DNA of 64,000 bases from assembly GCA_028710565.1 (NCBI GenBank), contig JAQTTV010000011.1, forward strand, positions 1 to 64,000, given 5' to 3'. Position numbers and translations under genes: made by a program. Positions 1 to 64,000 of this stretch are shown here, piece after piece. The stretch's first letter is position 1. Each line of letters begins with the position of its first letter. The notes under the pieces were generated by a model. The model was not told the origin of the DNA and did not search any database. It saw only the letters and a program-made list of their open reading frames with translations. This DNA is from Gallionella sp. Its GTDB lineage: Bacteria; Pseudomonadota; Gammaproteobacteria; Burkholderiales; Gallionellaceae.

Positions 1-215
1 TTTTACCCCCTTACAGCCCCAATCTCAACCCCATTGAACGACTATGGAAAGTCATGAATGAACACGTCCGCAATAACGTCGTCTTTGATTCCCTCAATAC
101 CTTCCGAGAAAATATTGAACACTTTTTCGTGAGCACCATCCCCGAAATTAAAGACCGCCTGCGCTCCAGAATTACTGATAATTTTCAAACATTCAACACG
201 GGGTTTTCAAGTTGA
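1..215 (+). pseudogene. IS630-family transposase, C-terminal part (cut by window edge)
   Basis: The reading frame opens at position 3 and ends at TGA 213-215. It encodes the C-terminal end of a DDE transposase. The motif YSPNLNPIERLWKVMN is typical of the region around the last catalytic acidic residue in IS630/Tc1-type transposases. Only about 70 residues are inside the window, so it cannot be said whether the element is intact upstream. No terminal inverted repeat was recognised just after the stop. A partial copy of a dispersed repeat begins about 45 bp downstream. Confidence 0.8.
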
Positions 216-260
216 ATGGGTATATGCAGTTGCCTAATCAATTGGATAAGTTGGGAATGG

Positions 261-316
261 GCTGATTAAATCCGTTCTAGCTGAGCCGTAAGCCTGTCGA
301 GTGGTCGAAGGGTGAA
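261..316. repeat. Partial copy of the GCTGATTAAAT palindromic element
   Basis: It starts with GCTGATTAAATCCGTTC and continues into a CTGAGCC...CCTGTCGA...TCGAAGGGTGAA segment. This matches one half of the longer copies at 35597-35730 and 51283-51400. The other half is missing. Confidence 0.7.
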
Positions 317-343
317 TGTATTGAATCTTTTGAATAGTCAGCA

Positions 344-862
344 TCACCTAAGCTTCTGCCAGTCTAACAACACTTGTTTCGATTCCCAATCTCCCTTTAG
401 TTGCGTTAAAAGCGTGGCGAAATCCACTGGGCAATCGGGTAATAAGCGTATCCAGTACAGCTGATGTCCATTGCCTGTTTCAATCTCCACCGCCGAACCA
501 AACCGCACGCGAGCGGCGGGCAGGCTATCTTCATACATCGGCAATTCCAATTGTTCAATCAACGATAGCGGCGCGGGTGCTTGCCAAAATTGCCACCATG
601 GTCGGACTGGATAAAGCGGCGGGCTGCACAATGTGGCGACTCCCAATGCTGATAAAGCTGACCACACGCGTTGATGCAATAACGCCGCCTGCGCATCCCA
701 ATACACCTCTGAATAATCCGCATCGTCACTCTGAAAATCTCGATGCCCCGCCTCAGCAAAACACACATCGTCATTTACAGGGGAGGGAAAAAGCGCGTAA
801 AGCGACTGCTCATGCTGTTCAGAAACCATGCCCCAGTGGAGGGTGAAAGAATGTGTTTCCAT
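344..862 (-). CDS. Hypothetical protein, 172 aa
   Basis: I do not recognise this protein. It is soluble, acidic and rich in Trp, Leu and Pro, with no signal peptide or membrane segment. It has a Trp-rich centre (PWWQFWQAPAPLSL) and a C-terminal stretch around DWESKQVLLDWQ. It is transcribed divergently from the biosynthetic operon, with about 150 bp between the two starts, so the intergenic region probably holds both promoters. Codon use looks like that of the neighbouring genes. It may be a conserved lineage-specific protein; no function is proposed. Confidence 0.6.
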   Translation of the reverse strand: METHSFTLHWGMVSEQHEQSLYALFPSPVNDDVCFAEAGHRDFQSDDADYSEVYWDAQAALLHQRVWSALSALGVATLCSPPLYPVRPWWQFWQAPAPLSLIEQLELPMYEDSLPAARVRFGSAVEIETGNGHQLYWIRLLPDCPVDFATLLTQLKGDWESKQVLLDWQKLR

Positions 863-1011
863 GATGTGTGCGGATGATGATCAAGGAGCGTGATTGTAGC
901 AAGGACACCACTTAAACATTTAGATTGCAGATAAGGTGAGTGATAAATTTAGTCCGAGCGTCACTAAAATTGACTTACAATCAATTTACCCTGAAATCAC
1001 CCACGACGACC

Positions 1012-1725
1012 ATGGCAAATTACGAAGCGATATGCAAGCGTATTGATGAACTGTCCGACAAGGATCGTTTGGATATGCAGAACCTCTATCTTTCTCATTA
1101 TGCAGGATGCAGCAAAGCGCAGGTGGCAAGCGACTTGCAGGATAAAAGTGAAGCTATTCTGGTTTTTCTTGACCATGTGCTGGTAGGTTTTACCACGCTG
1201 AAGGTCTATGAACGTCAATGGGCGGGGCGCGATATCCGCATTATCTTTTCAGGTGACACCATCGTTGAACGTGCCCATTGGGGACAGCAGGCACTTGCGT
1301 TCACTTGGATTATGAAAATGGGGCAGCTGCAAAAAGAAAAACCAGATTTGCCTATGTACTGGTTTTTAATCGTCAAAGGTCATCGCACCTATAAATATCT
1401 GCCTGTTTTCGGTAAGTCATTTTATCCCCACTGGGCGATTGATCGCACCGATTTGAAGCCTTTGGCAGACACCCTTGCACAAGAAAAATTTGGGGCTGAT
1501 TACAATCTGGCAACAGGGGTGGTTGAGTTTCCAGAGTCTAAAGGGCATTTAATGCCCGACATTGCCTTACCCACTGAAGAAGAAAAATCCAAAGAGTCGG
1601 TACAGTTTTTTCTCGCCAAGAACCCGAATTACCTCAATGGACACGAACTTGTTTGTCTATGCGAAATCACGGAGCAGAACATGAAGCCATTGACCAAACG
1701 GATTTTCGCAAAAGGTCTCGCTTAA
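1012..1725 (+). CDS. GNAT-fold-like protein, first gene of the cluster
   Basis: A 237-aa protein read from ATG 1012 (MANYEAICKRID). An in-frame start 24 codons earlier is less likely because that extension does not look like the rest of the protein. The central part (SEAILVFLDHVLVGFTTLKV, then IRIIFSGDTIVERAHWGQQALAF) resembles the beta-hairpin and acyl-CoA-loop region of GNAT-type acyltransferases, with a conserved-looking MYWFLIVKGHRTYKYLPVF segment. There is no signal peptide. The stop lies 2 bp before the GH3 gene start, so the two are probably co-translated. An acyl-transfer role in the same pathway is inferred from context. The family assignment is weak; it could be a family with only a GNAT-like core. 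Confidence 0.6.
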   Translation: MANYEAICKRIDELSDKDRLDMQNLYLSHYAGCSKAQVASDLQDKSEAILVFLDHVLVGFTTLKVYERQWAGRDIRIIFSGDTIVERAHWGQQALAFTWIMKMGQLQKEKPDLPMYWFLIVKGHRTYKYLPVFGKSFYPHWAIDRTDLKPLADTLAQEKFGADYNLATGVVEFPESKGHLMPDIALPTEEEKSKESVQFFLAKNPNYLNGHELVCLCEITEQNMKPLTKRIFAKGLA

Positions 1726-1727
1726 CG

Positions 1728-3254
1728 ATGGCTTGGCAGACACTGCGCGCGCAAGGTGCTAGGCTCAAAGTCACCAATTCATTGCGTCAACGTCAGGAAA
1801 ACTGGTTGCAGGATTGTTTACAGCGCAACCAGCATTGCGCCTATCTGCAACAGTTTGGCGTGGAAGCGAGTTCATCATTGGCAGATTTTCGCCAACGGTT
1901 ACCGTTGGTCGATGATGAAATGCTGCGCCCTTGGATGCAGCGCATCGAACAGGGCGAGCAAAATGGGTTGTTCGAGGGCTTGCCGATTGCCTTTGAGCAA
2001 ACAAGCGGTACATCTGGTGGCAGCAAGCGAATTCCCTATACTGCGCACAGTCTGCTGGATTTTCAGCGTGCGCTGTTGCCTTGGCTGTCAGATGTGATTG
2101 CGGCATTCAAAATCACCTCTGGTTGCGCCTACTGGGCGATCAGTCCCGCCACACGCGCTGCGGCAAAGACGCCATCGGGTATCCCCATCGGTCTGCCTGA
2201 CGCGGCGTATTTGGGTGAGGCTGCTTTGCACGCATTTATTGACGTGTCTGCCGTGCCGCCTTGGGTGGGCGGAATCAAAGCGGTGCCAGAGTGGTCGGCG
2301 GCAACGCTGTACTACCTGTTGCGTCGCGTCGATTTGGTGCTGATTTCTGTCTGGAGTCCGACTTTCTTTTTGATGTTGTTGGATGCGTTAGTGCAGCAAT
2401 CTGCCGTGTTACGCAATTTACTGCAGCACGGTGGCGTGATCGCGGGGCAGATACTGCCGCCCGATACCGCCGCACTGCAAAGACTGGAATACTATCAACT
2501 TAGCCGTGATACGCGGATACTCTGGCCGAATCTCAAGTTGGTGAGTTGCTGGGCGGATGCTTCATCCCAACCGTATTTCCTCGCACTCCAGCAACGTTTG
2601 CCTCATGCCCAATTTCAACCCAAGGGACTCTTGGCGACGGAGGGCATTGCCACTGTACCTGATACGCAGGGCAAAACCGTATTAGCCGCCGACAGTGGAT
2701 TTTTTGAGTTTTTGGATCAACAAGGCGAGGCTTGTTTTGCTTGGGAGCTTCAGCAAGGCAAGGAATACGAATTAGTGATGACGACTTCAGGCGGGCTGTA
2801 TCGCTATCGCACGGGAGATGGGGTGCGTTGTGATGGTTATGCAGATGATCTCCCCGTGTTGCGTTTTGTGGGCAGGCAAGGGTTAACCTCCGATTTGGTG
2901 GGCGAAAAACTGACCGAGCCATTTGTGGCGGCGTGCCTGCATGACCTAGCAGGTTTTCGTATGCTAATACCCACCACACAGGGCAAGCCTCGATATGTGC
3001 TGATTTTGGATCAAGCTCACGACATCGAGCGTATTGCAGAGCGGGTCGAAAATCGGCTTTCAGAAAATCCACAATATGCTTATGCGCGCCGTATCGGTCA
3101 ACTGGATGCGTTGTCGGTGTTGCACGTTGAGCAGCCACTTGCGTCATGGATGCGCCGCAAATCCCAAAATGGCATCCGTTTGGGCGACATTAAAGTGCCG
3201 TGTTTGTGCGCGGAAACCGATTGGCTATCTACGTTTATGGAGCAAACAACATGA
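1728..3254 (+). CDS. GH3-family acyl-adenylating / amide-forming enzyme
   Basis: A 508-aa protein of the GH3 (auxin-responsive promoter) family, members of which activate a carboxylic acid with ATP and in plants pass it to an amine. The three ATP/AMP motifs are visible: QTSGTSGGSKRIPYT near residue 98, LLATEGIA in the middle and GGLYRYRTGDGVRC in the C-terminal half. ATG 1728 is chosen because it lies just after the upstream stop and avoids a 73-bp overlap. The 3' end overlaps the next gene by ATGA, indicating translational coupling. It is the only adenylating enzyme of the cluster, so it is the likely step that activates an acyl substrate. The substrate and acceptor are not visible in the sequence. 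Confidence 0.85.
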   Translation: MAWQTLRAQGARLKVTNSLRQRQENWLQDCLQRNQHCAYLQQFGVEASSSLADFRQRLPLVDDEMLRPWMQRIEQGEQNGLFEGLPIAFEQTSGTSGGSKRIPYTAHSLLDFQRALLPWLSDVIAAFKITSGCAYWAISPATRAAAKTPSGIPIGLPDAAYLGEAALHAFIDVSAVPPWVGGIKAVPEWSAATLYYLLRRVDLVLISVWSPTFFLMLLDALVQQSAVLRNLLQHGGVIAGQILPPDTAALQRLEYYQLSRDTRILWPNLKLVSCWADASSQPYFLALQQRLPHAQFQPKGLLATEGIATVPDTQGKTVLAADSGFFEFLDQQGEACFAWELQQGKEYELVMTTSGGLYRYRTGDGVRCDGYADDLPVLRFVGRQGLTSDLVGEKLTEPFVAACLHDLAGFRMLIPTTQGKPRYVLILDQAHDIERIAERVENRLSENPQYAYARRIGQLDALSVLHVEQPLASWMRRKSQNGIRLGDIKVPCLCAETDWLSTFMEQTT

Positions 3255-4648
3255 AAATTGTGCTCATTTCCCCGAAAGGCCCGCTATATCGCAGCAAAGG
3301 CGGAATCTTCAAAAAATCATTGCGCTACCAGCCGCTGACCCTCACCACGCTGGCGGCGTTAATTCCCGCAGAGTTGAATGCTGACATTGAATTGATAGAC
3401 GAAGGCATACAGGATGTTCCCGATAATCTACAGGCGGATTTAATCGGCATCACTGTCATCACAGGCACGGCAAAACGTAGCTACGAACTGGCAAAACAGT
3501 TCAGGGCGCGAGGGATCACGGTGGTGCTGGGTGGGCCGCATGTGACGCTGATGCCACAGGAAGCGGGCGAGCAGGCGGATGCCATTTGTATCGGCTATGC
3601 GGAAGAATCTTGGCCGCAATTGTTGCGCGATTTTACCAATGGCACGATGCAGCCGATTTATCGGCAAAGTCCAACGATGTCTTTGGAAAACATGCCGTTT
3701 GCGCGCCGCGACTTGTTTGATAAGCGGCATTTTTTGACCCAAGCGGTGTTCGAGGCGACGCGTTCCTGCGCCCATGACTGTGAATTCTGCGTTGCCCCAG
3801 CGGCGTGGGGGCGCAAACAATATCAAAAGCCTATAGATTGGGTGATTGAAGATATTCGTCGCACGGGGCAAAAGAAAATTATCTTCGTTGATTTGAATCT
3901 GGTGTCGGATGTTAAATACGCCAAAGAGCTGTTTACCCAATTGATTCCGTTGAAATTAAACTGGTTCGGACTTTCCACGGTATTGATTGCCCATGATCGT
4001 GAGTTGATGGAACTCATGGCACGCAGCGGTTGCAAAGGGCTGTTACTGGGATTGGAAACCGTGTCTCAGGACAGCTTGAAGGATGCCAAAAAGAGCTTTA
4101 ATGCGTCGGTGGGTTATAAATCGCTGATTGCGGATTTGCAACACTTGGGTATTTCGGTGCAAGGTTGCTTTGTGTTCGGGCTGGATCACGACACGCCCGA
4201 TGTATTTGATACCACGGCAGAATTTGCCATCGACGCAGGCGTAGATTTGCCGCGTTTTGCCGTGTTGACCCCTTTTCCTGGCACACCGTTGCACACCCGT
4301 CTTGAGGCAGAGGGACGCATCTTATCGCGGGATTGGGAATTGTACGACGGGCAGCATGTGGTGTTTCAGCCCAAAAACATGACGGTACTCCAGTTGCGGG
4401 ATGGCCATGAGCGGGCATGGAAAAAGACCTATGCGTGGTCATCCATCACGCGGCGATTGTGGAATGCCAAAAACTGCCAGCCCCTCGCGCTGAGTGCGAA
4501 TATCGGCTACCGCTTCTATGCCCATCATTTGCATCAATTTTATAACTGCGACTGGCAAATCGAGCCGCTGCTACCCAACCCCATCGCGGGTTTAGGGCAG
4601 ACGGTACATTTGTCCCGCGACTCCAAAAATAAGACGATATGCGGCTAA
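3251..4648 (+). CDS. B12-binding radical SAM enzyme 1
   Basis: A 465-aa protein with an N-terminal cobalamin-binding-type Rossmann domain (residues about 1-140, including VVLGGPHVTLMPQEA) and a radical SAM core. The 4Fe-4S ligands are Cys173, Cys177 and Cys180 in CAHDCEFC (CxxxCxxC). A GLLLGLETVSQDS segment resembles the strand that lines the SAM site in this class. The start ATG 3251 overlaps the GH3 stop by 4 bp. Family members (BchE-like, hopanoid HpnP-like and antibiotic methylases) perform methylation or C-C bond formation at unactivated carbons. It is the most divergent of the four copies here, for instance FEATRSC where the others have GRGC. Its exact reaction is unknown. Confidence 0.88.
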   Translation: MKIVLISPKGPLYRSKGGIFKKSLRYQPLTLTTLAALIPAELNADIELIDEGIQDVPDNLQADLIGITVITGTAKRSYELAKQFRARGITVVLGGPHVTLMPQEAGEQADAICIGYAEESWPQLLRDFTNGTMQPIYRQSPTMSLENMPFARRDLFDKRHFLTQAVFEATRSCAHDCEFCVAPAAWGRKQYQKPIDWVIEDIRRTGQKKIIFVDLNLVSDVKYAKELFTQLIPLKLNWFGLSTVLIAHDRELMELMARSGCKGLLLGLETVSQDSLKDAKKSFNASVGYKSLIADLQHLGISVQGCFVFGLDHDTPDVFDTTAEFAIDAGVDLPRFAVLTPFPGTPLHTRLEAEGRILSRDWELYDGQHVVFQPKNMTVLQLRDGHERAWKKTYAWSSITRRLWNAKNCQPLALSANIGYRFYAHHLHQFYNCDWQIEPLLPNPIAGLGQTVHLSRDSKNKTICG

Positions 4649-5997
4649 CCCTCATTCATCCCGCCATTGGGCATCGCAAGGGCGAAGGCTACATCCGCTC
4701 TTGGCAAATGGAACCCTTACCTGCTGCGGCGATTGCGGGACTCACGCCGAAAGACATCGACGTTCGCTTTTATGATGACCGCATGGAAAGTATTCCTTTC
4801 GACGAGCCGACCGATGCCGTGGCGATTTCATTGGAAACTTATACCGCCAAACGCGCTTATCAAATTGCCAGCGAATACCGCAAACGCCATATCCCCGTGA
4901 TTGTCGGCGGATTTCATGCGACCTTGATGCCCGACGAGGCTGCGCGTTATGCAGAAGCCGTGGTGGTGGGCGAGGCGGAGGATATTTGGGCGACGGTGAT
5001 TGACGATCTTCGCCATGGTAACTTGCAAAAACGCTATCAAAGCCTGACGCGCCCTGATTTGGCGCGCATTCATGCAGATCGCTCGATTTTCAAAAGCAAA
5101 CGCTATTTGCCGATTGCCTTGATCGAAACGGGACGTGGTTGTCGTTTTCCGTGTAGTTTCTGTGCGATACAGACCTTTTTTGAGCGCACCCATCGCACGC
5201 GCCCGATTGAAAATATCCTTGCTGAAATCCGACAACTGAAGGACATCACTAAATTATTCTTTTTTGTGGATGATAATTTTGCGGGCGACCTCCCCGCCGC
5301 CAAAGTGTTGCTCCAAGCACTCGCGCCGCTGAAGATACGTTGGATCACGCAAATGAGCATCAACGCTGCGCACGATGAGGCGTTTTTGGCAATGTTGGAA
5401 AAAAGTGGCTGCAAAGGTGTGTTGATCGGCTTTGAGAGTTTGGACGAAGGCAATTTGCGCGCCATGAAAAAGCGTTTCAACACCATGCAAGGCGGCTATG
5501 AAAAAGCCTTGCGCAACCTCAGAAAATACAACATCCGCGTGTATGCCACCTTTGTTTTTGGCTATGAAAACGACACCGTGGATTCATTCGATCAAGCAGT
5601 GGATTTTGCCATTGAGCAGCGTTTTTATATCGCCGCCTTCAACCATCTCACGCCCTTCCCAGGCACGGCACTCTACACGCAACTGCAACAGGAACAGCGG
5701 CTGAAATATCCCGCATGGTGGTTAGACGACCGCTACCGCTACAACGATTTGCCCTTCTTCCCAAAACAACTCGCGCCCGAAGACGTGACGCGCTTGTGTG
5801 TGGCGGCTCGCCGACGATTTTATGCGTGGGACAGCATCCTTAAACGCGGTTTGGAAAAAACCAACCGCAGCGATTTTTTTATGTTCCGAAACTTCTTTCC
5901 AATCAATATGATGCACCGATCCGATGTGAGCAACCGCAACGGTTATCCGCTGGGCGATGAAAATTGGCAGGGTGAGCTATTGGAGGCGGTGCGGTGA
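4639..5997 (+). CDS. B12-binding radical SAM enzyme 2
   Basis: A 452-aa protein with the same two-domain plan as its upstream neighbour. The B12-type domain (VIVGGFHATLMPDEAARYA) precedes a radical SAM core with Cys168, Cys172 and Cys175 in GRGCRFPCSFC. FFFVDDNFAGD and GVLIGFESLDEGN are shared almost word for word with copies 3 and 4, so these three are close paralogues. The start ATG 4639 lies 10 bp inside the preceding gene. It probably acts on the same scaffold as the other radical SAM enzymes. A cobalamin-dependent role is inferred from the domain; no classical DxHxxG cobalamin-ligand motif was seen. Confidence 0.87.
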   Translation: MRLTLIHPAIGHRKGEGYIRSWQMEPLPAAAIAGLTPKDIDVRFYDDRMESIPFDEPTDAVAISLETYTAKRAYQIASEYRKRHIPVIVGGFHATLMPDEAARYAEAVVVGEAEDIWATVIDDLRHGNLQKRYQSLTRPDLARIHADRSIFKSKRYLPIALIETGRGCRFPCSFCAIQTFFERTHRTRPIENILAEIRQLKDITKLFFFVDDNFAGDLPAAKVLLQALAPLKIRWITQMSINAAHDEAFLAMLEKSGCKGVLIGFESLDEGNLRAMKKRFNTMQGGYEKALRNLRKYNIRVYATFVFGYENDTVDSFDQAVDFAIEQRFYIAAFNHLTPFPGTALYTQLQQEQRLKYPAWWLDDRYRYNDLPFFPKQLAPEDVTRLCVAARRRFYAWDSILKRGLEKTNRSDFFMFRNFFPINMMHRSDVSNRNGYPLGDENWQGELLEAVR

Positions 5998-7130
5998 AGC
6001 CTATCACGCCCGACCCGCAAATTGTCTATCGCGCAGGCGGAGTGGTGTTTCGTCCTGCGGGGTCGGCGGATGACGCGGCATTGCGGCGTTGTTTGCGTGA
6101 TAACGACATGGATGCGTGGATTAAGCTGGCTTTTGAGCGCGAGCCGTGTTTTTTCGACGGTGAAAATTTGATGGGCGCGTCGCTTGCCGTGATTGCCGAG
6201 GCGGAAAAATTGCCGCATGATTTTGTCGGGATGTACACCTGCGCTCAGCTTCCTGTGCATCTGAATGGGCAAACCGCCGTTGCGGGTTATTTGGGCGGAT
6301 TGCGCGTCAACCCATCCTATCGGCGCAAGATACGCATCTTGAGGGATGGCTTTGCCTCGATTCCTGTTTTAACCCGCCCATGGAGGCAGCCGAACGCTTG
6401 GTTTACCAGCATTGGGCAAGAAAATAATCAGGCGCGCCGCGTGTTGGAAGCAGGTCTCAAACACCTGCCGCGTTACCTGTTGGCGGGGGAGATGGAAACG
6501 CTGGTTTTCCCGACGCGACTAGAGCAACCGACGGGATTGCTGCAAGCGGCTACACGGGAAGATATACCCGCGTTGAGCGATTTTTTTAATCAGCAGGCAC
6601 AAGCGTTCCAATTTGCGCCCAGACTGGACGAGGCTTGGTTGCGATCATTGGATGGCACGCACGGACTTTGCTTGGCGGATTTTTGGCTACTCAAGGACGG
6701 CGATGTGCTGCACGGTTGTTTGGCAATTTGGGATCAGCGCAGGTTCAAGCAAACCGTGGTGCGCTCGTACCGTTTTCCGCTGAATAAACTCCGCGTCGCG
6801 TACAACCTATTGGCAGGCATCCGAGGCAAGCTCAAATTACCCGCACCCAATCAACAAATTGAGCAGGTTTTTTTGTCTTTTGTCGCGTTGAGCGAATCCG
6901 CGCAGGACAATGCGGTGGCGGTGGTCAAAGAAGGGCTGAGGCTGGCGGCGCAAAAAGGCGCGTTGGTTGGTACGCTGGGCTTGTCGGCGCAAAGCCCACT
7001 GAACGCCCGCCTGAAAGCGGTGCTCCCTCACGAAAGCTACCGCACACGCATTGAAACCGTGAGTTGGGCAAATGCAGAAAGCCTTGCGCTCTATGGTCGC
7101 CCCGTACAGCCAGAGGTTGCCCTGTTATGA
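5994..7130 (+). CDS. GNAT-family acyltransferase-like protein
   Basis: A 378-aa protein read from GTG 5994, which overlaps the stop of radical SAM 2 (GTGA). The N-terminal half carries a GNAT-like core: a hairpin (DFVGMYTCAQLPVHL) followed by the acyl-CoA loop region YLGGLRVNPSYRRKIRI. A second, less conserved alpha/beta half follows, so the protein may be a GNAT with a degenerate second GNAT domain. The 3' end TTATGA includes a start codon at 7127 that would have coupled it to a radical SAM gene, but that gene is now truncated here and restarts at 8696. The substrate is unknown. An N- or O-acyltransfer step is inferred. Confidence 0.72.
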   Translation: MKPITPDPQIVYRAGGVVFRPAGSADDAALRRCLRDNDMDAWIKLAFEREPCFFDGENLMGASLAVIAEAEKLPHDFVGMYTCAQLPVHLNGQTAVAGYLGGLRVNPSYRRKIRILRDGFASIPVLTRPWRQPNAWFTSIGQENNQARRVLEAGLKHLPRYLLAGEMETLVFPTRLEQPTGLLQAATREDIPALSDFFNQQAQAFQFAPRLDEAWLRSLDGTHGLCLADFWLLKDGDVLHGCLAIWDQRRFKQTVVRSYRFPLNKLRVAYNLLAGIRGKLKLPAPNQQIEQVFLSFVALSESAQDNAVAVVKEGLRLAAQKGALVGTLGLSAQSPLNARLKAVLPHESYRTRIETVSWANAESLALYGRPVQPEVALL

Positions 7131-7158
7131 AGCTGGAGAAAACTACCCTGTTACGCCT
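7047..7158 (+). repeat. Duplicated operon junction, copy 1 (GNAT 3' end / radical SAM 5' end)
   Basis: These 112 bp match 8616-8727 at a constant offset of 1569 bp, with about 12 substitutions. Both copies span the end of a GNAT reading frame, the overlapping ATGA and the first ten codons of a radical SAM gene (MKLEK.TLLR). Confidence 0.85.
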
Positions 7159-7186
7159 CTCTTCGGCGTACATTTCACAACCGTAG
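7127..7186 (+). pseudogene. Truncated start of a radical SAM gene
   Basis: ATG 7127 begins MKLEKTTLLR, matching the first residues of the gene at 8696 (MKLEKITLLR). The frame then diverges completely and stops at 7184-7186. It is the 5' stump of a radical SAM gene left at the junction with inserted DNA. Confidence 0.7.
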
Positions 7187-7332
7187 AACGAATCGCGAGA
7201 GAGGCGAAACGATGAACGAGACAACGAAAATTCAACCCCCGAAAATTCAAACAAGTGCCGTGCTGCGCATTGGGTTTGATGGGCGTGGTGAGTGGCGGGG
7301 ATGCGCAATGCTACGATGCTAGACCTGACCCC

Positions 7333-8331
7333 ATGGTTTCTTTGATGTTTTTTGCCATTCTTGCTTTTGCTACGCCAGCACTGGCTGCAAGTGCTGAACC
7401 ACCTATCTGGTGCGATGTGCTGCTTTATGGCCCGAGCATAACAATTCAACCAGATCTGCGACCGAGTTTTTCCTGCAAAAAAGCCAAGACTATTGTTGAG
7501 CAGCTAATCTGCAGCGACCGCAATCTGGCAAATTTAGACCAGCGCATGTGGGATATCTATACCGCAGCTCGAACTTTGCTAACCGATGAAGAAAAGATGA
7601 GCGTGCTAAAGACCCAGCGCGAATGGCTGGCAGGGCATGATCAGGCTTGTGGTATTACCCCAAAGGGTGAATATGTCTACGGTGCCGCTGAGTGCCTGAT
7701 TAAGCGTTACCTCATGCGTACAGAGAAGCTTCAGGCAATGCTTACTCGCGGCAATGTGATTCGTGAGCTGGGCGGCTCAGAGCCGTGGACAGAGAATACG
7801 GAGCGTTACAGGATGTCGGAAAACCGCGTCACCCTGCTGCAGAGGTGTGTAGGAGAAGAATTGGAGGAACAGGTAAATTCGTGTTGTGCGCCTGGTACGG
7901 AGACAATAGAAGAAACGGCATCCACCATCACGGCTTATGTAATCAACGGCAAAAGGTTCCTGCTTTATAACGGAAAGTATAGTCAGCGTTTTAACATACC
8001 TCGTTATGCGGATTGTAACGACGAGGTCAACGAGAAGGGTGAGCTTGTTGGCTGTCCTGATAATACAACCTATGCCAGCTGTGCTGCGCTATTTGCTGAA
8101 ACCGAGCTTGGAAATGGTGATTTTGCTTTTGCTGGACATCGCTGGAATTTTCCAGTCACAATGGATGAATTGCTGATTGGGAAATCGAAGGAGCAGCAGA
8201 CAGACAAGGAATTTGCCAGTGAATTGCATTCCAAGTTGCTTGAGGGAGAAATAGTCACACTGGTAACTTCCAAAGGCAAGATTAGCCGTTTCCAATGGGA
8301 TGCAGGGAAGAAGGTGTATGTGCGGCATTAA
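7333..8331 (+). CDS. Exported protein with LprI/DUF1311-like domain
   Basis: A 332-aa protein read from ATG 7333, which gives a clean signal peptide (MVSLMFFAILAFATPALA). The mature N-terminal part has the LprI-like (DUF1311) pattern: SCKKAKTIVEQLICSD, then NLANLDQRMWDIY and KTQREWLAGHDQACG. Paired cysteines suggest disulfides and a periplasmic location. The C-terminal half is not recognised and has many Cys (CVGEELEEQVNSCC). It lies inside the segment that interrupts the biosynthetic operon, and its AT-richer codon use differs from the flanking genes. It is therefore likely to be inserted cargo and not part of the pathway. Confidence 0.7.
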   Translation: MVSLMFFAILAFATPALAASAEPPIWCDVLLYGPSITIQPDLRPSFSCKKAKTIVEQLICSDRNLANLDQRMWDIYTAARTLLTDEEKMSVLKTQREWLAGHDQACGITPKGEYVYGAAECLIKRYLMRTEKLQAMLTRGNVIRELGGSEPWTENTERYRMSENRVTLLQRCVGEELEEQVNSCCAPGTETIEETASTITAYVINGKRFLLYNGKYSQRFNIPRYADCNDEVNEKGELVGCPDNTTYASCAALFAETELGNGDFAFAGHRWNFPVTMDELLIGKSKEQQTDKEFASELHSKLLEGEIVTLVTSKGKISRFQWDAGKKVYVRH

Positions 8332-8344
8332 ATAACACGGAAGG

Positions 8345-8363
8345 GGGCAGGTCTTTCGTTATC
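8345..8363. repeat. REP-like sequence, left arm
   Basis: GGGCAGGTCTTTCGTTATC is the exact reverse complement of 8499-8517. The two 19-bp arms face each other across the RAYT remnant, the arrangement expected of REP sequences flanking a REP-associated transposase. Confidence 0.75.
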
Positions 8364-8390
8364 GCATTTGTGCATTAAAATAACCGCACG

Positions 8391-8500
8391 ATGACCAGAC
8401 CTTTACGACTTAAACTTGCAGCCGCGCTCTATCACGTCACTCCACGGGGGATGGACATGAGAATATCTATCTTTCTGATGAAGAAACTGAGGGAATATGA
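8391..8500 (+). pseudogene. REP-associated tyrosine transposase (RAYT) remnant
   Basis: ATG 8391 starts MTRPLRLKLAAALYHVTPRG, the hallmark N-terminus of RAYT/Y1 transposases (usually RPLRLEFPGALYHVTSRGN). Shortly after this the continuation is found in another frame as DGHENIYLSDEETEG, so there is a frameshift. The coding sequence ends at the right REP arm. The catalytic HUH and Tyr region is gone. Confidence 0.75.
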
Positions 8501-8517
8501 TAACGAAAGACCTGCCC
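8499..8517. repeat. REP-like sequence, right arm
   Basis: GATAACGAAAGACCTGCCC is the perfect inverted partner of 8345-8363. Together the arms bound a 173-bp element that now contains only the first part of a RAYT gene. Confidence 0.75.
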
Positions 8518-8615
8518 ATTTTGCTGCAAGGCAGCGTAACGCGCGCCCACAAGCGGGAGCAAGGACAAACGTGAAAGGCAATATCCAACCCTTGGGCGCG
8601 GTTCAACGCCATACG

Positions 8616-8699
8616 CGCATTGAAACCGTGAACTGGCCAGATGCAGATAGCCTTGCGCTCGATGATCGCCCCGTACAGCCAGAGGTTGCGCTGTTATGA
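8616..8699 (+). pseudogene. 3' fragment of a second GNAT gene
   Basis: The frame ending at TGA 8697-8699 encodes RIETVNWPDADSLAL followed by RPVQPEVALL. This matches the last 30 residues of the GNAT encoded at 5994-7130 with a few substitutions. Upstream of 8616 the similarity stops. It is either a remnant of a duplicated GNAT gene or part of a duplication made when the intervening DNA was acquired. Confidence 0.75.
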
Positions 8700-10009
8700 A
8701 ACTGGAAAAAATTACCCTGTTGCGCCCGAATATGGGGGATTACCGTTCAACGGATGGCTTGCCGCCGCTTGCCATGGGGATATTGGCGGCGCGCACGCCC
8801 AAAGAGATTGCCGTTAATTTTTATGATGACAAGGTGGAAGTGATCCCTGCGGATGACAAACCTGACTTGGTCGCCATCACGGTGGAAACGTTTACCGCCA
8901 GACGCGCTTATGACCTTGCGGCGGCGTACCGTGCCAAGGGCGTACCCGTGGTGATGGGCGGTTATCACCCGACCTTTTTGCCCGACGAAGCCTTGCAACA
9001 TGCCGATGCCATTGTCACGGGCGATGCGGAAGGAAGCTGGGAGCGGTTGCTGGCGGATTTTCGCCATGATCGTTTGCAGCGGGTTTATGCGGGTGGCAAC
9101 GACCGTCCGTTGGACGATTATCGGCTGGATCGCAGCATTTTCAAGGGCAAAAAATACGCACCCGTGGAGCTGGTTCAGTTTGGACGCGGCTGTCGTTTTG
9201 TGTGTGATTTTTGTTCGATCCACGCGTTTTATCAGGACAAACTGCGGATGCGCCCCGTGGATCGCTTCGTCGAAGAATTGCAACAGTTTAGCCGCCGTAA
9301 GCTGATCTTTTTTGTGGATGACAATTTATTCAGTTCCCGTGAATTACTCGAAGCCATGTTGACTGCCATCCGTCCGCTAAAATTGCGCTGGTCATGCCAG
9401 ATCAGCATCGACGTGGCGCGGGACGAAGCCTTGCTGGATAAGCTGCGCGACGCGGGTTGCATTTTTGTGTTGGTGGGGTTTGAGTCCTTGTCGCCCGCCA
9501 ACTTGAAGCAAATGGCGAAACCGTGGAATCAGGTCGCAGGGGATTACCTCAGTGTGGTTAAAAAATTTCACCAGCGCGGTATCGCGGTGTATGGCACATT
9601 TGTGTTCGGTTACGATGACGACACCACGGCAACCATCCGCCAAAGTTTGGATTTTGCGCAGGCGGCTAAACTGGAAATCGCTAATTTCAACCCGCTGACC
9701 CCCACGCCAGGTTCACCGCTGTATGATCGGCTGTTAAGCGAAGATCGTTTGCTGTCACCCCAATGGTGGCTAGACCCAAACTATCGCTATGGCGATCCGA
9801 TTTTCATCCCTAAATCCATGTCCCCCGCAGAATTTGCCGAACAGTGTTTTGCCGCCAAGCAAGCGTTTTATTCTTGGTCGTCTATCGCTCGTCGGGTGTT
9901 GGGCTCGGATGCGGGCATTGATTTATTCCGCACGGGCATGGTCGGGATGGCAAATCTTATTTCGCGTCGGGAAGTGATGCGTAAACAATATCGAACATTG
10001 GGTACATAA
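8696..10009 (+). CDS. B12-binding radical SAM enzyme 3
   Basis: A 437-aa protein. The N-terminal B12-type domain contains VVMGGYHPTFLPDEALQHA; the radical SAM core has Cys166, Cys170 and Cys173 in GRGCRFVCDFC. FFVDDNLFSSRELLEAML and FVLVGFESLSPANLKQM are shared with copies 2 and 4. The start ATG 8696 overlaps the GNAT remnant's stop, which preserves the ancestral coupling. The stop is 4 bp from radical SAM 4. A cobalamin-dependent radical reaction on the pathway intermediate is inferred, for example methylation, cyclisation or rearrangement. Confidence 0.88.
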   Translation: MKLEKITLLRPNMGDYRSTDGLPPLAMGILAARTPKEIAVNFYDDKVEVIPADDKPDLVAITVETFTARRAYDLAAAYRAKGVPVVMGGYHPTFLPDEALQHADAIVTGDAEGSWERLLADFRHDRLQRVYAGGNDRPLDDYRLDRSIFKGKKYAPVELVQFGRGCRFVCDFCSIHAFYQDKLRMRPVDRFVEELQQFSRRKLIFFVDDNLFSSRELLEAMLTAIRPLKLRWSCQISIDVARDEALLDKLRDAGCIFVLVGFESLSPANLKQMAKPWNQVAGDYLSVVKKFHQRGIAVYGTFVFGYDDDTTATIRQSLDFAQAAKLEIANFNPLTPTPGSPLYDRLLSEDRLLSPQWWLDPNYRYGDPIFIPKSMSPAEFAEQCFAAKQAFYSWSSIARRVLGSDAGIDLFRTGMVGMANLISRREVMRKQYRTLGT

Positions 10010-10013
10010 GCCG

Positions 10014-11345
10014 ATGAAAATAACCTTTATCAAACCCAATATCGGTCGCCGCGAGCATAGCTTGTACGTCGATCATGGTCGGATGGAACCTTTAATGCTG
10101 GGTGTGTTGGCGGGGCTGACTCCACCTGATGTGGAGGTGACGCTGTTTGATGATCGCATGGAGTCGATTCCGTATGACGAGCAGACGGACTTGGTGGCGA
10201 TCACGGTGGAAACCTATACCGCCAGACGAGCGTATGAAATTGCCGCCGAATATCGGCAGCGTGGCGTGCCCGTCATCATGGGCGGTATGCACCCGACGCT
10301 CTTGCCCGACGAAACCGCGTTGTATGCCGACAGTGTTTTTACAGGCGATGCGGAAACGATGTGGGCGACGGTGGTGGCGGATGCGCAAAAAGGACAACTC
10401 AAGCGTCGTTATCACGGCGAACCTGGGATTGCCCAAGCGGGCGGATTGTTGCCAAGACGGGATATTTTCAAGGGCAAAGGCTATTTGCCGATGACCTTGA
10501 TGCAGTATTCACGTGGCTGTCGTTTTGCCTGCAATTTTTGCGCGGTGAGCGAATACTTTGACCGCAAACATTACATCCGTCGCATCGACGAAGTGCTGAA
10601 GGAAATCGACCATCATGGGCACAAATTCATCTTTTTTGTGGATGACAACATCGCCTCGAACAAGGCTGCCCTGAAAGACCTTTGTCGTGAATTGATTCCG
10701 CTGCGGGTGAAGTGGTTTAGCCAAGCCAGCTTGGATATTACCCGCGATGCCGAGTTGATGCGGCTGATGACCGACAGTGGCTGCGTGGGCAATGTGATGG
10801 GCTTTGAAACCATTACGCGTGACAGTCTGCGGGAGTCCAAAAAATCGCCCAATCTGCCTGGTTTTTCCAATTATCAGCAGGAGGTCGATATTTTGCGGGA
10901 ATACGGGATGCAAACTTGGGCGGCGTTCACCTTAGGCTATGACCATGACACGCGTGACTCCATCCTCGATACGCTAGATTTTGCGCTGACCCATCGCTTC
11001 ACCTTTGCCGCGTTCAACATTCTGATGCCTTACCCCAATACGCCGCTATACCGCAAATTGGAGACCGAAGGGCGTTTGCTTTATGACGGAAAATGGTGGT
11101 TACACCCCGACTATCGCTTTAATCAAGCCGCCTTTGTGCCAAGCAGGATGTCTGCCGATGAGCTGACCGAGGTGTGCCATGCAGCCAGAAAGCGTTTCAA
11201 TAGCGTGCCTGCATTGCTGCATCGTTTCTCCGATATGAAAACCAATATGCGTACCTTGTGGAGCGTGGTGTCCTACTGGAAATACACGATGTTGTTCAGA
11301 AACGAGGTGTATCAAAAACATCGCATGCGGTTTGGGTTGAAATGA
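10014..11345 (+). CDS. B12-binding radical SAM enzyme 4
   Basis: A 443-aa protein close to copies 2 and 3. The B12-type domain has VIMGGMHPTLLPDETALYA; the cluster ligands are Cys169, Cys173 and Cys176 in SRGCRFACNFC. FFVDDNIASNKAALKDLC and GNVMGFETITRDS follow. The C-terminal region has the family's WWLHPDYRFNQAAFVPSRMS segment, also recognisable in copies 2 and 3. The stop overlaps the membrane-protein gene by ATGA. Four such enzymes in one operon suggest several successive radical modifications, or different specificities that arose by duplication. Confidence 0.88.
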   Translation: MKITFIKPNIGRREHSLYVDHGRMEPLMLGVLAGLTPPDVEVTLFDDRMESIPYDEQTDLVAITVETYTARRAYEIAAEYRQRGVPVIMGGMHPTLLPDETALYADSVFTGDAETMWATVVADAQKGQLKRRYHGEPGIAQAGGLLPRRDIFKGKGYLPMTLMQYSRGCRFACNFCAVSEYFDRKHYIRRIDEVLKEIDHHGHKFIFFVDDNIASNKAALKDLCRELIPLRVKWFSQASLDITRDAELMRLMTDSGCVGNVMGFETITRDSLRESKKSPNLPGFSNYQQEVDILREYGMQTWAAFTLGYDHDTRDSILDTLDFALTHRFTFAAFNILMPYPNTPLYRKLETEGRLLYDGKWWLHPDYRFNQAAFVPSRMSADELTEVCHAARKRFNSVPALLHRFSDMKTNMRTLWSVVSYWKYTMLFRNEVYQKHRMRFGLK

Positions 11346-12007
11346 AAAAAGCGATTTTTGAAATTTATCAATATGTTGCGCCAGCGGTGCTGACCCCGCT
11401 TTCTTTTTTTCTGTGGTGGCGGACATACGACGGCAATATATGGCTGACGCTGATAGCTTGGCTTACGCCCATACTTTATGCCTATATTGTGCCTGGCGTG
11501 GGGACGAATATCTTAAAAGTGTGGGAGTTCGATACGCGCTTCCGCTTGGGGCGGTTTCGCCCCCACCACGGATTTGTATTCGGCAGTGCCACGGCAACCT
11601 TAGCTTGGCTGTGCCACGGAGGGTTCGCAAACAGCGTGTTTGATCTGTTTCAAACCAGCTTGGTATTGGCTTCCGTGCTGGGGTTTTGGAATGTACTTTA
11701 CGATGTCAAAGCCATTGAGTCTGGCATCCTGCGGGTCTATAACCAACCTTGGGCGGACAATAAAGGGGCGGAGGCGATCACGCTGGATTATGCCCCTTGG
11801 TTCTTTGCAGGATTTGGGGCAATCTATGGCTTGTGTATAGCGGGGGCGGAATGGTTGGTGGCACGGGGTTTGCTAAATGCGACTGTATTTTGCTGTTTAT
11901 TTCCTGTACTACTACTCACCGCCATCGCCTTTCCTGTATGGGGCTATCGCCGCCGATCCAATCGGGTACACGGTCATACTGGCTGTCATCCCATCGCCAA
12001 GGAGTGA
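11342..12007 (+). CDS. Polytopic membrane protein of the cluster
   Basis: A 221-aa protein with about six predicted hydrophobic segments, starting at ATG 11342 inside the ATGA overlap. The segment NVLYDVKAIESG weakly resembles an NxxxDxxx(D/E) prenyl-transferase aspartate motif. A UbiA-type function is possible but not supported by length (UbiA proteins are nearer 290 aa) or by a second Asp-rich motif. A HisHis pair (RFRPHHGF) sits before the third hydrophobic segment. Its position between radical SAM enzymes and a desaturase suggests membrane-bound processing of a lipid-like intermediate. I do not recognise the family. Confidence 0.6.
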   Translation: MKKAIFEIYQYVAPAVLTPLSFFLWWRTYDGNIWLTLIAWLTPILYAYIVPGVGTNILKVWEFDTRFRLGRFRPHHGFVFGSATATLAWLCHGGFANSVFDLFQTSLVLASVLGFWNVLYDVKAIESGILRVYNQPWADNKGAEAITLDYAPWFFAGFGAIYGLCIAGAEWLVARGLLNATVFCCLFPVLLLTAIAFPVWGYRRRSNRVHGHTGCHPIAKE

Positions 12008-12012
12008 GAATC

Positions 12013-12942
12013 TTGCCATTGAACGTGCTTATTTTATTGCTGTCTTTTGTCGCCACGTGGGGCTGTTTGTGGGTCGCCAGTCATTTGAGTCTAGGCTTTG
12101 CGCTGCTTGCTGTTTGGCTGTTTAGTCTCATCGCCAACACGCCGTTTGCCTTGATGCACGAAGCAGTACACGGGGTTGGCTGTGCGTCGCCCCGTCGCAA
12201 CGAATGGTTGGGCATCGTGTGTGGCTGGGCGTTTCCGACCTCGTTCTCTATGCAGCGGTTGGCGCATGAAGGACATCATCAGCGCAATCGCACCGATCAG
12301 GAACTGTATGACTACTATTTGCCGCACCAGTCTCGGCTGATGCGCAATCTTTGGCTTTACACGGGCAATCTATTGGGCTTGTACTGGTGGTCGGTGGTAT
12401 TGGGAAATGTGCTTTACCTGCTGGCACCTTGGGCATATCGCTCGCGCTTTTTTGTTGAACGCTATGCCCCCGCGTTGGGTTTTGAAAGCTATATCGCAGA
12501 CTTGGCGAAACTGCCCGTGTTACGCGTGTGGAGCGAGATTGCCTTAGCGTTTGCGTATCAAGCCCTGATTTTTTATAGCCTTGATTTGAATGTATTCTGG
12601 ACGTTGGCGTGTTATGGCGCATTCGCGTTGCACTGGTCAGTGTTGCAATACGCCGATCATGCGTGGAGTGCACGTGAGGTGCGCAGTGGCGCGTGGAATC
12701 TCAAGGTCTTGCCGCCTTTTCGCTGGATCGCACTTAATTACCATTATCATTTAGCACATCATCAATATCCCAATGTGCCGTGGTACAAATTACCCAGCTT
12801 GGTTGATCCCTCGGTGCGCCAGCCGTCTTTTTGGCGGGTTTACTTTAGTCTCTGGAAAGGCGTCCGTCCCGCACCACCCATGGGTGCACCCGCCGATTTA
12901 GCCTTCCTTTTTCCTGCTGCGGAACAGGAATCGCACCGATGA
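12013..12942 (+). CDS. Membrane fatty-acid desaturase / hydroxylase
   Basis: A 309-aa integral membrane diiron enzyme of the fatty-acid desaturase superfamily. All three histidine boxes are present: HEAVH near residue 43, HEGHH near residue 84 and the C-terminal HYHLAHHQYP. Hydrophobic segments lie between them. The start is taken as TTG 12013 because AAGGAG (11999-12004) sits 8 bp upstream; the frame stays open further upstream, but that region overlaps the preceding gene. The stop overlaps the P450 start by ATGA. It probably introduces a double bond or hydroxyl into an acyl or isoprenoid chain. Confidence 0.85.
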   Translation: MPLNVLILLLSFVATWGCLWVASHLSLGFALLAVWLFSLIANTPFALMHEAVHGVGCASPRRNEWLGIVCGWAFPTSFSMQRLAHEGHHQRNRTDQELYDYYLPHQSRLMRNLWLYTGNLLGLYWWSVVLGNVLYLLAPWAYRSRFFVERYAPALGFESYIADLAKLPVLRVWSEIALAFAYQALIFYSLDLNVFWTLACYGAFALHWSVLQYADHAWSAREVRSGAWNLKVLPPFRWIALNYHYHLAHHQYPNVPWYKLPSLVDPSVRQPSFWRVYFSLWKGVRPAPPMGAPADLAFLFPAAEQESHR

Positions 12943-14309
12943 TTGCCGACCGTCCTTCCTTCCAGCCGCCCGCACCACAGCCCCCCACCACCTTGCCGAC
13001 TTGGCAATTGTTGCGGGCAGCCTTGTTCAATCCGCTGAATGTGTGGTGTCAAAAACATTTTGAGGAGTGGGTGGTGGTGGAGCGCACCCTGCTTGGTACG
13101 CGCTTGGTGGTGAGCGACCCCGCGCACATCAAATGGATACTGGTCGATCACGCCGATAATTATGTGCGTGACAGTATGCAGCAGCGCATCGTGCTGCGCA
13201 TGACGGGGCGCAGCGTGTTTTCGGCAGAGGGGCGCAAGTGGCAAGTTCAACGTCAAGCCTTGGCACCGCTTTTTTCCGCGAAAACCGTGGCGACCTACTT
13301 GCCCAATATGCTTGCCGCTGCAGAAGCTGCGGTGCAGCGGTTGCGTACCATAGGAACTGAGATTGACCTTGGGCGTGAGATGGCGGCATTAACAGTCGAT
13401 GTGCTGGGGCGCACGATTTTTACGCATGGATTAGGCGAGCCGCCGACGATGATAGCCGAGAGTGTTCGACGGTTTGCCGACATCAACGGCATGGTTGAAC
13501 TGGGCGATTTACTCGGATTGCCTGCGTGGTTGCCAGGGATGAGGCGCATGTTGGGGTGGCGTACGACCGCCTTAGTGGAACGACGAGCGAAACGCGTCAT
13601 CGCCGAGGCAAAAAGGGCAGGCTCGTCGTCGCCAGACGATCTTTTTGCGCGACTTTTTGCGGCGCAAGATGCCGAAACGGGGCAGTCGTTAAGTACCCAC
13701 GAGATTGAAGGCAATGTCTCTACGCTGATTGGTGCGGGTTCGGATACGGTTGCGGTCGCATTGACTTGGTCTATTTTTTTGCTGTCACAGACACCGCATG
13801 TACGCGAAGCAGTCGAAGCGGAAGTGGATACGCATCTGACCAGCGAGATATTCACGGCGGACACGCTCAAAAAATTGGTTTGGACGCGTGCCGTGGTTGA
13901 GGAGAGTATGCGCTTGTACCCGCCCGCCCCGATGATTGGGCGCATGGCTCGCAGCGCAGACAAACTAGGGGACGAGCACGTGCCAGCGGGAGCGTCCCTT
14001 TTGATTTCGCCTTGGGTGTTGCACCGACATGCCAAGCTGTGGCATGACCCTCATGCCTTTATGCCTGAACGCTTTTTGCCTGAGCAACGGGCGCAAATTC
14101 CACGCTTTGCTTATCTGCCCTTCGGCGCAGGGCCTCGTGTCTGTTTAGGAATGGGATTCGCGATGCAGGAAGCGGTGGTGATTTTGGCGATGCTGATGAA
14201 ACACTTGCGTTTTGAACGCGCCGATCATCACCCCATCGAACTGCGCCAGTGCATCACCTTGCAAACGAAGACCCCGCTGCGTATGCACATTCAGTCTCGC
14301 TCAACATGA
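12939..14309 (+). CDS. Cytochrome P450
   Basis: A 456-aa soluble P450. The I-helix oxygen-binding motif is GAGSDTVA, the ExxR motif is ESMR, and the haem-binding loop LPFGAGPRVCLGMG has the thiolate Cys near residue 402. The arrangement resembles the CYP102-like/CYP110-like class that oxidises fatty acids or terpenes, but the substrate cannot be read from sequence. No fused reductase is present, so it needs external redox partners, and none are encoded nearby. It overlaps both neighbours by 4 bp, so it is firmly inside the operon. Confidence 0.93.
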   Translation: MIADRPSFQPPAPQPPTTLPTWQLLRAALFNPLNVWCQKHFEEWVVVERTLLGTRLVVSDPAHIKWILVDHADNYVRDSMQQRIVLRMTGRSVFSAEGRKWQVQRQALAPLFSAKTVATYLPNMLAAAEAAVQRLRTIGTEIDLGREMAALTVDVLGRTIFTHGLGEPPTMIAESVRRFADINGMVELGDLLGLPAWLPGMRRMLGWRTTALVERRAKRVIAEAKRAGSSSPDDLFARLFAAQDAETGQSLSTHEIEGNVSTLIGAGSDTVAVALTWSIFLLSQTPHVREAVEAEVDTHLTSEIFTADTLKKLVWTRAVVEESMRLYPPAPMIGRMARSADKLGDEHVPAGASLLISPWVLHRHAKLWHDPHAFMPERFLPEQRAQIPRFAYLPFGAGPRVCLGMGFAMQEAVVILAMLMKHLRFERADHHPIELRQCITLQTKTPLRMHIQSRST

Positions 14310-14926
14310 ATACAGCGTATTTTTCTTGGCCCGATGCGGCGCGTTGGCGTGCTTTTCTCAAGTTTATGGCACTGTTCTACGTATTTTTCTTTCCGCTTTA
14401 TTTTGGCGCGGGATATGTTGCGGCACACGCCCCGCAAACGTTTGGATTCTATGGTGCATGGGAGCGCAATATCCCACTGGTTCCCTGGATGATTTGGCCG
14501 TATTTATCGCTGTACTCGGTATTTTTGTTGCCGCTGTTTCACCTAAGTGCCAAACAAATCGACATACTGGCACGTCAGTCCACGGCGACGTTGCTCATCG
14601 CGGGTGGTATTTTGCTACTGTTGCCAGCGCACTTAGGGTTTGCGCCAGCCAAAGTGGTGGGGCTATATCAACCGCTGTTTGATTTGCTCACTCAAGTGGA
14701 CACGCCACACAACCTTGTGCCGTCGCTGCATGTCGCATTTGCTGCGTTGATTCTGCTAGGCTGTGCTGAACGCGGCCCCAAGTTTTGGGCTTGGGGATAT
14801 GGGGGCTGGTTGGTGCTGATGTCTGCCTCCACCGTGCTGGTGCATCAACATCACCTGCTTGATGTCATCAGCGGACTGGGACTGGCTATTATCATGCGGC
14901 GGATTTTCCCGCTCGGCTCTTCCTGA
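14306..14926 (+). CDS. PAP2-family membrane phosphatase / transferase
   Basis: A 206-aa protein read from ATG 14306 (4-bp overlap with the P450 stop). It has several membrane segments and the two catalytic PAP2 motifs VPSLHVAFAAL and HQHHLLDVISG. The first canonical motif (KxxxxxxRP) is not evident, which places it nearer the AUR1/IPC-synthase-like PAP2 branch than classical lipid phosphatases. It may dephosphorylate a lipid phosphate or transfer a head group. It is the last gene of the plus-strand operon, and its 3' end overlaps that of the convergent gene by 35 bp. Confidence 0.82.
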   Translation: MNTAYFSWPDAARWRAFLKFMALFYVFFFPLYFGAGYVAAHAPQTFGFYGAWERNIPLVPWMIWPYLSLYSVFLLPLFHLSAKQIDILARQSTATLLIAGGILLLLPAHLGFAPAKVVGLYQPLFDLLTQVDTPHNLVPSLHVAFAALILLGCAERGPKFWAWGYGGWLVLMSASTVLVHQHHLLDVISGLGLAIIMRRIFPLGSS

Positions 14927-15500
14927 CAAACCAGCCTGCGACGAAGCCCAGCATCAAACCACCTGCGGCACCCGCCACGCCGACCCAGACCACGCTTTTT
15001 TCGATAGCACTCAAGACGGGGTTGTCGAGAAAGTTCGTGCCCGTATGAATAGCCAGTAATTTCCATTCGCCGTTGTCTTTGATGGAAACCGCTGTCCAGC
15101 GTCCATTCATGTCGAAACTGCGTCCGTCCGCCATCTCATAATGCTCTTTGGTCGAACCCTTATTGACCGCAAACGTCCCTTGATAGATTTGCGACAGACC
15201 ATCAGGCTCCGCCGCAATCGACACGGTTTTCATGCGCAAGGTGTCGCGGGTGTACAGGTTCTCAAAATACGCTTTGAGTTTATCCATCTCCGTGAAGTTA
15301 TCCTGCGTCACCAAGGTGGTCATAAACGGTTGATGCAATAGTTTTTGCAGGGCAACGTAATCACGGCTGTTCGCGGCGGCAGCGAGTTCGACTTTCAACT
15401 TGCGCAGGGCGGCTTGATCGGTTTGTTCCCCAGAATTGTCTGCAAAAACGGGCGCAGCAAGCAACAGGGATAAGGCGAGGGTGGCAAAGAGACGGGACAT
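14892..15500 (-). CDS. Exported, C-terminally anchored NTF2/SnoaL-like protein
   Basis: A 202-aa protein with a signal peptide (MSRLFATLALSLLLAAPVFA) and an NTF2-like fold of the DUF4440/SnoaL type (AAANSRDYVALQKLLHQPF, then RWTAVSIKDNGEWKLLAIH). A C-terminal transmembrane helix (VGVAGAAGGLMLGFVAGWFV) is followed by a basic tail. It should sit in the inner membrane with the NTF2 domain in the periplasm. NTF2-like folds may be catalytic or only ligand-binding; no catalytic residues can be assigned. It is the last gene of a minus-strand set that converges on the main operon. Confidence 0.72.
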   Translation of the reverse strand: MSRLFATLALSLLLAAPVFADNSGEQTDQAALRKLKVELAAAANSRDYVALQKLLHQPFMTTLVTQDNFTEMDKLKAYFENLYTRDTLRMKTVSIAAEPDGLSQIYQGTFAVNKGSTKEHYEMADGRSFDMNGRWTAVSIKDNGEWKLLAIHTGTNFLDNPVLSAIEKSVVWVGVAGAAGGLMLGFVAGWFVRKSRAGKSAA

Positions 15501-15541
15501 TAGTATTTCTCCTATTCAGGTTAAAGGTGTTGAAAAAATTT

Positions 15542-16210
15542 TCAGGGCGTTTGGGGATGCACTTTGCGGCGTGGCCATTCTTCAAAGGGGTGGACACGGC
15601 ACCCCGTGGGCAGCATCTTGCCTGCACGCAACACGGCACCAGGGCCGAGTTGCGCCGCACCGCCGAGTATCGCCTCGGACTCGACGATGGGGGCGGCTGC
15701 CAGCACCAGCCAACGCCCCGTTTCATCTCGTTGTACCAAATGCCCCGCCAGTATGCTCTTCATGCCTAACACCGCGCCGCGCTCAACGCGAACAGCATGA
15801 CGGTCGGTAATCAGCACCCTAGGGGCAACATAGGCGTAAGGACTGAGCTGCCCGCCCCACAATCCAATCCACAGCGCGTACAGCCCTGGCACCAATCGTA
15901 ATAATTCCTCCAGCCACGGCAAACGGTTGAACAGTATTTGCCACTGGGTCAATGCCCACCACACCCGATACGCACGCATGTCTTGGGTCAATCGACCTTC
16001 GGGACGCCCCCAAATGGTGATGATGAGTCGGGCAGCGAGTGGTGGTAGCAGGTAAATCCAAACGGCAAGTATACCCACGCAACCGCTGGTCGTTTCGCTC
16101 ATGCCCACGGAAATGCCCAAGCCTGAGATCAAATGCAGCAATGGCAAACCATTCAGCCATAAGGAAAAAGCACTAGGTTTTTCCAGATTATACGATTCAA
16201 CGTCGGTCAT
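15542..16210 (-). CDS. Membrane protein with beta-helix-like C-terminus
   Basis: A 222-aa protein. Residues about 18-70 contain hydrophobic segments (LLHLISGLGISVG, CVGILAVWIYLLPPLAARL) and another lies near WLEELLRLVPGLYALWIG. The C-terminal part (SPYAYVAPRVLITDR through IVESEAILGGAAQLGPGA) has the short V/I-x-x-G-A repeats of hexapeptide or other beta-helix acyltransferases. The start overlaps the end of the diiron oxygenase gene by 14 bp, so the two are co-transcribed. An O-acyltransferase role is possible but only inferred. Confidence 0.55.
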   Translation of the reverse strand: MTDVESYNLEKPSAFSLWLNGLPLLHLISGLGISVGMSETTSGCVGILAVWIYLLPPLAARLIITIWGRPEGRLTQDMRAYRVWWALTQWQILFNRLPWLEELLRLVPGLYALWIGLWGGQLSPYAYVAPRVLITDRHAVRVERGAVLGMKSILAGHLVQRDETGRWLVLAAAPIVESEAILGGAAQLGPGAVLRAGKMLPTGCRVHPFEEWPRRKVHPQTP

Positions 16211-17162
16211 AACCCCACATCCTTTCGCCCAGATTCGCCAATTCTGGGGTGTGGTCGAATACTTGGAAGGTGACGGGCATCATGCGGCGGTTAAACAAGC
16301 TTTCTTGGAACGCTCGGTTTTTCTCCAACGCCAGAATTGCCTGAATCATCTCTTCCTTGCGGCTGGATAATTCGGGCATTTCGCGCACCAACTGGTGAAT
16401 GACCATGACCCCAGAACCGCTGCGCGTGGGACGGGTAATGCCGCGCAACATGGCTTGGAACAACCACGCATTCACGCGTTTTGCCTTGCCTGCTGATCCC
16501 ATGCACTGTTCAATCATCCTGCCGTCAATATGCAGGTGACGCGCTTCGTCTTTCATGTGTTCACGATGTACCGAAACGAAGGCGAGGTCTAGCGCACCCA
16601 GTGTTTCCGTTTCGGGATGGCGGATCATCTCTCGCGCCATCGCCATAGACGACTCTTCCATCGCCATCAAATACCACAGCGCGAAAGCGTAGCGTCCCGC
16701 CAGTGCGCCAACCATCCAGAACATGGCTTGTGTCCATGCGGGCAGGCGAGAAAACAGGCGATCCTTGCCAAGCGGATAAAGGTCGGGACGGCAAGCGCGA
16801 TTCAGTGCGGCAAAGGCAGCAAAATGCTTGCTTTCCTCTTCCATCATCGTGGTCATCGCGTGAACGAAAGCCGCATCGGCAACAATTTGAGGCAGACGAA
16901 GCAGCGGGGTAAGCAAGCGTTCCACCAAATCCGCTTCCAACATCATAATGTACTCATTGATACGCAAGCCGAATAGCTGGTTGTAGCGCAGTCGCTGCTC
17001 GAAATTCAGCGTGGTGTAGATAGGTGTGTAGTAAAGCTGGGTATAGCCTTCTGGCACAAATGGGCGGCGCAAATCAATATCCAACGGTAGGGTCGTACGC
17101 GTGCAGTGAGCAGGATTCGCGGACAGTCGATTGATATGTTCTGCGGCAAGCCATCGTTTCAT
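16197..17162 (-). CDS. AurF-like non-haem diiron oxygenase
   Basis: A 321-aa helical protein. The seven metal ligands expected for the AurF (p-aminobenzoate N-oxygenase) family can all be assigned: Glu in NEYIMMLEADL, ExxH in MMEEESKHF, Glu in YLMAMEESS, and HxxxExxH in REHMKDEARHLH. Known members oxidise amines to nitro or hydroxylamine groups or hydroxylate C-H bonds. ATG 17162 (MKRWLAAEHINRL) is preferred over an in-frame ATG at 17267 because the extension is not family-like. It heads the minus-strand set that faces the radical SAM/P450 operon and may supply an N- or C-oxidation step. Confidence 0.8.
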   Translation of the reverse strand: MKRWLAAEHINRLSANPAHCTRTTLPLDIDLRRPFVPEGYTQLYYTPIYTTLNFEQRLRYNQLFGLRINEYIMMLEADLVERLLTPLLRLPQIVADAAFVHAMTTMMEEESKHFAAFAALNRACRPDLYPLGKDRLFSRLPAWTQAMFWMVGALAGRYAFALWYLMAMEESSMAMAREMIRHPETETLGALDLAFVSVHREHMKDEARHLHIDGRMIEQCMGSAGKAKRVNAWLFQAMLRGITRPTRSGSGVMVIHQLVREMPELSSRKEEMIQAILALEKNRAFQESLFNRRMMPVTFQVFDHTPELANLGERMWGYDRR

Positions 17163-17720
17163 GTGATTCGCTTTCTCATACAAATTGCCAAATGCGGTCA
17201 GTTCATTTATCGTGAATATAGAGCAGGTATCCGAAATTTTACGTGAGACATCAGAATACGCCCTCACTTACCCACAACATTCCACACCTGCGCAGTGTAT
17301 ATTACACCTACTCCAACTACTGAAATCGCCCTTATTCATCACAGCTCACATTTTTGTATTGGACTTGAGTTTGACTAAGGTCGGAATTCAGTGTGTTGAT
17401 AAAAAAACAATTTTGTTTTAGCAAAAAACCACAAAATCGAATATATCAGCACATCCATAACAATAAGGCCGTGTCCATTGACAGGACTCGGGCATCGTTC
17501 ACAACGGACAGTTATCGGGCATGTGATTCAGCAGAAAAGTAGAGCGTCACCCCTTAACGACCTTTCCGCTATATCTTGCCAAGTCGAAGAAGCACCAATG
17601 CACCAAGGAGTAAACCACTTCCTCTACAAGAGCTGATATCTGCTAGCATTGCTCATTGCCACAACAACATTGCAAAAAATTGCAAATCAATACCCATGAC
17701 ACATTTAGCTAGGAGTTCGA
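17163..17720. other. Intergenic region between divergent AurF-like and PIN-like genes
   Basis: This region of about 560 bp separates two divergent genes and should hold both promoters. It is AT-rich with no convincing reading frame. A ribosome-binding site (TAGGAG, about 17711-17716) lies 4-5 bp before ATG 17721. No terminator or named operator was recognised. Confidence 0.5.
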
Positions 17721-20700
17721 ATGTTGCTTGAAGCTGCTGTTGGTGTATTCGTGCCATGGCTATGGCAAAAAGTTGCTGATGCGGCCAAGTCGCATGATGA
17801 CGTTGCGGCTATCGAAAATGCGCTCAAAGATGCCATCCAGAATGGATTTGAACGCTTCGCTAATAAACACAAAGAACTTACAGCCTCTCTTTTAGATCAG
17901 CATTTCCTCGAAAATCACGCTGGGCCAGAATTAGCAAAATATCTGGCGCGCAATAAAACACCAGACGTGTCAGTCATTGCAGCCGCGTACCGCAAACAAA
18001 TTGGATCATCTTGTCCCGCTGATATTGACGAAGCCATTACTGATCTACTCGACTTCGTCATGGAGGCGATGAAGGATCAAGCTGCTCTCCAAAGTTTCAT
18101 AGACAGAAGGCAAATTGAAGAAACTTCTCTGGCTATAAAAGAAGTTAAAGCCGATACAAGCCACACCGTTGCCCTCCTTGAACAGCAAAAACTACTCTAT
18201 ATTGAAACCCAAGCCAGCCAAGGAAAATTTCAGGCTGATATGCTTGATGGGCACAATGAGCTAATGGCGGGAATTGCTGCAATTCTCGCAAATCAAGTTA
18301 GTAATTCTGTCCCTCAATCCAGCGGCCACGAAATCAACAAGCTTCTGGCAAAGCAGCTTGATATGGCAAGAGACAAAATTCGTAGCAGTCTTTTCAAAGA
18401 GGCTCGCGAAATTTTAGATGCCCATCGTGATGAAGTCGCCACGAGTGACGACTTTACCAAGTTTCGCTGGCATACAAATCTTGCCACTTGCATGTTGATT
18501 GATGGACAGGAGGAAGCCGCTGCCAATGAATACATGAAAGCTTTCGACTATGCACCTGAAGACGAAAAAGCACTGGCTAATCGAGCCCGTGCTTTTCAGA
18601 TACGAAAGCAGTTCGATGAGAGTTTGGCTGCATGTGAAGCAGGGCTCACGAAGCATCCTGTCAGTTCGATTTTATGGGCACTGAAGATGGGGGCTCGATT
18701 TTCTCTCGGTCAACATGAACCAGAAGGAGGGCTGCCTGAATCTCTTTGCAACGAAGTGGATGTTCTGTATACGCTTTCATATATACGGCAAAAACAGGAC
18801 TGTCAGCAGGAAGCATATGAGCTTGCGTATCAGTGTTATAAAAAGGATAAGTCACTTGAAATTAAACGTGTACTACTTGCCTCGTCCATCATTTGGGCTA
18901 CAGTTAATCCAGTCTTTGCTCACTTCGGGCAGATTTCAGTTGAACAAAAAAGGGCACTACAACTAGCCATTTCTACGTTTGAACCCATAGAGGCAGAACT
19001 CGAAACTATTCAACCTGAAAAGGCTTCTTTTGAAGTGACGAATAACATAGCAATTGCTTTGAAACTTGCTGGTGATGTAGATCGAAGTTGTCGCATTGCG
19101 CTACGCGGTCTTCAGCGTTTTCCACTAGCCGAGGGGCTGTTGCGGATTCGAATCAATGAGCTTGTCGATAAAGGTGATATTCCCGCTATTCGCATGCTCA
19201 CTGACGGCCTGATAAATGAACTTTCAACTGGAATACTCGTAATTCTTGCTGAAGCGTATGCCAACAGTGGGGAGTTAGCTTGCTACGAGAATATTAACTC
19301 AGTACTTGATACAAGAAACATTGATGATCAAATTGCAGAGGATCTACTGGCACTTTCGATTCATGTTTTATGGGTGGAGGGGAATCAAACTGCGGCTATA
19401 GATAGCGCAAAAGCACAGCTCACTGCTTCTCCAGCTAATATTTCTCTTGCAACTCTCTGGGCTAGGATGCTACGGAAACAAGGCAGTATTTTGGAGTCAG
19501 AGGAACAGGCAAGACAGTGCTTTGCCGCTGTTACTGAGGTAGCTTTGCCACCGACGATCCTTCAAGTGGCAGACCTTTTGTATGACTTTCGACTTTACCT
19601 TGAGGCATCCGATCTCTACGGAAGGTTAGCCGATACGCATATCTGGGGGGCATTAACTCAACGGTATCTTATTTGTCTAGTTGAATCTGATCAGCGAGAG
19701 CTTGCGCGACTTGCCATTGAATCTTTACCTGCGTCAGTCCATCAACTTTCAGCATTCAGGCGCATCGCGGCGAATCTTGCTCATGCTGCTGGTGACTTGC
19801 CACGTTTATATGAAATATTAAAACATGAGATCGAGGAAAGGCCTTACGACTCTGGTGTTGCGGTTGGTTATGTTGGGGTACTACGCCAATTGGAGAAGGT
19901 TGAAGAGCTAAAAGCATTTCTTGCGACAAACCCCGTTTTTGAAAATGGCAGACCAGAAAATGAATTCGAATTTGCAAAATATGAAACGAATTACGGTGTT
20001 GATTTTCAGGGAATAAAGCGACTATATCGGTTATTTCGCTCTCAACCACATGATGCAAGTATCGCTGGATACTATCTTCTGGTGTTGTTCTTATCGGAAG
20101 AAACAGGGATACCTCAAGTTGCTGATGCTGTCGCACCAGGTGTCGCCGTGCAACTTCGCTATCAAAATGATACGCGATGGATTGCTATTGAAGAGTTAGG
20201 ATTGTCACAGATTGCTACGTGGCCAGAAGCAGTACATCCAGATTCTGTACAGGCAGGCTATATTTTGGGAAAAAAGCTTGGTGATAAGGCCGAAGTCAGC
20301 AGTGGGTTTGGCATGGTGGAGGCCGAGATAATTCATATCGAAAGCACTCTGCTGTTCGCCGCACGAAAAGCACACGAAATTATTGCGGTATCAGCTGGGC
20401 AATCTGGGCCTATCTGGAGCGTGAACCTTGGAAAACCGAATGGGGATCTTGATGTTGAGCCGATTCTAGAGTTCCTTAGAAGGCGGTCAAAATACGTAGA
20501 ATCACTTTTTGCTCAGTATTCAAAGCAGCCATTAGCTATATCGACCCTTGCCGATGCTTTAGGCTCTGACCCCGTGACACTGTTGCTTGAATGGCCCTAT
20601 AAGCACGCAAGATTTTTTGTAAGTGGTGGTACACATTTAGAACGTGACCAATGTAGCGAGCTGCTCAAGAGAGATGGAGCACGCTATGTATTGGATTTGG

Positions 20701-21650
20701 TGACACTGGCCGAGCTGGTGCGTTGTGACGCATTTGAGCAAGCCATAAAGTTGCTGGGTACACCATTGATACCTCAAACTCTCAAGGAGCAGTTGCTTGG
20801 ATTAATTCAGCTCGTTGACGCACCAAAGGCATCGAGCAATATGCGCGAGGAAAACGGCCAGTTCTATATGACAGACATTCCCGTTAAGTATTACGAGCAG
20901 CGCAAACGATTTTTGCAACGGCTACTAGACTACGCAAACAAGTATTGCGAGGTCGTACCAACTTTCGGCCCATCCACTGTTACCAAGAACCAAAGGTTGC
21001 TCGCACAGTTATTGGACAGCGCATCTATTGATGCAATTTATCTTGCGTTGGAACGAAAGGCCGTTCTGCTGTCGGAAGATGGAATTCTTCGCTTTCTGGC
21101 GATCCAAGTTGGGGTTGCTGATACGCTGTGGCTTCAGCCGCTGTTAATGCATTTAAGGGATTCGAAACGCCTAGAACAATCAGAGTATTCACGAATCATC
21201 GTCGAAAAGCTTTCGTTGGGCCATGACTTTGTGAGTGTCGGGTCAGATGACCTTATCTGGGCAGCTAGGAAAAGCACGAGCACTTTGTCGCCACAGGTTA
21301 AAGCCGTATTGGAAACACTTAAGCGTCCAACTCTGGAACTTCGGTCAGGCATAAATGTTTGCGCAGAGTTTCTTCGTGTTGTAACTGAGGAATTTCAGCC
21401 ACAGCTTGTTAGTGCATATTACAAAGAGTGTTGCGACGCACTTAGTTATGGTCGAGAAGATGTAGCTGATGGCATAACAAAAGTGTTGCGCATGGTGATG
21501 TTGCGCGTCTTGATATCAATAAAACAATCTGATGGATCAAAGCCTCTTACTTCCATGCAGGAGCTTATGTATGAGCTTGTTTACGAAGAAATAGCCATGA
21601 TATTGCGCCCTAAGAAAATCGTGCTGGCTATTCAGAGTGCTTTTAAATAA
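17721..21650 (+). CDS. Large helical-repeat protein with PIN-like C-terminal domain
   Basis: A 1309-aa soluble protein. Residues about 1-110 form a helical domain (ENALKDAIQNGFERFANKH, LLDQHFLENHAGPELAKYL) resembling the N-terminal helical domains of bacterial NACHT/STAND defence proteins. A coiled-coil stretch follows (about 120-200), then a long TPR-like array (about 220-800). Near residue 855 is a GreA-like stretch (SGFGMVEAEIIHIESTLLFA). The C-terminal region carries a PIN-like pattern: RYVLDLVTLAELVR, then LDSASIDAIYLALERK and LLSEDGILRFLA, with acidic residues placed as in PIN nucleases. It stands alone just outside the integrated element. A nuclease effector in phage defence is the best guess; it is inferred, not shown. 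Confidence 0.65.
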   Translation: MLLEAAVGVFVPWLWQKVADAAKSHDDVAAIENALKDAIQNGFERFANKHKELTASLLDQHFLENHAGPELAKYLARNKTPDVSVIAAAYRKQIGSSCPADIDEAITDLLDFVMEAMKDQAALQSFIDRRQIEETSLAIKEVKADTSHTVALLEQQKLLYIETQASQGKFQADMLDGHNELMAGIAAILANQVSNSVPQSSGHEINKLLAKQLDMARDKIRSSLFKEAREILDAHRDEVATSDDFTKFRWHTNLATCMLIDGQEEAAANEYMKAFDYAPEDEKALANRARAFQIRKQFDESLAACEAGLTKHPVSSILWALKMGARFSLGQHEPEGGLPESLCNEVDVLYTLSYIRQKQDCQQEAYELAYQCYKKDKSLEIKRVLLASSIIWATVNPVFAHFGQISVEQKRALQLAISTFEPIEAELETIQPEKASFEVTNNIAIALKLAGDVDRSCRIALRGLQRFPLAEGLLRIRINELVDKGDIPAIRMLTDGLINELSTGILVILAEAYANSGELACYENINSVLDTRNIDDQIAEDLLALSIHVLWVEGNQTAAIDSAKAQLTASPANISLATLWARMLRKQGSILESEEQARQCFAAVTEVALPPTILQVADLLYDFRLYLEASDLYGRLADTHIWGALTQRYLICLVESDQRELARLAIESLPASVHQLSAFRRIAANLAHAAGDLPRLYEILKHEIEERPYDSGVAVGYVGVLRQLEKVEELKAFLATNPVFENGRPENEFEFAKYETNYGVDFQGIKRLYRLFRSQPHDASIAGYYLLVLFLSEETGIPQVADAVAPGVAVQLRYQNDTRWIAIEELGLSQIATWPEAVHPDSVQAGYILGKKLGDKAEVSSGFGMVEAEIIHIESTLLFAARKAHEIIAVSAGQSGPIWSVNLGKPNGDLDVEPILEFLRRRSKYVESLFAQYSKQPLAISTLADALGSDPVTLLLEWPYKHARFFVSGGTHLERDQCSELLKRDGARYVLDLVTLAELVRCDAFEQAIKLLGTPLIPQTLKEQLLGLIQLVDAPKASSNMREENGQFYMTDIPVKYYEQRKRFLQRLLDYANKYCEVVPTFGPSTVTKNQRLLAQLLDSASIDAIYLALERKAVLLSEDGILRFLAIQVGVADTLWLQPLLMHLRDSKRLEQSEYSRIIVEKLSLGHDFVSVGSDDLIWAARKSTSTLSPQVKAVLETLKRPTLELRSGINVCAEFLRVVTEEFQPQLVSAYYKECCDALSYGREDVADGITKVLRMVMLRVLISIKQSDGSKPLTSMQELMYELVYEEIAMILRPKKIVLAIQSAFK

Positions 21651-21743
21651 GACTCAAAAATGCTCCCAGTACAGCTTAAGTTTTAGTGAATCAGCTTAGG
21701 TTTTGTAGTGATTACTCGTGGCATCTTGTTATTGTACAAAATA

Positions 21744-21774
21744 AAAACGGGTACTAATTTCTAGTACCCGTTTT
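21744..21774. terminator. Strong hairpin terminator next to attL
   Basis: AAAACGGGTACTA and TAGTACCCGTTTT form a 13-bp stem with a 5-nt loop, with A and T runs on both sides, so it can act in both directions. It lies 93 bp after the PIN-like gene and 15 bp from the displaced tRNA end. It is probably the original terminator of tRNA-Arg(CCG) as well. Confidence 0.8.
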
Positions 21775-21788
21775 AGGCTAATTTTGGT

Positions 21789-21802
21789 GCTCGGCGGGAG
21801 TC
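21789..21802. other. Left attachment site (displaced tRNA-Arg 3' end)
   Basis: The sequence GCTCGGCGGGAGTC is identical to 31991-32004 inside tRNA-Arg(CCG). On the tRNA strand it reads GACTCCCGCCGAGC and continues as ACCA, lacking the GC dinucleotide of the intact acceptor. This is what a displaced, no longer selected tRNA end would look like. Confidence 0.7.
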
Positions 21803-22274
21803 ACATTGCGGCTATAAATATATATTATTCAATGGCTTGAAAAACACGTAATTACGAAAAGCCCCCAAATAAGCCCCTGTTTGTTTTTTCTTAAGCTGTT
21901 TTATGCTGAAAAACAAAATTTGGCGCGTGAGTGATTCTAACAGTTTTTGGCTTCAATGTTGTTTGGGTTTGCTTTCGCACTGTGCGCACTGTTTCTCACG
22001 ACTGCGCACGGTTTGTGTATATCCCGTTTTCTTAGTCAGTTTTTCGGCTGCATTAGTTGCTTAGGGGTTTTTGGGGCGTTTTCAGCGGGGAAACTCCAGA
22101 AAAGAACAGCGCGCAATTTTCACCTGTTTTGGGTGTTGCAATGGTTCGCATGGTTTGCATATCAATATCGCCATAAACCAACCTTTTGAAGCCATAGAAC
22201 AGGTCTAAAACCTCCCGTATGGTTTGCAGTAAATCATCGTAAACAATGCCGCAAACCATTCGATCATGCACAGG

Positions 22275-22385
22275 CTGTGCTTTTCTGTGGTCGTGCTGTG
22301 GTCGTGCTGTGGCATTAGCTGTGGCATTTTGTCGATGCTGTAGCATTGCCGTGGCATAGCTGGTGCATTGCTGTGGCATTTTTGC
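22275..22385. repeat. Cluster of short GCTGTGGCATT-type repeats
   Basis: Within about 110 bp the motif GCTGTGG(C/T)(A/C)(T/G) and close variants recur about seven times (GTGCTGTGGTC twice, then GCTGTGGCATT, GATGCTGTAGCATT, TGCCGTGGCAT, TGCTGTGGCATTT). The spacing is irregular. It could be an iteron cluster of the element's replication origin. Confidence 0.5.
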
Positions 22386-22624
22386 TTGCTTGAATCTCTG
22401 TAATTTTGGTGGTTTGTTGGTGAAAGTGTTGATAGCGCAGCAACTTTGGGGGCAACATTGGGGGCAACTCAAAACGCATACATTTTTAACCTATTGAATA
22501 ACTACGTTTTTATATGCTAATTCTGGGGCTGTTATAGCAATAGAACCAATTTTCACCCCTGCGAACGCACGTTGAACAGGCGTTGAATAACCCAAAATAA
22601 CCCAAGTGGTTACCGTTGGGTTTG

Positions 22625-22747
22625 TCACATCGGATAACCGAGGTGAGCGGTTCGGGTTCGTCACCGTGCATTTGCATGGTGAGGTTCGGCATTCTCAATG
22701 GAAACGTTACCGTTGAGCTGGTTTGTCACTGATAACGTTATCGGTGA
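22625..22747. repeat. Array of hairpins with conserved TCAC/GTGA ends
   Basis: Three 22-nt hairpins occur at 22625-22646, 22661-22682 and 22726-22747. Each begins TCAC and ends GTGA, preceded by GT/CG and followed by G, while the inner stems differ (TCGG/CCGA, TGCA/TGCA, GATAAC/GTTATC). A fourth hairpin (22694-22717, CTCAA...TTGAG) sits between the second and third. There is no gene here. An origin of replication or transfer is likely. Confidence 0.7.
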
Positions 22748-22810
22748 GATCCGAAGTTTGCCTCGAAGTTTGAAACACTCGCCGCCCTACCTGCTTGAAT
22801 TACTTGGTTT

Positions 22811-22837
22811 TTATGTCTTAACGATCCGAAGTTTGCA
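22811..22837. repeat. 27-bp repeat, left copy (rep-flanking)
   Basis: TTATGTCTTAACGATCCGAA plus GTTTGCA recurs with one mismatch at 24912-24938. The similarity extends more weakly about 70 bp upstream in both places (a CCGAAGTTTNCC.CGAAGTTT stretch). The copies flank the replication-initiator-like gene. Confidence 0.7.
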
Positions 22838-22845
22838 GCGGTTCA

Positions 22846-22960
22846 TTTTCCGTTGCGTTTTCCGTTGCGTTTTGCCGTTTATCTTTGCAAGCCTATGAGT
22901 TGTAAGCGTTTATGCTTGCGGCTTCGTTGCGTTTCCGTCGCGTTTCCGTCGCGTTTCCGT
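22846..22960. repeat. Tandem short repeats (TTTTCCGTTGCG and GTTTCCGTCGC)
   Basis: Two perfect 12-bp units lie at 22846-22869. Nearly three 11-bp units of the related GTTTCCGTCGC lie at 22931-22960. They look like iterons of one origin region. The remaining stretch to 23433 is AT-rich, with an imperfect run of ACTCCTTT units near 23318-23355 and no gene. Confidence 0.6.
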
Positions 22961-23433
22961 TTCCTTTCTCACCTGCAACGTTTCAGGTGAGCCTGCAAAA
23001 TAGGCGTTTTATCCGCAACGCTCAAAGCCCTTTGTTGGTTGTCTGTGGATTCTTCCCATGGTTTCCAAATTTAGAATTAACTCCGTTTGTTTCGCCGTGG
23101 TCATTGTTGATTATCCTGTAATGATTGCAACCGCTTTAACTTCGGCACTAGCCCGCATGGGATGTCTGTAAACCTTCTCTGCTTTATCAGTAAACACTCA
23201 GAGCTTTAAGCCTTCTCTCTCTACTAAACCGCTTTTGACTTTCGCCTTTAGCTTTTAAGGTTTGAGGTATGTGATGCACTAACGAGCTTTGCGAGTGTGC
23301 ATCTGTGCTACTGTTTACTCCTTTACTCCTTATACTCCTTTAATTCTTTAATCCTTTATGTAGTGAAAAAGGCTTTAATCCCTTTATTTGCAATGGATGC
23401 AGAGCGTAATTCAATGGATAAAGGCTTTCATGG

Positions 23434-24579
23434 CTATAGTTTGGCTAGGATAGATTCCCAATGTTTAACCCTGATATTTTCTGCCAGAATTCCCTTGCCT
23501 GTGTCCTTAGTGCCAGCTCTAAACCTGAGCCGATAGATTCCGAGAGGAAATCCGCCCACCTTCTTATGGGCGATAAATCTAAATTTTCCTGAGCCGATAT
23601 TTGCAGACTCACCTCTATCTGTGCCTAAGCCGATATGGCTAAACTCCACATAAGCATCCATAGCACCGCGCCTGATAGCTGCCGAGTGAATTGCCTTGCT
23701 CAGATATGGCTCAGATTCTCTAGCGTGTCTGTCATGGATATAGAGGGTATATAGAGGCTCTGCCTTATTGTCCTTCTCAGGATTGCCACTCCACACCTGA
23801 GTTACTTCATACATAAAGCCGAGCTTGTGCAGGTTGTGGAAAGCATCCCAGAATCTAACATTCCTCTCCTCTGTATCTGCCACATAGAAAAGAGCCTCCT
23901 CTGCAAACTTCAAATACATTGTGTTGCTACCACCTTCAATCTCATAGAGTGCCGCGTTAGTACCCTCTACATCCACCACCTGCTCACCATTGAAATTATC
24001 TGCTGCTTGCCAGTTTCTAAAGATTCCAGCTCTCGGATTAACTCCACCATAGTCTGCCATTAAGTGATGCCTGTAGAGGTGCAGCAACACCATGAGAGCA
24101 TCGAGCCGAGCATCTTTGAGCATCATGTGATTGCCCATGCCCACTTCGTTATATATCCGAGTGAGTGGCGGATTATCTTTACCCCTGCCGATACCATCCA
24201 TCAGAGCATTAGCCAGAGCCAGCTCATGCTCATCCATCTGCTCAGTAAGCTGCCAGCGAGAGAGCCGCTTCTTGCCCTCTACGCCTTCATGCTTGAGGAT
24301 ATAGCCGCCATCAATTAGCCACTCCATAGACTGCTCAGCCTTGTAATGGGTTAAGCCTGTTCTATTGGCGATACTGTTAGCCCCGTGTGCTGTCGTGCTG
24401 TTCTTGCCGCATCCTCTAGCTAGTACCAGATAAGCCATAACTTCCTCAGCTCCAGCCTCTTGCATAACCATACTGTCTATTTGCGATAGGTTCACAGTAA
24501 AAAATCCCCCCGTTTTCATCTTTGGATCTTCATCTGTTGCTTGGTCTATCTGCTCGTTCATTTGATACCTCTCTGGCAT
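23434..24579 (-). CDS. Replication-initiator-like winged-helix protein
   Basis: A 381-aa soluble protein. Residues about 25-115 look like a helix-turn-helix or winged-helix domain (AEEVMAYLVLARGCG, NSIANRTGLTHYKAEQSMEW, then a GGYILKHEG wing). A second helical part follows (KDARLDALMVLLHLYRHHL, FWDAFHNLHKLGFMYEVTQV), giving a two-winged-helix layout typical of plasmid initiators. It lies between two related blocks of repeats, which supports a role as initiator for the element. Codon use differs from the chromosomal genes, suggesting a foreign origin. It could instead be a transcriptional regulator. Confidence 0.5.
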   Translation of the reverse strand: MPERYQMNEQIDQATDEDPKMKTGGFFTVNLSQIDSMVMQEAGAEEVMAYLVLARGCGKNSTTAHGANSIANRTGLTHYKAEQSMEWLIDGGYILKHEGVEGKKRLSRWQLTEQMDEHELALANALMDGIGRGKDNPPLTRIYNEVGMGNHMMLKDARLDALMVLLHLYRHHLMADYGGVNPRAGIFRNWQAADNFNGEQVVDVEGTNAALYEIEGGSNTMYLKFAEEALFYVADTEERNVRFWDAFHNLHKLGFMYEVTQVWSGNPEKDNKAEPLYTLYIHDRHARESEPYLSKAIHSAAIRRGAMDAYVEFSHIGLGTDRGESANIGSGKFRFIAHKKVGGFPLGIYRLRFRAGTKDTGKGILAENIRVKHWESILAKL

Positions 24580-24655
24580 TGTGAGTCTTTTAGGTTTATG
24601 TTTTTGTTTACATGATTATTTAATGGGTAAGCAACCTTTCACGGGCGATTTTCGA

Positions 24656-24693
24656 GGCGCATTATCATTGCCCTTGGGGAATGCGTAAAGCCT
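24656..24693. repeat. 38-bp direct repeat, left copy
   Basis: GGCGCATTATCATTGCCCTT plus GGGGAATGCGTAAAGCCT matches 30454-30491 with two mismatches, in the same orientation. The pair brackets the relaxase, AlpA and restriction-modification genes. Confidence 0.85.
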
Positions 24694-24911
24694 ACGGGGG
24701 GTATTTTAAGCGTGTGGGATCGCGCTCAGTGGGCTTTTATTGTCCACTTGGGTGTGTTCCTGTCTTACATCAAACACCACGGACACGCCAAAGCACGAAC
24801 CGTTCACGTCTGGTGCTGTTTGGTGGTCGTCTGGTGCTGTTTGGTGCTGTTCCGAAGTTTTCCCCGAAGTTTTAAATTCTTGTCGCTTTATCGCTTTGAA
24901 TTGATTGCTTC

Positions 24912-24938
24912 TTATGGCTTAACGATCCGAAGTTTGCA
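24912..24938. repeat. 27-bp repeat, right copy (rep-flanking)
   Basis: Partner of 22811-22837. The surrounding 812-bp gap between the initiator-like and relaxase genes (24580-25391) also contains GGTGCTGTTTGGT repeats near 24807-24850, but no gene. The oriT of the relaxase is probably in this gap or in the hairpin array. Confidence 0.65.
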
Positions 24939-25391
24939 CCATTGCGTTTCTGAGCTGTAAACTTGGCTGTGAACTTTGGCGGCTTGTCGTTTCTACATCC
25001 TTGAATGCTTTGCGGTTCATGTTGTCCAGGTGTGAACTTTTGCACGGGGGATGCGCGCAAGTGTATGCAAGTGTTATACATCTGCGCGCAGGTCTTTATC
25101 GGTCAGTAATCGTTCGGAAACTATCGCACAATCTACGCTCTAACCCTTGCCCCGCCTTGTTTGTGGCGTTCGGTTATCGGTCAGAAACTCTCCCTGTACC
25201 GATACAAAATTACGGGCATTTTTGCGCTTTGCTATTGGCAAGATGATGAGCTAACCATCCAACACACCCAATCAAGCAAAAGGGCGAGTTTAGGCAACTT
25301 TCACCTATTCCCGCCCGTTTGTTGTTATGCAACCGCTATGCAACCGCTAAGCAATCGCATCTCAATTACTCACGCAAAAAGCAACGCTTGA

Positions 25392-26525
25392 TTATCGGTT
25401 GTGTCGTTTTGGGGTGGGTTGCATGAGTTCCCCCGATTCGTCATTCCAATATCTGCTTTCTATCTCGCTATCCCGTTCCCGCACACTATCACCTTCAAAC
25501 GCTTCTGAATCCATCGCGGTGTTGTCTCGCACAACCATGACGGGATCATTTGGTGTAATTGTGTCGTGTCGTTCCACTACCTTGACGGGATGATTGACCG
25601 CCGTGGGCATTGCCTGATTAGACGCATCACGATGAACGAAACCTACACAGGATAGGCTTTGCACTTTCTGCCCAGTCTGTTCAACCTCAAAGCCTATAGG
25701 TTTCACATTCTGCTTTGCGCGTGGTTTAACAGGTTCGCGCAGCGCATTCACCGCTGTTTTTTCCCGCATGGTTTCAGGCACGGTTAAATTCAACACCGTC
25801 ATCATCGGTAAAGGGTTTTCGGTAAAGGTATCGCGCAGCGCATCACACACGGCGGGCTGTTCCAAACATCGCGGGTTTCGTTTCAAATAATCCACCACCA
25901 TGCCCGCCATTTTTTGCCGCATCACACGGCTATAAACCACGCGAGGGGCGGGCTTGGCTAATCCGAATACTTTGCCCACGTTTTCATAAAACGCCGTCAA
26001 AATCGCCGCAAAATGGCTTTGATAGCCCACTTTCGCACTACCCAACATCCGCCCATCAAACAAAGGCAACAGGATGATATGGCAATGCGGCGCGGCTTCA
26101 TCGTTGTGAATCACCGCGCTTAAAACAGGCAACTCAAAATGACTTTCCGCCCATGCAAGGCTTGCCTCAAAGAATTCACGCTCAGGAATACCCGAATCAA
26201 GCGGCAAGCTCACCAATAACTCAATGCCGCGCACCGCATCGTGACGTAGAGATTTAATTACAATCCCTTCCTGTTCCATTAGCTCAATCGCCTGTTGATG
26301 CACGGCTTGGGCGGTACATTCCCCGCGCATAATCACGTTATCGGCAATTTTCAGCGGGTCAATATGGCTATCCGCCCCAAATTCCGCTTGAATCTCGCGC
26401 AAATTATGACGGGCGGCTTTTTGAATAATGTTGCCGCCTTTCAGCTTATTCACGCGAAACATTTGAACAGGTGCAAGCGGCTTCAATACTCGCCCGCTAG
26501 GGACGATATTTTCAGTTTTCAACAT
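25392..26525 (-). CDS. MobV (Mob_Pre)-type relaxase
   Basis: A 377-aa protein. The metal-binding motif HNDEAAPHCHIILLPL matches the HxDExxPHxH signature of the MobV/Pre relaxases that nick oriT to start plasmid transfer. The surrounding fold (VSLPLDSGIPEREFF, SLAWAESHFELPVLSAVIH) fits this class. The C-terminal 150 residues are low-complexity and polar. The gene starts 9 bp after the AlpA-like gene, so they form one transcription unit. It would mobilise the element with help from a conjugative system in the same cell. Confidence 0.8.
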   Translation of the reverse strand: MLKTENIVPSGRVLKPLAPVQMFRVNKLKGGNIIQKAARHNLREIQAEFGADSHIDPLKIADNVIMRGECTAQAVHQQAIELMEQEGIVIKSLRHDAVRGIELLVSLPLDSGIPEREFFEASLAWAESHFELPVLSAVIHNDEAAPHCHIILLPLFDGRMLGSAKVGYQSHFAAILTAFYENVGKVFGLAKPAPRVVYSRVMRQKMAGMVVDYLKRNPRCLEQPAVCDALRDTFTENPLPMMTVLNLTVPETMREKTAVNALREPVKPRAKQNVKPIGFEVEQTGQKVQSLSCVGFVHRDASNQAMPTAVNHPVKVVERHDTITPNDPVMVVRDNTAMDSEAFEGDSVRERDSEIESRYWNDESGELMQPTPKRHNR

Positions 26526-26534
26526 TCCCCCTCC

Positions 26535-26837
26535 TCAAGCGGCTAAAGCACGGTCAGCGATGCGGGCGGCGATCCAGTCATAGACTTCCACCTCGCACCA
26601 CGCAACAGACTTTGCCCCCAACGAAACAGGGCGCGGAAAATCCCCTGTTGCCATGAGAACGTAAAGGCGCGAACGGGACAATGCGGTTAAGCGTTCCACT
26701 TCCGCACGACGGATTAACGCCGTGCGGGGGAGTGGTGCATATTGAAGCGATGCCGCTAATGACGCGGAAACACCCTGCATAGGGTCAGATTTTTGAATCG
26801 GTAAATTGCGGGTATTGCTGTTTAAATTTTCCTTCAT
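26535..26837 (-). CDS. AlpA-family DNA-binding regulator
   Basis: A 100-aa protein. The C-terminal 65 residues show the AlpA/MerR-like excisionase pattern: LIRRAEVERLTALSRSRLYV, then GDFPRPVSLGAKSVAWCEVE and VYDWIAARI. AlpA proteins activate excision or integrase genes of P4-like elements. The N-terminal 35 residues are a polar extension. The start codon is preceded by a 17-bp inverted repeat that contains the ribosome-binding site, so autoregulation is possible. Confidence 0.85.
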   Translation of the reverse strand: MKENLNSNTRNLPIQKSDPMQGVSASLAASLQYAPLPRTALIRRAEVERLTALSRSRLYVLMATGDFPRPVSLGAKSVAWCEVEVYDWIAARIADRALAA

Positions 26838-26843
26838 TTATGA

Positions 26844-26860
26844 CCTTTCAAACTGAAAGG
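26844..26860. promoter_or_regulatory. Inverted repeat over the ribosome-binding site of the AlpA gene
   Basis: CCTTTCA-AAC-TGAAAGG is a perfect 7-bp inverted repeat. On the minus strand its GAAAGG lies 6-7 nt before the ATG at 26837. It could be an operator or a small translational hairpin. Confidence 0.5.
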
Positions 26861-27258
26861 CAACAAAGCGCACTGGTTAATATAACAAATTGTTTAAAAA
26901 CAAAAATTTCATGACAAATAAATTTGTACAATGATAATAAAATTTATTTTATTGAGATTAAAAAAACAAATATTTTTTAGTATATAATGCGCACCCTTAA
27001 GCAATAGATAGATATGTTGCATAGATATGTTGCTTAGAACCTGCCAGAAAACAGTTTCAAACGGATTGCGCGCCTTGTTGCCTTACTTGGTTTTGCTACA
27101 AAATGTAAAAACAGAGAATTCTCCCTCAAGTAAAATCTGTATTTACGACAAAATCCCTGAAATTTCATACGCTAGAAACAGCCTATAAATTTTAAGGATT
27201 TTTCCATTGTAGCATACGCAACTACTGTTGCATAAATTCTCATCACCTTATTCCAAAC
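26861..27258. other. AT-rich spacer inside the element
   Basis: About 400 bp with no gene. The part near 26880-26990 is very AT-rich and probably holds the promoter of the AlpA-relaxase unit. A 12-bp unit TAGATATGTTGC occurs twice in tandem near 27008-27034. Confidence 0.45.
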
Positions 27259-27288
27259 AAAAAGCCCGCAATCATCAGCGGGCTTTTT
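27259..27288. terminator. Terminator of the restriction-modification gene
   Basis: AAAAAGCCCGC and GCGGGCTTTTT form an 11-bp stem with an 8-nt loop. It lies 26 bp after the stop of the minus-strand gene and is symmetrical, so it can act in both directions. Confidence 0.85.
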
Positions 27289-27313
27289 GCTTTTCTACAT
27301 TTTGGTTTACACG

Positions 27314-30300
27314 CTACACCTGATCTACCGCCCGCATCAATCTATCGGTTTCAACCAGCGCATTGATTACTTTTTGGTAATGCAAAATATCCTCAAAGCC
27401 CAGTGCGCGCCCTTTGCGGTCTTTAAGCCATTTTTGCGCGGGTTGGTAGCCGCCAATGTAAAACGTCCACGCCAATGCTGGCACATCTGAAAAGTATTGA
27501 TTGGCATTGATATACACCTTGCCGTCTTCATAGCGCAGCTTGTCCACCACGTTATCGCCGCTTTCGGGATAGCTGATTTTGTGGGTTGTTTTTACGCCTT
27601 CCAGCAAATGACAACGCCTTAATTCGCCGCCCAGTGCCACCAACTGCCAAAACTTGGCGGTTTCTTTGGGATATGGCACACGCGGGAAGTCAATTTTTAG
27701 AAACTCTTGGTATGTTTCGCGGTAAGTCGGGCTATGTAGCACGGCGTAGATATAATCCAATAAATCAATTGGCGCGAACGTGTTGGCTTGGTTGGATTTT
27801 TCGGGGGTAAAAGTCAGACCCAAGTCCGCCGCGATGCTGCCCACAATCACCCTGTTGAGGTTAGGTGTGCGGGTGGTTTCAGCAAGTAAATCGGTGCTGC
27901 TGGGGTAGGTGTAGAGGGGAAAAATAAAACTTCTGTCATACACCGTCACTATTTTATGAGTGCAAACGGCATTGGTGACTAATGCCGCAAAATCCTCTTT
28001 GCTTTGCCGTCCTAAAACCAGACCTACATTTTCTTTATTCATACCAGCCATAAACGCACCTCTATCCCTTGACAGAATGGTGCTTGAATAAATAATCCAT
28101 CTAACATCGAACGGTCTAGTCAGGCACGGATAAAATGAGTTTCTCCAACTTTGATTGCCTCTTAACGCCACAACGGCATCATCCACAATCCATTCATTAT
28201 CACGTAATTGAAACTTTATTTTTCTTTCAGATGATGTGTAATTTGAGGCAACAAAATCGCTTATCCGTCTTTTCAAATCATTCAAGTCAAAATCTATAGC
28301 AAAGTGATCTCTTTTGGTTTCTATACCAGATACCCCCACAATTAAGTCATCAACTTTAAAACCCTTTGCATATTCAGATTCACCATCAAAACTTTTGGGG
28401 ACAAAAAAATTATAGGGTGCTTTAACCTCTAATTGTTGCCAAGGTATATCCGCTAACGTACTGACGGCATTGAGTGCGCTATATTTGACCTCGCGCTTGC
28501 CATAGAGGCTATGGTGAAATACTTTAGCGAGCGCGCCCACAGATTTGCAACCTGTTTTGACGAACAAGTTGATACTCACGCCTTGCATGATGTCAAAGAC
28601 ATTTTCATCTTTGCTGCCGTCGGGTGAATTTTCTTTTCTGTTGGAGTTGCCGTGTAAATCTAAAATGTAGATTTCATCAAAACTCTCTAACAGGTTTTTG
28701 CGCATTTGACGGTGGGTAATTCCATCAATAAAGCTGCTGTTGCTAATGTAGGCTAAAACTCCTTCACCATTTTTATCAATGAAGTGTTGTCCAAAGCGGA
28801 TGAACTTGATGTAGTCATCATCAAGGTTAGTTTTTCGTTCGTTCAGGTTTTTTTTGTAATCCAAAAGTAGGTTTTGTATCCACTCACTTTTGTTGCTGCT
28901 GCTCACCGAATACGGCGGATTGCCCATCACCACCATCACGGGCGTGTCTCGTTTGATATGGTTGGCTTCGTTAGCTTCCGCGCTTAACCAGCCTGAAAAA
29001 AGTGTGCCTGTGTCGGGATGGTGTTCTTCTAGGCTGTTGGTGAGGTAAATGCGTAGGCGTTCGCCGCTGCTGTTGGCGTTGTAGCCTGTCTCGGTGAGTA
29101 GCATATCAAGCTTTAGATGTGCCATTGCGTAGCTGGTCATTAGCAACTCAAAGCCGTTTAAGCGCGGGATTAAATGCTCTTTGACATAGCCCGTCCACGC
29201 GCCTTGCATGGTGCTGAATTGCTGATCGTAGATGTGGCGAATGGTTTGCGCTAAAAACGTGCCTGTGCCTGTGGCGGGGTCAAGGATTTGTACTTTGTGA
29301 ATCTCTTTGGTGAGCTGTTCTGTTTTACCTTTTTTGCCTGCGCCTTGCACTTCAAAGGTTTTTTTGATTTTGCTGGTATCGGCTAAACCTTGCGGTAGTT
29401 TGAAGTGCGTTTTGAGAATGTCATCCACTGCCCGCACAATAAAGTTCACCACAGGTTCGGGTGTGTACCAAACGCCACGCGATTTGCGTAGATTGGGGTC
29501 ATATTCAGCAAGGAAGGTTTCGTAAAAATGCACGATGGGATCGTTTTGGCGGGTGCTTTTACCAAAGTTGCGCATGATCTGGGCAACGTCAGTCGCGAGG
29601 AATATCTCTACCAGCACATCTACCAGCCAGACTAAACGGTCGTCTAAATCGTAGCCTGCAATGTATTGAAAGAGCTTGCGCAAAAACGGGTTGCTTTGCG
29701 GAATGAGTGCAGCGGCTTTTTGGCGTGAGAATGTTTCTAGTGTTTTGTCGTGATAACGCGCTGCAAATAAGCCGTAAGCGATGGTTTGAGCGTAAATATC
29801 TGCAAAGGCGGTGTTGTCAATGTCGTGTATCAGGATGCTTTTAAATGCCGATTTTTGGTCTTGCAAGTCGGTGTGGTCGTAGGTATGGTTTTTGTCGTCT
29901 TCATTTAACGCGCTGTGAATAACTTCCGCCATGAGTCTTGCTTTTGCCGCCATCATTTTGGCGAGTGTGGCGGGGGATTTGATACTTTGCGTGACTTGTT
30001 GTGCAAAGCCTTCAATCAGTGTGGTGAAGCGTTCAAAGTTTTCGGGTTGGGCGTGGATCTTGCCGTTGCCAATTTCTGCAATGCTAACGCTATCTACCAA
30101 TGCGCCATTTTTGAAAAAGTGAAATTGTAAATAGTCCGTGATAATCAAATTATCTAGCGCAGCTTTGTAGCGGTCAAACTGGGCTTTGTGTAGCTTGCTG
30201 CCCAGTTCTACACCCACGTCTTTGGCTTCAATATAACCAATCGGCACATCTTGACGGGTGAGAATGTAATCAGGTGCGCCACATTCAATGCGCTTGGGTT

Positions 30301-30430
30301 CGTTCGTGACGGCAACGCCTTTTAACAAGCTGCTGAGTAGTTGCTGTAAATCGCCACGGTAGCTATGTTCGGTAGCTTTGCCTGTGACAAATAGCTTCGC
30401 CACATTGTTGACGTATTCTTGAATGTGCAT
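27314..30430 (-). CDS. Type IIG / type ISP-like restriction-modification enzyme
   Basis: A 1038-aa single-chain enzyme. An N-terminal PD-(D/E)xK-like nuclease is visible (Asp54 in GAPDYILT, Glu68 and Lys70 in GYIEAK). A central N6-adenine methylase has SAM motif I DPATGTGTFL and catalytic motif NPPYSVS. The C-terminal third resembles the specificity and C-terminal domain of type ISP enzymes (FAPIDLLDYIYAVLHSPTYR, IDFPRVPYPK). The helicase module of classical type ISP enzymes (about 1600 aa) is missing, so it should behave as a type IIG enzyme. It is the main cargo of the element, ends at a strong terminator, and its promoter lies beside the second 38-bp repeat. Confidence 0.82.
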   Translation of the reverse strand: MHIQEYVNNVAKLFVTGKATEHSYRGDLQQLLSSLLKGVAVTNEPKRIECGAPDYILTRQDVPIGYIEAKDVGVELGSKLHKAQFDRYKAALDNLIITDYLQFHFFKNGALVDSVSIAEIGNGKIHAQPENFERFTTLIEGFAQQVTQSIKSPATLAKMMAAKARLMAEVIHSALNEDDKNHTYDHTDLQDQKSAFKSILIHDIDNTAFADIYAQTIAYGLFAARYHDKTLETFSRQKAAALIPQSNPFLRKLFQYIAGYDLDDRLVWLVDVLVEIFLATDVAQIMRNFGKSTRQNDPIVHFYETFLAEYDPNLRKSRGVWYTPEPVVNFIVRAVDDILKTHFKLPQGLADTSKIKKTFEVQGAGKKGKTEQLTKEIHKVQILDPATGTGTFLAQTIRHIYDQQFSTMQGAWTGYVKEHLIPRLNGFELLMTSYAMAHLKLDMLLTETGYNANSSGERLRIYLTNSLEEHHPDTGTLFSGWLSAEANEANHIKRDTPVMVVMGNPPYSVSSSNKSEWIQNLLLDYKKNLNERKTNLDDDYIKFIRFGQHFIDKNGEGVLAYISNSSFIDGITHRQMRKNLLESFDEIYILDLHGNSNRKENSPDGSKDENVFDIMQGVSINLFVKTGCKSVGALAKVFHHSLYGKREVKYSALNAVSTLADIPWQQLEVKAPYNFFVPKSFDGESEYAKGFKVDDLIVGVSGIETKRDHFAIDFDLNDLKRRISDFVASNYTSSERKIKFQLRDNEWIVDDAVVALRGNQSWRNSFYPCLTRPFDVRWIIYSSTILSRDRGAFMAGMNKENVGLVLGRQSKEDFAALVTNAVCTHKIVTVYDRSFIFPLYTYPSSTDLLAETTRTPNLNRVIVGSIAADLGLTFTPEKSNQANTFAPIDLLDYIYAVLHSPTYRETYQEFLKIDFPRVPYPKETAKFWQLVALGGELRRCHLLEGVKTTHKISYPESGDNVVDKLRYEDGKVYINANQYFSDVPALAWTFYIGGYQPAQKWLKDRKGRALGFEDILHYQKVINALVETDRLMRAVDQV

Positions 30431-30453
30431 GATGGGTTATGTGCAAATAGTGT

Positions 30454-30491
30454 GGCGCATTATCGTTGCCATTGGGGAATGCGTAAAGCCT
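30454..30491. repeat. 38-bp direct repeat, right copy
   Basis: It matches 24656-24693 with two mismatches. It lies 24 bp upstream of the restriction-modification gene's start codon and 71 bp after the integrase stop. Confidence 0.85.
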
Positions 30492-30561
30492 TATAGGGTT
30501 TGTTTTGGGGTGTGTTAAAGCCTATAGGTTTGATAATCAACACACCCGCATCAAAAACCAA

Positions 30562-31788
30562 CTATGCCGCCTCACGCTGCAACGGAATGATTTTTGCACC
30601 TGCTTTGAGGTCATCTAAATAATCCGCCCAGTGCTGCATCATAACGGTGCGTGGCTTGAGGTATAGCGCATGGTTGTATGCTGCGCTGACTTCATCGCGT
30701 GCGCTGTGTGCCAATTGTGTTTCTATGTGTTGGTGGTCATAGCCTTGTTCGTGTAGTGCAGTGCTTGCAATCCCTCTAAAGCCGTGTCCAGTCATTTTGC
30801 CTTGATAGCCCATGCGTTTTAATGCCATTAGGATGGTGTTGTTGCTCATAGACTTGGTGTAGTCATTCTGATTATGGAATAGCAACGCTGAGTTGCCTGT
30901 ATGTGATTTTAGGGTTTGTAGCAGCTCAATCGCTTGGTTTGCCAGTGGCACGATATGCGGCGTTTTCATTTTCATACGTTCGGCGGGGATGCGCCATTGT
31001 TTCGCTTCAAGGTCAAACTCATCCCACCTTGCCTCAATCAATTCGCTGGTTCTCACAAAGGTGTAAGCCATTAGCTTAATGGCGATGCGGGTAGCAGCGC
31101 GTGTTTCACTGGTATCAATGGCGCGTAGCAAGGCGGGCAGGTCTTTAAGATCAACTCGTGCAAGGTTTTTAACTTTGCGCGGCTTGACGATGTCGCTGTA
31201 CATAATGTCACTGGCAGGGTTTCGGGTCACTTTGCCGCTGGTGTCGTTAGCAATGGCATATCTAAAAACCTGCCTGATTGTTTGGTGTGAGCGTTTGGCT
31301 ACGTCTAACGCACCACGGGCGGCGATGGTGCGCATGATAGCGGCTACCTGTGGGGCTTCAATGTCCGCCATAGGCATATCACCAATGGTGGGGTAAATAT
31401 CAGCCTCTAATCTACGTTGTGCATAATCTGCGTGACTTGGGCTTTTGTCTATGTGCCAATGTTCAAACCAGTGTTCAGCCCATACTCTAAAAGTGTTTGT
31501 GTCGTGAGCTTGCTTTTCAGCAATGGCGGATTTTTTCGCCTCGCTTGGGTCTATGCCATTCGCTAACAGCTTTTTTGCTTCCTCACGCTTTACGCGTGCG
31601 TCTTGTAAAGTGATATAGGGATATTCGCCGCAACTTAGTTTTTTCTCTTTGCCCGCAAAACGATATTTGAGCTTCCATAATTTTCCGCCTGCTTTCGTCA
31701 CTAATAAATACAAACCTTCGCCGTCAGTGATTTTGTAGTCCTTGTCTTGAGGTTTTGCATTTTTAATTTGAATCGCTGTTAGTGTCAT
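30562..31788 (-). CDS. P4-type tyrosine integrase
   Basis: A 408-aa integrase. The N-terminal DUF4102-type arm-binding domain (KITDGEGLYLLVTKAGGKLW, YPYITLQDARVKREEAKKLL) is followed by a SAM-like core-binding domain and the catalytic domain. Catalytic residues visible are Arg in TFVRTSELIEARW, Lys in RMKMKTPHIVPL, HxxR in HGFRGIAS, His in AHSARD, and a C-terminal Tyr in AYNHALY. It is the integrase expected to recombine at the adjacent tRNA-Arg gene. The reading frame is intact, so the element may still be able to excise. Confidence 0.95.
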   Translation of the reverse strand: MTLTAIQIKNAKPQDKDYKITDGEGLYLLVTKAGGKLWKLKYRFAGKEKKLSCGEYPYITLQDARVKREEAKKLLANGIDPSEAKKSAIAEKQAHDTNTFRVWAEHWFEHWHIDKSPSHADYAQRRLEADIYPTIGDMPMADIEAPQVAAIMRTIAARGALDVAKRSHQTIRQVFRYAIANDTSGKVTRNPASDIMYSDIVKPRKVKNLARVDLKDLPALLRAIDTSETRAATRIAIKLMAYTFVRTSELIEARWDEFDLEAKQWRIPAERMKMKTPHIVPLANQAIELLQTLKSHTGNSALLFHNQNDYTKSMSNNTILMALKRMGYQGKMTGHGFRGIASTALHEQGYDHQHIETQLAHSARDEVSAAYNHALYLKPRTVMMQHWADYLDDLKAGAKIIPLQREAA

Positions 31789-31921
31789 ATTCCCCCCTTT
31801 GATCGTGTGTTTGGGGGCTTGTTATTTCGAGTAAAAAAATCAGCCCCCAAAATCAGCCCCCAATTGTGCGGGATTGCAGGGGATGATTATGGACTACCTA
31901 GGAATGATAGGCAACAAAAAA

Positions 31922-31947
31922 CCCCGTAAACGATTGGTTTAACGGGG
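31922..31947 (-). terminator. Terminator downstream of tRNA-Arg(CCG)
   Basis: CCCCGT and ACGGGG pair, extended by AAAC/GTTT with a one-base bulge. On the minus strand the stem is followed by a run of T (the A run at 31915-31921). It lies about 38 bp after the tRNA and belongs to the inserted element. Confidence 0.7.
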
Positions 31948-31984
31948 CTTTCTGGACTTACTAGGACTGCTTAAGATTGTTAGG

Positions 31985-32061
31985 TGGTGCGCTCGGCGGG
32001 AGTCGAACCCACGACCCTTGGCTTCGGAAACCAATACTCTATCCAGCTGAGCTACGAGCGC
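31985..32061 (-). tRNA. tRNA-Arg (anticodon CCG)
   Basis: This 77-nt gene has an encoded CCA end. The acceptor stem is GCGCTCG/CGAGCGC, and the anticodon stem TTGGT/GCCAA holds the loop TTCCGAA (CCG at 32025-32027 on the plus strand as cgg). The T-arm is GTGGG/CCCGC with loop TTCGACT. It is the integration target of the 10-kb element. Confidence 0.95.
31991..32004. other. Right attachment site inside tRNA-Arg
   Basis: The 14-bp core GCTCGGCGGGAGTC is shared with 21789-21802. It covers the T-arm and acceptor stem, the usual crossover region of P4-type integrases. Confidence 0.7.
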
Positions 32062-32110
32062 GTTTGGAAAGGCGCGCAGCATAACGCCTTTCGGGGAAAA
32101 CTGCTCAGAA

Positions 32111-33337
32111 TTATTCTTGATCCAAGTCGAAAGCTTTGTGCAACACGCGTACTGCCAGCTCCAAATACTTCTCGTCAATGACCACAGAAATTTTGATTTC
32201 TGAGGTGGAAATCATCTGAATATTGATGCCTTCTTCTGCCAAGGTGCGGAACATTTTGCTGGCGATGCCGACGTGTGAACGCATCCCAACGCCGACTACC
32301 GACACTTTGGCAGCGCGGTTGTCACCGATCACTTGGCGTGCGCCGATATGCGGTTGTACGGTTTCGTTCAGAATGTTCATCGCTTTGGTGTATTCATTGC
32401 GATGCACGGTGAAGGAGAAGTCCGTGGTGCCGTCTGTCCCGACGTTTTGGATAATCATATCCACGTCGATATTGGCGTCACTGACTGGACCTAGAATTTG
32501 GTAAGCGATACCTGGTTTGTCAGGTGCGCCGATGACGGTGATTTTTGCTTCGTCGCGGTTAAACGCGATGCCAGAGATAATGGCTTGTTCCATTTTGTTG
32601 CCTTCCTCAAAAGTAATCAGTGTGCCTTCGCCTTCTTCTTCAAAGCTAGACAACACGCGCAGTTTGACTTTGTATTTTCCCGCGAATTCGACGGAGCGGA
32701 TTTGCAGGACTTTTGATCCCAAACTCGCCATTTCCAACATTTCTTCAAAGGTGATGGTTTTTAAGCGGCGCGCATCAGAAACGACGCGAGGATCGGTGGT
32801 ATAAACCCCATCCACATCGGTGTAGATTTGGCATTCGTCCGCGCGCAGGGCAGCGGCAATTGCCACGCCTGTGGTGTCTGAACCGCCACGTCCCAATGTC
32901 GTGATATTACCTTCCGCGTCCATGCCTTGAAAGCCCGCGACGACCACGATGCAATCATTCGATAAATCTTGGCGAATGCGTTCTTCGTCAATTGACACAA
33001 TGCGTGCTTTGGTAAAGGCATTGTCGGTCAGGATGCGCACTTGTCCGCCAGTGTAGCTCTTGGCTTTTAATCCCAATTCTTTGAGTGCCATCGCCAACAA
33101 GCCTATCGTCACTTGCTCGCCTGTGGAGATAATCACATCCAACTCACGCGGGTCTGGATGGGCTTGCATTTCTTTTGCCAAGCCAATTAAACGGTTGGTT
33201 TCGCCGCTCATAGCGGACAAAACTACGACCACTTGATGACCTTTAGCGTGGAACTTTGCCACGCGACGTGCTACGTTTTTAATCCGCTCTGGATTGGCGA
33301 CGGAGGTTCCGCCGTATTTCTGTACGATCAATGCCAC
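32111..33337 (-). CDS. lysC: Aspartokinase
   Basis: A 408-aa enzyme that phosphorylates aspartate, the first step to lysine, threonine, methionine and diaminopimelate. The N-terminus IVQKYGGTSVANPERI is the family signature, followed by STGEQVTIGLLAMAL and GRGGSDTTGVAIAAAL. Two ACT regulatory domains form the C-terminus (ITVIGAPDKPGIAYQIL; VSVVGVGMRSHVGIASKMF), so feedback inhibition is expected. GTG 33337 is chosen because AGGAAG lies 12 bp upstream and family members start at this point; an in-frame TTG at 33349 would touch the ribosome-binding site. Adjacency to a tRNA-Arg gene is common in gammaproteobacteria; no csrA is found here. Confidence 0.96.
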   Translation of the reverse strand: MALIVQKYGGTSVANPERIKNVARRVAKFHAKGHQVVVVLSAMSGETNRLIGLAKEMQAHPDPRELDVIISTGEQVTIGLLAMALKELGLKAKSYTGGQVRILTDNAFTKARIVSIDEERIRQDLSNDCIVVVAGFQGMDAEGNITTLGRGGSDTTGVAIAAALRADECQIYTDVDGVYTTDPRVVSDARRLKTITFEEMLEMASLGSKVLQIRSVEFAGKYKVKLRVLSSFEEEGEGTLITFEEGNKMEQAIISGIAFNRDEAKITVIGAPDKPGIAYQILGPVSDANIDVDMIIQNVGTDGTTDFSFTVHRNEYTKAMNILNETVQPHIGARQVIGDNRAAKVSVVGVGMRSHVGIASKMFRTLAEEGINIQMISTSEIKISVVIDEKYLELAVRVLHKAFDLDQE

Positions 33338-33439
33338 GATGAGTCTCAACTTCCTGTTTTAAAAGTGGGTGCAATTCTAGCGCAATTGACCAAAAAACTC
33401 ATGGATTAGTTGAGAAAGTCCCGATTTGAAGCCTTCTGA

Positions 33440-33745
33440 TTAGATCACACGGGGTGTTTTTTGCAGATTATGGGGCATGGTGAGGGTGGTTAAGTCCCAT
33501 TGTTCCAATAGCAGTACCGCATGTAAGCATTCTTCGAGAGCTTGATGGGCGCGTGCCGCATCGGCGGCAATACGTTGGTGTACAGCGGTATCGGTATCAA
33601 CTTGTTCGATGCAGCTTTTCTGGTAAGCATGTAAATCACGTAAGCCGATGATGTGTTTGGCGACTTGTGCGGGACAGGCACATTGATAAATCAAAGATTG
33701 ATCAATGATGTGACTGAGTTGTTCATCGGTAAAATCGGTTTTCAA
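33440..33745 (-). CDS. Conserved small hypothetical protein, 101 aa
   Basis: A small acidic protein that I cannot name. It has an N-terminal stretch with paired cysteines (YQCACPAQVAKHIIGLRDLH), which might bind metal or form a disulfide, followed by a long helix (VHQRIAADAARAHQALEECL). It lies 9 bp after the end of the cyclase reading direction's start region, with the cyclase gene upstream on the same strand, so the two are probably co-transcribed. No membrane segment or signal peptide is seen. Confidence 0.65.
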   Translation of the reverse strand: MKTDFTDEQLSHIIDQSLIYQCACPAQVAKHIIGLRDLHAYQKSCIEQVDTDTAVHQRIAADAARAHQALEECLHAVLLLEQWDLTTLTMPHNLQKTPRVI

Positions 33746-33753
33746 AATAACTC

Positions 33754-34740
33754 CTAGAATTGGGGAGGGATACGTGCGCAGTTGACGGGGGTGTTAAAGC
33801 CTCGTACCGAAATCTGTTCGTCCATCGGTGAATGACTAAAGCGAATGTGCCCTTTGTCCATAACACTTTGCGCGGCTAGAATTTCACCTGCTTGGGCTTT
33901 GTTGCATAAACGTGCCGCCAAATGAACCTGTACGCCGATGACATCAATATGCAGATGATCTTGCGTGCCCAAGATACCTGCCAGCATCAGTCCATCGGTG
34001 ATGCCCACGCCGACAGGCAAGGTTTCGGACGCGCGTTGTATGGCCAGTGCGCATTTTAAAGCTAAATGGCAGCGTGCCGATCCCGCAAATACCGCCAGTA
34101 GCCCATCACCTGTGGTCTTAATCACCATGCCGTCGTATAGTCGAATCAGCCGCGCTTGTTCGCCCAGCAAGGTGTGTAGCTTGGCAAAGTAATCGCGCGC
34201 GGAGGTTTCCATAATCCAGCGCGAAGAATTGCGTATGTCGGTAAACATCACCACCATATCAAACACTTCCGCCTGCCCTGGGGTTAAATCCAGAAAAATG
34301 CGGCGCAGTGCCCCCGTGGGTAAAAAGCGCAGCAAGTTGAGATGATCGGAGGTGAGTTGCTGAATTTCACGGAAACTCTCGACTTGTTTGTCGATGCGTT
34401 GCGCCAATACCTCTAAATCAATCGGCTTCTCAAAAATAGAATCAATTTTTTCCGCTTCACGCAGCGCAACCATGCTTCTTTTTTGTGCGCCTGGGCTGGT
34501 AATCACCACGATGTAGTATTGGGGTGAATGTGCTTTGAGTTCGGTTAAGAACTCAGCAGGTGAATCATTGCGCGTGTGATGATTGAGCACGACGACCGTG
34601 TGTGCGGTGGGTAATGCGGACACCTTAAGCTGCGTACTGCTTTCGTACTCTTGCACCACGCAGTGTGCCATGCTCGTCAGACGTTCTACCAGCAAGCTGC
34701 GGGTATAGGGATTGCTGTCTATAATTAAAACCTGAATCAT
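33754..34740 (-). CDS. Class III adenylate/guanylate cyclase with degenerate receiver domain
   Basis: A 328-aa protein. Residues 1-125 form a CheY-like receiver, but the phospho-acceptor position is Asn53 (VVVLNHHTRNDSP) instead of Asp; the Thr (VVITSPG) and Lys (IFEKP) positions are kept. Residues about 160-325 are a class III cyclase domain with both metal-binding aspartates visible (MFTDIRNSSRW; IKTTGDGLLAVF). The transition-state Asn of the usual VN.AARL motif is His here (VIGVQVHLAARL). It therefore probably does not work as a phosphorylation-controlled cyclase, and cyclase activity itself is uncertain. Confidence 0.82.
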   Translation of the reverse strand: MIQVLIIDSNPYTRSLLVERLTSMAHCVVQEYESSTQLKVSALPTAHTVVVLNHHTRNDSPAEFLTELKAHSPQYYIVVITSPGAQKRSMVALREAEKIDSIFEKPIDLEVLAQRIDKQVESFREIQQLTSDHLNLLRFLPTGALRRIFLDLTPGQAEVFDMVVMFTDIRNSSRWIMETSARDYFAKLHTLLGEQARLIRLYDGMVIKTTGDGLLAVFAGSARCHLALKCALAIQRASETLPVGVGITDGLMLAGILGTQDHLHIDVIGVQVHLAARLCNKAQAGEILAAQSVMDKGHIRFSHSPMDEQISVRGFNTPVNCARIPPQF

Positions 34741-34776
34741 AAATCCTATCGTGACAGACCGACTAAAGTCGTCATG

Positions 34777-35235
34777 CTAACGGTTTTGTGTTTCATCTTT
34801 GCTACGCACCAATAATACGGGAACGGGTGAATGGCGAACGACATTTTCTGCGACACTACCAAACAGCAAGCGATTCAAGCCCGAACGTCCATGTGTGCCC
34901 AGCACCATCAAGTCAGCTTCCCAGCGTACGGCTTCGGCATCAATGGTGTTTTCTACGCTGTCGATTAAGGTTTCTAACAAATGGGTTTCTACGGATACGC
35001 CCGCTTGTTGTGCTAACTCATATCCCGCTGCCAGTACGCGTTCGCCCGCTTGTTGGTGAATGTTGCGCAATTCGACGATATTCACATAACTATCTGGATC
35101 GATGTAATTCAATTCGTCCACGACGTACAGGATGCGTAATTGCGCAGATAAACACTGCGCTAACTTGACCGCTTCTTGTAAAGCCTGTTGAGCGGTATTG
35201 CTCCCATCCATGGGAACCAGAATACGTTGATACAT
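34777..35235 (-). CDS. Universal stress protein (UspA family)
   Basis: A 152-aa cytoplasmic UspA-type protein. The start is ATG 35235 (MYQRILVPMDGSNTAQQAL), preceded by GGAGG at a good distance. The ATP-binding motif GTHGRSGLNRLLFGSVAENV (G-2x-G-9x-G-S type) is intact, so it belongs to the nucleotide-binding class. UspA proteins dimerise and help cells survive stress and growth arrest; the specific partner is not known. It lies 36 bp upstream of the cyclase gene on the same strand. Confidence 0.93.
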   Translation of the reverse strand: MYQRILVPMDGSNTAQQALQEAVKLAQCLSAQLRILYVVDELNYIDPDSYVNIVELRNIHQQAGERVLAAGYELAQQAGVSVETHLLETLIDSVENTIDAEAVRWEADLMVLGTHGRSGLNRLLFGSVAENVVRHSPVPVLLVRSKDETQNR

Positions 35236-35457
35236 ATTTACCTCCAGAGTGAGATGGAACAGGGTCGCTATTGTATCGAACACGCGCCACCTTGCCATGC
35301 TTATGCGTGATGAGCGGGTGGGAGCTGCTGTTTTTGCGGCTAATAAATCTATTCATAAATTACAGCAATTTTGAATAAATAGATTGAATTTATTGGAATA
35401 AATCATGAAATATCCATTCATAATCTATTCAGTATCTATTAAAAATACCATGAGTGA

Positions 35458-35592
35458 TTTGTTGCAAATAATCTAGAAATATTGCGTGTGCAGATGGTTT
35501 ACGCAACGCGTGCTCAGGGCGAGTTGCCCGCTTACCAAAGTTATCCCGCCGATCCCACTTTGCTGGCGGCTGTGAGGGTGGCACGGCAATAG
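35458..35592 (+). pseudogene. Possible gene remnant before a repeat element
   Basis: An open frame ends at TAG 35590-35592 and encodes VQMVYATRAQGELPAYQSYP followed by ADPTLLAAVRVARQ. It has coding-like composition but lacks a convincing start. It ends right before a repeat element, so it may be the 3' end of a decayed gene. No family was recognised. Confidence 0.25.
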
Positions 35593-35596
35593 AGGT

Positions 35597-35730
35597 GCTG
35601 ATTAAATCTTCCGTTCTTGGTGAGCTTGTCGAACCATGAACGGAAGATTTAATGAAATCAAATAATTAAATTCGCTCACCCTTCGACCATTCGACGGGCT
35701 CACGGCTCAGGCCGAACGGATTTAATCAGC
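35597..35730. repeat. 134-bp palindromic element (GCTGATTAAAT family)
   Basis: Perfect 11-bp terminal inverted repeats GCTGATTAAAT/ATTTAATCAGC are extended by CCGTTC/GAACGG. The inside has GAGCTTGTCGAA and TTCGACGGGCTCA segments, also inverted. Related copies are at 261-316 (half), 51283-51400, and, core only, 46274-46360 inside ligA. Confidence 0.85.
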
Positions 35731-35744
35731 GTCTCACTAAGACT

Positions 35745-35770
35745 CCCCTCGCCCGTTTACGGGAGAGGGG
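35745..35770. repeat. CCCCTC-CCCG hairpin repeat
   Basis: CCCCTCGCCCG-TTTA-CGGGAGAGGGG has an 11-bp stem with one mismatch. The same sequence type occurs inside the TpsA gene at 53046-53071. It is a REP-like unit of unknown role. Confidence 0.7.
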
Positions 35771-35825
35771 TAGGGGAGAGGGAACGCCGTAGACGTAAAT
35801 GGAATTTGAGTAAATACCGATGCCA

Positions 35826-36407
35826 TCAAGCGAGCGCACGCGCCAGTTCGCGTGCTTTATCCACGACCTTGTCCCAATGCTCCGCATAACGATGTCCGCC
35901 GTCTGGCGTGATGGTGCGGCTGTCATAGTGTGTCATCAGCGCGCAGGTTTCTCGATAGTCAATCACGTCATCGTCTTCGGCTAAAAACAAATTGATGGAC
36001 GTGGCGCGATGCAGGTTTGCGACCTCCGATTGGCAACGCGCAAATCCAGCGATATAGTCCGCTGTCACCGTAAACAGCTCACCTGTTTTGTAGTTTTCAT
36101 ATGTTTTGCCGACTCGCTCCACTATTTTTTTCGCAGGGTTCATGGAGGGATTGACCATGATGCAAGCTGCGCCAAGTTGTTGCGCAAAATAATGCGCCCA
36201 AAATCCGCCCAGCGAAGTGCCCACAAAAATCAGGGGAAAATTGACCACCTGATGCACCATCTCCGAAACCATTGTGACAGTTTGATTGGGGTTGGTCGGT
36301 AAATCAGGCGAAAAAACGCAATCGCGACCAAATGCCGCCACCAGCGCGTCGCTTTTAGGGCTGGTGCCAATACTGGCAAAACCGTGTAAATAAATAATAG
36401 TGGGCAT
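35826..36407 (-). CDS. YqiA/YcfP-like alpha/beta-fold esterase
   Basis: A 193-aa protein of the small YqiA/YcfP esterase family. It opens with PTIIYLHGFASIG, has the nucleophile elbow FVGTSLGGFWAHYFA (Ser), an acidic segment FLAEDDDVIDY and a C-terminal His in GGHRYAEH, giving a full Ser-Asp-His triad. ATG 36407 is used because the family begins directly at the first strand; an in-frame ATG at 36422 is possible and neither has a clear ribosome-binding site. It is a cytoplasmic hydrolase with unknown natural substrate. The 3' end lies 55 bp from a repeat hairpin. Confidence 0.85.
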   Translation of the reverse strand: MPTIIYLHGFASIGTSPKSDALVAAFGRDCVFSPDLPTNPNQTVTMVSEMVHQVVNFPLIFVGTSLGGFWAHYFAQQLGAACIMVNPSMNPAKKIVERVGKTYENYKTGELFTVTADYIAGFARCQSEVANLHRATSINLFLAEDDDVIDYRETCALMTHYDSRTITPDGGHRYAEHWDKVVDKARELARALA

Positions 36408-36445
36408 GTTTTGTACGCGCATTCAAGGTTGAATCTGCTTTGCTA

Positions 36446-36748
36446 TCAGTTAATGAAATAATCCGTGTCAATATCTCGTGCATGATGCAACACACGAACG
36501 ACCAGCAAGTGATCGTCTTGAGGCATATAAAAAACGATGTAGGGTGTGCGGGTTGGGAAGCTGCGCATTCCGTCCGCCAATTCTGGGCGCGCCCTACCCA
36601 TTTCGGGGTGTTCGCCTAAAATGGAAACGGCTGCTTGAATCACATCGAGCGATTCATCCGCCGCAATGGGATTTTCTTCGGCGATATTGAGCCACAATGC
36701 CAAAAGGTCCGCTTCTGCGGATCTGGTAAAACGAATGGTTGGCATCAC
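36446..36748 (-). CDS. ParE/RelE-family toxin
   Basis: A 100-aa protein with the ParE-type fold: an N-terminal helical hairpin (FTRSAEADLLALWLNIAEEN) and C-terminal strands (MRSFPTRTPYIVFYMPQDD, LLVVRVLHHARD). The C-terminal HHARD is typical of ParE toxins, most of which poison DNA gyrase. Its start overlaps the antitoxin stop by 4 bp, so the pair is translationally coupled with the antitoxin first. Confidence 0.88.
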   Translation of the reverse strand: MMPTIRFTRSAEADLLALWLNIAEENPIAADESLDVIQAAVSILGEHPEMGRARPELADGMRSFPTRTPYIVFYMPQDDHLLVVRVLHHARDIDTDYFIN

Positions 36749-37020
36749 ACGGCAATCTTGTGCGTTTGTAGAGCTTGCCGCCCTTGTCGCTTCAGATTTT
36801 CAAAATCTACTTCCGTTGTGCGACCATTTTTTGCATCACTCAACCCTTTGGCAATATCTTGCCGCAAGCTATCGAGCTGAGCGGTTTTCACTTGTTCATA
36901 AGCTTCAAACAGCCGCAACGCCTCACGGATAACCTCACTTGCCGAACCATACATGCCAGATTCGACACGCTGACGAACACGAGCCTCTAACTCAGGCGGC
37001 AAAGATACATTCATTGACAT
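36745..37020 (-). CDS. ParD-family ribbon-helix-helix antitoxin
   Basis: A 91-aa protein. The N-terminal ribbon-helix-helix domain (MNVSLPPELEARVRQRVESG, then SASEVIREALRLFEAYE) binds DNA, and the C-terminal tail (VDFENLKRQGRQALQTHK) would wrap around the toxin. A perfect 7-bp inverted repeat lies 32 bp upstream and is the likely autoregulatory operator. Confidence 0.9.
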   Translation of the reverse strand: MSMNVSLPPELEARVRQRVESGMYGSASEVIREALRLFEAYEQVKTAQLDSLRQDIAKGLSDAKNGRTTEVDFENLKRQGRQALQTHKIAV

Positions 37021-37051
37021 GACAGATTCTCCTAATAGGCAACGATTTGAG

Positions 37052-37070
37052 TATGGCAGTTTATGCCATA
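37052..37070. promoter_or_regulatory. Probable ParD operator
   Basis: TATGGCA-GTTTA-TGCCATA is a perfect inverted repeat 32 bp upstream of the antitoxin start codon, where ParD-type regulators bind their own promoter. Confidence 0.55.
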
Positions 37071-37120
37071 AATTGCGATAAGCAAAAAATGAACATTTTC
37101 ATTTGGTCTCCTATAAGTTA

Positions 37121-37156
37121 AAAAGTCTTACTTCCTTTGAGAAATAAGACTTTTTT
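37121..37156. terminator. Bidirectional terminator
   Basis: AAAAGTCTTA and TAAGACTTTT form a 10-bp stem with a 14-nt loop and A/T runs on both sides. It lies between the ParDE promoter and the remnant antitoxin and would end transcripts coming from the genes at higher coordinates. Confidence 0.75.
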
Positions 37157-37211
37157 GGATGCATTGGTTCATAAGCGACAAAGCGGGGAGTTGGAAAATC
37201 CGTTCGCCAAT

Positions 37212-37334
37212 TTAGGGAAACGCCCGCAAAGCGGCATCAGGTTCTTTTTCTACGATGGTCAGTAAGGTTGCTGCGGTACCAGAGGGTTTGCGGCGGTTCT
37301 GTTCCCAATTTTTAAGGGTTGCCAATTTCACACC
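37212..37334 (-). pseudogene. C-terminal remnant of an XRE/HigA-type antitoxin
   Basis: The minus-strand frame ending at TAA 37212-37214 encodes VKLATLKNWEQNRRKPSGTA followed by ATLLTIVEKEPDAALRAFP. This is the recognition helix and tail of HigA/NadS-type HTH antitoxins (usually S.ATLRNWEQGRR.P.G.A..LL). The first half is missing: the frame is cut exactly where the 3' end of the neighbouring membrane-protein gene begins. Confidence 0.75.
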
Positions 37335-37336
37335 AA

Positions 37337-38680
37337 TTACGCATCCTCTGATTCAGTACTCTTTGTCGATGCTTGTTTTCCTGTAGTGATGTTCTTTGTT
37401 TGTGATGATTGCGTCACAAGTTGCTTGGCAAGCTCGGTAACTTTACCCATAAAATCAGGAACAGTCTCAATAGCTTGGCGAACCACATTTGATGATGCAA
37501 ATTCGTGCCAAGGACTGCCATGTGTATCTGTTTCCACAAGACGAAGTGGTATTTCATCAAGACGAGTTAATGCTGAAGAAAATAGGCGTGCTTGAAAGGC
37601 AGGATCCAGTAGAGCCGCTTCGCGCCGATAGCCTTCATAGGCTTTTGAGATTGATGCCTTATATCCGTAGTCCTCAGCCAAACGAAATCTTTGCCCTATT
37701 TGCTTTGTTGATATCCATGCAAACCACACAGGCGCGCCTACGGACAATAGAGCTAGAAGTAGGTTAATCCAAATAGACGCATTGCCTACAGAAGGAGTTG
37801 TGGAAGAGACGATAATTGCATTTGCTAAATTACGTAGTTGATTTGAGCCAACAATAGTTCCAGAAACCAGAGAGATAATGAGGCCTATCACCCATATCCA
37901 CATAGACATGTTTAACTTTCCTGATCGATCCGCAAACGCGGATGCTAGTCCTTCGCTTGTTGTGGCTCTGTAGGATTCATTGCAACGCTCGATAATCACT
38001 TCAGCTTCTTTTTCACTTTTAGCTAACTTTTCGCGCATGCTCTGTATTTCAGAGAGAATTTTCTGTGCTAATGCACGGTCAGCGGTTGAGTCAGTTAGTA
38101 GGGTTGCAATCACTGCACGTGACTCTTTAAGTGTTTCCAAATCTGTTGGGAGTTGCTCCGCCGCTTCATGAGCCTGTTCGATGCGTTCAACTTTCTCATC
38201 TAGGCTCCCAGCTCTGCTATTAATGTCTGATATCTGCGCTTCAATGGCTCTTAAAGGTTTTAGGACGCGCTTTAGAGTTTTAATAGCTTCGGTCTTTTTC
38301 CCCTCAATGGCTTGAGCATTATCATTTCCAAAAGCGTCATCTAAGGCGATTTTTAAGTTGTTTAATGTAACCAAATAAGCGGGAACGGCTATGTTGGCGT
38401 TGGCATTCCAAAATTGCGGGATGGTATTGGATCGGATAAAGGTAAGACGCCTGACATAGTCTTTTAGAGAAGCCTCTCCAGATTCAAACTCTTCTTCGCC
38501 GCGAGATTTAATAAATTGTGACAACGATGTCGCAACTTGAATTAACTCATCCCGTGTAATTCCAGCAAAACCCCAATTGTTGTGCGCAATATTAATTGGC
38601 TCATTATTTGGCATTACCTTTGGTATAGTCGCACTAATTTGATCAAGCTCGTTGCGGATCAATTCTAGAATTGGATGCAT
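37337..38680 (-). CDS. Coiled-coil membrane protein, possible defence gene
   Basis: A 447-aa protein read from ATG 38680 (MHPILELIRNELDQI), with AAGGGAAG 8 bp upstream. The N-terminal 130 residues are helical; residues about 130-250 form a coiled coil (SLDEKVERIEQAHEAAEQL; LSEIQSMREKLAKSEKEAEV). Two transmembrane helices follow (MSMWIWVIGLIISLVSGTIV and IWINLLLALLSVGAPVWFAW) and the C-terminus is a soluble helical domain. I do not recognise the family. Its AT-richer codon use, the truncated antitoxin next to it and nearby toxin-antitoxin genes suggest it was acquired, perhaps as a defence or stress gene. Confidence 0.6.
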   Translation of the reverse strand: MHPILELIRNELDQISATIPKVMPNNEPINIAHNNWGFAGITRDELIQVATSLSQFIKSRGEEEFESGEASLKDYVRRLTFIRSNTIPQFWNANANIAVPAYLVTLNNLKIALDDAFGNDNAQAIEGKKTEAIKTLKRVLKPLRAIEAQISDINSRAGSLDEKVERIEQAHEAAEQLPTDLETLKESRAVIATLLTDSTADRALAQKILSEIQSMREKLAKSEKEAEVIIERCNESYRATTSEGLASAFADRSGKLNMSMWIWVIGLIISLVSGTIVGSNQLRNLANAIIVSSTTPSVGNASIWINLLLALLSVGAPVWFAWISTKQIGQRFRLAEDYGYKASISKAYEGYRREAALLDPAFQARLFSSALTRLDEIPLRLVETDTHGSPWHEFASSNVVRQAIETVPDFMGKVTELAKQLVTQSSQTKNITTGKQASTKSTESEDA

Positions 38681-38826
38681 ACTGTCGCTTCCCTTTGTGT
38701 TAATAAGCAGCCATCCCCCGTCCAAGCAACACGGGTGCTATAAATACATGTCCGAAACTGTAGCAGAAAATCACCATCATCGTGATGGGTAAATGCTTGT
38801 GCGTGGACTTGTACGACACGCTGGTG

Positions 38827-40101
38827 TCAGCACGCCACAGGTAACTCTCCCCACTCCGTCGTGTAGTTAGGCGATTTATTTTCCCGTCGTATTGCCCAGC
38901 GTTGCTGGGTTCCTGATGCGGCGATGCTGACACTGCCTTGCCCCATTTTGCGATTGATTGCGTCTAGGGTGCGCATCAGGGTTTCGGATTTTTCTGAGCG
39001 GCATGGTACGCTGAATAAATCGGTTTGCAGACAGCTTTTGGGTTGCAAGCCCATTAGCAACACGCCCGTCTTTTTGTATTGGAAGCCGTGGCGATAAATG
39101 CTTTGCAAGCCTTGTTGCGCAGCGTGTATCAATTGGAGGGTGTTGTCCGTTGCCTGAAAGAGCGGGACAACGATGGATCGCTGGTATTGCGGCTGGTCTT
39201 CTTTGTGCGGATTGGTTTGAATAAATACGCTGAGGCTGTGGGCTAAGGATTGGTCATGGCGCAGTTTTTCAGCGGCGCGGGTGGTGAAGTGGGCGAGGGC
39301 TTCGGCTAAGTCGCCTAAGCTGGTGACGGTAGAGCCGAATGAGCGCGACACCATGATTTGTTGACGGGGTGTGTTGGCAGGTTCTAATGCGATACATGGC
39401 TTGCCGTTGAGTTCGTGCAGGGTGCGCAACAACACAATTGAAAACTGGCTGCGCAGGGTGTCGGGATCAGCGGTGCGGAGTTGTTCAATGCTGTGTATGC
39501 CGAGGGTTTGGAGCTTTTCGGCGATATTCTTTCCAACTCCCCACACATCATTGACGGGCAGACGATGAAACAAATCACTGCGCTGCATTTCGTCCAGTCG
39601 CCCAAAATCGCACACGCTATCCCGCCCCGCCAATCCCTTTTTGGCGCAATGATTCGCCAGTTTTGCCAGTGTTTTGGTTTCGGCAATGCCCACACAAACG
39701 GGAATGCCGACGCTTTGCTTGATGGTGCGTCGTATGCGTTGGCCATATTCCACTAGGCTATGCGGCGGAAATCCGTCTAAATTCAAGAAACATTCGTCTA
39801 TGGAATAGATCTCCTGCTGTGGGGAAAAATCGGCAAGGAGCGACATCACCCGTGCGGACATATCGCCATACAAGGCGTAATTGCTGGATAAAGCGATGAT
39901 GCCATGTTGACGGGCGAATTTCTCCAGTTTGAACCACGGCTCAGCCATTTTGATGCCGAGTGCTTTGACTTCATTCGAGCGTGCCACCGCGCAGCCGTCA
40001 TTGTTGGACAGCACCACCACAGGCTTGCCTTCGAGCTTGGGGTTAAATACCCGTTCGCAGGAGACATAAAAATTATTGCAATCCACCAGCGCAATGGTCA
40101 T
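38827..40101 (-). CDS. umuC: DNA polymerase V catalytic subunit UmuC
   Basis: A 424-aa Y-family polymerase for translesion synthesis. The catalytic segments are clear: [18 protein letters not shown] with the first metal Asp, and [14 protein letters not shown] with the SIDE motif. The two helix-hairpin-helix elements ([20 protein letters not shown]) and the UmuC-specific C-terminal domain follow. It begins 6 bp after umuD ends, so the two form one operon. UmuC normally acts with processed UmuD' and RecA during the SOS response. Confidence 0.96.
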
Positions 40102-40107
40102 GGCGGC

Positions 40108-40710
40108 TTATTGAAATTTGGTAACGCAGGAGGTGACCACGCCCCAGATTTGCAGTTCTTGTCCTTCTTTGAAGGTGATGTCTTTGAAGCGGGGATTTTC
40201 TGCGTGTAGGCTGACCACGCCCGCACAGTGAATCAGGCGTTTTACGGTGAGTTCACCATCTATCGCGGCAATGACAATATCCCCTGATTTGGGCGTGAGC
40301 GATTTATCCACCACCAACAAATCACCGTCCATAATCCCCGCACCCGTCATGCTATTGCCTTTGGCGCGCACAAAGAACGTGGATTCTTTGCGATGCACCA
40401 GATGTTCGTCCAAACTGAGGCGAGTTTGGATATAGTCATCGGCAGGGGATGGAAAACCAGCGGGGACTTTATGGCTGAAGAGCGGGATGTGTACGGGCGC
40501 AGCGTCTAAGGCGGGCAGTTGAATATCCTGCTGCAATCGCGCATCGCGTATTTTGGCTTTGTGCGCGGCGAGCATATCCGAAATCGCGCTGACCGTGCTT
40601 TCAGGCACGCGCATGACACGCGTTTGTTCACCATAAGGGCTAGAGCCAGACTTACGTCCCGCATTCGGACGCGTCCCGCCATGGGAGATAGGATTGGGTT
40701 TTTTGTGCAT
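40108..40710 (-). CDS. umuD: UmuD-like S24 peptidase with N-terminal extension
   Basis: A 200-aa protein. The C-terminal 120 residues match UmuD: self-cleavage site Ala84-Gly85 (KVPAGFPSP), nucleophile Ser120 (AKGNSMTGAGI) and general base Lys157 (ELTVKRL). Spacing from cleavage site to Ser and Lys equals that of E. coli UmuD (24/25, 60, 97), so the protein carries an extra N-terminal segment of exactly about 60 residues. That segment has a basic GGTRPNAGRKSGSS stretch and a helix, and could bind DNA or a partner before cleavage. A 19-bp palindrome lies just upstream of the start codon. Confidence 0.9.
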   Translation of the reverse strand: MHKKPNPISHGGTRPNAGRKSGSSPYGEQTRVMRVPESTVSAISDMLAAHKAKIRDARLQQDIQLPALDAAPVHIPLFSHKVPAGFPSPADDYIQTRLSLDEHLVHRKESTFFVRAKGNSMTGAGIMDGDLLVVDKSLTPKSGDIVIAAIDGELTVKRLIHCAGVVSLHAENPRFKDITFKEGQELQIWGVVTSCVTKFQ

Positions 40711-40715
40711 AATTT

Positions 40716-40734
40716 GAATATCGTAACGATATTC
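40716..40734. promoter_or_regulatory. Palindromic operator upstream of umuDC
   Basis: GAATATCGT-A-ACGATATTC is a perfect 9-bp inverted repeat around one central base, 5 bp before the umuD start codon. It differs from the E. coli LexA box (CTGT-N8-ACAG) and may be a lineage-specific LexA site or a site for the extended UmuD itself. Confidence 0.55.
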
Positions 40735-40824
40735 ATCTTAAAGCGCAAGGACAAAAGGGATTGGGTGTTCCCAGCAAAATTCTGTGTCACGTTTGCTATT
40801 GTCACTTTCTTCAAATTTGCTATG

Positions 40825-40847
40825 ATGGTATGAATTATTCCTACCAT
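40825..40847. promoter_or_regulatory. Probable operator of the second ParDE module
   Basis: ATGGTA...TACCAT are 6-bp inverted arms separated by 11 bp, 19 bp upstream of the antitoxin start. AAAGGA at 40855-40860 is the ribosome-binding site. Confidence 0.45.
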
Positions 40848-40865
40848 TAGCTCAAAGGAACTCCA

Positions 40866-41153
40866 ATGGCCACCGCCGAGAAAATCAGTATTGCCTTGCC
40901 ACCTGAAATGGTTCATATCGTCCGTGGTGCCGTTGCTACTGGCGAATATGCATCAAGCAGCGAAGTCATTCGTGATGCGCTACGTGACTGGACATACAAA
41001 CGCAATTTGCGCCAACAAGGTGCGGCCGAATTGCGTCGTGTCTGGCAGGAAGCCCTAAACGACAAGACACCAGGCATTTTTCCTGACGATGTACTAGATC
41101 GTCTTGAGAAAAAGTATCAAGCCCTTGCCGATGGTACAAACATAGACAAATGA
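40866..41153 (+). CDS. ParD-family antitoxin
   Basis: A 95-aa ribbon-helix-helix protein. The DNA-binding domain is EKISIALPPEMVHIVRGAVA then SSSEVIRDALRDWTYKRNL, and the acidic C-terminal tail (FPDDVLDRLEKKYQALAD) is the toxin-binding part. It overlaps the toxin gene by 4 bp. This module is transcribed away from umuDC. Confidence 0.9.
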   Translation: MATAEKISIALPPEMVHIVRGAVATGEYASSSEVIRDALRDWTYKRNLRQQGAAELRRVWQEALNDKTPGIFPDDVLDRLEKKYQALADGTNIDK

Positions 41154-41443
41154 TGAAACTGGAACTATCACGCTACATTGAAGGTGATCTGGATAACATC
41201 GCGGACTATATTGCCCAAGATAATCCACGTCGAGCCGTTACATTCATTCAGGACATGCGCGCGAAATTTTTCGACATCCAGCGCAACCCACTGATCTATC
41301 AGTTTCGTCCCGACATTGGCGAGGACGCACGTATTGCAACAGTTGGGAACTATGCCATTCTCTTCCGTCTCATAGGAGAGGTCATCAGGATTGAACGCAT
41401 CGTTTACGGTGGTCGTGACTTACCAAACATTTTCGATCTATAA
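41150..41443 (+). CDS. ParE/RelE-family toxin
   Basis: A 97-aa toxin of the ParE superfamily. The N-terminal helices (SRYIEGDLDNIADYIAQDN, RAVTFIQDMRAKFFDI) and C-terminal strands (RIATVGNYAILFRLIGEVIR, IERIVYGGRDL) match. The C-terminal YGGRDL corresponds to the HGARD-like end of ParE toxins. The start at ATG 41150 lies inside the antitoxin's last codons. Confidence 0.88.
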   Translation: MMKLELSRYIEGDLDNIADYIAQDNPRRAVTFIQDMRAKFFDIQRNPLIYQFRPDIGEDARIATVGNYAILFRLIGEVIRIERIVYGGRDLPNIFDL

Positions 41444-41550
41444 GCATCATCTGCAGCCAACTCGCGGTTAGTGGCTGAAAACTGTTCGGTCAATTTAATT
41501 ATCATTCCTTCAATATCCGCTATAGGTAGTACAGCAGATACGCATCGCGA

Positions 41551-41676
41551 TCAGGCATAACGTGCCAGAATCGAGACTGACCTGCTCTTGGCGACTGTCC
41601 GCAATCCAGCAAGCAATTCAACGGGGCTTATTTTCTCAATCGATTCTGAGGCGAAGTTCGTGAAGGAGGAATCCAC
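41551..41676 (-). CDS. Small open frame with a strong ribosome-binding site
   Basis: GTG 41676 is preceded by GGAGG with a 5-nt spacer. The 41-aa product (FTNFASESIEKISPVELLAG, then LRTVAKSRSVSILARYA) is helical. It looks like the N-terminus of a longer protein that was truncated. The rest of 41444-41740 holds nothing else I can support. Confidence 0.3.
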   Translation of the reverse strand: MDSSFTNFASESIEKISPVELLAGLRTVAKSRSVSILARYA

Positions 41677-41740
41677 AGTCACCTCCAGACATCAAAGTAA
41701 AATTTTGAGGCGACAACTAGCCTGAAACTGGGGGACTTAG

Positions 41741-41776
41741 AAAAGAAAAAAGGGCTAAACATTTCTGTTTAACCCT
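41741..41776 (-). terminator. Terminator of tRNA-Arg(ACG)
   Basis: AGGG-C-TAAACA and TGTTTA-A-CCCT pair around TTTC. On the minus strand the stem is followed by a T-rich tract. It lies 10 bp after the tRNA gene. Confidence 0.75.
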
Positions 41777-41785
41777 TTGAATCTA

Positions 41786-41862
41786 TGGTGCGCCCGGAGC
41801 GATTCGAACGCCCGACCCCTTGGTTCGTAGCCAAGTACTCTATCCAGCTGAGCTACGGGCGC
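41786..41862 (-). tRNA. tRNA-Arg (anticodon ACG)
   Basis: This 77-nt gene has an encoded CCA end. The acceptor stem is GCGCCCG/CGGGCGC and the anticodon stem CTTGG/CCAAG has loop CTACGAA. It reads the CGN box through inosine after deamination. It has no attachment-site duplication in this window. Confidence 0.95.
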
Positions 41863-42134
41863 ATACTGTTCAATCTGTGTTGCTGAAGGAACGGGGCGCA
41901 TTATATACGATAAGTCGCGTTTGGCAAGTAAAATCGTCATGGTGTTTGCAATCTCGTTTGCACGCGATTGGACGGCAATGCGGTGAGGGGCGGACATTTG
42001 CTGCAAAATTGCACAGGAATCTAGTCTCGCATCAAGGGTTTGCGGCATAATGGCGGTGTTTCTGCGCACTTTGACGCAGTTTTTGCAATGCAAATTTAAA
42101 ATCCAATTAACTTTCAATTAGATACGTAATAAAC

Positions 42135-43643
42135 ATGACAACTGAATCCCCTATTGCCCATCAGGATGAAAACCAGATTATCACCGAACGCCGTCATAAG
42201 TTGGCTACGATTCGTCAAGCGGGCGTAGCTTTCCCGAATGATTTTAGTCGTGAACATTTGGCGCAAGACTTACACGATCAATACGAAAGCCTGTCACATG
42301 ACGAACTAGAAGCGGCACAAATTAAAGTGGCTGTGGCAGGTCGTATGATGTTGAAGCGGGTGATGGGCAAGGCAAGTTTTGCCACGATTCAGGATATGAG
42401 TGGTCGTATTCAGTTGTTTATCAGCAATAACGACACGGGCGAGGCGTTGCATACCGAGTTTAAACATTATGACTTGGGCGATATTTTGGGCGCGCAAGGC
42501 GTGTTGTTTAAAACCAAGACGGGCGAGCTGTCCATCCGTGTGGCAAATGTGCGTTTGTTGACCAAAGCCTTGCGCCCTTTGCCTGAAAAATTCCACGGTT
42601 TGAGCGATCAAGAGCAGAAATATCGCCAACGCTATTTGGATTTGATTACCAATCCTGATGCGCGCAAGGTGTTTATGATGCGCACCAAAATTATTCAAGC
42701 TATTCGTGAGTTCTTTATTGGCCACGGTTATATGGAAGTAGAAACCCCGATGATGCACGCCATTCCTGGTGGCGCATCGGCAAAACCATTTGAAACGCAT
42801 CACAACGCGCTGGATATGAAAATGTATTTGCGTATCGCGCCTGAGTTGTATTTGAAACGCTTGGTGGTGGGTGGTTTTGAAAAAGTGTTTGAAATCAATC
42901 GTAATTTCCGTAATGAAGGGCTTTCGACTCGTCATAATCCTGAATTCACGATGTTGGAATTTTACGAAGCCTATCGTGATTACCGCTATTTGATGGATTT
43001 TAGCGAAAGCCTGTTCCGCGAAGTGGCGATGAAAGTGTTGGGAACAACGCAAATTAGTTATCAAGGTAAGCCGCTGGATTTGGGTAAACCCTTCCACCGT
43101 TTGACCATGGTGCAAGCGATCCAAAAATATCATCCACAATTCACGACGGCACAATTGAATGATCGCGATTTTGTGGTGAATCAATTGGAAGATTTGAAAG
43201 CTAAATACAAACCTGAAGATGGCATCGGCGGTCTGCAATTGTCGTTGTTTGAAGAATTGGCGGAAACATTGTTGTTTGAACCAACTTTTATTATCGACTA
43301 CCCCGTGGAAGTCTCGCCTTTGGCGCGCAGCAGTGACAAGCATCCTGAAATCACTGAACGCTTTGAATTGTTTGTGGTGGGGCGCGAATTGGCGAATGGT
43401 TTCTCCGAGTTGAACGACGCGGAAGATCAAGCGGCGCGTTTTGATGCGCAAGTGGCGGCAAAAGATGCGGGCGACGAAGAAGCGATGTTTAAGGACAACG
43501 ATTACATCCGCGCTTTGGAATATGGTTTGCCACCGACCGCAGGGCAGGGCATCGGCATCGACCGTTTGGTGATGTTGCTGACCGACAGTGCCAGCATTCG
43601 TGACGTGATTTTGTTCCCGCAAATGCGTCCTGAGGCACTCTGA
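42135..43643 (+). CDS. lysS: Lysyl-tRNA synthetase (class II)
   Basis: A 502-aa enzyme that charges tRNA-Lys. The N-terminal OB-fold anticodon-binding domain ([20 protein letters not shown]) precedes the class II core with motif 1 ([20 protein letters not shown]), motif 2 ([20 protein letters not shown]) and motif 3 ([11 protein letters not shown]). The length is typical. A 270-bp leader lies between the tRNA-Arg gene and its start, with no T-box recognised. It ends 10 bp before the Crp/Fnr gene. Confidence 0.98.
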
Positions 43644-43653
43644 GCATCCAACG

Positions 43654-44313
43654 ATGACTGACCTATCTGCCCGTTTGTTGCAGCATTACCCTATGCTGCG
43701 CGATATACCCGAAGCGGAGCGTGCGACGTTTCTGACGGGTGCGCGAGTGGTGACGCTGCCCGCAGGGACGGTGGTGTTTGATGAACATCAGGCTTGCCAA
43801 GGCTTTCCCTTGTTGTTGTCAGGCGCAATACGCGTGATTAAAAGTTCAGCGAATGGGCGGGAATTGCAGTTGTATCGAGTGGTCGCGGGCGAAAGTTGTA
43901 TCCTCACCAGCAGTTGCTTATTGGGACACACGCGTTATTTAGCGCGCGGCATTGCTGAACAGGATAGCGAAATTCTATTGTTGCCTGCGGTAGCGTTTTA
44001 TCAATGGTTTGGTCAACACGCAGCCTTTCGAGATTATGTGTTCAAGTTGTTTTCAGAACGCTTGACCGACTTGATGGAGCTGATTTCTGCGGTGGCATTT
44101 CAAAAGCTGGATCAACGCTTGGCGGTGTTATTGATACACAAAGCCAGCCCTATTCATACCACGCACCAAGCGTTGGCGGATGAATTGGGTTGCGCGCGCG
44201 AGATTGTGAGTCGGTTATTGAAAGCCTTTGCCGAACAAGGATGGGTAAAGTTGGGACGGGAGCTGGTCGAATTGACCAATCCCGTTGCGCTAAAGAAATT
44301 TTCAACGCTGTGA
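43654..44313 (+). CDS. Crp/Fnr-family transcriptional regulator
   Basis: A 219-aa regulator. The N-terminal cyclic-nucleotide-binding-like beta barrel (LPAGTVVFDEHQACQGFPLL; AIRVIKSSANGRELQLY) is followed by the dimer helix and a winged HTH (THQALADELGCAREIVSRLL). Cysteines are present (CQGF, ESCILTSSCLLG) but not in the N-terminal FNR iron-sulfur pattern, so oxygen sensing through a 4Fe-4S cluster is unlikely. The recognition helix AREIVSRLL is FNR/DNR-like. The ligand and regulon are unknown. Confidence 0.9.
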   Translation: MTDLSARLLQHYPMLRDIPEAERATFLTGARVVTLPAGTVVFDEHQACQGFPLLLSGAIRVIKSSANGRELQLYRVVAGESCILTSSCLLGHTRYLARGIAEQDSEILLLPAVAFYQWFGQHAAFRDYVFKLFSERLTDLMELISAVAFQKLDQRLAVLLIHKASPIHTTHQALADELGCAREIVSRLLKAFAEQGWVKLGRELVELTNPVALKKFSTL

Positions 44314-44355
44314 TGGCGAATTGCGCCGTGTGCGCAGTGAATGAGGAGATGAAGT

Positions 44356-45543
44356 ATGAGTGAACTACAAATCGCGTTGCTGATCGTCGGGCTAGGCGCG
44401 ATTGCCGCCGTGTATGGCTATGGGCGATGGCAGCAGCGGGAATATAGTCGCAGAATGGGTACGAGAAATAAGCATAAATCCAAGCCATTGCGCGAAGATG
44501 AGCTTGAAACCAGCATCTTCCAACCATTGTCGGAAAAGTTGCAACCGCTTTCTGAAAAATTGGCGCAGAGTAAATTCGCGCACCAATTAGAGCATTGGCT
44601 GGAGCATCCGTTGGTAAAAGAAGAAGCCGAATCTCAGGCGGCGGATGCGCAGGTCGCTGAATCTATGGTGGAATCAACCGTTGAACCCGTCCCATCCACG
44701 CCCGCACCCGCAGTGGATACTTGTCAGTTATTCAATGAACGCAGTGATTATGTCGTGGAAATTCATTTGAAATACCCTGGCACCGCTGCGTTGTTGAGCG
44801 CGCTCTGGCCATGCAAATTTGATTTTGGCAAACCTTTGCAAGTCTGTGGGCTGACCGAAAATGCGCCCCATTGGGAGCGCGTGATTCCCGAAAGTGCCGT
44901 TTTCTACACCCAATTTCGGATTGCCTTGCAGATGTTGGATCGAGGCGGGGTGTTGAGTACGCTCAAAATGGCGAGTTTTATGGAATTGATGCGCGGCATG
45001 GAAAGAACCTTGTCCGCTGAATTTGTCTTTCCCGATGTCCAAGCGCGTCTGGAAGAAGCCCATGAATTGGATAAACTCTGTGTGGAAGTCGATAAGATGG
45101 TGGGGATTAACCTCATGCCTTTGGATGGTCGCATGTTGTTTGGCGCGCAGATTGCTCAAGCGGCGGCGGCTGAAAATATGTCTTTGGAAGCCGACGGGGC
45201 ATTTCATTTGCTCAATATCCAAGGTCAAAGTTTGTTTAGTTTGATTAATCAACACAATGAGCTATTCCAGCATCACACCCTGCAAGACCTGAAAACCGCA
45301 GGTGTTACCCTGTTGTTGGATGCGCCGCGTGCCAGCGATCCCTTGGGTCAATTCGATTTGATGCTGAATTTAGCCTTGGCATTATCCAATCAGCTCGATG
45401 TGAGCTTGGTCGATGATTATCGTATGCCTTTGGATGAAGCAGGTTTAGATGCGATCCGTGCGCAATTAGCATTGGTCGAAACCATGATGTTCGAACATGG
45501 CATTACCCCTGGCAGCGCGTACGCCAAACGGTTGTTTGATTAG
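44356..45543 (+). CDS. zipA: Cell-division protein ZipA
   Basis: A 395-aa inner-membrane protein that ties FtsZ to the membrane. It has an N-terminal membrane helix (IALLIVGLGAIAAVYGYG), a charged linker rich in Glu/Pro (EPVPSTPAPA), and a C-terminal ZipA FtsZ-binding domain (MPLDGRMLFGAQIAQAAAAE; LLDAPRASDPLGQFDLMLNL). The linker contains a duplicated SEKLQPLSEKLA unit. Its position directly before ligA is the usual gammaproteobacterial order. The sequence is quite diverged from E. coli ZipA; the call rests on domain plan and context. Confidence 0.82.
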   Translation: MSELQIALLIVGLGAIAAVYGYGRWQQREYSRRMGTRNKHKSKPLREDELETSIFQPLSEKLQPLSEKLAQSKFAHQLEHWLEHPLVKEEAESQAADAQVAESMVESTVEPVPSTPAPAVDTCQLFNERSDYVVEIHLKYPGTAALLSALWPCKFDFGKPLQVCGLTENAPHWERVIPESAVFYTQFRIALQMLDRGGVLSTLKMASFMELMRGMERTLSAEFVFPDVQARLEEAHELDKLCVEVDKMVGINLMPLDGRMLFGAQIAQAAAAENMSLEADGAFHLLNIQGQSLFSLINQHNELFQHHTLQDLKTAGVTLLLDAPRASDPLGQFDLMLNLALALSNQLDVSLVDDYRMPLDEAGLDAIRAQLALVETMMFEHGITPGSAYAKRLFD

Positions 45544-45557
45544 GATGCGTGCGTCAA

Positions 45558-45636
45558 CCGTAGGGGCAGACCTGCGTGTCTGCCCTTTTTTGTTTGCGGC
45601 GGAGAGTTGGGCGCACACATAGGTGCGCCCCTACGG
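45558..45636. repeat. Nested inverted repeat between zipA and ligA
   Basis: The outer arms CCGTAGGGGC/GCCCCTACGG enclose two hairpins: GGGCAGAC...GTCTGCCC followed by six T, which can serve as zipA terminator, and GGGCGCAC...GTGCGCCC. Confidence 0.8.
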
Positions 45637-45654
45637 TTCGCAATCGTGTATTAA

Positions 45655-47870
<2,216 letters not shown>

Positions 47871-47871
<1 letters not shown>

Positions 47872-48041
47872 TGAGCAAGCGGACAGTTTTAATCCTATTG
47901 GCTGCGCTGCTACTTTTCATCGTAATAGGATCATGGTTGAGGCAGCAATTGCGTATTGATGCTTGCCTTGATCGTGGTGGGCATTGGAATGTTGAGTTAT
48001 CAACTTGTAATGGTGCGACAGTCGGAATGTTAGGGTTGTAG
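47871..48041 (+). CDS. Small membrane-anchored protein, 56 aa
   Basis: ATG 47871 (or the adjacent in-frame ATG 47868) overlaps the ligA stop. The product has one membrane helix (TVLILLAALLLFIVIGSWL) and a short exposed part DACLDRGGHWNVELSTCNG. The CLDRGG.W......C pattern recurs in small bacterial exported proteins of unknown function. Its stop overlaps the next start (TAGTG), so the three genes are coupled. The two cysteines may form a disulfide outside the cytoplasm. Confidence 0.6.
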
Positions 48042-48544
48042 TGTCAATGACGACTACCGCATCCAAGCGAAAAATTTACTCCTCGCTGTTGCTGGCAGCC
48101 GTGACGGTGTTATTGGTGGCGCAATCGGGCGCGGGTTTTGTACTTCTCCTGCTATTCTGGCCGTTGTTTATATGGGCATCCTATAGTGCCTACATCATCC
48201 TGTTTGTACCTGAAGGGAGGACTAACCAGCTCATTCGGGTGATGATTTGGGTGGTTGCGGTGGCTTTGATGGTGGGAATTCACCACCTACGCTACGTCAC
48301 AACACGACAAAATGCAGATGCGATTGTGGCAACGATCCATCGTTACGCGGTGACGCATGGTAAATATCCCGCTACATTGGATGAAGTGGGCATCAATCGG
48401 CAGCAATTACGGGATAAGTTGGGGTGGTCTGGTTATTACTGTGAGACAGGGACACCACGTTTTTTCTACAAGGGAACTTACCTGCCTTTCGAGTCCTACC
48501 ACTATGATTTTAGTCAAAACGTTTGGAAACATCGTTCCGATTGA
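48041..48544 (+). CDS. Membrane protein with GspG-like exposed domain, copy 1
   Basis: A 167-aa protein from GTG 48041 (or ATG 48047). It has three hydrophobic segments (SSLLLAAVTVLLVAQSGAGF, LFWPLFIWASYSAYIILFV, VMIWVVAVALMVGIHHL). The C-terminal part resembles the soluble domain of pseudopilins (ADAIVATIHRYAVTHGKYPA followed by TLDEVGI) and has a single Cys. It is clearly paralogous to the protein at 50089-50580. The function is not known. Confidence 0.65.
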   Translation: MSMTTTASKRKIYSSLLLAAVTVLLVAQSGAGFVLLLLFWPLFIWASYSAYIILFVPEGRTNQLIRVMIWVVAVALMVGIHHLRYVTTRQNADAIVATIHRYAVTHGKYPATLDEVGINRQQLRDKLGWSGYYCETGTPRFFYKGTYLPFESYHYDFSQNVWKHRSD

Positions 48545-48549
48545 GTTCC

Positions 48550-48625
48550 GTAGGGTGGATAAGCGTAGCGCATCCACGTTTTTCCCTGCAAATTTAGGTG
48601 GATGCGCGTTGCTTATCTGCCCTAC
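48550..48625. repeat. GTAGGGTGGATAAGC inverted repeat
   Basis: Two 28-nt arms (48550-48577 and 48598-48625) pair in 23 positions, with a T-rich 20-nt loop. The motif GTAGGGTGGATAAGC...GCGCATCCAC is a frequent intergenic repeat in proteobacteria. Here it may also terminate the upstream gene. Confidence 0.8.
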
Positions 48626-48662
48626 AGTATCCTATTGATGAACAATAATTTTTCGTGAAAAT

Positions 48663-49700
48663 ATGACACACCCCACCGCACAAAATAATCTGTTGCTCGA
48701 TATTCGCCAACTGATCGCACACGCCCAGCAACGTGCCGCTGCTGCCGTGAATGCGGAGCTGACGTTGTTGTATTGGCAGATTGGGAAACGTATTCAGCAC
48801 GAGGTGTTGCAAGGTCAACGTGCGGAATATGGCAAACAAATGATAACCAAACTTGCGGAGCAACTCACCACCGACTACGGGAAAGGGTGGAGCGAAAAAC
48901 AATTACGGCATTGTTTGCGCCTAGCGGAGGTTTTTGCCGATGAAGTGATTTTCTCCACAGTGCGGAGAAAATTGGGTTGGAGTCATATCAAAATGTTGCT
49001 GTCCCTTGATGACCCTTTGAAACGTGATTTTTATATTGAAATTGCACACCTTGAAGGATGGTCTTCGCGCCAACTGCAAAACCGCATTCAATCCATGCTG
49101 TATGAGCGCACGGCGATTTCCAAAAAGCCTAAAGAAACCATACAGCAAGACCTTGTGGCGTTACGCAGCGAAGGAAAATTTAGTCCTGACTTCGCTTTCC
49201 GTGATCCCTATTTGCTGGATTTTTTGGGGCTTGCCGATACCTACAGCGAAAAAGACCTTGAATCCAGCATCCTTGCGGAAATGCAACGCTTTATCACCGA
49301 ACTGGGCAGCGATTTTGCCTTTATGGCGCGGCAAAAACGCATCACGCTAGACCAGCGCGATTACTACATTGACTTGCTTTTTTACCACCGCCGCTTGAAA
49401 TGTCTGGTTGCCATTGACCTCAAAATCGGCGAATTTGAAGCAGCGTACAAAGGGCAAATGGAGCTGTATTTGCGTTATTTGGAAAAATACGAGCAGCTCG
49501 ACGGCGAAAACACGCCGATTGGTTTAATCCTGTGTACGGGCAAAAATCAAGAACACGTTGAGCTGCTCCAACTCGATCAGAGCAATATCCGCGTCGCCGA
49601 TTACCTCACTTTGCTCCCGCCCAAAGAGGTGTTGGTTGCCAAACTGCATCGCTCCATTGAAATGGCGCGGCAGCGGTTGGGGCAAGTGGATGAGGTGTAG
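48663..49700 (+). CDS. DUF1016 (YhcG-type) PD-(D/E)xK nuclease-like protein
   Basis: A 345-aa protein. The N-terminal half is the DUF1016 helical domain (LTLLYWQIGKRIQHEVLQGQ; WSEKQLRHCLRLAEVF) and the C-terminal half is the nuclease domain (YYIDLLFYHRRLKCLVAIDL followed by KIGEF). The Asp of YIDLLFYH and the DLK pair fit the PD-(D/E)xK active site. These proteins are common in defence islands and beside restriction-modification genes, but the activity of most members is unknown. Here it stands alone between small membrane-protein genes, bordered by palindromic repeats. Confidence 0.85.
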   Translation: MTHPTAQNNLLLDIRQLIAHAQQRAAAAVNAELTLLYWQIGKRIQHEVLQGQRAEYGKQMITKLAEQLTTDYGKGWSEKQLRHCLRLAEVFADEVIFSTVRRKLGWSHIKMLLSLDDPLKRDFYIEIAHLEGWSSRQLQNRIQSMLYERTAISKKPKETIQQDLVALRSEGKFSPDFAFRDPYLLDFLGLADTYSEKDLESSILAEMQRFITELGSDFAFMARQKRITLDQRDYYIDLLFYHRRLKCLVAIDLKIGEFEAAYKGQMELYLRYLEKYEQLDGENTPIGLILCTGKNQEHVELLQLDQSNIRVADYLTLLPPKEVLVAKLHRSIEMARQRLGQVDEV

Positions 49701-49749
49701 TGCGCATGAGCAGTATTTATTGCACCCAACCTAACCACATTGAGATTCA

Positions 49750-50004
49750 ATGATGACCAAACTTTCCAGATTTCGCTTGTGGTTCAATGGGATTGCTTGC
49801 GTACTGATTGTGCTAATTTGTCTGCCGATTGCTGTTGAGTTGGCGATGGAATTGGGAAAAATGCCGCCACCCAAGCCCAACGATCCTGATGCGGGAAAAG
49901 CTTTGTGGATTTATGGTGTGGGCATCGTCGGCAGTGGATTATTGGGTGTTGCCGCCTTGTTCAGCCTGATCCGTACTCTCAAATTGTGGCGAGAAAAGTC
50001 TTAA
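49750..50004 (+). CDS. Small two-helix membrane protein, 84 aa
   Basis: It starts at ATG 49750 (or 49753). Two hydrophobic helices (WFNGIACVLIVLICLPIAVE and WIYGVGIVGSGLLGVAALFS) are separated by a Pro-rich polar loop (KMPPPKPNDPDAGK). The tail is basic. The function is unknown. A perfect inverted repeat follows 14 bp after its stop. Confidence 0.6.
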   Translation: MMTKLSRFRLWFNGIACVLIVLICLPIAVELAMELGKMPPPKPNDPDAGKALWIYGVGIVGSGLLGVAALFSLIRTLKLWREKS

Positions 50005-50018
50005 TTTTCTCTGCCGAC

Positions 50019-50078
50019 GTAGCCCGTATGCAATACGGGATTTTATGTATGGTGCTTCCCGTATTGCATACGGGCTAC
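50019..50078. repeat. Perfect 22-bp inverted repeat
   Basis: GTAGCCCGTATGCAATACGG plus GA, and its exact reverse complement at 50057-50078, flank a 16-bp loop. It lies 10 bp before the next gene, so it may affect that gene's translation or end the previous transcript. Confidence 0.85.
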
Positions 50079-50088
50079 AGGAGTTTTT

Positions 50089-50580
50089 ATGACCAAAGAA
50101 CACAAAAAAATTGCCCACACCTTGTTTTGGGCAATACTGATGACAGTGCTGTTGGCGATGCCGCATGTGGGTTTTATGCTGAGTTTTGCCGTGATTCCAT
50201 TGTCAATTTGGACGCTGTATAGCATTTACCTTAGTGTGCGCAAACCCGAACTGCGCACCAATCAACTGACCCGCGTGTCGATTTGGCTGGTTGGTGTGGC
50301 GTTGGTGGTGGGTATTCATTACTTCCGCCATATCACCACACGGCAAAGTGCGGATGAGGTGGTCGCTGCCATTAAAAGCTATACGGCGACGCATGGGCAA
50401 TGTCCCGCCGAGCTGGAGGATATTGGCATTGATCCGCAGCAATTGCAGGACAAGCTGGGAATGGCTGGCTATAGCTGTGATGATGGGAACCCGCACTTCT
50501 TCTACAAAGTAACCTACATTGTTTTCGATACCTATAGCTACGATTTCAGCAAGGGTGTTTGGAAGTATCGCGCCAGCTAA
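50089..50580 (+). CDS. Membrane protein with GspG-like exposed domain, copy 2
   Basis: A 163-aa paralogue of 48041-48544. It has the same three hydrophobic segments (TLFWAILMTVLLAMPHVGF, VIPLSIWTLYSIYLSV, VSIWLVGVALVVGIHYFRHI) and the same exposed part (ADEVVAAIKSYTATHGQCPA, then ELEDIGIDPQQLQDKLG and FFYKVTYIVFDTYSYDFS). It has two Cys (GQCPA, YSCDDG) where copy 1 has only the second. It lies directly after the perfect inverted repeat. The function is unknown. Confidence 0.65.
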   Translation: MTKEHKKIAHTLFWAILMTVLLAMPHVGFMLSFAVIPLSIWTLYSIYLSVRKPELRTNQLTRVSIWLVGVALVVGIHYFRHITTRQSADEVVAAIKSYTATHGQCPAELEDIGIDPQQLQDKLGMAGYSCDDGNPHFFYKVTYIVFDTYSYDFSKGVWKYRAS

Positions 50581-50643
50581 GGTGATACAAACAAGGTTAA
50601 TTTTCCCCCGCATTTACGTGTAATTTTTGGTCGCTTTTATCCC

Positions 50644-51228
50644 ATGTCTATCGAAACTTCGTTGGTCACCCAGAATCGCCTTGCACAATTTGCCGCGCGT
50701 TTTGAAGTGCGGGAAGACGGCTCGTGGGTGTATTTTCATCCTGATGGGCGGGAGGGGCTGCCGTGTTCACAGGCGGAAGCGGCGCAGTTAATCGTGGAAT
50801 TTGAGCAAACTCATCAGCGTTCGTTACGCGGTGTCGTGTTTTGGGTCATCGCCAGCGGGCTGATATTGGGTGTGCTGGAGGCAAGCGGCGTGGCGATATT
50901 GCCGCGTTGGGGGCAATATGCGATTTTTTTGGCACCGCTTCCTTTTGTTTGGCGCGAGTGGTATCACGCCAAATTACGCCCCTTGTTGTTTTTGGAGGGG
51001 CGCGTGCCTGTCGCGCCTTCTCGCAGGGTTTCGCGTGCCCGCCTCACTCGCCTCGCGGCTTTGCCTGCCAGTTTGATGGTCACCATGCTTTTGCCTTCAG
51101 CGGGGTTAACTTATTACGCTGCGCAAACAGGCTGGGAAATTAGCAACGCGCTGGTTGTCGCGAGTAGTTTACTACTAGCGGCAGCGTGGCTGATGGCGCG
51201 CTGGACATGCAGCGTTGGATGGCGTTGA
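50644..51228 (+). CDS. Membrane protein, 194 aa
   Basis: The N-terminal 60 residues are soluble (EVREDGSWVYFHPDGREGLP), followed by hydrophobic segments at about 62-80, 88-102, 138-155 and 168-186. An Arg-rich loop (SRRVSRARLTRL) separates the two halves. No family was recognised. It is the last gene before the repeat element at 51283. Confidence 0.55.
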   Translation: MSIETSLVTQNRLAQFAARFEVREDGSWVYFHPDGREGLPCSQAEAAQLIVEFEQTHQRSLRGVVFWVIASGLILGVLEASGVAILPRWGQYAIFLAPLPFVWREWYHAKLRPLLFLEGRVPVAPSRRVSRARLTRLAALPASLMVTMLLPSAGLTYYAAQTGWEISNALVVASSLLLAAAWLMARWTCSVGWR

Positions 51229-51282
51229 TAAGAAGCTCACCGTCGGTACGACAAATTCGTATAATTGCCACCTTAGGGAAAC

Positions 51283-51400
51283 GCTGATTAAATCTTCCGT
51301 TTGTGGTGAGCTTGTCGAGCCATGAATGGAAAATATAATGAAATCATTAGATTAAATCCGTTCACCCTTCGACAAGCTCAGGGAGAACGGATTTAATCAG
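51283..51400. repeat. 118-bp palindromic element (GCTGATTAAAT family)
   Basis: The ends are GCTGATTAAATC and GATTTAATCAG(T), and the interior has GAGCTTGTCGAG and TTCGACAAGCTCA inverted segments. A 9-bp direct repeat CCACCTTAG flanks it (51268-51276, 51403-51411) and could mark a target duplication. Confidence 0.85.
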
Positions 51401-51494
51401 TACCACCTTAGATATTTGCCTAACGCTCGTCTTGGCGGGCAATAGATGCCACATGCGTTCACCCTCAAAAAATTATGCACCCTTGAGAAATTCT

Positions 51495-52370
51495 ATGAAA
51501 AAAATCACTAAAGCCGTTTTTCCTGTCGCGGGCATGGGCAGTCGTTTTCTCCCTGCCACCAAAGCTAGTCCCAAAGAAATGATGGCGGTCGTCGATAAGC
51601 CTCTGATTCAATACGCCGTAGAAGAGGCGGTTGCAGCAGGCATCACCGATATGGTGTTTATCACGGGGCGCAATAAGCGCGCGATCGAAGATCATTTCGA
51701 TAAGGCTTACGAGCTAGAAGCTGAGTTGGAAATGCGTAATAAGATTGAGTTATTGCGTATTGTGCGCGAAGTGATTCCCTCCCACGTCAACTGCATCTAT
51801 ATTCGCCAATCTGCGCCGCTGGGTTTAGGGCATGCGGTGTTGTGTGCTAAACCTGTGATTCAAGATGAACCGTTCGCCGTGATTTTGGCGGATGATTTAA
51901 TCGACGGTAAAACAGCGATTGTGAAACAAATGGTCGATGTGTTTAATCGCCAACGCTGCTCGATCTTAGGCGTACAAAATGTACCGCGTGACCAAACAGG
52001 GCAATACGGTATCGTCAGCACCACCCCGCTGGTGACCGATTTGGAAGAGGTCAACGGTATTGTCGAAAAACCCGATCCTAAAGACGCGCCTTCTACCTTG
52101 GCGGTGGTTGGTCGTTATGTGCTGACCGCCAGAATTTTCCATCATTTAGAAAATGTTCGCGCAGGGGCGGGCGGCGAAATCCAACTCACCGATGGGCTGG
52201 CGGCATTGATGCAAGAAGAACGCATGTTGGCATATCGTTTTGAAGGGACACGTTATGACTGCGGCTCGAAATTGGGCTATTTGCAAGCCAGTGTCGCACT
52301 AGGCTTGCAACACCCCGAAGTCAAAGCGGAATTCGAGGCGTATTTGAAGGCGTTGAAGTTGGAGATGTAG
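51495..52370 (+). CDS. galU: UTP-glucose-1-phosphate uridylyltransferase
   Basis: A 291-aa cytoplasmic enzyme that makes UDP-glucose from UTP and glucose-1-phosphate for surface polysaccharides. The nucleotide-binding start [20 protein letters not shown] and [20 protein letters not shown] are diagnostic, and the [11 protein letters not shown] segment holds the metal-binding Asp. ATG 51495 is used because it is the family start; the frame is open further upstream. It is a standalone gene between a repeat and the two-partner secretion genes. Confidence 0.97.
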
Positions 52371-52506
52371 GAACTACAGTGCCCAGCCTAACAATCAGCT
52401 ATTCAATCCCACACTCATTGCAGTAGAATGCTCAACCATTAACATCCCATCCCTTTGCTATATCGGCATTTTCGTCGGTATCGTGAATTTACCGAAAGGA
52501 AATGCC

Positions 52507-55500
52507 ATGAAACGCCACGCCTCGATGAACCGTGTTTACCGTTTGATTTGGAGCCAGGTGTTGAACACTTGGGTGTGCTGTGCGGAGAATGCGAAGGGGC
52601 ATGGTAAATCTATTTCGGGGCGCAAGTTAATCGCGGCGGCGTTGGCATTGATGGGTGGGGTATTTTTAACACCGTTGGCGATGGCAGGGCCTGTGGGCGG
52701 GCAAGTGAGTGCGGGTGCGGGGACGATTGCACAAACGGGGGTCAACACCACGATCACCCAAAGCACACAAAATCTTGCCATCAACTGGCAAGACTTCAGC
52801 ATCGCCGCCAACGAATCCGTGCGCTTTATCCAGCCTAGCACCATGTCGGTCGCCCTCAACCGCGTGATTGGGCAAAATCCCAGCCAAATTCTCGGTAGCC
52901 TCAATGCCAACGGGCAAGTGTTTGTACTCAACCCCAACGGCGTGTTATTCGGCAGCAGCGCACAAGTCAACGTCGGCGGCTTAGTTGCCTCCACATTGAA
53001 CCTCAGCGATGCTGATTTAATGGCGGGGAACTACAGCTTTGGCACCCCCTCTCCCGCAAGCGGGAGAGGGGCGGTGGTCAACCAAGGTCACTTGACCGCC
53101 GCACCAGGTGGCTACATTGCCCTGCTCGCCCCTGAGGTACGCAACGAAGGCGTCATCTCCGCCACCCTTGGCACCGCTTTACTCGCTGCTGGCGACAAAG
53201 TGACGCTGAACCTCAACAACGGCTCACTCCTCAGCTACAGCATAGACCAAGGCGCACTCCAAGCCCTCGCAGACAACAAACAACTGATCCAAGCCGACGG
53301 CGGGCGGGTGTTTATGTCCGCCAAAGCCGCCAATACGCTGGCATCTGCGGTCGTCAACAACACAGGCATCATCCAAGCTCGCACCATACAAAACGTCGGC
53401 GGCGTGATTAAGCTCATGGGCGATATGCAGGTGGGCGCAGTCATACAGACTGGCACACTGAATGCCTCAGGCAGCACAGGCGGCAGCATCGACATCAGTG
53501 GTCGCGCCATCCTTGACGGCGGCACTGCCACCGTCAACGGCACGGGTTCGACAGGCTCACCGCAGGTAGGCAATGGCGGCAATATCACCTACGCCGCCAG
53601 CACTGCCATCGTACAAACCTCAGCCGCCTCATTGCAAGCCAACGGCACGGCAGCGGGCGGCACCATACATTTACAAGGCAATACCAGTTTATTCAGCTCA
53701 GCGCACCTCAGTGCAACGGGTGCAACAGGCGGCACCATCGACGTACTGGGCAACAGTGTCACCCTCGCGGCTGCGAACCTTGACGCATCAGGCACAACCC
53801 AAGGTGGCCTGATCCGTGTGGGTGGAGATTTTCACGGCACCAACGCCAGCATCCTCAACGCACAAACCACCACCCTCAATGGTGCAACCAAGCTGAAAGC
53901 CAACGGTGGCCATGGCAATGTGGTGGTGTGGTCGGATCAACAAACCGACTACTATGGCGACATCAGTGCCAACCGAGTTGGCAATATCGAAGTGTCCAGC
54001 AAAGGCTTGTTGAATTACGCAGGCACTGCCAGCGCAGGCGCGGGTGGCACTTTGCTGTTAGATCCCGCCAATATCGTCATCTCCGCCACGGGCGGTCCTG
54101 CCGCCTTCGCCCTGCTGGATCCACATGCGGCTGCTGGCAATCTATTCGGACAAAACGTCACCGTGCTAGGCACCCGAACCGCTCCCGTATTAACCAACGG
54201 TATTTATGGTGCACAAGGCGCGTTTACCCCCACAGGCAAAGTCGTCATCGCAGTGCCGACTGATAGCCTGCTCGCAGCGAATGCGGGGGCTGTGTATTTG
54301 TTTGATACCACCACAGGGGCGTTGATTTCTACGCTGACGGGGAGTACGGCGAACGCTAGTATTGGTGACGGAGGCATCACCGTGCTGACCAATGGCAATT
54401 ACGTGGTCAGCACCAATTTTGGTGGTGGTGCGGCTACTTGGGGAAGTGGCACGACTGGGGTATCAGGTATCGTGTCCGCCAGCAACAGCTTAATCAATGT
54501 TCCGCTGAATTTCATCAACCCGCTATTCAATGGCAACTACGTGGTGGTAACTCCTAATTGGTCTAACGGCATGATAGCCCAAGCAGGTGCGGTTACTTGG
54601 GGTAATGGTAATACTGGGGTGATGGGTGTCGTGTCCGCCAGCAACAGCCTAGTCGGCACCACTGCGGGGGATCAAGTGGGTAGGTACGGTGCCGCCGCGC
54701 TACAAAATGGCAACTACGTGGTGAGTAGTCCTTTTTGGGATAACGGTAGCGTGGTCGATGCAGGTGCAGTGACTTGGGGGAACGGTACGACGGGGATCGT
54801 GGGTGCCGTGTCTGCCAGTAACAGCTTGGTCGGCAGCACCGCGCTCGATCAAGTGGGTTTGCCTGGCATCACCCCGCTAAGCAACGGCAACTACTTGGTG
54901 TTGAGTCCTAACTGGAGCAACGGTATGGCGTCCAAGGCTGGGGCTGTCACGTGGGGCAGCGGCACAACTGGGGTAGTGGGTGTGGTGTCCGCCAGCAACA
55001 GCCTAGTCGGCAGCACGGCGGGGGACCAAGTGGGAATCCCATATTTTGGCAGTGGTGGTTACGTCACCTTGCTGAGTAACGGCAACTACGTGGTGAGTAG
55101 TTCTCTTTGGGATAATGGTGCCGTGGTCGATGCAGGTGCCGTCACATGGGGCAGCGGCACAACTGGGGTAGTGGGTGTGGTGTCCGCCAGTAACAGCCTA
55201 GTCGGCAGCACGGCGGGGGATCAAGTGGGAGGAAATCCTCTCAATTCTAATGCTGCCATCGAGTTGAGTAACGGCAACTACCTCGTGCGTAGTCCTCTTT
55301 GGGACAATGGTGCTGCGGTCGATGCAGGTGCCGTGACCTGGGGTAGCGGCACGGCGGGGGTGACGGGTGTGTTGTCCGCCAGCAACAGTCTAGTCGGCAG
55401 CTCCACAGGGGACAGAATAGGTAATCTTTCTTCTTTTAGTGGTAATGCTGGTATCAACGCGCTGAGCAACGGCAACTACATCGTGAGTAGTCCTCTTTGG

Positions 55501-58500
55501 GATAACGGTGCTGCGGCCGATGCAGGTGCCGTCACATGGGGCAATGGCACGACGGGTGTCGTGGGCGTAGTGTCTGCCAGCAACAGCCTAGTCGGCAGCA
55601 GTACGTTAGATCGAGTGGGCCTCAATGGTATCTCTGTACTGCGCAACGGCAACTACGTGGTGGGCAGCCCTTTTTGGGACAACGGAGCGGTACTCGACGC
55701 GGGAGCCGCCACATGGGGCAATGGCACCACTGGAGTGGTGGGTGCAGTGTCTGCCAGCAACAGCCTAGTCGGCAGCAGCGCAGGGGACAAAGTAGGTAGT
55801 ACCTATAATCTTGGCGGCAACATCATCCCGCTAAGCAATGGCAACTACGTGGTTGGTACAACTTCTTGGGATAACGGTAGCGTGGTCGATGTAGGTGCCG
55901 TCACATGGGGCAATGGCACAACGGGGGTGGTGGGTGCCGTGTCCGCCAGCAATAGCCTGGTCGGCAGCAGCGCAGGGGATCAAGTAGGTACCAATTCTAT
56001 TATGGGTAGTGGCCGAGGTCTCTACGCGCTGAGCAATGGGAATTACGTGGTGAGTAGTGCTTTTTGGGACAATGGTGCCGTGGTCGATGCAGGTGCGGTC
56101 ACATGGGGTAACGGCACAACGGGGGTGGTAGGTACCTTGTCTGCCAACAATAGCTTGGTGGGTACGACAGCGGGTGATAGCGTGGGGATGAGTGGCATCA
56201 CCGCGCTAAGCAATGGCAACTACGTCGTGAATAGTTCTCTTTGGGACAACGGTGCCGTGGTCAATGCAGGTGCCGCCACATGGGGCAATGGCACGACTGG
56301 AACGACTGGTGCGGTATCGGCCAGCAATAGCCTAGTCGGCAGTGCTTTAGATCAAGTGGGGACTGCCACCATCCCGCTGAGCAATGGCAATTACGTGGTG
56401 ATAAGTATTGGCTGGAACAACCACGCAGGTGCGGCGACTTGGGGTAATGGTACGACGGGGATCGTGGGTGTCGTGTCTGCTAACAACAGCCTTGTCGGCG
56501 GTGCTGCGTGGAATCAAGTGGGTGCCAATGGCATCACCCAGCTAAGCAATGGCAACTACGTCGTGAATAGTTATCTTTGGGACAATGGTGCCGTGGCCGA
56601 TGTAGGGGCCGTGACTTGGGGCAGCGGCACCACGGGGGTGAAGGGTGTCGTGTCTGCTAGTAACAGTCTGGTGGGTACTACAATGAACGATAAGCTCGGC
56701 TCACCTGGTGCGATTGATCTTCTGAATGGCAATTATCTGGTGCGTAGCCCGAATTACGCGGGCAATATGGGACAAGTGCTAGTGGGTTCTACGACAGGCT
56801 CGACCGCCCCTTTCACTACAGGCAATATTGCCTTTGCCAACTCGGCGGGGCGGACGCTTTTCGTCTCACCTTCTTCACTGACCACCACCCTAGCGGCAGG
56901 CACTGCCGTCACGCTGCAAGCCAGCAACGACATCACGGTGAACAGCGATATTCTGGTGGGTGGGACAACAGGCGGCGCGCTGTCACTATCAGCGGGTCGC
57001 TCCATTATGTTGAACGCCAACATCAACACCGCCAACGGCAACCTTAACCTCACCGCCAACGACACCGCCGCCCATGGCGTGGTCAATGCGGATCGTGCAC
57101 CAGGTGCGGCAACGATTACCATGGCAGCAGGTACTAGCATCAATACAGGCACGGGCGCACTAGACGTTCGCCTACTGAATGGTGCGGGCAACACCAACAA
57201 CACTGGCGGTGACATCACCCTCCGCGACATCACTGCTGCGCGTATCAATGCGGTGAACTTAGGTGGCAACCTAAACATCAACAACAGCGTCACAGGCATG
57301 TCCTTAGGCAATGTCAGTGTCACAGGCAATCTAACCGCTCTGAGCAATGGTGCGCTTACCCAAGCAGCTAACAGCTATATCTATGTCACTGGCAATCTAA
57401 CCGCACTGAGTCATGGTGCGATTACCCAAGCAGCTAACAACTATATCTATGTCGCTGGCAATCTAATCGCACTGAGCAATGGTGCGATTACCCAAGCAGC
57501 GAGCAGTTTTATCAATGTCACAGGCGATACTACATTGACCGCTGATAATGGTATCGTGGGAGCGGGCAATGTGAAGTACGGTATCACCCTCACAACCCCA
57601 AACAATAATTTTATGGGCGCGGTCAATGCCACGGGCAGTAGCATCAACCTCCTAGATAGCGTGGGCGGATTACAACTGGGGAATATCAACGCCACGGGCA
57701 ACCTGACGGTACTGTCACGCGGCGGCGCGATTACCCAAGCTGTGGGCACAGGCGTGAATGTCGCGGGGACGAGCACCCTTGTTGCTGATAATTACATTGG
57801 GGGGATCAAAAATGTCAAATACGGCATCACGCTCAATAATGCAGGCAATGATTTCCGAGGTAAAGTCAGTGCGGTAGGAAAGAACATCAGTCTAACGGAT
57901 ATCAATGCGCTGATTGCTGCCGTGACCGACACAGGCAACACGGCATACACGACGGGCGGCAGCCTCACGGCATGGAGCAATACGGCAGGTAATTTGACCA
58001 CGCTAACCACAGGCGTGGGCAGTTCGACGCTGTTTGGTCTAAGCCATATCGGTGGCAATCTATCGGCCAGCGGTTCAGGCACGATTAGCCAAGACGCGAG
58101 CGGTATCAGCGTCGCGGGCACAACGTCCCTCACGGGTTCGGCAATCAACTTATCCAGCTCGACGGCCAATGACTTTGTGGGCGCGGTGTCCGCAACGGGA
58201 ACAGGTATCGCCTTGCTGGATGGGGTGGGTGGATTACAACTGGGTAATATCAACGCCACGGGCAACCTGACAGCACTATCACGCGGCGGTGCGATCACCC
58301 AAGCGGTGGGAACAGGCGTGAATGTTTCGGGAGCGAGTACCCTGATTGCGGACAACACGTTGGCGGGAGTCAATAATGTCAAATACGGCATCACCCTCAA
58401 TAATGCAAGCAATGATTTCCGAGGCAAAGTCAGTGCCATCGGCAACGGCATCAGCCTAACGGACAAAAACGCGCTGATCGTGGCGGTGACCGATACAGGC

Positions 58501-58746
58501 AATACCAGCTTCACGACGGGCGGCAACCTCAACGTATGGAGCAGCACCACAGGTAACTTGACCACCACTCAAACAGCGGGCTACACCTTGTTCGGGACAA
58601 GCAACATAGGTGGTGGTTTAGTGGCGACCAGTCCTGTTAGCGTAACGCGCGTCACGGGAAATATCATCACCGTAGCGAACAGTCCAACGACGACTAGCAA
58701 CCCCAACGTGACCATCAATGGCCAGGTGGGGGCATTGATTCCATAA
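52507..58746 (+). CDS. TpsA-type secreted filamentous haemagglutinin-like exoprotein
   Basis: A 2079-aa exported protein of a two-partner secretion system. ATG 52507 has AAAGGA 6 bp upstream. The extended signal peptide (NRVYRLIWSQVLNTWVCCAE, then a hydrophobic core ending at PLAMA) is typical. The TPS domain follows (NLAINWQDFSIAANESVRFI; VFVLNPNGVLFGSSAQVNVG). After a beta-helix region comes an array of 13-14 units of about 50-60 aa (NGNYVV..P.WDNG...GAVTWG.GTTG...SASNSLVG). Imperfect beta-helix repeats (GNLTALS.GAITQA; NVKYGITLNN) form the C-terminus. It is probably a surface adhesin. A hairpin repeat was inserted in frame near residue 180. The stop overlaps the tpsB start. Confidence 0.92.
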   Translation: MKRHASMNRVYRLIWSQVLNTWVCCAENAKGHGKSISGRKLIAAALALMGGVFLTPLAMAGPVGGQVSAGAGTIAQTGVNTTITQSTQNLAINWQDFSIAANESVRFIQPSTMSVALNRVIGQNPSQILGSLNANGQVFVLNPNGVLFGSSAQVNVGGLVASTLNLSDADLMAGNYSFGTPSPASGRGAVVNQGHLTAAPGGYIALLAPEVRNEGVISATLGTALLAAGDKVTLNLNNGSLLSYSIDQGALQALADNKQLIQADGGRVFMSAKAANTLASAVVNNTGIIQARTIQNVGGVIKLMGDMQVGAVIQTGTLNASGSTGGSIDISGRAILDGGTATVNGTGSTGSPQVGNGGNITYAASTAIVQTSAASLQANGTAAGGTIHLQGNTSLFSSAHLSATGATGGTIDVLGNSVTLAAANLDASGTTQGGLIRVGGDFHGTNASILNAQTTTLNGATKLKANGGHGNVVVWSDQQTDYYGDISANRVGNIEVSSKGLLNYAGTASAGAGGTLLLDPANIVISATGGPAAFALLDPHAAAGNLFGQNVTVLGTRTAPVLTNGIYGAQGAFTPTGKVVIAVPTDSLLAANAGAVYLFDTTTGALISTLTGSTANASIGDGGITVLTNGNYVVSTNFGGGAATWGSGTTGVSGIVSASNSLINVPLNFINPLFNGNYVVVTPNWSNGMIAQAGAVTWGNGNTGVMGVVSASNSLVGTTAGDQVGRYGAAALQNGNYVVSSPFWDNGSVVDAGAVTWGNGTTGIVGAVSASNSLVGSTALDQVGLPGITPLSNGNYLVLSPNWSNGMASKAGAVTWGSGTTGVVGVVSASNSLVGSTAGDQVGIPYFGSGGYVTLLSNGNYVVSSSLWDNGAVVDAGAVTWGSGTTGVVGVVSASNSLVGSTAGDQVGGNPLNSNAAIELSNGNYLVRSPLWDNGAAVDAGAVTWGSGTAGVTGVLSASNSLVGSSTGDRIGNLSSFSGNAGINALSNGNYIVSSPLWDNGAAADAGAVTWGNGTTGVVGVVSASNSLVGSSTLDRVGLNGISVLRNGNYVVGSPFWDNGAVLDAGAATWGNGTTGVVGAVSASNSLVGSSAGDKVGSTYNLGGNIIPLSNGNYVVGTTSWDNGSVVDVGAVTWGNGTTGVVGAVSASNSLVGSSAGDQVGTNSIMGSGRGLYALSNGNYVVSSAFWDNGAVVDAGAVTWGNGTTGVVGTLSANNSLVGTTAGDSVGMSGITALSNGNYVVNSSLWDNGAVVNAGAATWGNGTTGTTGAVSASNSLVGSALDQVGTATIPLSNGNYVVISIGWNNHAGAATWGNGTTGIVGVVSANNSLVGGAAWNQVGANGITQLSNGNYVVNSYLWDNGAVADVGAVTWGSGTTGVKGVVSASNSLVGTTMNDKLGSPGAIDLLNGNYLVRSPNYAGNMGQVLVGSTTGSTAPFTTGNIAFANSAGRTLFVSPSSLTTTLAAGTAVTLQASNDITVNSDILVGGTTGGALSLSAGRSIMLNANINTANGNLNLTANDTAAHGVVNADRAPGAATITMAAGTSINTGTGALDVRLLNGAGNTNNTGGDITLRDITAARINAVNLGGNLNINNSVTGMSLGNVSVTGNLTALSNGALTQAANSYIYVTGNLTALSHGAITQAANNYIYVAGNLIALSNGAITQAASSFINVTGDTTLTADNGIVGAGNVKYGITLTTPNNNFMGAVNATGSSINLLDSVGGLQLGNINATGNLTVLSRGGAITQAVGTGVNVAGTSTLVADNYIGGIKNVKYGITLNNAGNDFRGKVSAVGKNISLTDINALIAAVTDTGNTAYTTGGSLTAWSNTAGNLTTLTTGVGSSTLFGLSHIGGNLSASGSGTISQDASGISVAGTTSLTGSAINLSSSTANDFVGAVSATGTGIALLDGVGGLQLGNINATGNLTALSRGGAITQAVGTGVNVSGASTLIADNTLAGVNNVKYGITLNNASNDFRGKVSAIGNGISLTDKNALIVAVTDTGNTSFTTGGNLNVWSSTTGNLTTTQTAGYTLFGTSNIGGGLVATSPVSVTRVTGNIITVANSPTTTSNPNVTINGQVGALIP
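53046..53071. repeat. Hairpin repeat inside the TpsA gene
   Basis: CCCCTCTCCCG-CAAG-CGGGAGAGGGG has a perfect 11-bp stem. It is translated as PSPASGRGA within the TPS domain region and is of the same family as 35745-35770. Confidence 0.8.
54382..56760 (+). repeat. Array of about 13 long tandem coding repeats
   Basis: Each unit of about 150-190 bp encodes NGNYVV, W.NG, AGAVTWGNGTTG and SASNSLVGS in this order. Fourteen NGNY and thirteen SA(S/N)NSL blocks can be counted. Units vary in the segment after SLVG, while the conserved blocks are nearly identical at DNA level, pointing to recent duplication or gene conversion. Confidence 0.9.
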
Positions 58747-60449
58747 TGAGTTCAGTCCTACCCATCACAAAGCCAGCAGGCAGACTTTGCCTGCTGAGTA
58801 CCCTTGCTTGGTTCTTACTCAGTCACTTTTCCCTTGCCCACGCTGCGCCACCTGATGCGGCGGGACAGGCGATGCGTGAAATGCAGAAGCAGCCTGATCT
58901 GAGTCCTCCCAAAGAGACGGTTCCCTTTCATGTAGAAGGAGACGCAGCACGTGATACCACGGAGGCTAATGCAGTCCGCATTCTGATTAAGTCCGTAAGG
59001 GTGTCGGGTAGTAGAGCTTATTCTGAGGGCGAGTTGGCGGTGATGTTTGCCGACTTATTGGATGAGGAACACACCTTGGCAGAATGGGAAGCGGGAGCCG
59101 CACGCATTACCGCGTGGTATCGTCAGCACGGTTATGTCGTGGCACGCGCCTACTTGCCCGCGCAAGAAATTAAAGACGGTGTATTGCGCATCGATGTACT
59201 CGAAGGTGAAATTGGTCAAGTTCAGATCAATAATCAAGCGCGCTTGTTTGATCTTTATGCCAATGATTATGTGCGAAAGCTCCAAGCAGGCGATGCTTTG
59301 CAAGCCGCGCCTGTGGATCGTGCTTTGTTATTGTTAAACGACACCCCTGGTATTGGTAGCGCACGAGCGAGCTTGCAACCAGGCGCGAGTGTGGGTACGT
59401 CGGATCTTATCATTGAATTGAATCCCGCTGTGCTCTACAACGCCAATATCGAATTGGATAATTACGGCAGTCGCTACATAGGAGAACAACGCTTGGGCGG
59501 GACATTGGCGTTCAATAGTCCGCTTAAACGGGGCGACCAGCTCACGTTACGGGCTTTGGTCAGCGACCAAAATATGAGCTATACCCGTCTTGCCTATCAA
59601 CTCCCAATTGGCGGGGATGGGCTCAAAGTAGGGTGGGCTTATTCCAATACCCGATTTTATTTGGGCAAAGAATTCGCCGCACTGAAAGCGCAGGGCATGG
59701 CAACGAGTACCAGTTTGTACGCCACTTATCCGTTTATCCGCACCCAGCTCGCCAGCTTATACGGTACTTTGACGTGGGAGAAAAAAGAGTTTGTTGATCA
59801 AATCGACGTGCCTTTATTGACCGCTCAGAAACAAGAGCGACTGTTCAACCTAGGCGTGATGGGTAAGCGTCAGGATAGCGTGGGAGGGGGCGGCGTCACG
59901 GTACTCGATGCGTCACTGGCGTCAGGCGAATTAAGTATGGATAGCGTGTCGCGCGCAGTCGATGCGAGTTCCGCGCGCAGCAATGGCATGTACACCAAGC
60001 TGTCGTATACCCTCAATCGCTTGCAACAGCTCACCCATAATCAAACGCTGTCGGTGAGTTTCTCTGGACAACAAGCTAACACCAATCTTTTTCCCTCTGA
60101 AAAATTCTCCTTGGGGGGGGGGAATGGCGTGCGCGCCTATCCACAAGGCGAAGGCGTGGGCGACGAAGGTTGGATGGCCAATGTGGAAGTGCGCCACAAC
60201 CTGCTGGATCAGCTGCAAGGCGTGGTGTTTTACGACCAAGGTGAAGTCACGATAAATCGCACGCCATTCACCAAAACCGCCAATATCCGCCGTCTGGGCG
60301 GGGGCGGCTTGGGCTTGAATGCCCAATATGGCGGGTTACAATTCAGAACCTCTTTGGCATGGCGTACCAGTGGCGGGCAACCGCAGGCGGAACCTGCCTC
60401 ACTCAATCGCAATCCACGGTTATGGCTGCAAATCAGTGGGCAGTTTTAA
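58746..60449 (+). CDS. TpsB-type outer-membrane transporter (ShlB/FhaC family)
   Basis: A 567-aa outer-membrane protein that secretes the TpsA partner. It has a signal peptide (LLSTLAWFLLSHFSLAHA), a POTRA-type region (VRILIKSVRVSGSRAYSEGE; ITAWYRQHGYVVARAYLPAQ followed by EIKDGVLRIDVLEGEI), and a C-terminal 16-strand barrel ending in Phe (RLWLQISGQF). The conserved barrel motif KFSLGGGNGVRAYPQGEG is the VRGY-like loop of the family. ATG 58746 shares its A with the tpsA stop codon, so the pair is coupled. Confidence 0.95.
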   Translation: MSSVLPITKPAGRLCLLSTLAWFLLSHFSLAHAAPPDAAGQAMREMQKQPDLSPPKETVPFHVEGDAARDTTEANAVRILIKSVRVSGSRAYSEGELAVMFADLLDEEHTLAEWEAGAARITAWYRQHGYVVARAYLPAQEIKDGVLRIDVLEGEIGQVQINNQARLFDLYANDYVRKLQAGDALQAAPVDRALLLLNDTPGIGSARASLQPGASVGTSDLIIELNPAVLYNANIELDNYGSRYIGEQRLGGTLAFNSPLKRGDQLTLRALVSDQNMSYTRLAYQLPIGGDGLKVGWAYSNTRFYLGKEFAALKAQGMATSTSLYATYPFIRTQLASLYGTLTWEKKEFVDQIDVPLLTAQKQERLFNLGVMGKRQDSVGGGGVTVLDASLASGELSMDSVSRAVDASSARSNGMYTKLSYTLNRLQQLTHNQTLSVSFSGQQANTNLFPSEKFSLGGGNGVRAYPQGEGVGDEGWMANVEVRHNLLDQLQGVVFYDQGEVTINRTPFTKTANIRRLGGGGLGLNAQYGGLQFRTSLAWRTSGGQPQAEPASLNRNPRLWLQISGQF

Positions 60450-60576
60450 TTTACCTGCTGCGAAATAGGGTTTAATTTAAGGATGAAGCGGATCTTTCTG
60501 CTAAAGCCACTATGGTTAAGTTTTGCTAGAGACCCCAAAATGTTATTGATCAGGCTCGCACTTGCTATACAATCTA

Positions 60577-60593
60577 ATGTATATTTTATACAT
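60577..60593. promoter_or_regulatory. Probable VapB operator
   Basis: ATGTATA-TTT-TATACAT is a perfect 7-bp inverted repeat 16 bp before the antitoxin start, overlapping the likely promoter. Confidence 0.55.
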
Positions 60594-60609
60594 CATAGAG
60601 GATATGCTC

Positions 60610-60876
60610 ATGCACAGAACCCAGATTTATTTACAGGATGCACTTTACGATAGGCTTAAGCATCAGTCGCAAATCGTGGGCGTGAGCATATCCGAGTTGA
60701 TTCGCAAGGCGGTGGATAAAGATTTAAATCAATATGAAGCTCATCGCGCCAGCTTGTTTTTTGAATCGCTGAAACCTTTGCAAAGTTTTGCAAATACGGA
60801 CTCTGAACAGTATGTCGATGAATTGCGTCGCAGCAGCCGCATTTTACAAGACACGCCCATCACGGCGGCGGAATAA
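60610..60876 (+). CDS. VapB-like ribbon-helix-helix antitoxin
   Basis: An 88-aa protein from ATG 60610, which has AGAGGA 7 bp upstream; ATG 60604 is too close to it. The N-terminal ribbon-helix-helix domain (RTQIYLQDALYDRLKHQSQI; SISELIRKAVDKDL) binds DNA and the C-terminal part (EQYVDELRRSSRILQD) should bind the toxin. It shares one base with the toxin start (TAATGA). Confidence 0.85.
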   Translation: MHRTQIYLQDALYDRLKHQSQIVGVSISELIRKAVDKDLNQYEAHRASLFFESLKPLQSFANTDSEQYVDELRRSSRILQDTPITAAE

Positions 60877-61268
60877 TGACTATCCCAACACGCATCTTGT
60901 TGGACACCAATGTGGTCATTCAATTGCTGAAAAAACAAGCGGATTGGGTTGTGCAATTTGTCGGATTGCATGAACAAGGCGTAGTGTTTTACCTATCGCC
61001 CATTGTCATTGCTGAGATTTACGTCGGAGCCTTTAAAAAAGAACACGCGGCTATTGAGGCATTTTTTAGTTTATGTACGCTATTGACGCTGGATGCCAAA
61101 ACGGCAAAAAAAGCAGGATTGTTGGCAGCAATTTATCGTCAATCGCATCAGGGTATTTCGCTGGAAGATTATCTGCTGGCTGCGACCGCAATACAGCTAG
61201 ACTGTTCATTGTGGACACAAAATAAGAAGCATTATCCGATGACCAATCTGGTGTTGTTTGAAGGCTAA
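60876..61268 (+). CDS. VapC-type PIN-domain toxin
   Basis: A 130-aa PIN ribonuclease. The acidic residues are visible: Asp in RILLDTNVVIQLL, Glu in IVIAEIYVGAF, Asp in GISLEDYLLAATAIQLDCSL. The final strand WTQNKKHYPM is typical of VapC. These toxins cleave tRNA or rRNA; the target here is unknown. Confidence 0.9.
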   Translation: MTIPTRILLDTNVVIQLLKKQADWVVQFVGLHEQGVVFYLSPIVIAEIYVGAFKKEHAAIEAFFSLCTLLTLDAKTAKKAGLLAAIYRQSHQGISLEDYLLAATAIQLDCSLWTQNKKHYPMTNLVLFEG

Positions 61269-61292
61269 ATATAAGTTAATCAAGGAGTCGTT

Positions 61293-62108
61293 ATGCCCCC
61301 CAAGTTTGTCGGTGTCACAGGCTTGCCCAGAGCAGGTTCGACGTTGTTATGTCAATTGCTCGCCCAACATCCAGAAATTAAGTGTGAAGGGCATAGTTCG
61401 CCGTTATGCAATACCTTGCTGGGCATACGTCGCATGATGAGCGACGATACCTTCTTTTTGGCTCAATTGGACAATAGTTTTGAAAGCAGTTACGCGCATT
61501 TAACGTCTGCCATGCAGGGTTTTTTGCGTGGCTGGAATCAAGACTGCCAGCAGTCTGTGGTGGTGGATAAGAATCGCGCTTGGCTACACGCCGTGGAATT
61601 GCTGCTGCATATCGAACCTGAAGCCAAACTGATTGTGTGTATCCGCGAATTGGGACAGATTTACGGTTCGATAGAGGCGCAACATCAACGCACGATTTTG
61701 CTAGATTTTATTGACCATTTAGCCGATTTTGATCGTTTTGGACGAGCGGATATTTTATTTGCCAAAGACAAGGCGATTGGTGCGCCGCTGATCTCACTTC
61801 ATGCGGTATTAGATTTGCCCAAGCATGTGCAAGAACGCCTGTATTTTGTGCGCTTTGAAGACATGATGGCGCAGCCCGCCGCCTGTATGTCACATATTTA
61901 CGCTTGGTTAGGACTCTCGCCTTTTGAAATTGATCCGAATAATCTCAAGGTGGGCATACAGGAGAGTGATAGTCATTACCATCACAAATACCGTCACAAA
62001 CAACATACGCGCATCGAAAAACCCAGCAAACATGAATTTTCTGCGCGTATCCAAGCGCAAATCGAAACCGCTTACGCTTGGTTTTATCAGCTTTACTATC
62101 CAACTTAA
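61293..62108 (+). CDS. Sulfotransferase-family protein
   Basis: A 271-aa cytoplasmic protein. The N-terminal GVTGLPRAGSTLLCQLLAQH matches the 5'-phosphosulfate loop that binds PAPS, and the later LIVCIRELGQIYGSI corresponds to the 3'-phosphate-binding RxxxxxxxS region. The C-terminus has a His-rich segment (DSHYHHKYRHKQHTR). It would transfer sulfate from PAPS to an unknown acceptor. AAGGAG lies 8 bp before the start. No PAPS-synthesis gene is nearby. Confidence 0.82.
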   Translation: MPPKFVGVTGLPRAGSTLLCQLLAQHPEIKCEGHSSPLCNTLLGIRRMMSDDTFFLAQLDNSFESSYAHLTSAMQGFLRGWNQDCQQSVVVDKNRAWLHAVELLLHIEPEAKLIVCIRELGQIYGSIEAQHQRTILLDFIDHLADFDRFGRADILFAKDKAIGAPLISLHAVLDLPKHVQERLYFVRFEDMMAQPAACMSHIYAWLGLSPFEIDPNNLKVGIQESDSHYHHKYRHKQHTRIEKPSKHEFSARIQAQIETAYAWFYQLYYPT

Positions 62109-62174
62109 CGCTAATTTTTCAATATCGACCCAGTGCTTTTGTCTCTTCGGCTGTGGCAGGGCTGATGTGATGTC

Positions 62175-62364
62175 GCAATTCTCAATTCAAAATATCTCAC
62201 CATCGTCATGCCGACGAAAGTCGGTATCCAGCAAAATAAATAATCCGCGCAGCGGACAAAACTGTTGTTGTCTCGCTACGCGAGGCGCATTTGATCATCT
62301 GGATACCGACTTTCGTCGGTACGACGGGTGGAGCGGGGACATGAAATGTTGAATTGAGAATTGC
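62175..62364. mobile_element. MITE-like 190-bp element
   Basis: Terminal inverted repeats of 16 bp (GCAATTCTCAATTCAA / TTGAATTGAGAATTGC) are flanked by a 6-bp direct repeat TGATGT. Inside is a second inverted pair, TGCCGACGAAAGTCGGTATC and GATACCGACTTTCGTCGGTA. It has no coding capacity. Confidence 0.75.
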
Positions 62365-62443
62365 TGATGTGGCGTATCTGAATGGCTAGACGGCGTAAAA
62401 ATCTGGGATAATGGCGCATGCCCCGTTCGTACTGTATTGATTT

Positions 62444-62995
62444 ATGCCCTCTCCCCAAGAAACGCTACAACAAGCTGACCTGCTCTTTTCTGCCGAGCAG
62501 GTTCAAATCGCTTTGCATCACGTTGCGCAACTCATCAATCATCACCTTGCCGAGTCGCATCCCTTGGTGCTGTCCGTGATGGGTGGTGCGGTGGTGTTTA
62601 GTGGGCAGTTGTTGCCTTTACTGACTTTTCCCTTGGAATTCGATTATGTGCATGTGTCGCGTTATGGTGATGCGCGGCACGGCGGCGAGTTGCATTGGCG
62701 GGTGGAGCCACGTGAAAATGTGTGCGGGCGGGTGGTGTTGCTGCTGGATGATATTCTGGACGAAGGGCATACCTTAGCAGTCTTGCGTGAGCGGGTGCTG
62801 TCCATGGGGGCGACGCAGTGTTATTGCGCGGTGTTTGCTGACAAACAACATGGGCGACCCAAACCCATAAAGGCGGATTTTGTGGGCATGGAGCTGCCTG
62901 ACCGTTTTGTGTTTGGTTATGGTATGGATATAGCAGGCGCGTGGCGCAATTTACCTGCGATTTATGCTTTAAAAGCGGTGAAAAGTGAAACGTGA
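62444..62995 (+). CDS. Hypoxanthine-guanine phosphoribosyltransferase
   Basis: A 183-aa type I phosphoribosyltransferase. The PRPP-binding loop VVLLLDDILDEGHTLAVL and the earlier SVMGGAVVFSGQLL (PPi loop region) are clear. It resembles the HGPRT that lies beside the MTI/MTA phosphorylase in other gammaproteobacteria, and this order supports purine salvage: the phosphorylase releases hypoxanthine or adenine, and this enzyme recycles hypoxanthine to IMP. It is translated from ATG 62444. Confidence 0.92.
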   Translation: MPSPQETLQQADLLFSAEQVQIALHHVAQLINHHLAESHPLVLSVMGGAVVFSGQLLPLLTFPLEFDYVHVSRYGDARHGGELHWRVEPRENVCGRVVLLLDDILDEGHTLAVLRERVLSMGATQCYCAVFADKQHGRPKPIKADFVGMELPDRFVFGYGMDIAGAWRNLPAIYALKAVKSET

Positions 62996-63168
62996 AAGGT
63001 GAAACGTGGGGGCGGGTGACGGTTTGTTTCACGTTTTACTCAGATTGAAGGGCGAGGATGGGGATGTCGCACATTTTTTCTCGCACCCCCTTGCCACTAA
63101 CCATTCCCCACAAGCTATCATCACCCAAACGTTTCACCTTTCACCTCTCACTTTTCACGGAATTTAAC

Positions 63169-63930
63169 ATGTTAGCTATCATCGGTGGTCGCGGTTTGAC
63201 CGAATTAAAGAATTTGAAAATTACCCACAGGCAGGTGATGCGCACGCCTTACGGCGAACCGTCTGGGGCATTTTTGTTTGGCACTTTGAATCAAAAAGAA
63301 GTGATTTTTTTGGCGAGACATGGTTATGGCTACACCATTCCGCCGCATCTGGTGAACTATCGTGCGAATTTATGGGCGTTGCACAATCAAGGGGTGACGG
63401 AAGTGATTTCAGTGGCGACGGTGGGCGGCATTCGTGCGGATCTCAAGCCAGGCGACATCGTCGTACCCGATCAAATTATTGACTATACCCACGGGCGGGA
63501 TGCGACTTTTTTTGAAACTCGCGATACCGTCTATCGCAATATCGACTTTACTTATCCGTATAACGAAGGCTTGCGGCAGCGTATTTTACGCAGTGCCGAA
63601 TTGGCGCAGCAGCCTTGTTTAGCGGGGGGCGTGTATGGTGCGACCCAAGGGCCACGCTTGGAAAGCCTCGCCGAAATCAATCGCTATCAACGTGATGGCG
63701 CAGATATGGTGGGTATGACGGGGATGCCCGAAGCCGCGTTGGCAAAGGAGTTAGAGCTTGAGTATGCCGCGATTGCGGTGGTGACAAATTACGCCGCTGG
63801 GCGTGGCGACAGCGTATCAGGAATTAACATGGAAACGGTCAAAGCCTCGGCGATTGCGTCGATGGAGCGCGTCCGTTTGGTTTTAGAGTCGGTCGTCACC
63901 TGTCAAGATGAGGTGATCTGTGGCAATTAA
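63169..63930 (+). CDS. mtnP: S-methyl-5'-thioinosine / thioadenosine phosphorylase
   Basis: A 253-aa enzyme of the MTA/MTI phosphorylase family. The start ATG 63169 (MLAIIGGRGLTEL) is family-like; the frame is open upstream, but that part is built from a low-complexity repeat. Phosphate- and ribose-binding segments are visible: EVISVATVGGIRADLKPGDI, VYGATQGPRLESLAEI and MVGMTGMPEAALAKELEL. MTI-specific enzymes are known from Pseudomonas, where the gene also sits beside hpt; which base this enzyme prefers cannot be decided here. It overlaps the next gene by 11 bp. Confidence 0.9.
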   Translation: MLAIIGGRGLTELKNLKITHRQVMRTPYGEPSGAFLFGTLNQKEVIFLARHGYGYTIPPHLVNYRANLWALHNQGVTEVISVATVGGIRADLKPGDIVVPDQIIDYTHGRDATFFETRDTVYRNIDFTYPYNEGLRQRILRSAELAQQPCLAGGVYGATQGPRLESLAEINRYQRDGADMVGMTGMPEAALAKELELEYAAIAVVTNYAAGRGDSVSGINMETVKASAIASMERVRLVLESVVTCQDEVICGN

Positions 63931-64000
63931 ATCCGTCCTCAAAATGGGCGATGCGCGCTTGTGGCAAGTGTCCGAACCCGTTAGCCATTTCGATCACGCC
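63920..64000 (+). CDS. Peptide deformylase, N-terminal part (cut by window edge)
   Basis: GTG 63920 starts MAIKSVLKMGDARLWQVSEP followed by VSHFDHA, the opening of the deformylase family (usually ILKMGDPRLL..A.PV..FD). The catalytic GxGLAA, EGCLS and HExDH motifs lie outside the window. It overlaps the phosphorylase gene by 11 bp. Confidence 0.75.
   Translation, partial: MAIKSVLKMGDARLWQVSEPVSHFDHA

Follow-up and report, generated by a model that had tools for sequence, protein, structure and literature searches.

What does this locus of the iron-oxidising bacterium Gallionella make, in which an acyl-activating GH3-type gene is followed by four B12-binding radical SAM genes and a set of lipid-type oxidation genes? 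Within the window (the whole 64,000-nt stretch of DNA analysed), an earlier note had seen a candidate undescribed cluster and suggested that its product is a modified lipid, a lipid amide or an acyl-amino compound. This stands as our best guess, given the conservation of the genes, the predicted fold of one acyltransferase, a distant kinship to OlsH and the lack of any description of such a cluster in the open-access literature searched. What could not be seen from the sequence alone is that the set varies instead of forming one fixed pathway, with a core of GNAT1, GH3 and GNAT2, a radical SAM pair (RS1–RS2) in whose place many relatives carry a Rieske oxygenase, and accessory genes around them. 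We rate the chances as about even that the locus is a biosynthetic cluster which moves horizontally and whose product is a modified N-acyl lipid, probably one of the N-acyl amino acid or the amine type.

Core genes and their predicted folds

The cluster in the Gallionella window is real, intact and conserved. The earlier note had staked its reading on the genes being kept together elsewhere, and since the set recurs across phyla and a second Gallionella keeps every cluster gene (89–100% identity, the exception being a 102-aa insertion ORF at 82%), it is not a chance assembly. The overlaps it had described are as stated: 4 bp at GH3/RS1, RS2/GNAT2, RS4/membrane protein, desaturase/P450 and P450/PAP2, and 10 bp at RS1/RS2. 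GNAT1, the insertion between GNAT2 and RS3, and the DUF4440 and hexapeptide-like genes between PAP2 and AurF were absent from that account.

The core of the cluster family is GNAT1–GH3–GNAT2. We sampled 80 loci found through GNAT1, out of 144 confirmed GNAT1 matches, and GH3 lay nearby in 69, GNAT2 in 62 and the desaturase in 43. The GH3 acyl-adenylate amide ligase-like enzyme (1728–3254, plus strand) carries three GH3 domains above their Pfam cut-offs (PF03321, PF23571, PF23572; 124.5, 62.1 and 36.3 bits), as well as the motifs TSGTS, YRY and RTGD, with conserved residues across 69 rows; all three GH3 motifs are intact, as claimed.

GNAT1 (1012–1725, plus strand), a core marker of the family, has no Pfam or NCBIfam match, and its family profile found nothing among PDB sequences at E 1. 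Its AlphaFold2 model (pLDDT 95.3) is a GNAT fold according to Foldseek, so that we refer to it as a GNAT-fold acyltransferase-like protein. By sequence, 48 family members gave weak matches, to Acetyltransf_1 in two and to Acetyltransf_9 in one. GNAT2 (5994–7130, plus strand, GTG start) is predicted to be a tandem GNAT over its full length (AlphaFold2 pLDDT 92.8; TMq of about 0.6 across some 400 alignment columns) and to fold like an N-myristoyltransferase (NMT), making it a candidate long-chain N-acyltransferase. Among the best 50 Foldseek rows (TMq 0.53–0.63), 48 are N-myristoyltransferases and two are the tandem GNAT 7q3a, one of which is the top-ranked single match. Tandem-GNAT folds are found in other enzymes, too. 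The fold alignments show 7–12% identity, and at E 0.1 a PDB search with the GNAT2 sequence profile brought up three small GNAT sequences (E 0.002–0.07) and no NMT.

Could the product be something other than a lipid, made by a GH3 that couples an amine with an aromatic or small acid and by GNATs that transfer acetyl groups? The solved GH3 relatives found by profile are plant enzymes for small acids, and the best fold matches of the GNAT1 model are aminoglycoside acetyltransferases (AAC(2')-Ia first, E 1.1e-6, TMq 0.42). Against this speak the NMT-like predicted fold of GNAT2 and the recurrence of a fatty-acid desaturase family member and a PAP2-like protein in the cluster, and we find a non-lipid product improbable. 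Acyl chemistry is the better expectation because GNAT2 is predicted to be NMT-like and the nearest named GH3 protein is OlsH.

Substrate, product and step order we infer as follows. GH3 would convert a carboxylic acid to an acyl-AMP and join it to an amine; GNAT2 and GNAT1 would place further acyl groups onto nitrogen; RS1 and RS2 would then alter an unactivated carbon of the scaffold without O2, a job that would fall to the Rieske oxygenase in relatives. RS3, RS4, the desaturase, the P450 and AurF may carry out further C–H or N oxidations, and the PAP2_3-like, DUF4440 and hexapeptide proteins may complete the lipid or transport it at the membrane. Most likely, the outcome is an N-acyl (amino)lipid whose oxidation is the work of B12 radical SAM enzymes here and of a Rieske oxygenase in relatives.

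Radical SAM enzymes and accessory genes

All four radical SAM enzymes are encoded on the plus strand (RS1, 3251–4648; RS2, 4639–5997; RS3, 8696–10009; RS4, 10014–11345). Each contains B12-binding and radical SAM domains above the Pfam cut-offs (PF02310 and PF04055 in the case of RS1) and an intact CxxxCxxC cluster, confirming the earlier reading. Only RS1 and RS2 form a near-core module: they directly precede GNAT2 in 18 of the 19 loci with RS1, and their orthologues are 42–74% (RS1, 18 aligned rows) and 43–67% (RS2, 20 aligned rows) identical. RS3 and RS4 are each found in 8/80 loci, one of the matches being weak in either case (63 and 52 bits). All four fall far below the NCBIfam equivalog cut-offs of HpnJ, HpnR, BchE and the ladderane-type TIGR04072. 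Like RS1–RS4, the hopanoid enzymes HpnJ and HpnR are B12 radical SAM proteins, and they act on lipids; yet HpnJ, the best NCBIfam match of RS1 and RS2, reaches 80–94 bits against a cut-off of 578, and the Pfam matches of the window cluster include no hopanoid cyclase.

RS3, RS4, the P450, AurF, the PAP2-like protein, the membrane protein and the desaturase are variable tailoring or accessory genes. The membrane protein MEM (11342–12007, plus strand) matches no Pfam family and is present in 3/80 loci, the second Gallionella included. It is followed on the same strand by a membrane fatty-acid desaturase/hydroxylase family protein (12013–12942, TTG start; PF00487, 79 bits) with the His boxes HEAVH, HEGHH and HLAHH, encoded nearby in 43/80 loci at a threshold of at least 60 bits, and by a cytochrome P450 (12939–14309; PF00067, 236 bits; 4/80 loci) with the motifs AGSDT and ESMR and the Cys loop FGAGPRVCLG. 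Both motif sets agree with the note's description. Its statement that the PAP2 motifs are intact holds in part: in the PAP2_3-like membrane protein (14306–14926, plus strand; phosphatase- or head-group transferase-like; PF14378, 21 bits against a cut-off of 27; 18/80 loci), at least 90% of 18 rows retain PSLH, H182 and D186, but the first PAP2 motif was not found.

Three genes face this run on the minus strand. The DUF4440 (SnoaL-like) protein (14892–15500; PF14534 above cut-off; 21/80 loci) has an apparent signal peptide and a C-terminal transmembrane segment, both read by eye. The membrane-anchored hexapeptide-type protein (15542–16210; 7/80 loci), without a Pfam match itself, looks like a beta-helix transferase; its homologue in locus L083 has a Hexapep match below the cut-off, along with acetyltransferase and Pls-PosA matches far below theirs. 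Lastly, the AurF-like diiron oxygenase (16197–17162; 7/80 loci) matches Pfam AurF above the cut-off (PF11583, 40 bits against 29.6) and has seven putative metal ligands, E76, E110, H113, E169/170, H202, E206 and H209, assigned after the AurF pattern. These likely ligands are conserved in no fewer than 90% of 8 rows, in line with the seven diiron ligands noted before. A phmmer search at E 0.1 gave no solved relative of this protein.

As the earlier note had it, PKS, NRPS and terpene cyclase genes are missing: Pfam scans of the window cluster and of ten neighbour proteins of relatives detected no KS, condensation or cyclase domain. The family is broad and apparently unnamed, without PKS, NRPS or terpene genes, and may be of a kind that current cluster finders overlook. 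If our reading is right, the lipids or lipid-like metabolites of bacteria would gain a new class.

Alternation of RS1–RS2 with a core Rieske oxygenase

Among the 80 loci, 21 carry the RS module, 46 a core Rieske oxygenase and none both (Fisher 9e-11, counting related loci as independent). This was mirrored at the level of 50 genomes, mostly drafts of unstated completeness and picked for carrying one or the other module: RS2 occurs in 21/21 RS genomes and 0/29 Rieske genomes, the core Rieske in 0/21 and 29/29. Core Rieske here means at least 150 bits in loci and E 1e-30 in genomes. Even at E 1e-5, the window genome (99.99% complete) yielded no core Rieske to the same query that does match among the chosen genomes. 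Six RS loci (L054, L057, L058, L073, L077 and L090) contain low-scoring Rieske proteins of 26–59 bits, and the exclusion is therefore valid for the core Rieske only; all 20 low-scoring Rieske proteins of at least 250 aa are closer to one another than to the core Rieske. Of 57 loci with full flanks, five have neither module, two of which also lack GH3 and GNAT2.

How are the modules inherited? In a quick GH3 tree, the RS rows as a single clade were rejected (p-AU 7e-6), and for GNAT1 the same test was borderline (0.054). In the GNAT2 tree, the 22 RS rows all fall to the same side, with weak clade support (54/48). Judged by these trees, the pattern suggests that RS1–RS2–GNAT2 may be exchanged as a block. 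A sign test on independent RS/Rieske pairs had too few pairs for significance.

We put forward, with somewhat less than even confidence, that the RS1–RS2 pair and the Rieske oxygenase are O2-independent and O2-dependent alternatives for the same carbon oxidation, swapped as modules together with a matching NMT-like acyltransferase, in a previously undescribed amide-lipid pathway family over about a dozen bacterial phyla, the Rieske often being accompanied by a membrane NQR2/RnfD-FG-GAP-UnbV protein. Chlorophyll synthesis offers a precedent, one step being carried out by the B12 radical SAM enzyme BchE or the O2-using diiron enzyme AcsF in different lineages. RS3 and RS4 match BchE best, but at 93–96 bits against a cut-off of 481; moreover, the O2-using partner is a diiron enzyme there and a Rieske protein here, and the shared step is one that we infer for the present family. 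The clean alternation offers a natural test of whether radical SAM and Rieske chemistry are interchangeable within one pathway, in the way that BchE and AcsF are.

Alternatively, the RS and Rieske types may share the GNAT1–GH3–GNAT2 scaffold and make different end products, in which case RS1/RS2 and Rieske would catalyse distinct reactions and their mutual exclusion would simply reflect the fixed nature of each product family. RS1–RS2 are two proteins as opposed to one Rieske, which often comes with the NQR2/RnfD-FG-GAP-UnbV fusion (22/80 loci, none of the RS type), and GNAT2 tracks the RS module as if its substrate had changed along with it. However, GH3 backbones cross between the two types, and accessory genes—the desaturase, DUF4440, PAP2, an a/b-hydrolase-like gene and a secondary Rieske—are seen with both. 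Different end products thus appear possible but rather doubtful to us, and we keep to one oxidation served by two modules. The fusion itself resembles the enediyne cassette proteins UnbU/UnbV; it occurs in relatives rather than in the window, is absent from the 21 RS-type loci, and no enediyne PKS was present among the proteins scanned. The literature searched gave nothing usable on an enediyne link, which we keep as a resemblance in relatives.

A division by O2 lifestyle was considered and given up. Any link to O2 is weak: a COX1-family oxidase (a family that NorB-like proteins may also match) is encoded in 18/21 RS genomes and 29/29 Rieske genomes, and the window itself contains O2-using enzymes. 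The three RS genomes without COX1 (n = 3) have loci without desaturase, P450, AurF or Rieske.

Distribution, mobility and the probable type of lipid

Among the closest known systems is the OlsH/OlsI ornithine-lipid pathway of Singulisphaera acidiphila, in which the N-acyl-ornithine (lyso-ornithine lipid) synthetase OlsH, of the GH3 family, begins the assembly of an N-acyl lipid and has an a/b-hydrolase partner (PMC12493201); radical SAM, Rieske and desaturase do not occur as terms in the main text of that paper. Here, too, a bacterial GH3-family protein is encoded, and some related loci have a protein without a Pfam match that we read as a/b-hydrolase-like from its conserved Ser-Lys-Gly, Asp and His. 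In contrast to OlsH/OlsI, no a/b-hydrolase gene was seen in the window cluster, and the window GH3 scores 37.3 bits with the OlsH model NF052613, far from its cut-off of 620. Pbo of Pseudomonas syringae was dismissed as a candidate: it is described as NRPS/PKS-based, and its text names neither GH3 nor Rieske (PMC8473136).

OlsH being the nearest named GH3 (PMC12493201), and the accessory proteins being of membrane type, the product might be a structural, ornithine-lipid-like membrane aminolipid instead of a secreted specialised metabolite. Its patchy distribution argues otherwise. Any GH3 match was found in 6 of 150 relatives, the own genome included; RS2 in a single genome, again the own one, out of 300 sampled from the order; and GNAT1 in 6 of 398 genomes drawn evenly from the phylum, own included. 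GH3 lies beside GNAT1 in all six of the latter (the own genome, four others and G533, whose coordinates are those of locus L058). Furthermore, a Citrobacter plasmid carries the same gene order, and a distant Acinetobacter version sits among efflux-type genes. These features suit a specialised metabolite, and we deem a structural membrane lipid unlikely. As the Rieske form is present in named Pseudomonas and Paraburkholderia strains, such as Pseudomonas kilonensis DSM 13647 (locus L038), its product is directly searchable. Three genomes drawn later via GNAT1 (G616, G619 and G486; loci L113–L115) have a locus with neither RS2 nor Rieske, G486 encoding a 114-bit Rieske elsewhere in its genome.

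As to mobility, nothing closely similar to the Citrobacter cluster at the DNA level turned up in E. coli genomes, and phages returned one distant RS1 match (two records of one phage). A tRNA-Arg attachment repeat was rejected: the sole 20-nt repeat found sits in the second tRNA-Arg, and no left end was located. Between GNAT2 and RS3, an insertion is flanked by a 114-nt direct repeat whose left copy (7044–7157) spans the GNAT2 end and the RS3 start and whose right copy (8613–8726) is 89% identical to it. The insertion contains an LprI-domain gene (7255–8331, plus strand, start uncertain; PF07007, 29.3 bits against a cut-off of 22) that lies outside the pathway and is shared by just one of the 80 loci, that of the second Gallionella. 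Finally, a scan for conserved neighbours, made noisy by shadow ORFs, mainly returned lineage-limited families: a membrane protein family of about 495 aa in 22 loci, nearly all of the Rieske type, a sensor-kinase-like family in 12 and an ABC-transporter-like family in 10.

Gene content and likely product

What does this cluster make? The earlier note had read it as a pathway to a modified lipid, lipid amide or acyl-amino compound, an interpretation that our analysis supports in part. The gene set was confirmed in the window, with all gene positions and overlaps correct and the domains and motifs borne out overall, apart from the PAP2 protein, which falls under the Pfam cut-off and in which the first PAP2 motif was not found. 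To these genes we add the acyltransferase-like GNAT1 (1012–1725), a DUF4440 gene (14892–15500) and a hexapeptide-like gene (15542–16210). The closest match to the window, whose host genome measures 3.27 Mb, comes from a second Gallionella, which carries all cluster genes at 89–100% identity, except for a 102-aa ORF inside an insertion (82%).

The cluster belongs to a known kind, biosynthetic clusters that contain a GH3 amide ligase. Plant GH3 proteins form amides from acids via acyl-AMP. For OlsH, a bacterial GH3 protein, amide formation from an acid through acyl-AMP is likewise described (PMC12493201). In predicted structures, GNAT1 adopts a GNAT fold and GNAT2, the second acyltransferase-like protein (pLDDT 92.8), is matched along its length by N-myristoyltransferases (TMq ~0.6), its best single match being the tandem GNAT 7q3a. 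Since the cluster combines two putative acyltransferases and an amide ligase with a member of the fatty-acid desaturase family and a PAP2-like protein, an N-acyl lipid would suit as product. No description of the cluster was found in the open-access PMC literature, and because subscription papers and preprints mostly fell outside this search, its novelty is provisional.

RS1–RS2 and a Rieske oxygenase as alternative modules

The most interesting feature of the cluster family is the unusually clear alternation of two modules. When 84,980 species genomes were scanned with a GNAT1 alignment, 144 relatives were confirmed; the analysis used the best 80, in which the alternative module was recognised by neighbour clustering and Pfam. 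In many relatives, the B12-binding radical SAM genes RS1–RS2 are replaced by a Rieske oxygenase (Rieske plus VanA_C), often accompanied by a ~930-aa protein in which an NQR2/RnfD-type membrane domain is fused to FG-GAP repeats and UnbV_ASPIC. Among the best 80 of the 144 loci, RS1/RS2 occurred at 21, this core Rieske at 46 and both at 0/80 (Fisher 9e-11, with related loci treated as independent), while the fusion was present at 22/80 (including L055, L067 and L045) and at 0/21 RS-type loci. A second, distinct Rieske family occurs alongside both types and was left out of the core-Rieske counts.

The exclusion extends genome-wide: in 50 hand-picked genomes of unstated completeness, 21 RS and 29 from Rieske-or-fusion loci, RS2 (E 1e-60) was detected in 21/21 and 0/29, and the core Rieske (E 1e-30) in 0/21 and 29/29, respectively. 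As these genomes had been selected for their module, the zeros are the actual result. Nor was the core Rieske found at E 1e-5 in the window genome (99.99% complete) or in the second Gallionella. Mutual exclusion of RS and core Rieske is a strong statement.

At the 57 loci with full flanks (at least 7 kb each side; from the best 80 of 144), we counted GH3 55 times, GNAT2 50, desaturase 35, RS1/RS2 16, Rieske 35 and neither module five times, two of the latter also being without GH3 and GNAT2. Distant members with neither module retain GNAT1–GH3, with GNAT2 present or absent; since such members exist, the small core can stand alone. One distant version, in an Acinetobacter record (L099, 9132–16811), reads GNAT1–GH3–outer-membrane efflux protein–GNAT2 and is preceded by HlyD-type and MFS genes; in this lineage the product may be exported.

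B12 radical SAM enzymes perform chemistry on unactivated carbons. The closest named families of the radical SAM proteins, HpnJ and BchE, score far under cut-offs and hence do not fix the reaction type. Because RS1–RS2 alternates with an oxygenase, its step would more plausibly be an oxidation, ring closure or desaturation than a plain methylation. Oxygen as the reason for the alternation is a hypothesis. Carrying RS does not mean being an anaerobe, since 18/21 RS genomes encode a COX1-family oxidase (29/29 Rieske genomes), and the window pathway retains the O2-using desaturase, P450 and AurF families.

Distribution and a proposed module exchange

By record names, the best 80 of 144 loci span 12 phyla (Pseudomonadota, Cyanobacteriota, Planctomycetota, Verrucomicrobiota, Bacteroidota, Myxococcota, Gemmatimonadota, Omnitrophota, Elusimicrobiota, Chloroflexota, Spirochaetota and Nitrospirota), many records being MAGs and some labels doubtful. 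Three MAG records with cluster genes, labelled Bordetella parapertussis (L055), Akkermansia muciniphila (L063) and Nealsonbacteria (L078), derive from genomes of 6.4, 5.8 and 9.1 Mb; we doubt these names because 9.1 Mb is presumably far too large for Nealsonbacteria.

Within ~9–10 kb of GNAT1, phmmer placed GH3 at 69/80 (100 bits), GNAT2 at 62/80 (25 bits) and the desaturase at 43/80 (60 bits) of the best 80 of 144 loci. Over the entire locus, tblastn (E 1e-5; weak RS-paralogue cross-hits and the near-copy L017 included) gave GNAT2 56, desaturase 45, RS2 24, DUF4440 21, RS1 20, PAP2 18, RS3 and RS4 8 each, AurF and hexapeptide-like 7 each, P450 4 and the membrane protein 3 in the same best 80 of 144.

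The cluster is uncommon. Of 150 genomes, 6 had a GH3 match of any kind, and GNAT1 occurred in 6/398 drawn from the phylum, own genome included in both; RS2 was seen in 1/300 drawn from the order, the window's own. A Citrobacter portucalensis IncF plasmid (NZ_CP134684; cluster L097) carries GNAT1–GH3–RS1–RS2–GNAT2–RS3–RS4–PAP2 in this order, its RS1 being 72% identical to that of the window. After PAP2 come DUF4440 and a fifth B12 radical SAM gene (L097, 23854–25167), with a desaturase next to it. Patchy distribution and a plasmid-borne copy point to horizontal spread.

How did the modules come to alternate? A starred branch (100/99) of the GNAT1 tree has a Rieske-dominated side, to which two RS-type loci, the window's and Accumulibacter L018, belong; the RS and Rieske states require at least four changes (five in a quick tree). 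A single RS clade was rejected for GH3 (p-AU 6.8e-6, quick tree) and borderline for GNAT1 (p-AU 0.054). The GNAT2 tree places 22/22 RS rows on one side with one change (weak support, 54/48). There, a starred branch (98/83) unites the window with RS loci of Accumulibacter, Novosphingobium, Phyllobacteriaceae, Zetaproteobacteria, Myxococcota and Chromatiales, the last two lying on the opposite, RS-dominated side of the GNAT1 tree. RS1–RS2–GNAT2 are contiguous at 18/19 RS1 loci (from the best 80 of 144) across both overall gene orders, the exception, L083, having a second RS2-like gene in between. The simplest reading is that an RS1–RS2–GNAT2 block was introduced into a Rieske-type backbone, the weak GNAT2 support leaving room for others. 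An RS/Rieske pair test, with too few pairs, was not significant.

An insertion and neighbouring elements

In the window, an insertion (7044–8726) shared with the second Gallionella separates RS3 from GNAT2. It is bounded by a 114-nt direct repeat (7044–7157 and 8613–8726; copies 89% identical, 1569 nt apart) composed of the GNAT2 end and the RS3 start. The insertion contains an LprI-domain gene as well as a short ORF whose beginning we take to resemble a REP-associated transposase and which terminates in a second copy of the GNAT2 tail; an inverted repeat occupies 8345–8368/8494–8517. This arrangement looks secondary, as the Citrobacter plasmid has a 4-bp overlap between GNAT2 and RS3.

Near the cluster, 25392–32061 is likely an integrated element, with a Mob_Pre-domain protein (25392–26525), a type IIG restriction-methylation protein (27314–30430) and a tyrosine integrase (30562–31788) beside tRNA-Arg (31985–32061); its left end was searched for and not found. 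A 1309-aa protein (17721–21650) carries the PIN domain of the TPR-GreAB-C-PIN system (PF20698) and had no PADLOC match, and a 328-aa protein (33754–34740) weakly matches Pycsar nucleotide cyclases (best 47.5 bits). Finally, 52483–60449 likely encodes a two-partner secretion pair, made up of a 2087-aa ORF and, after it, a ShlB/FhaC-type transporter (58746–60449).
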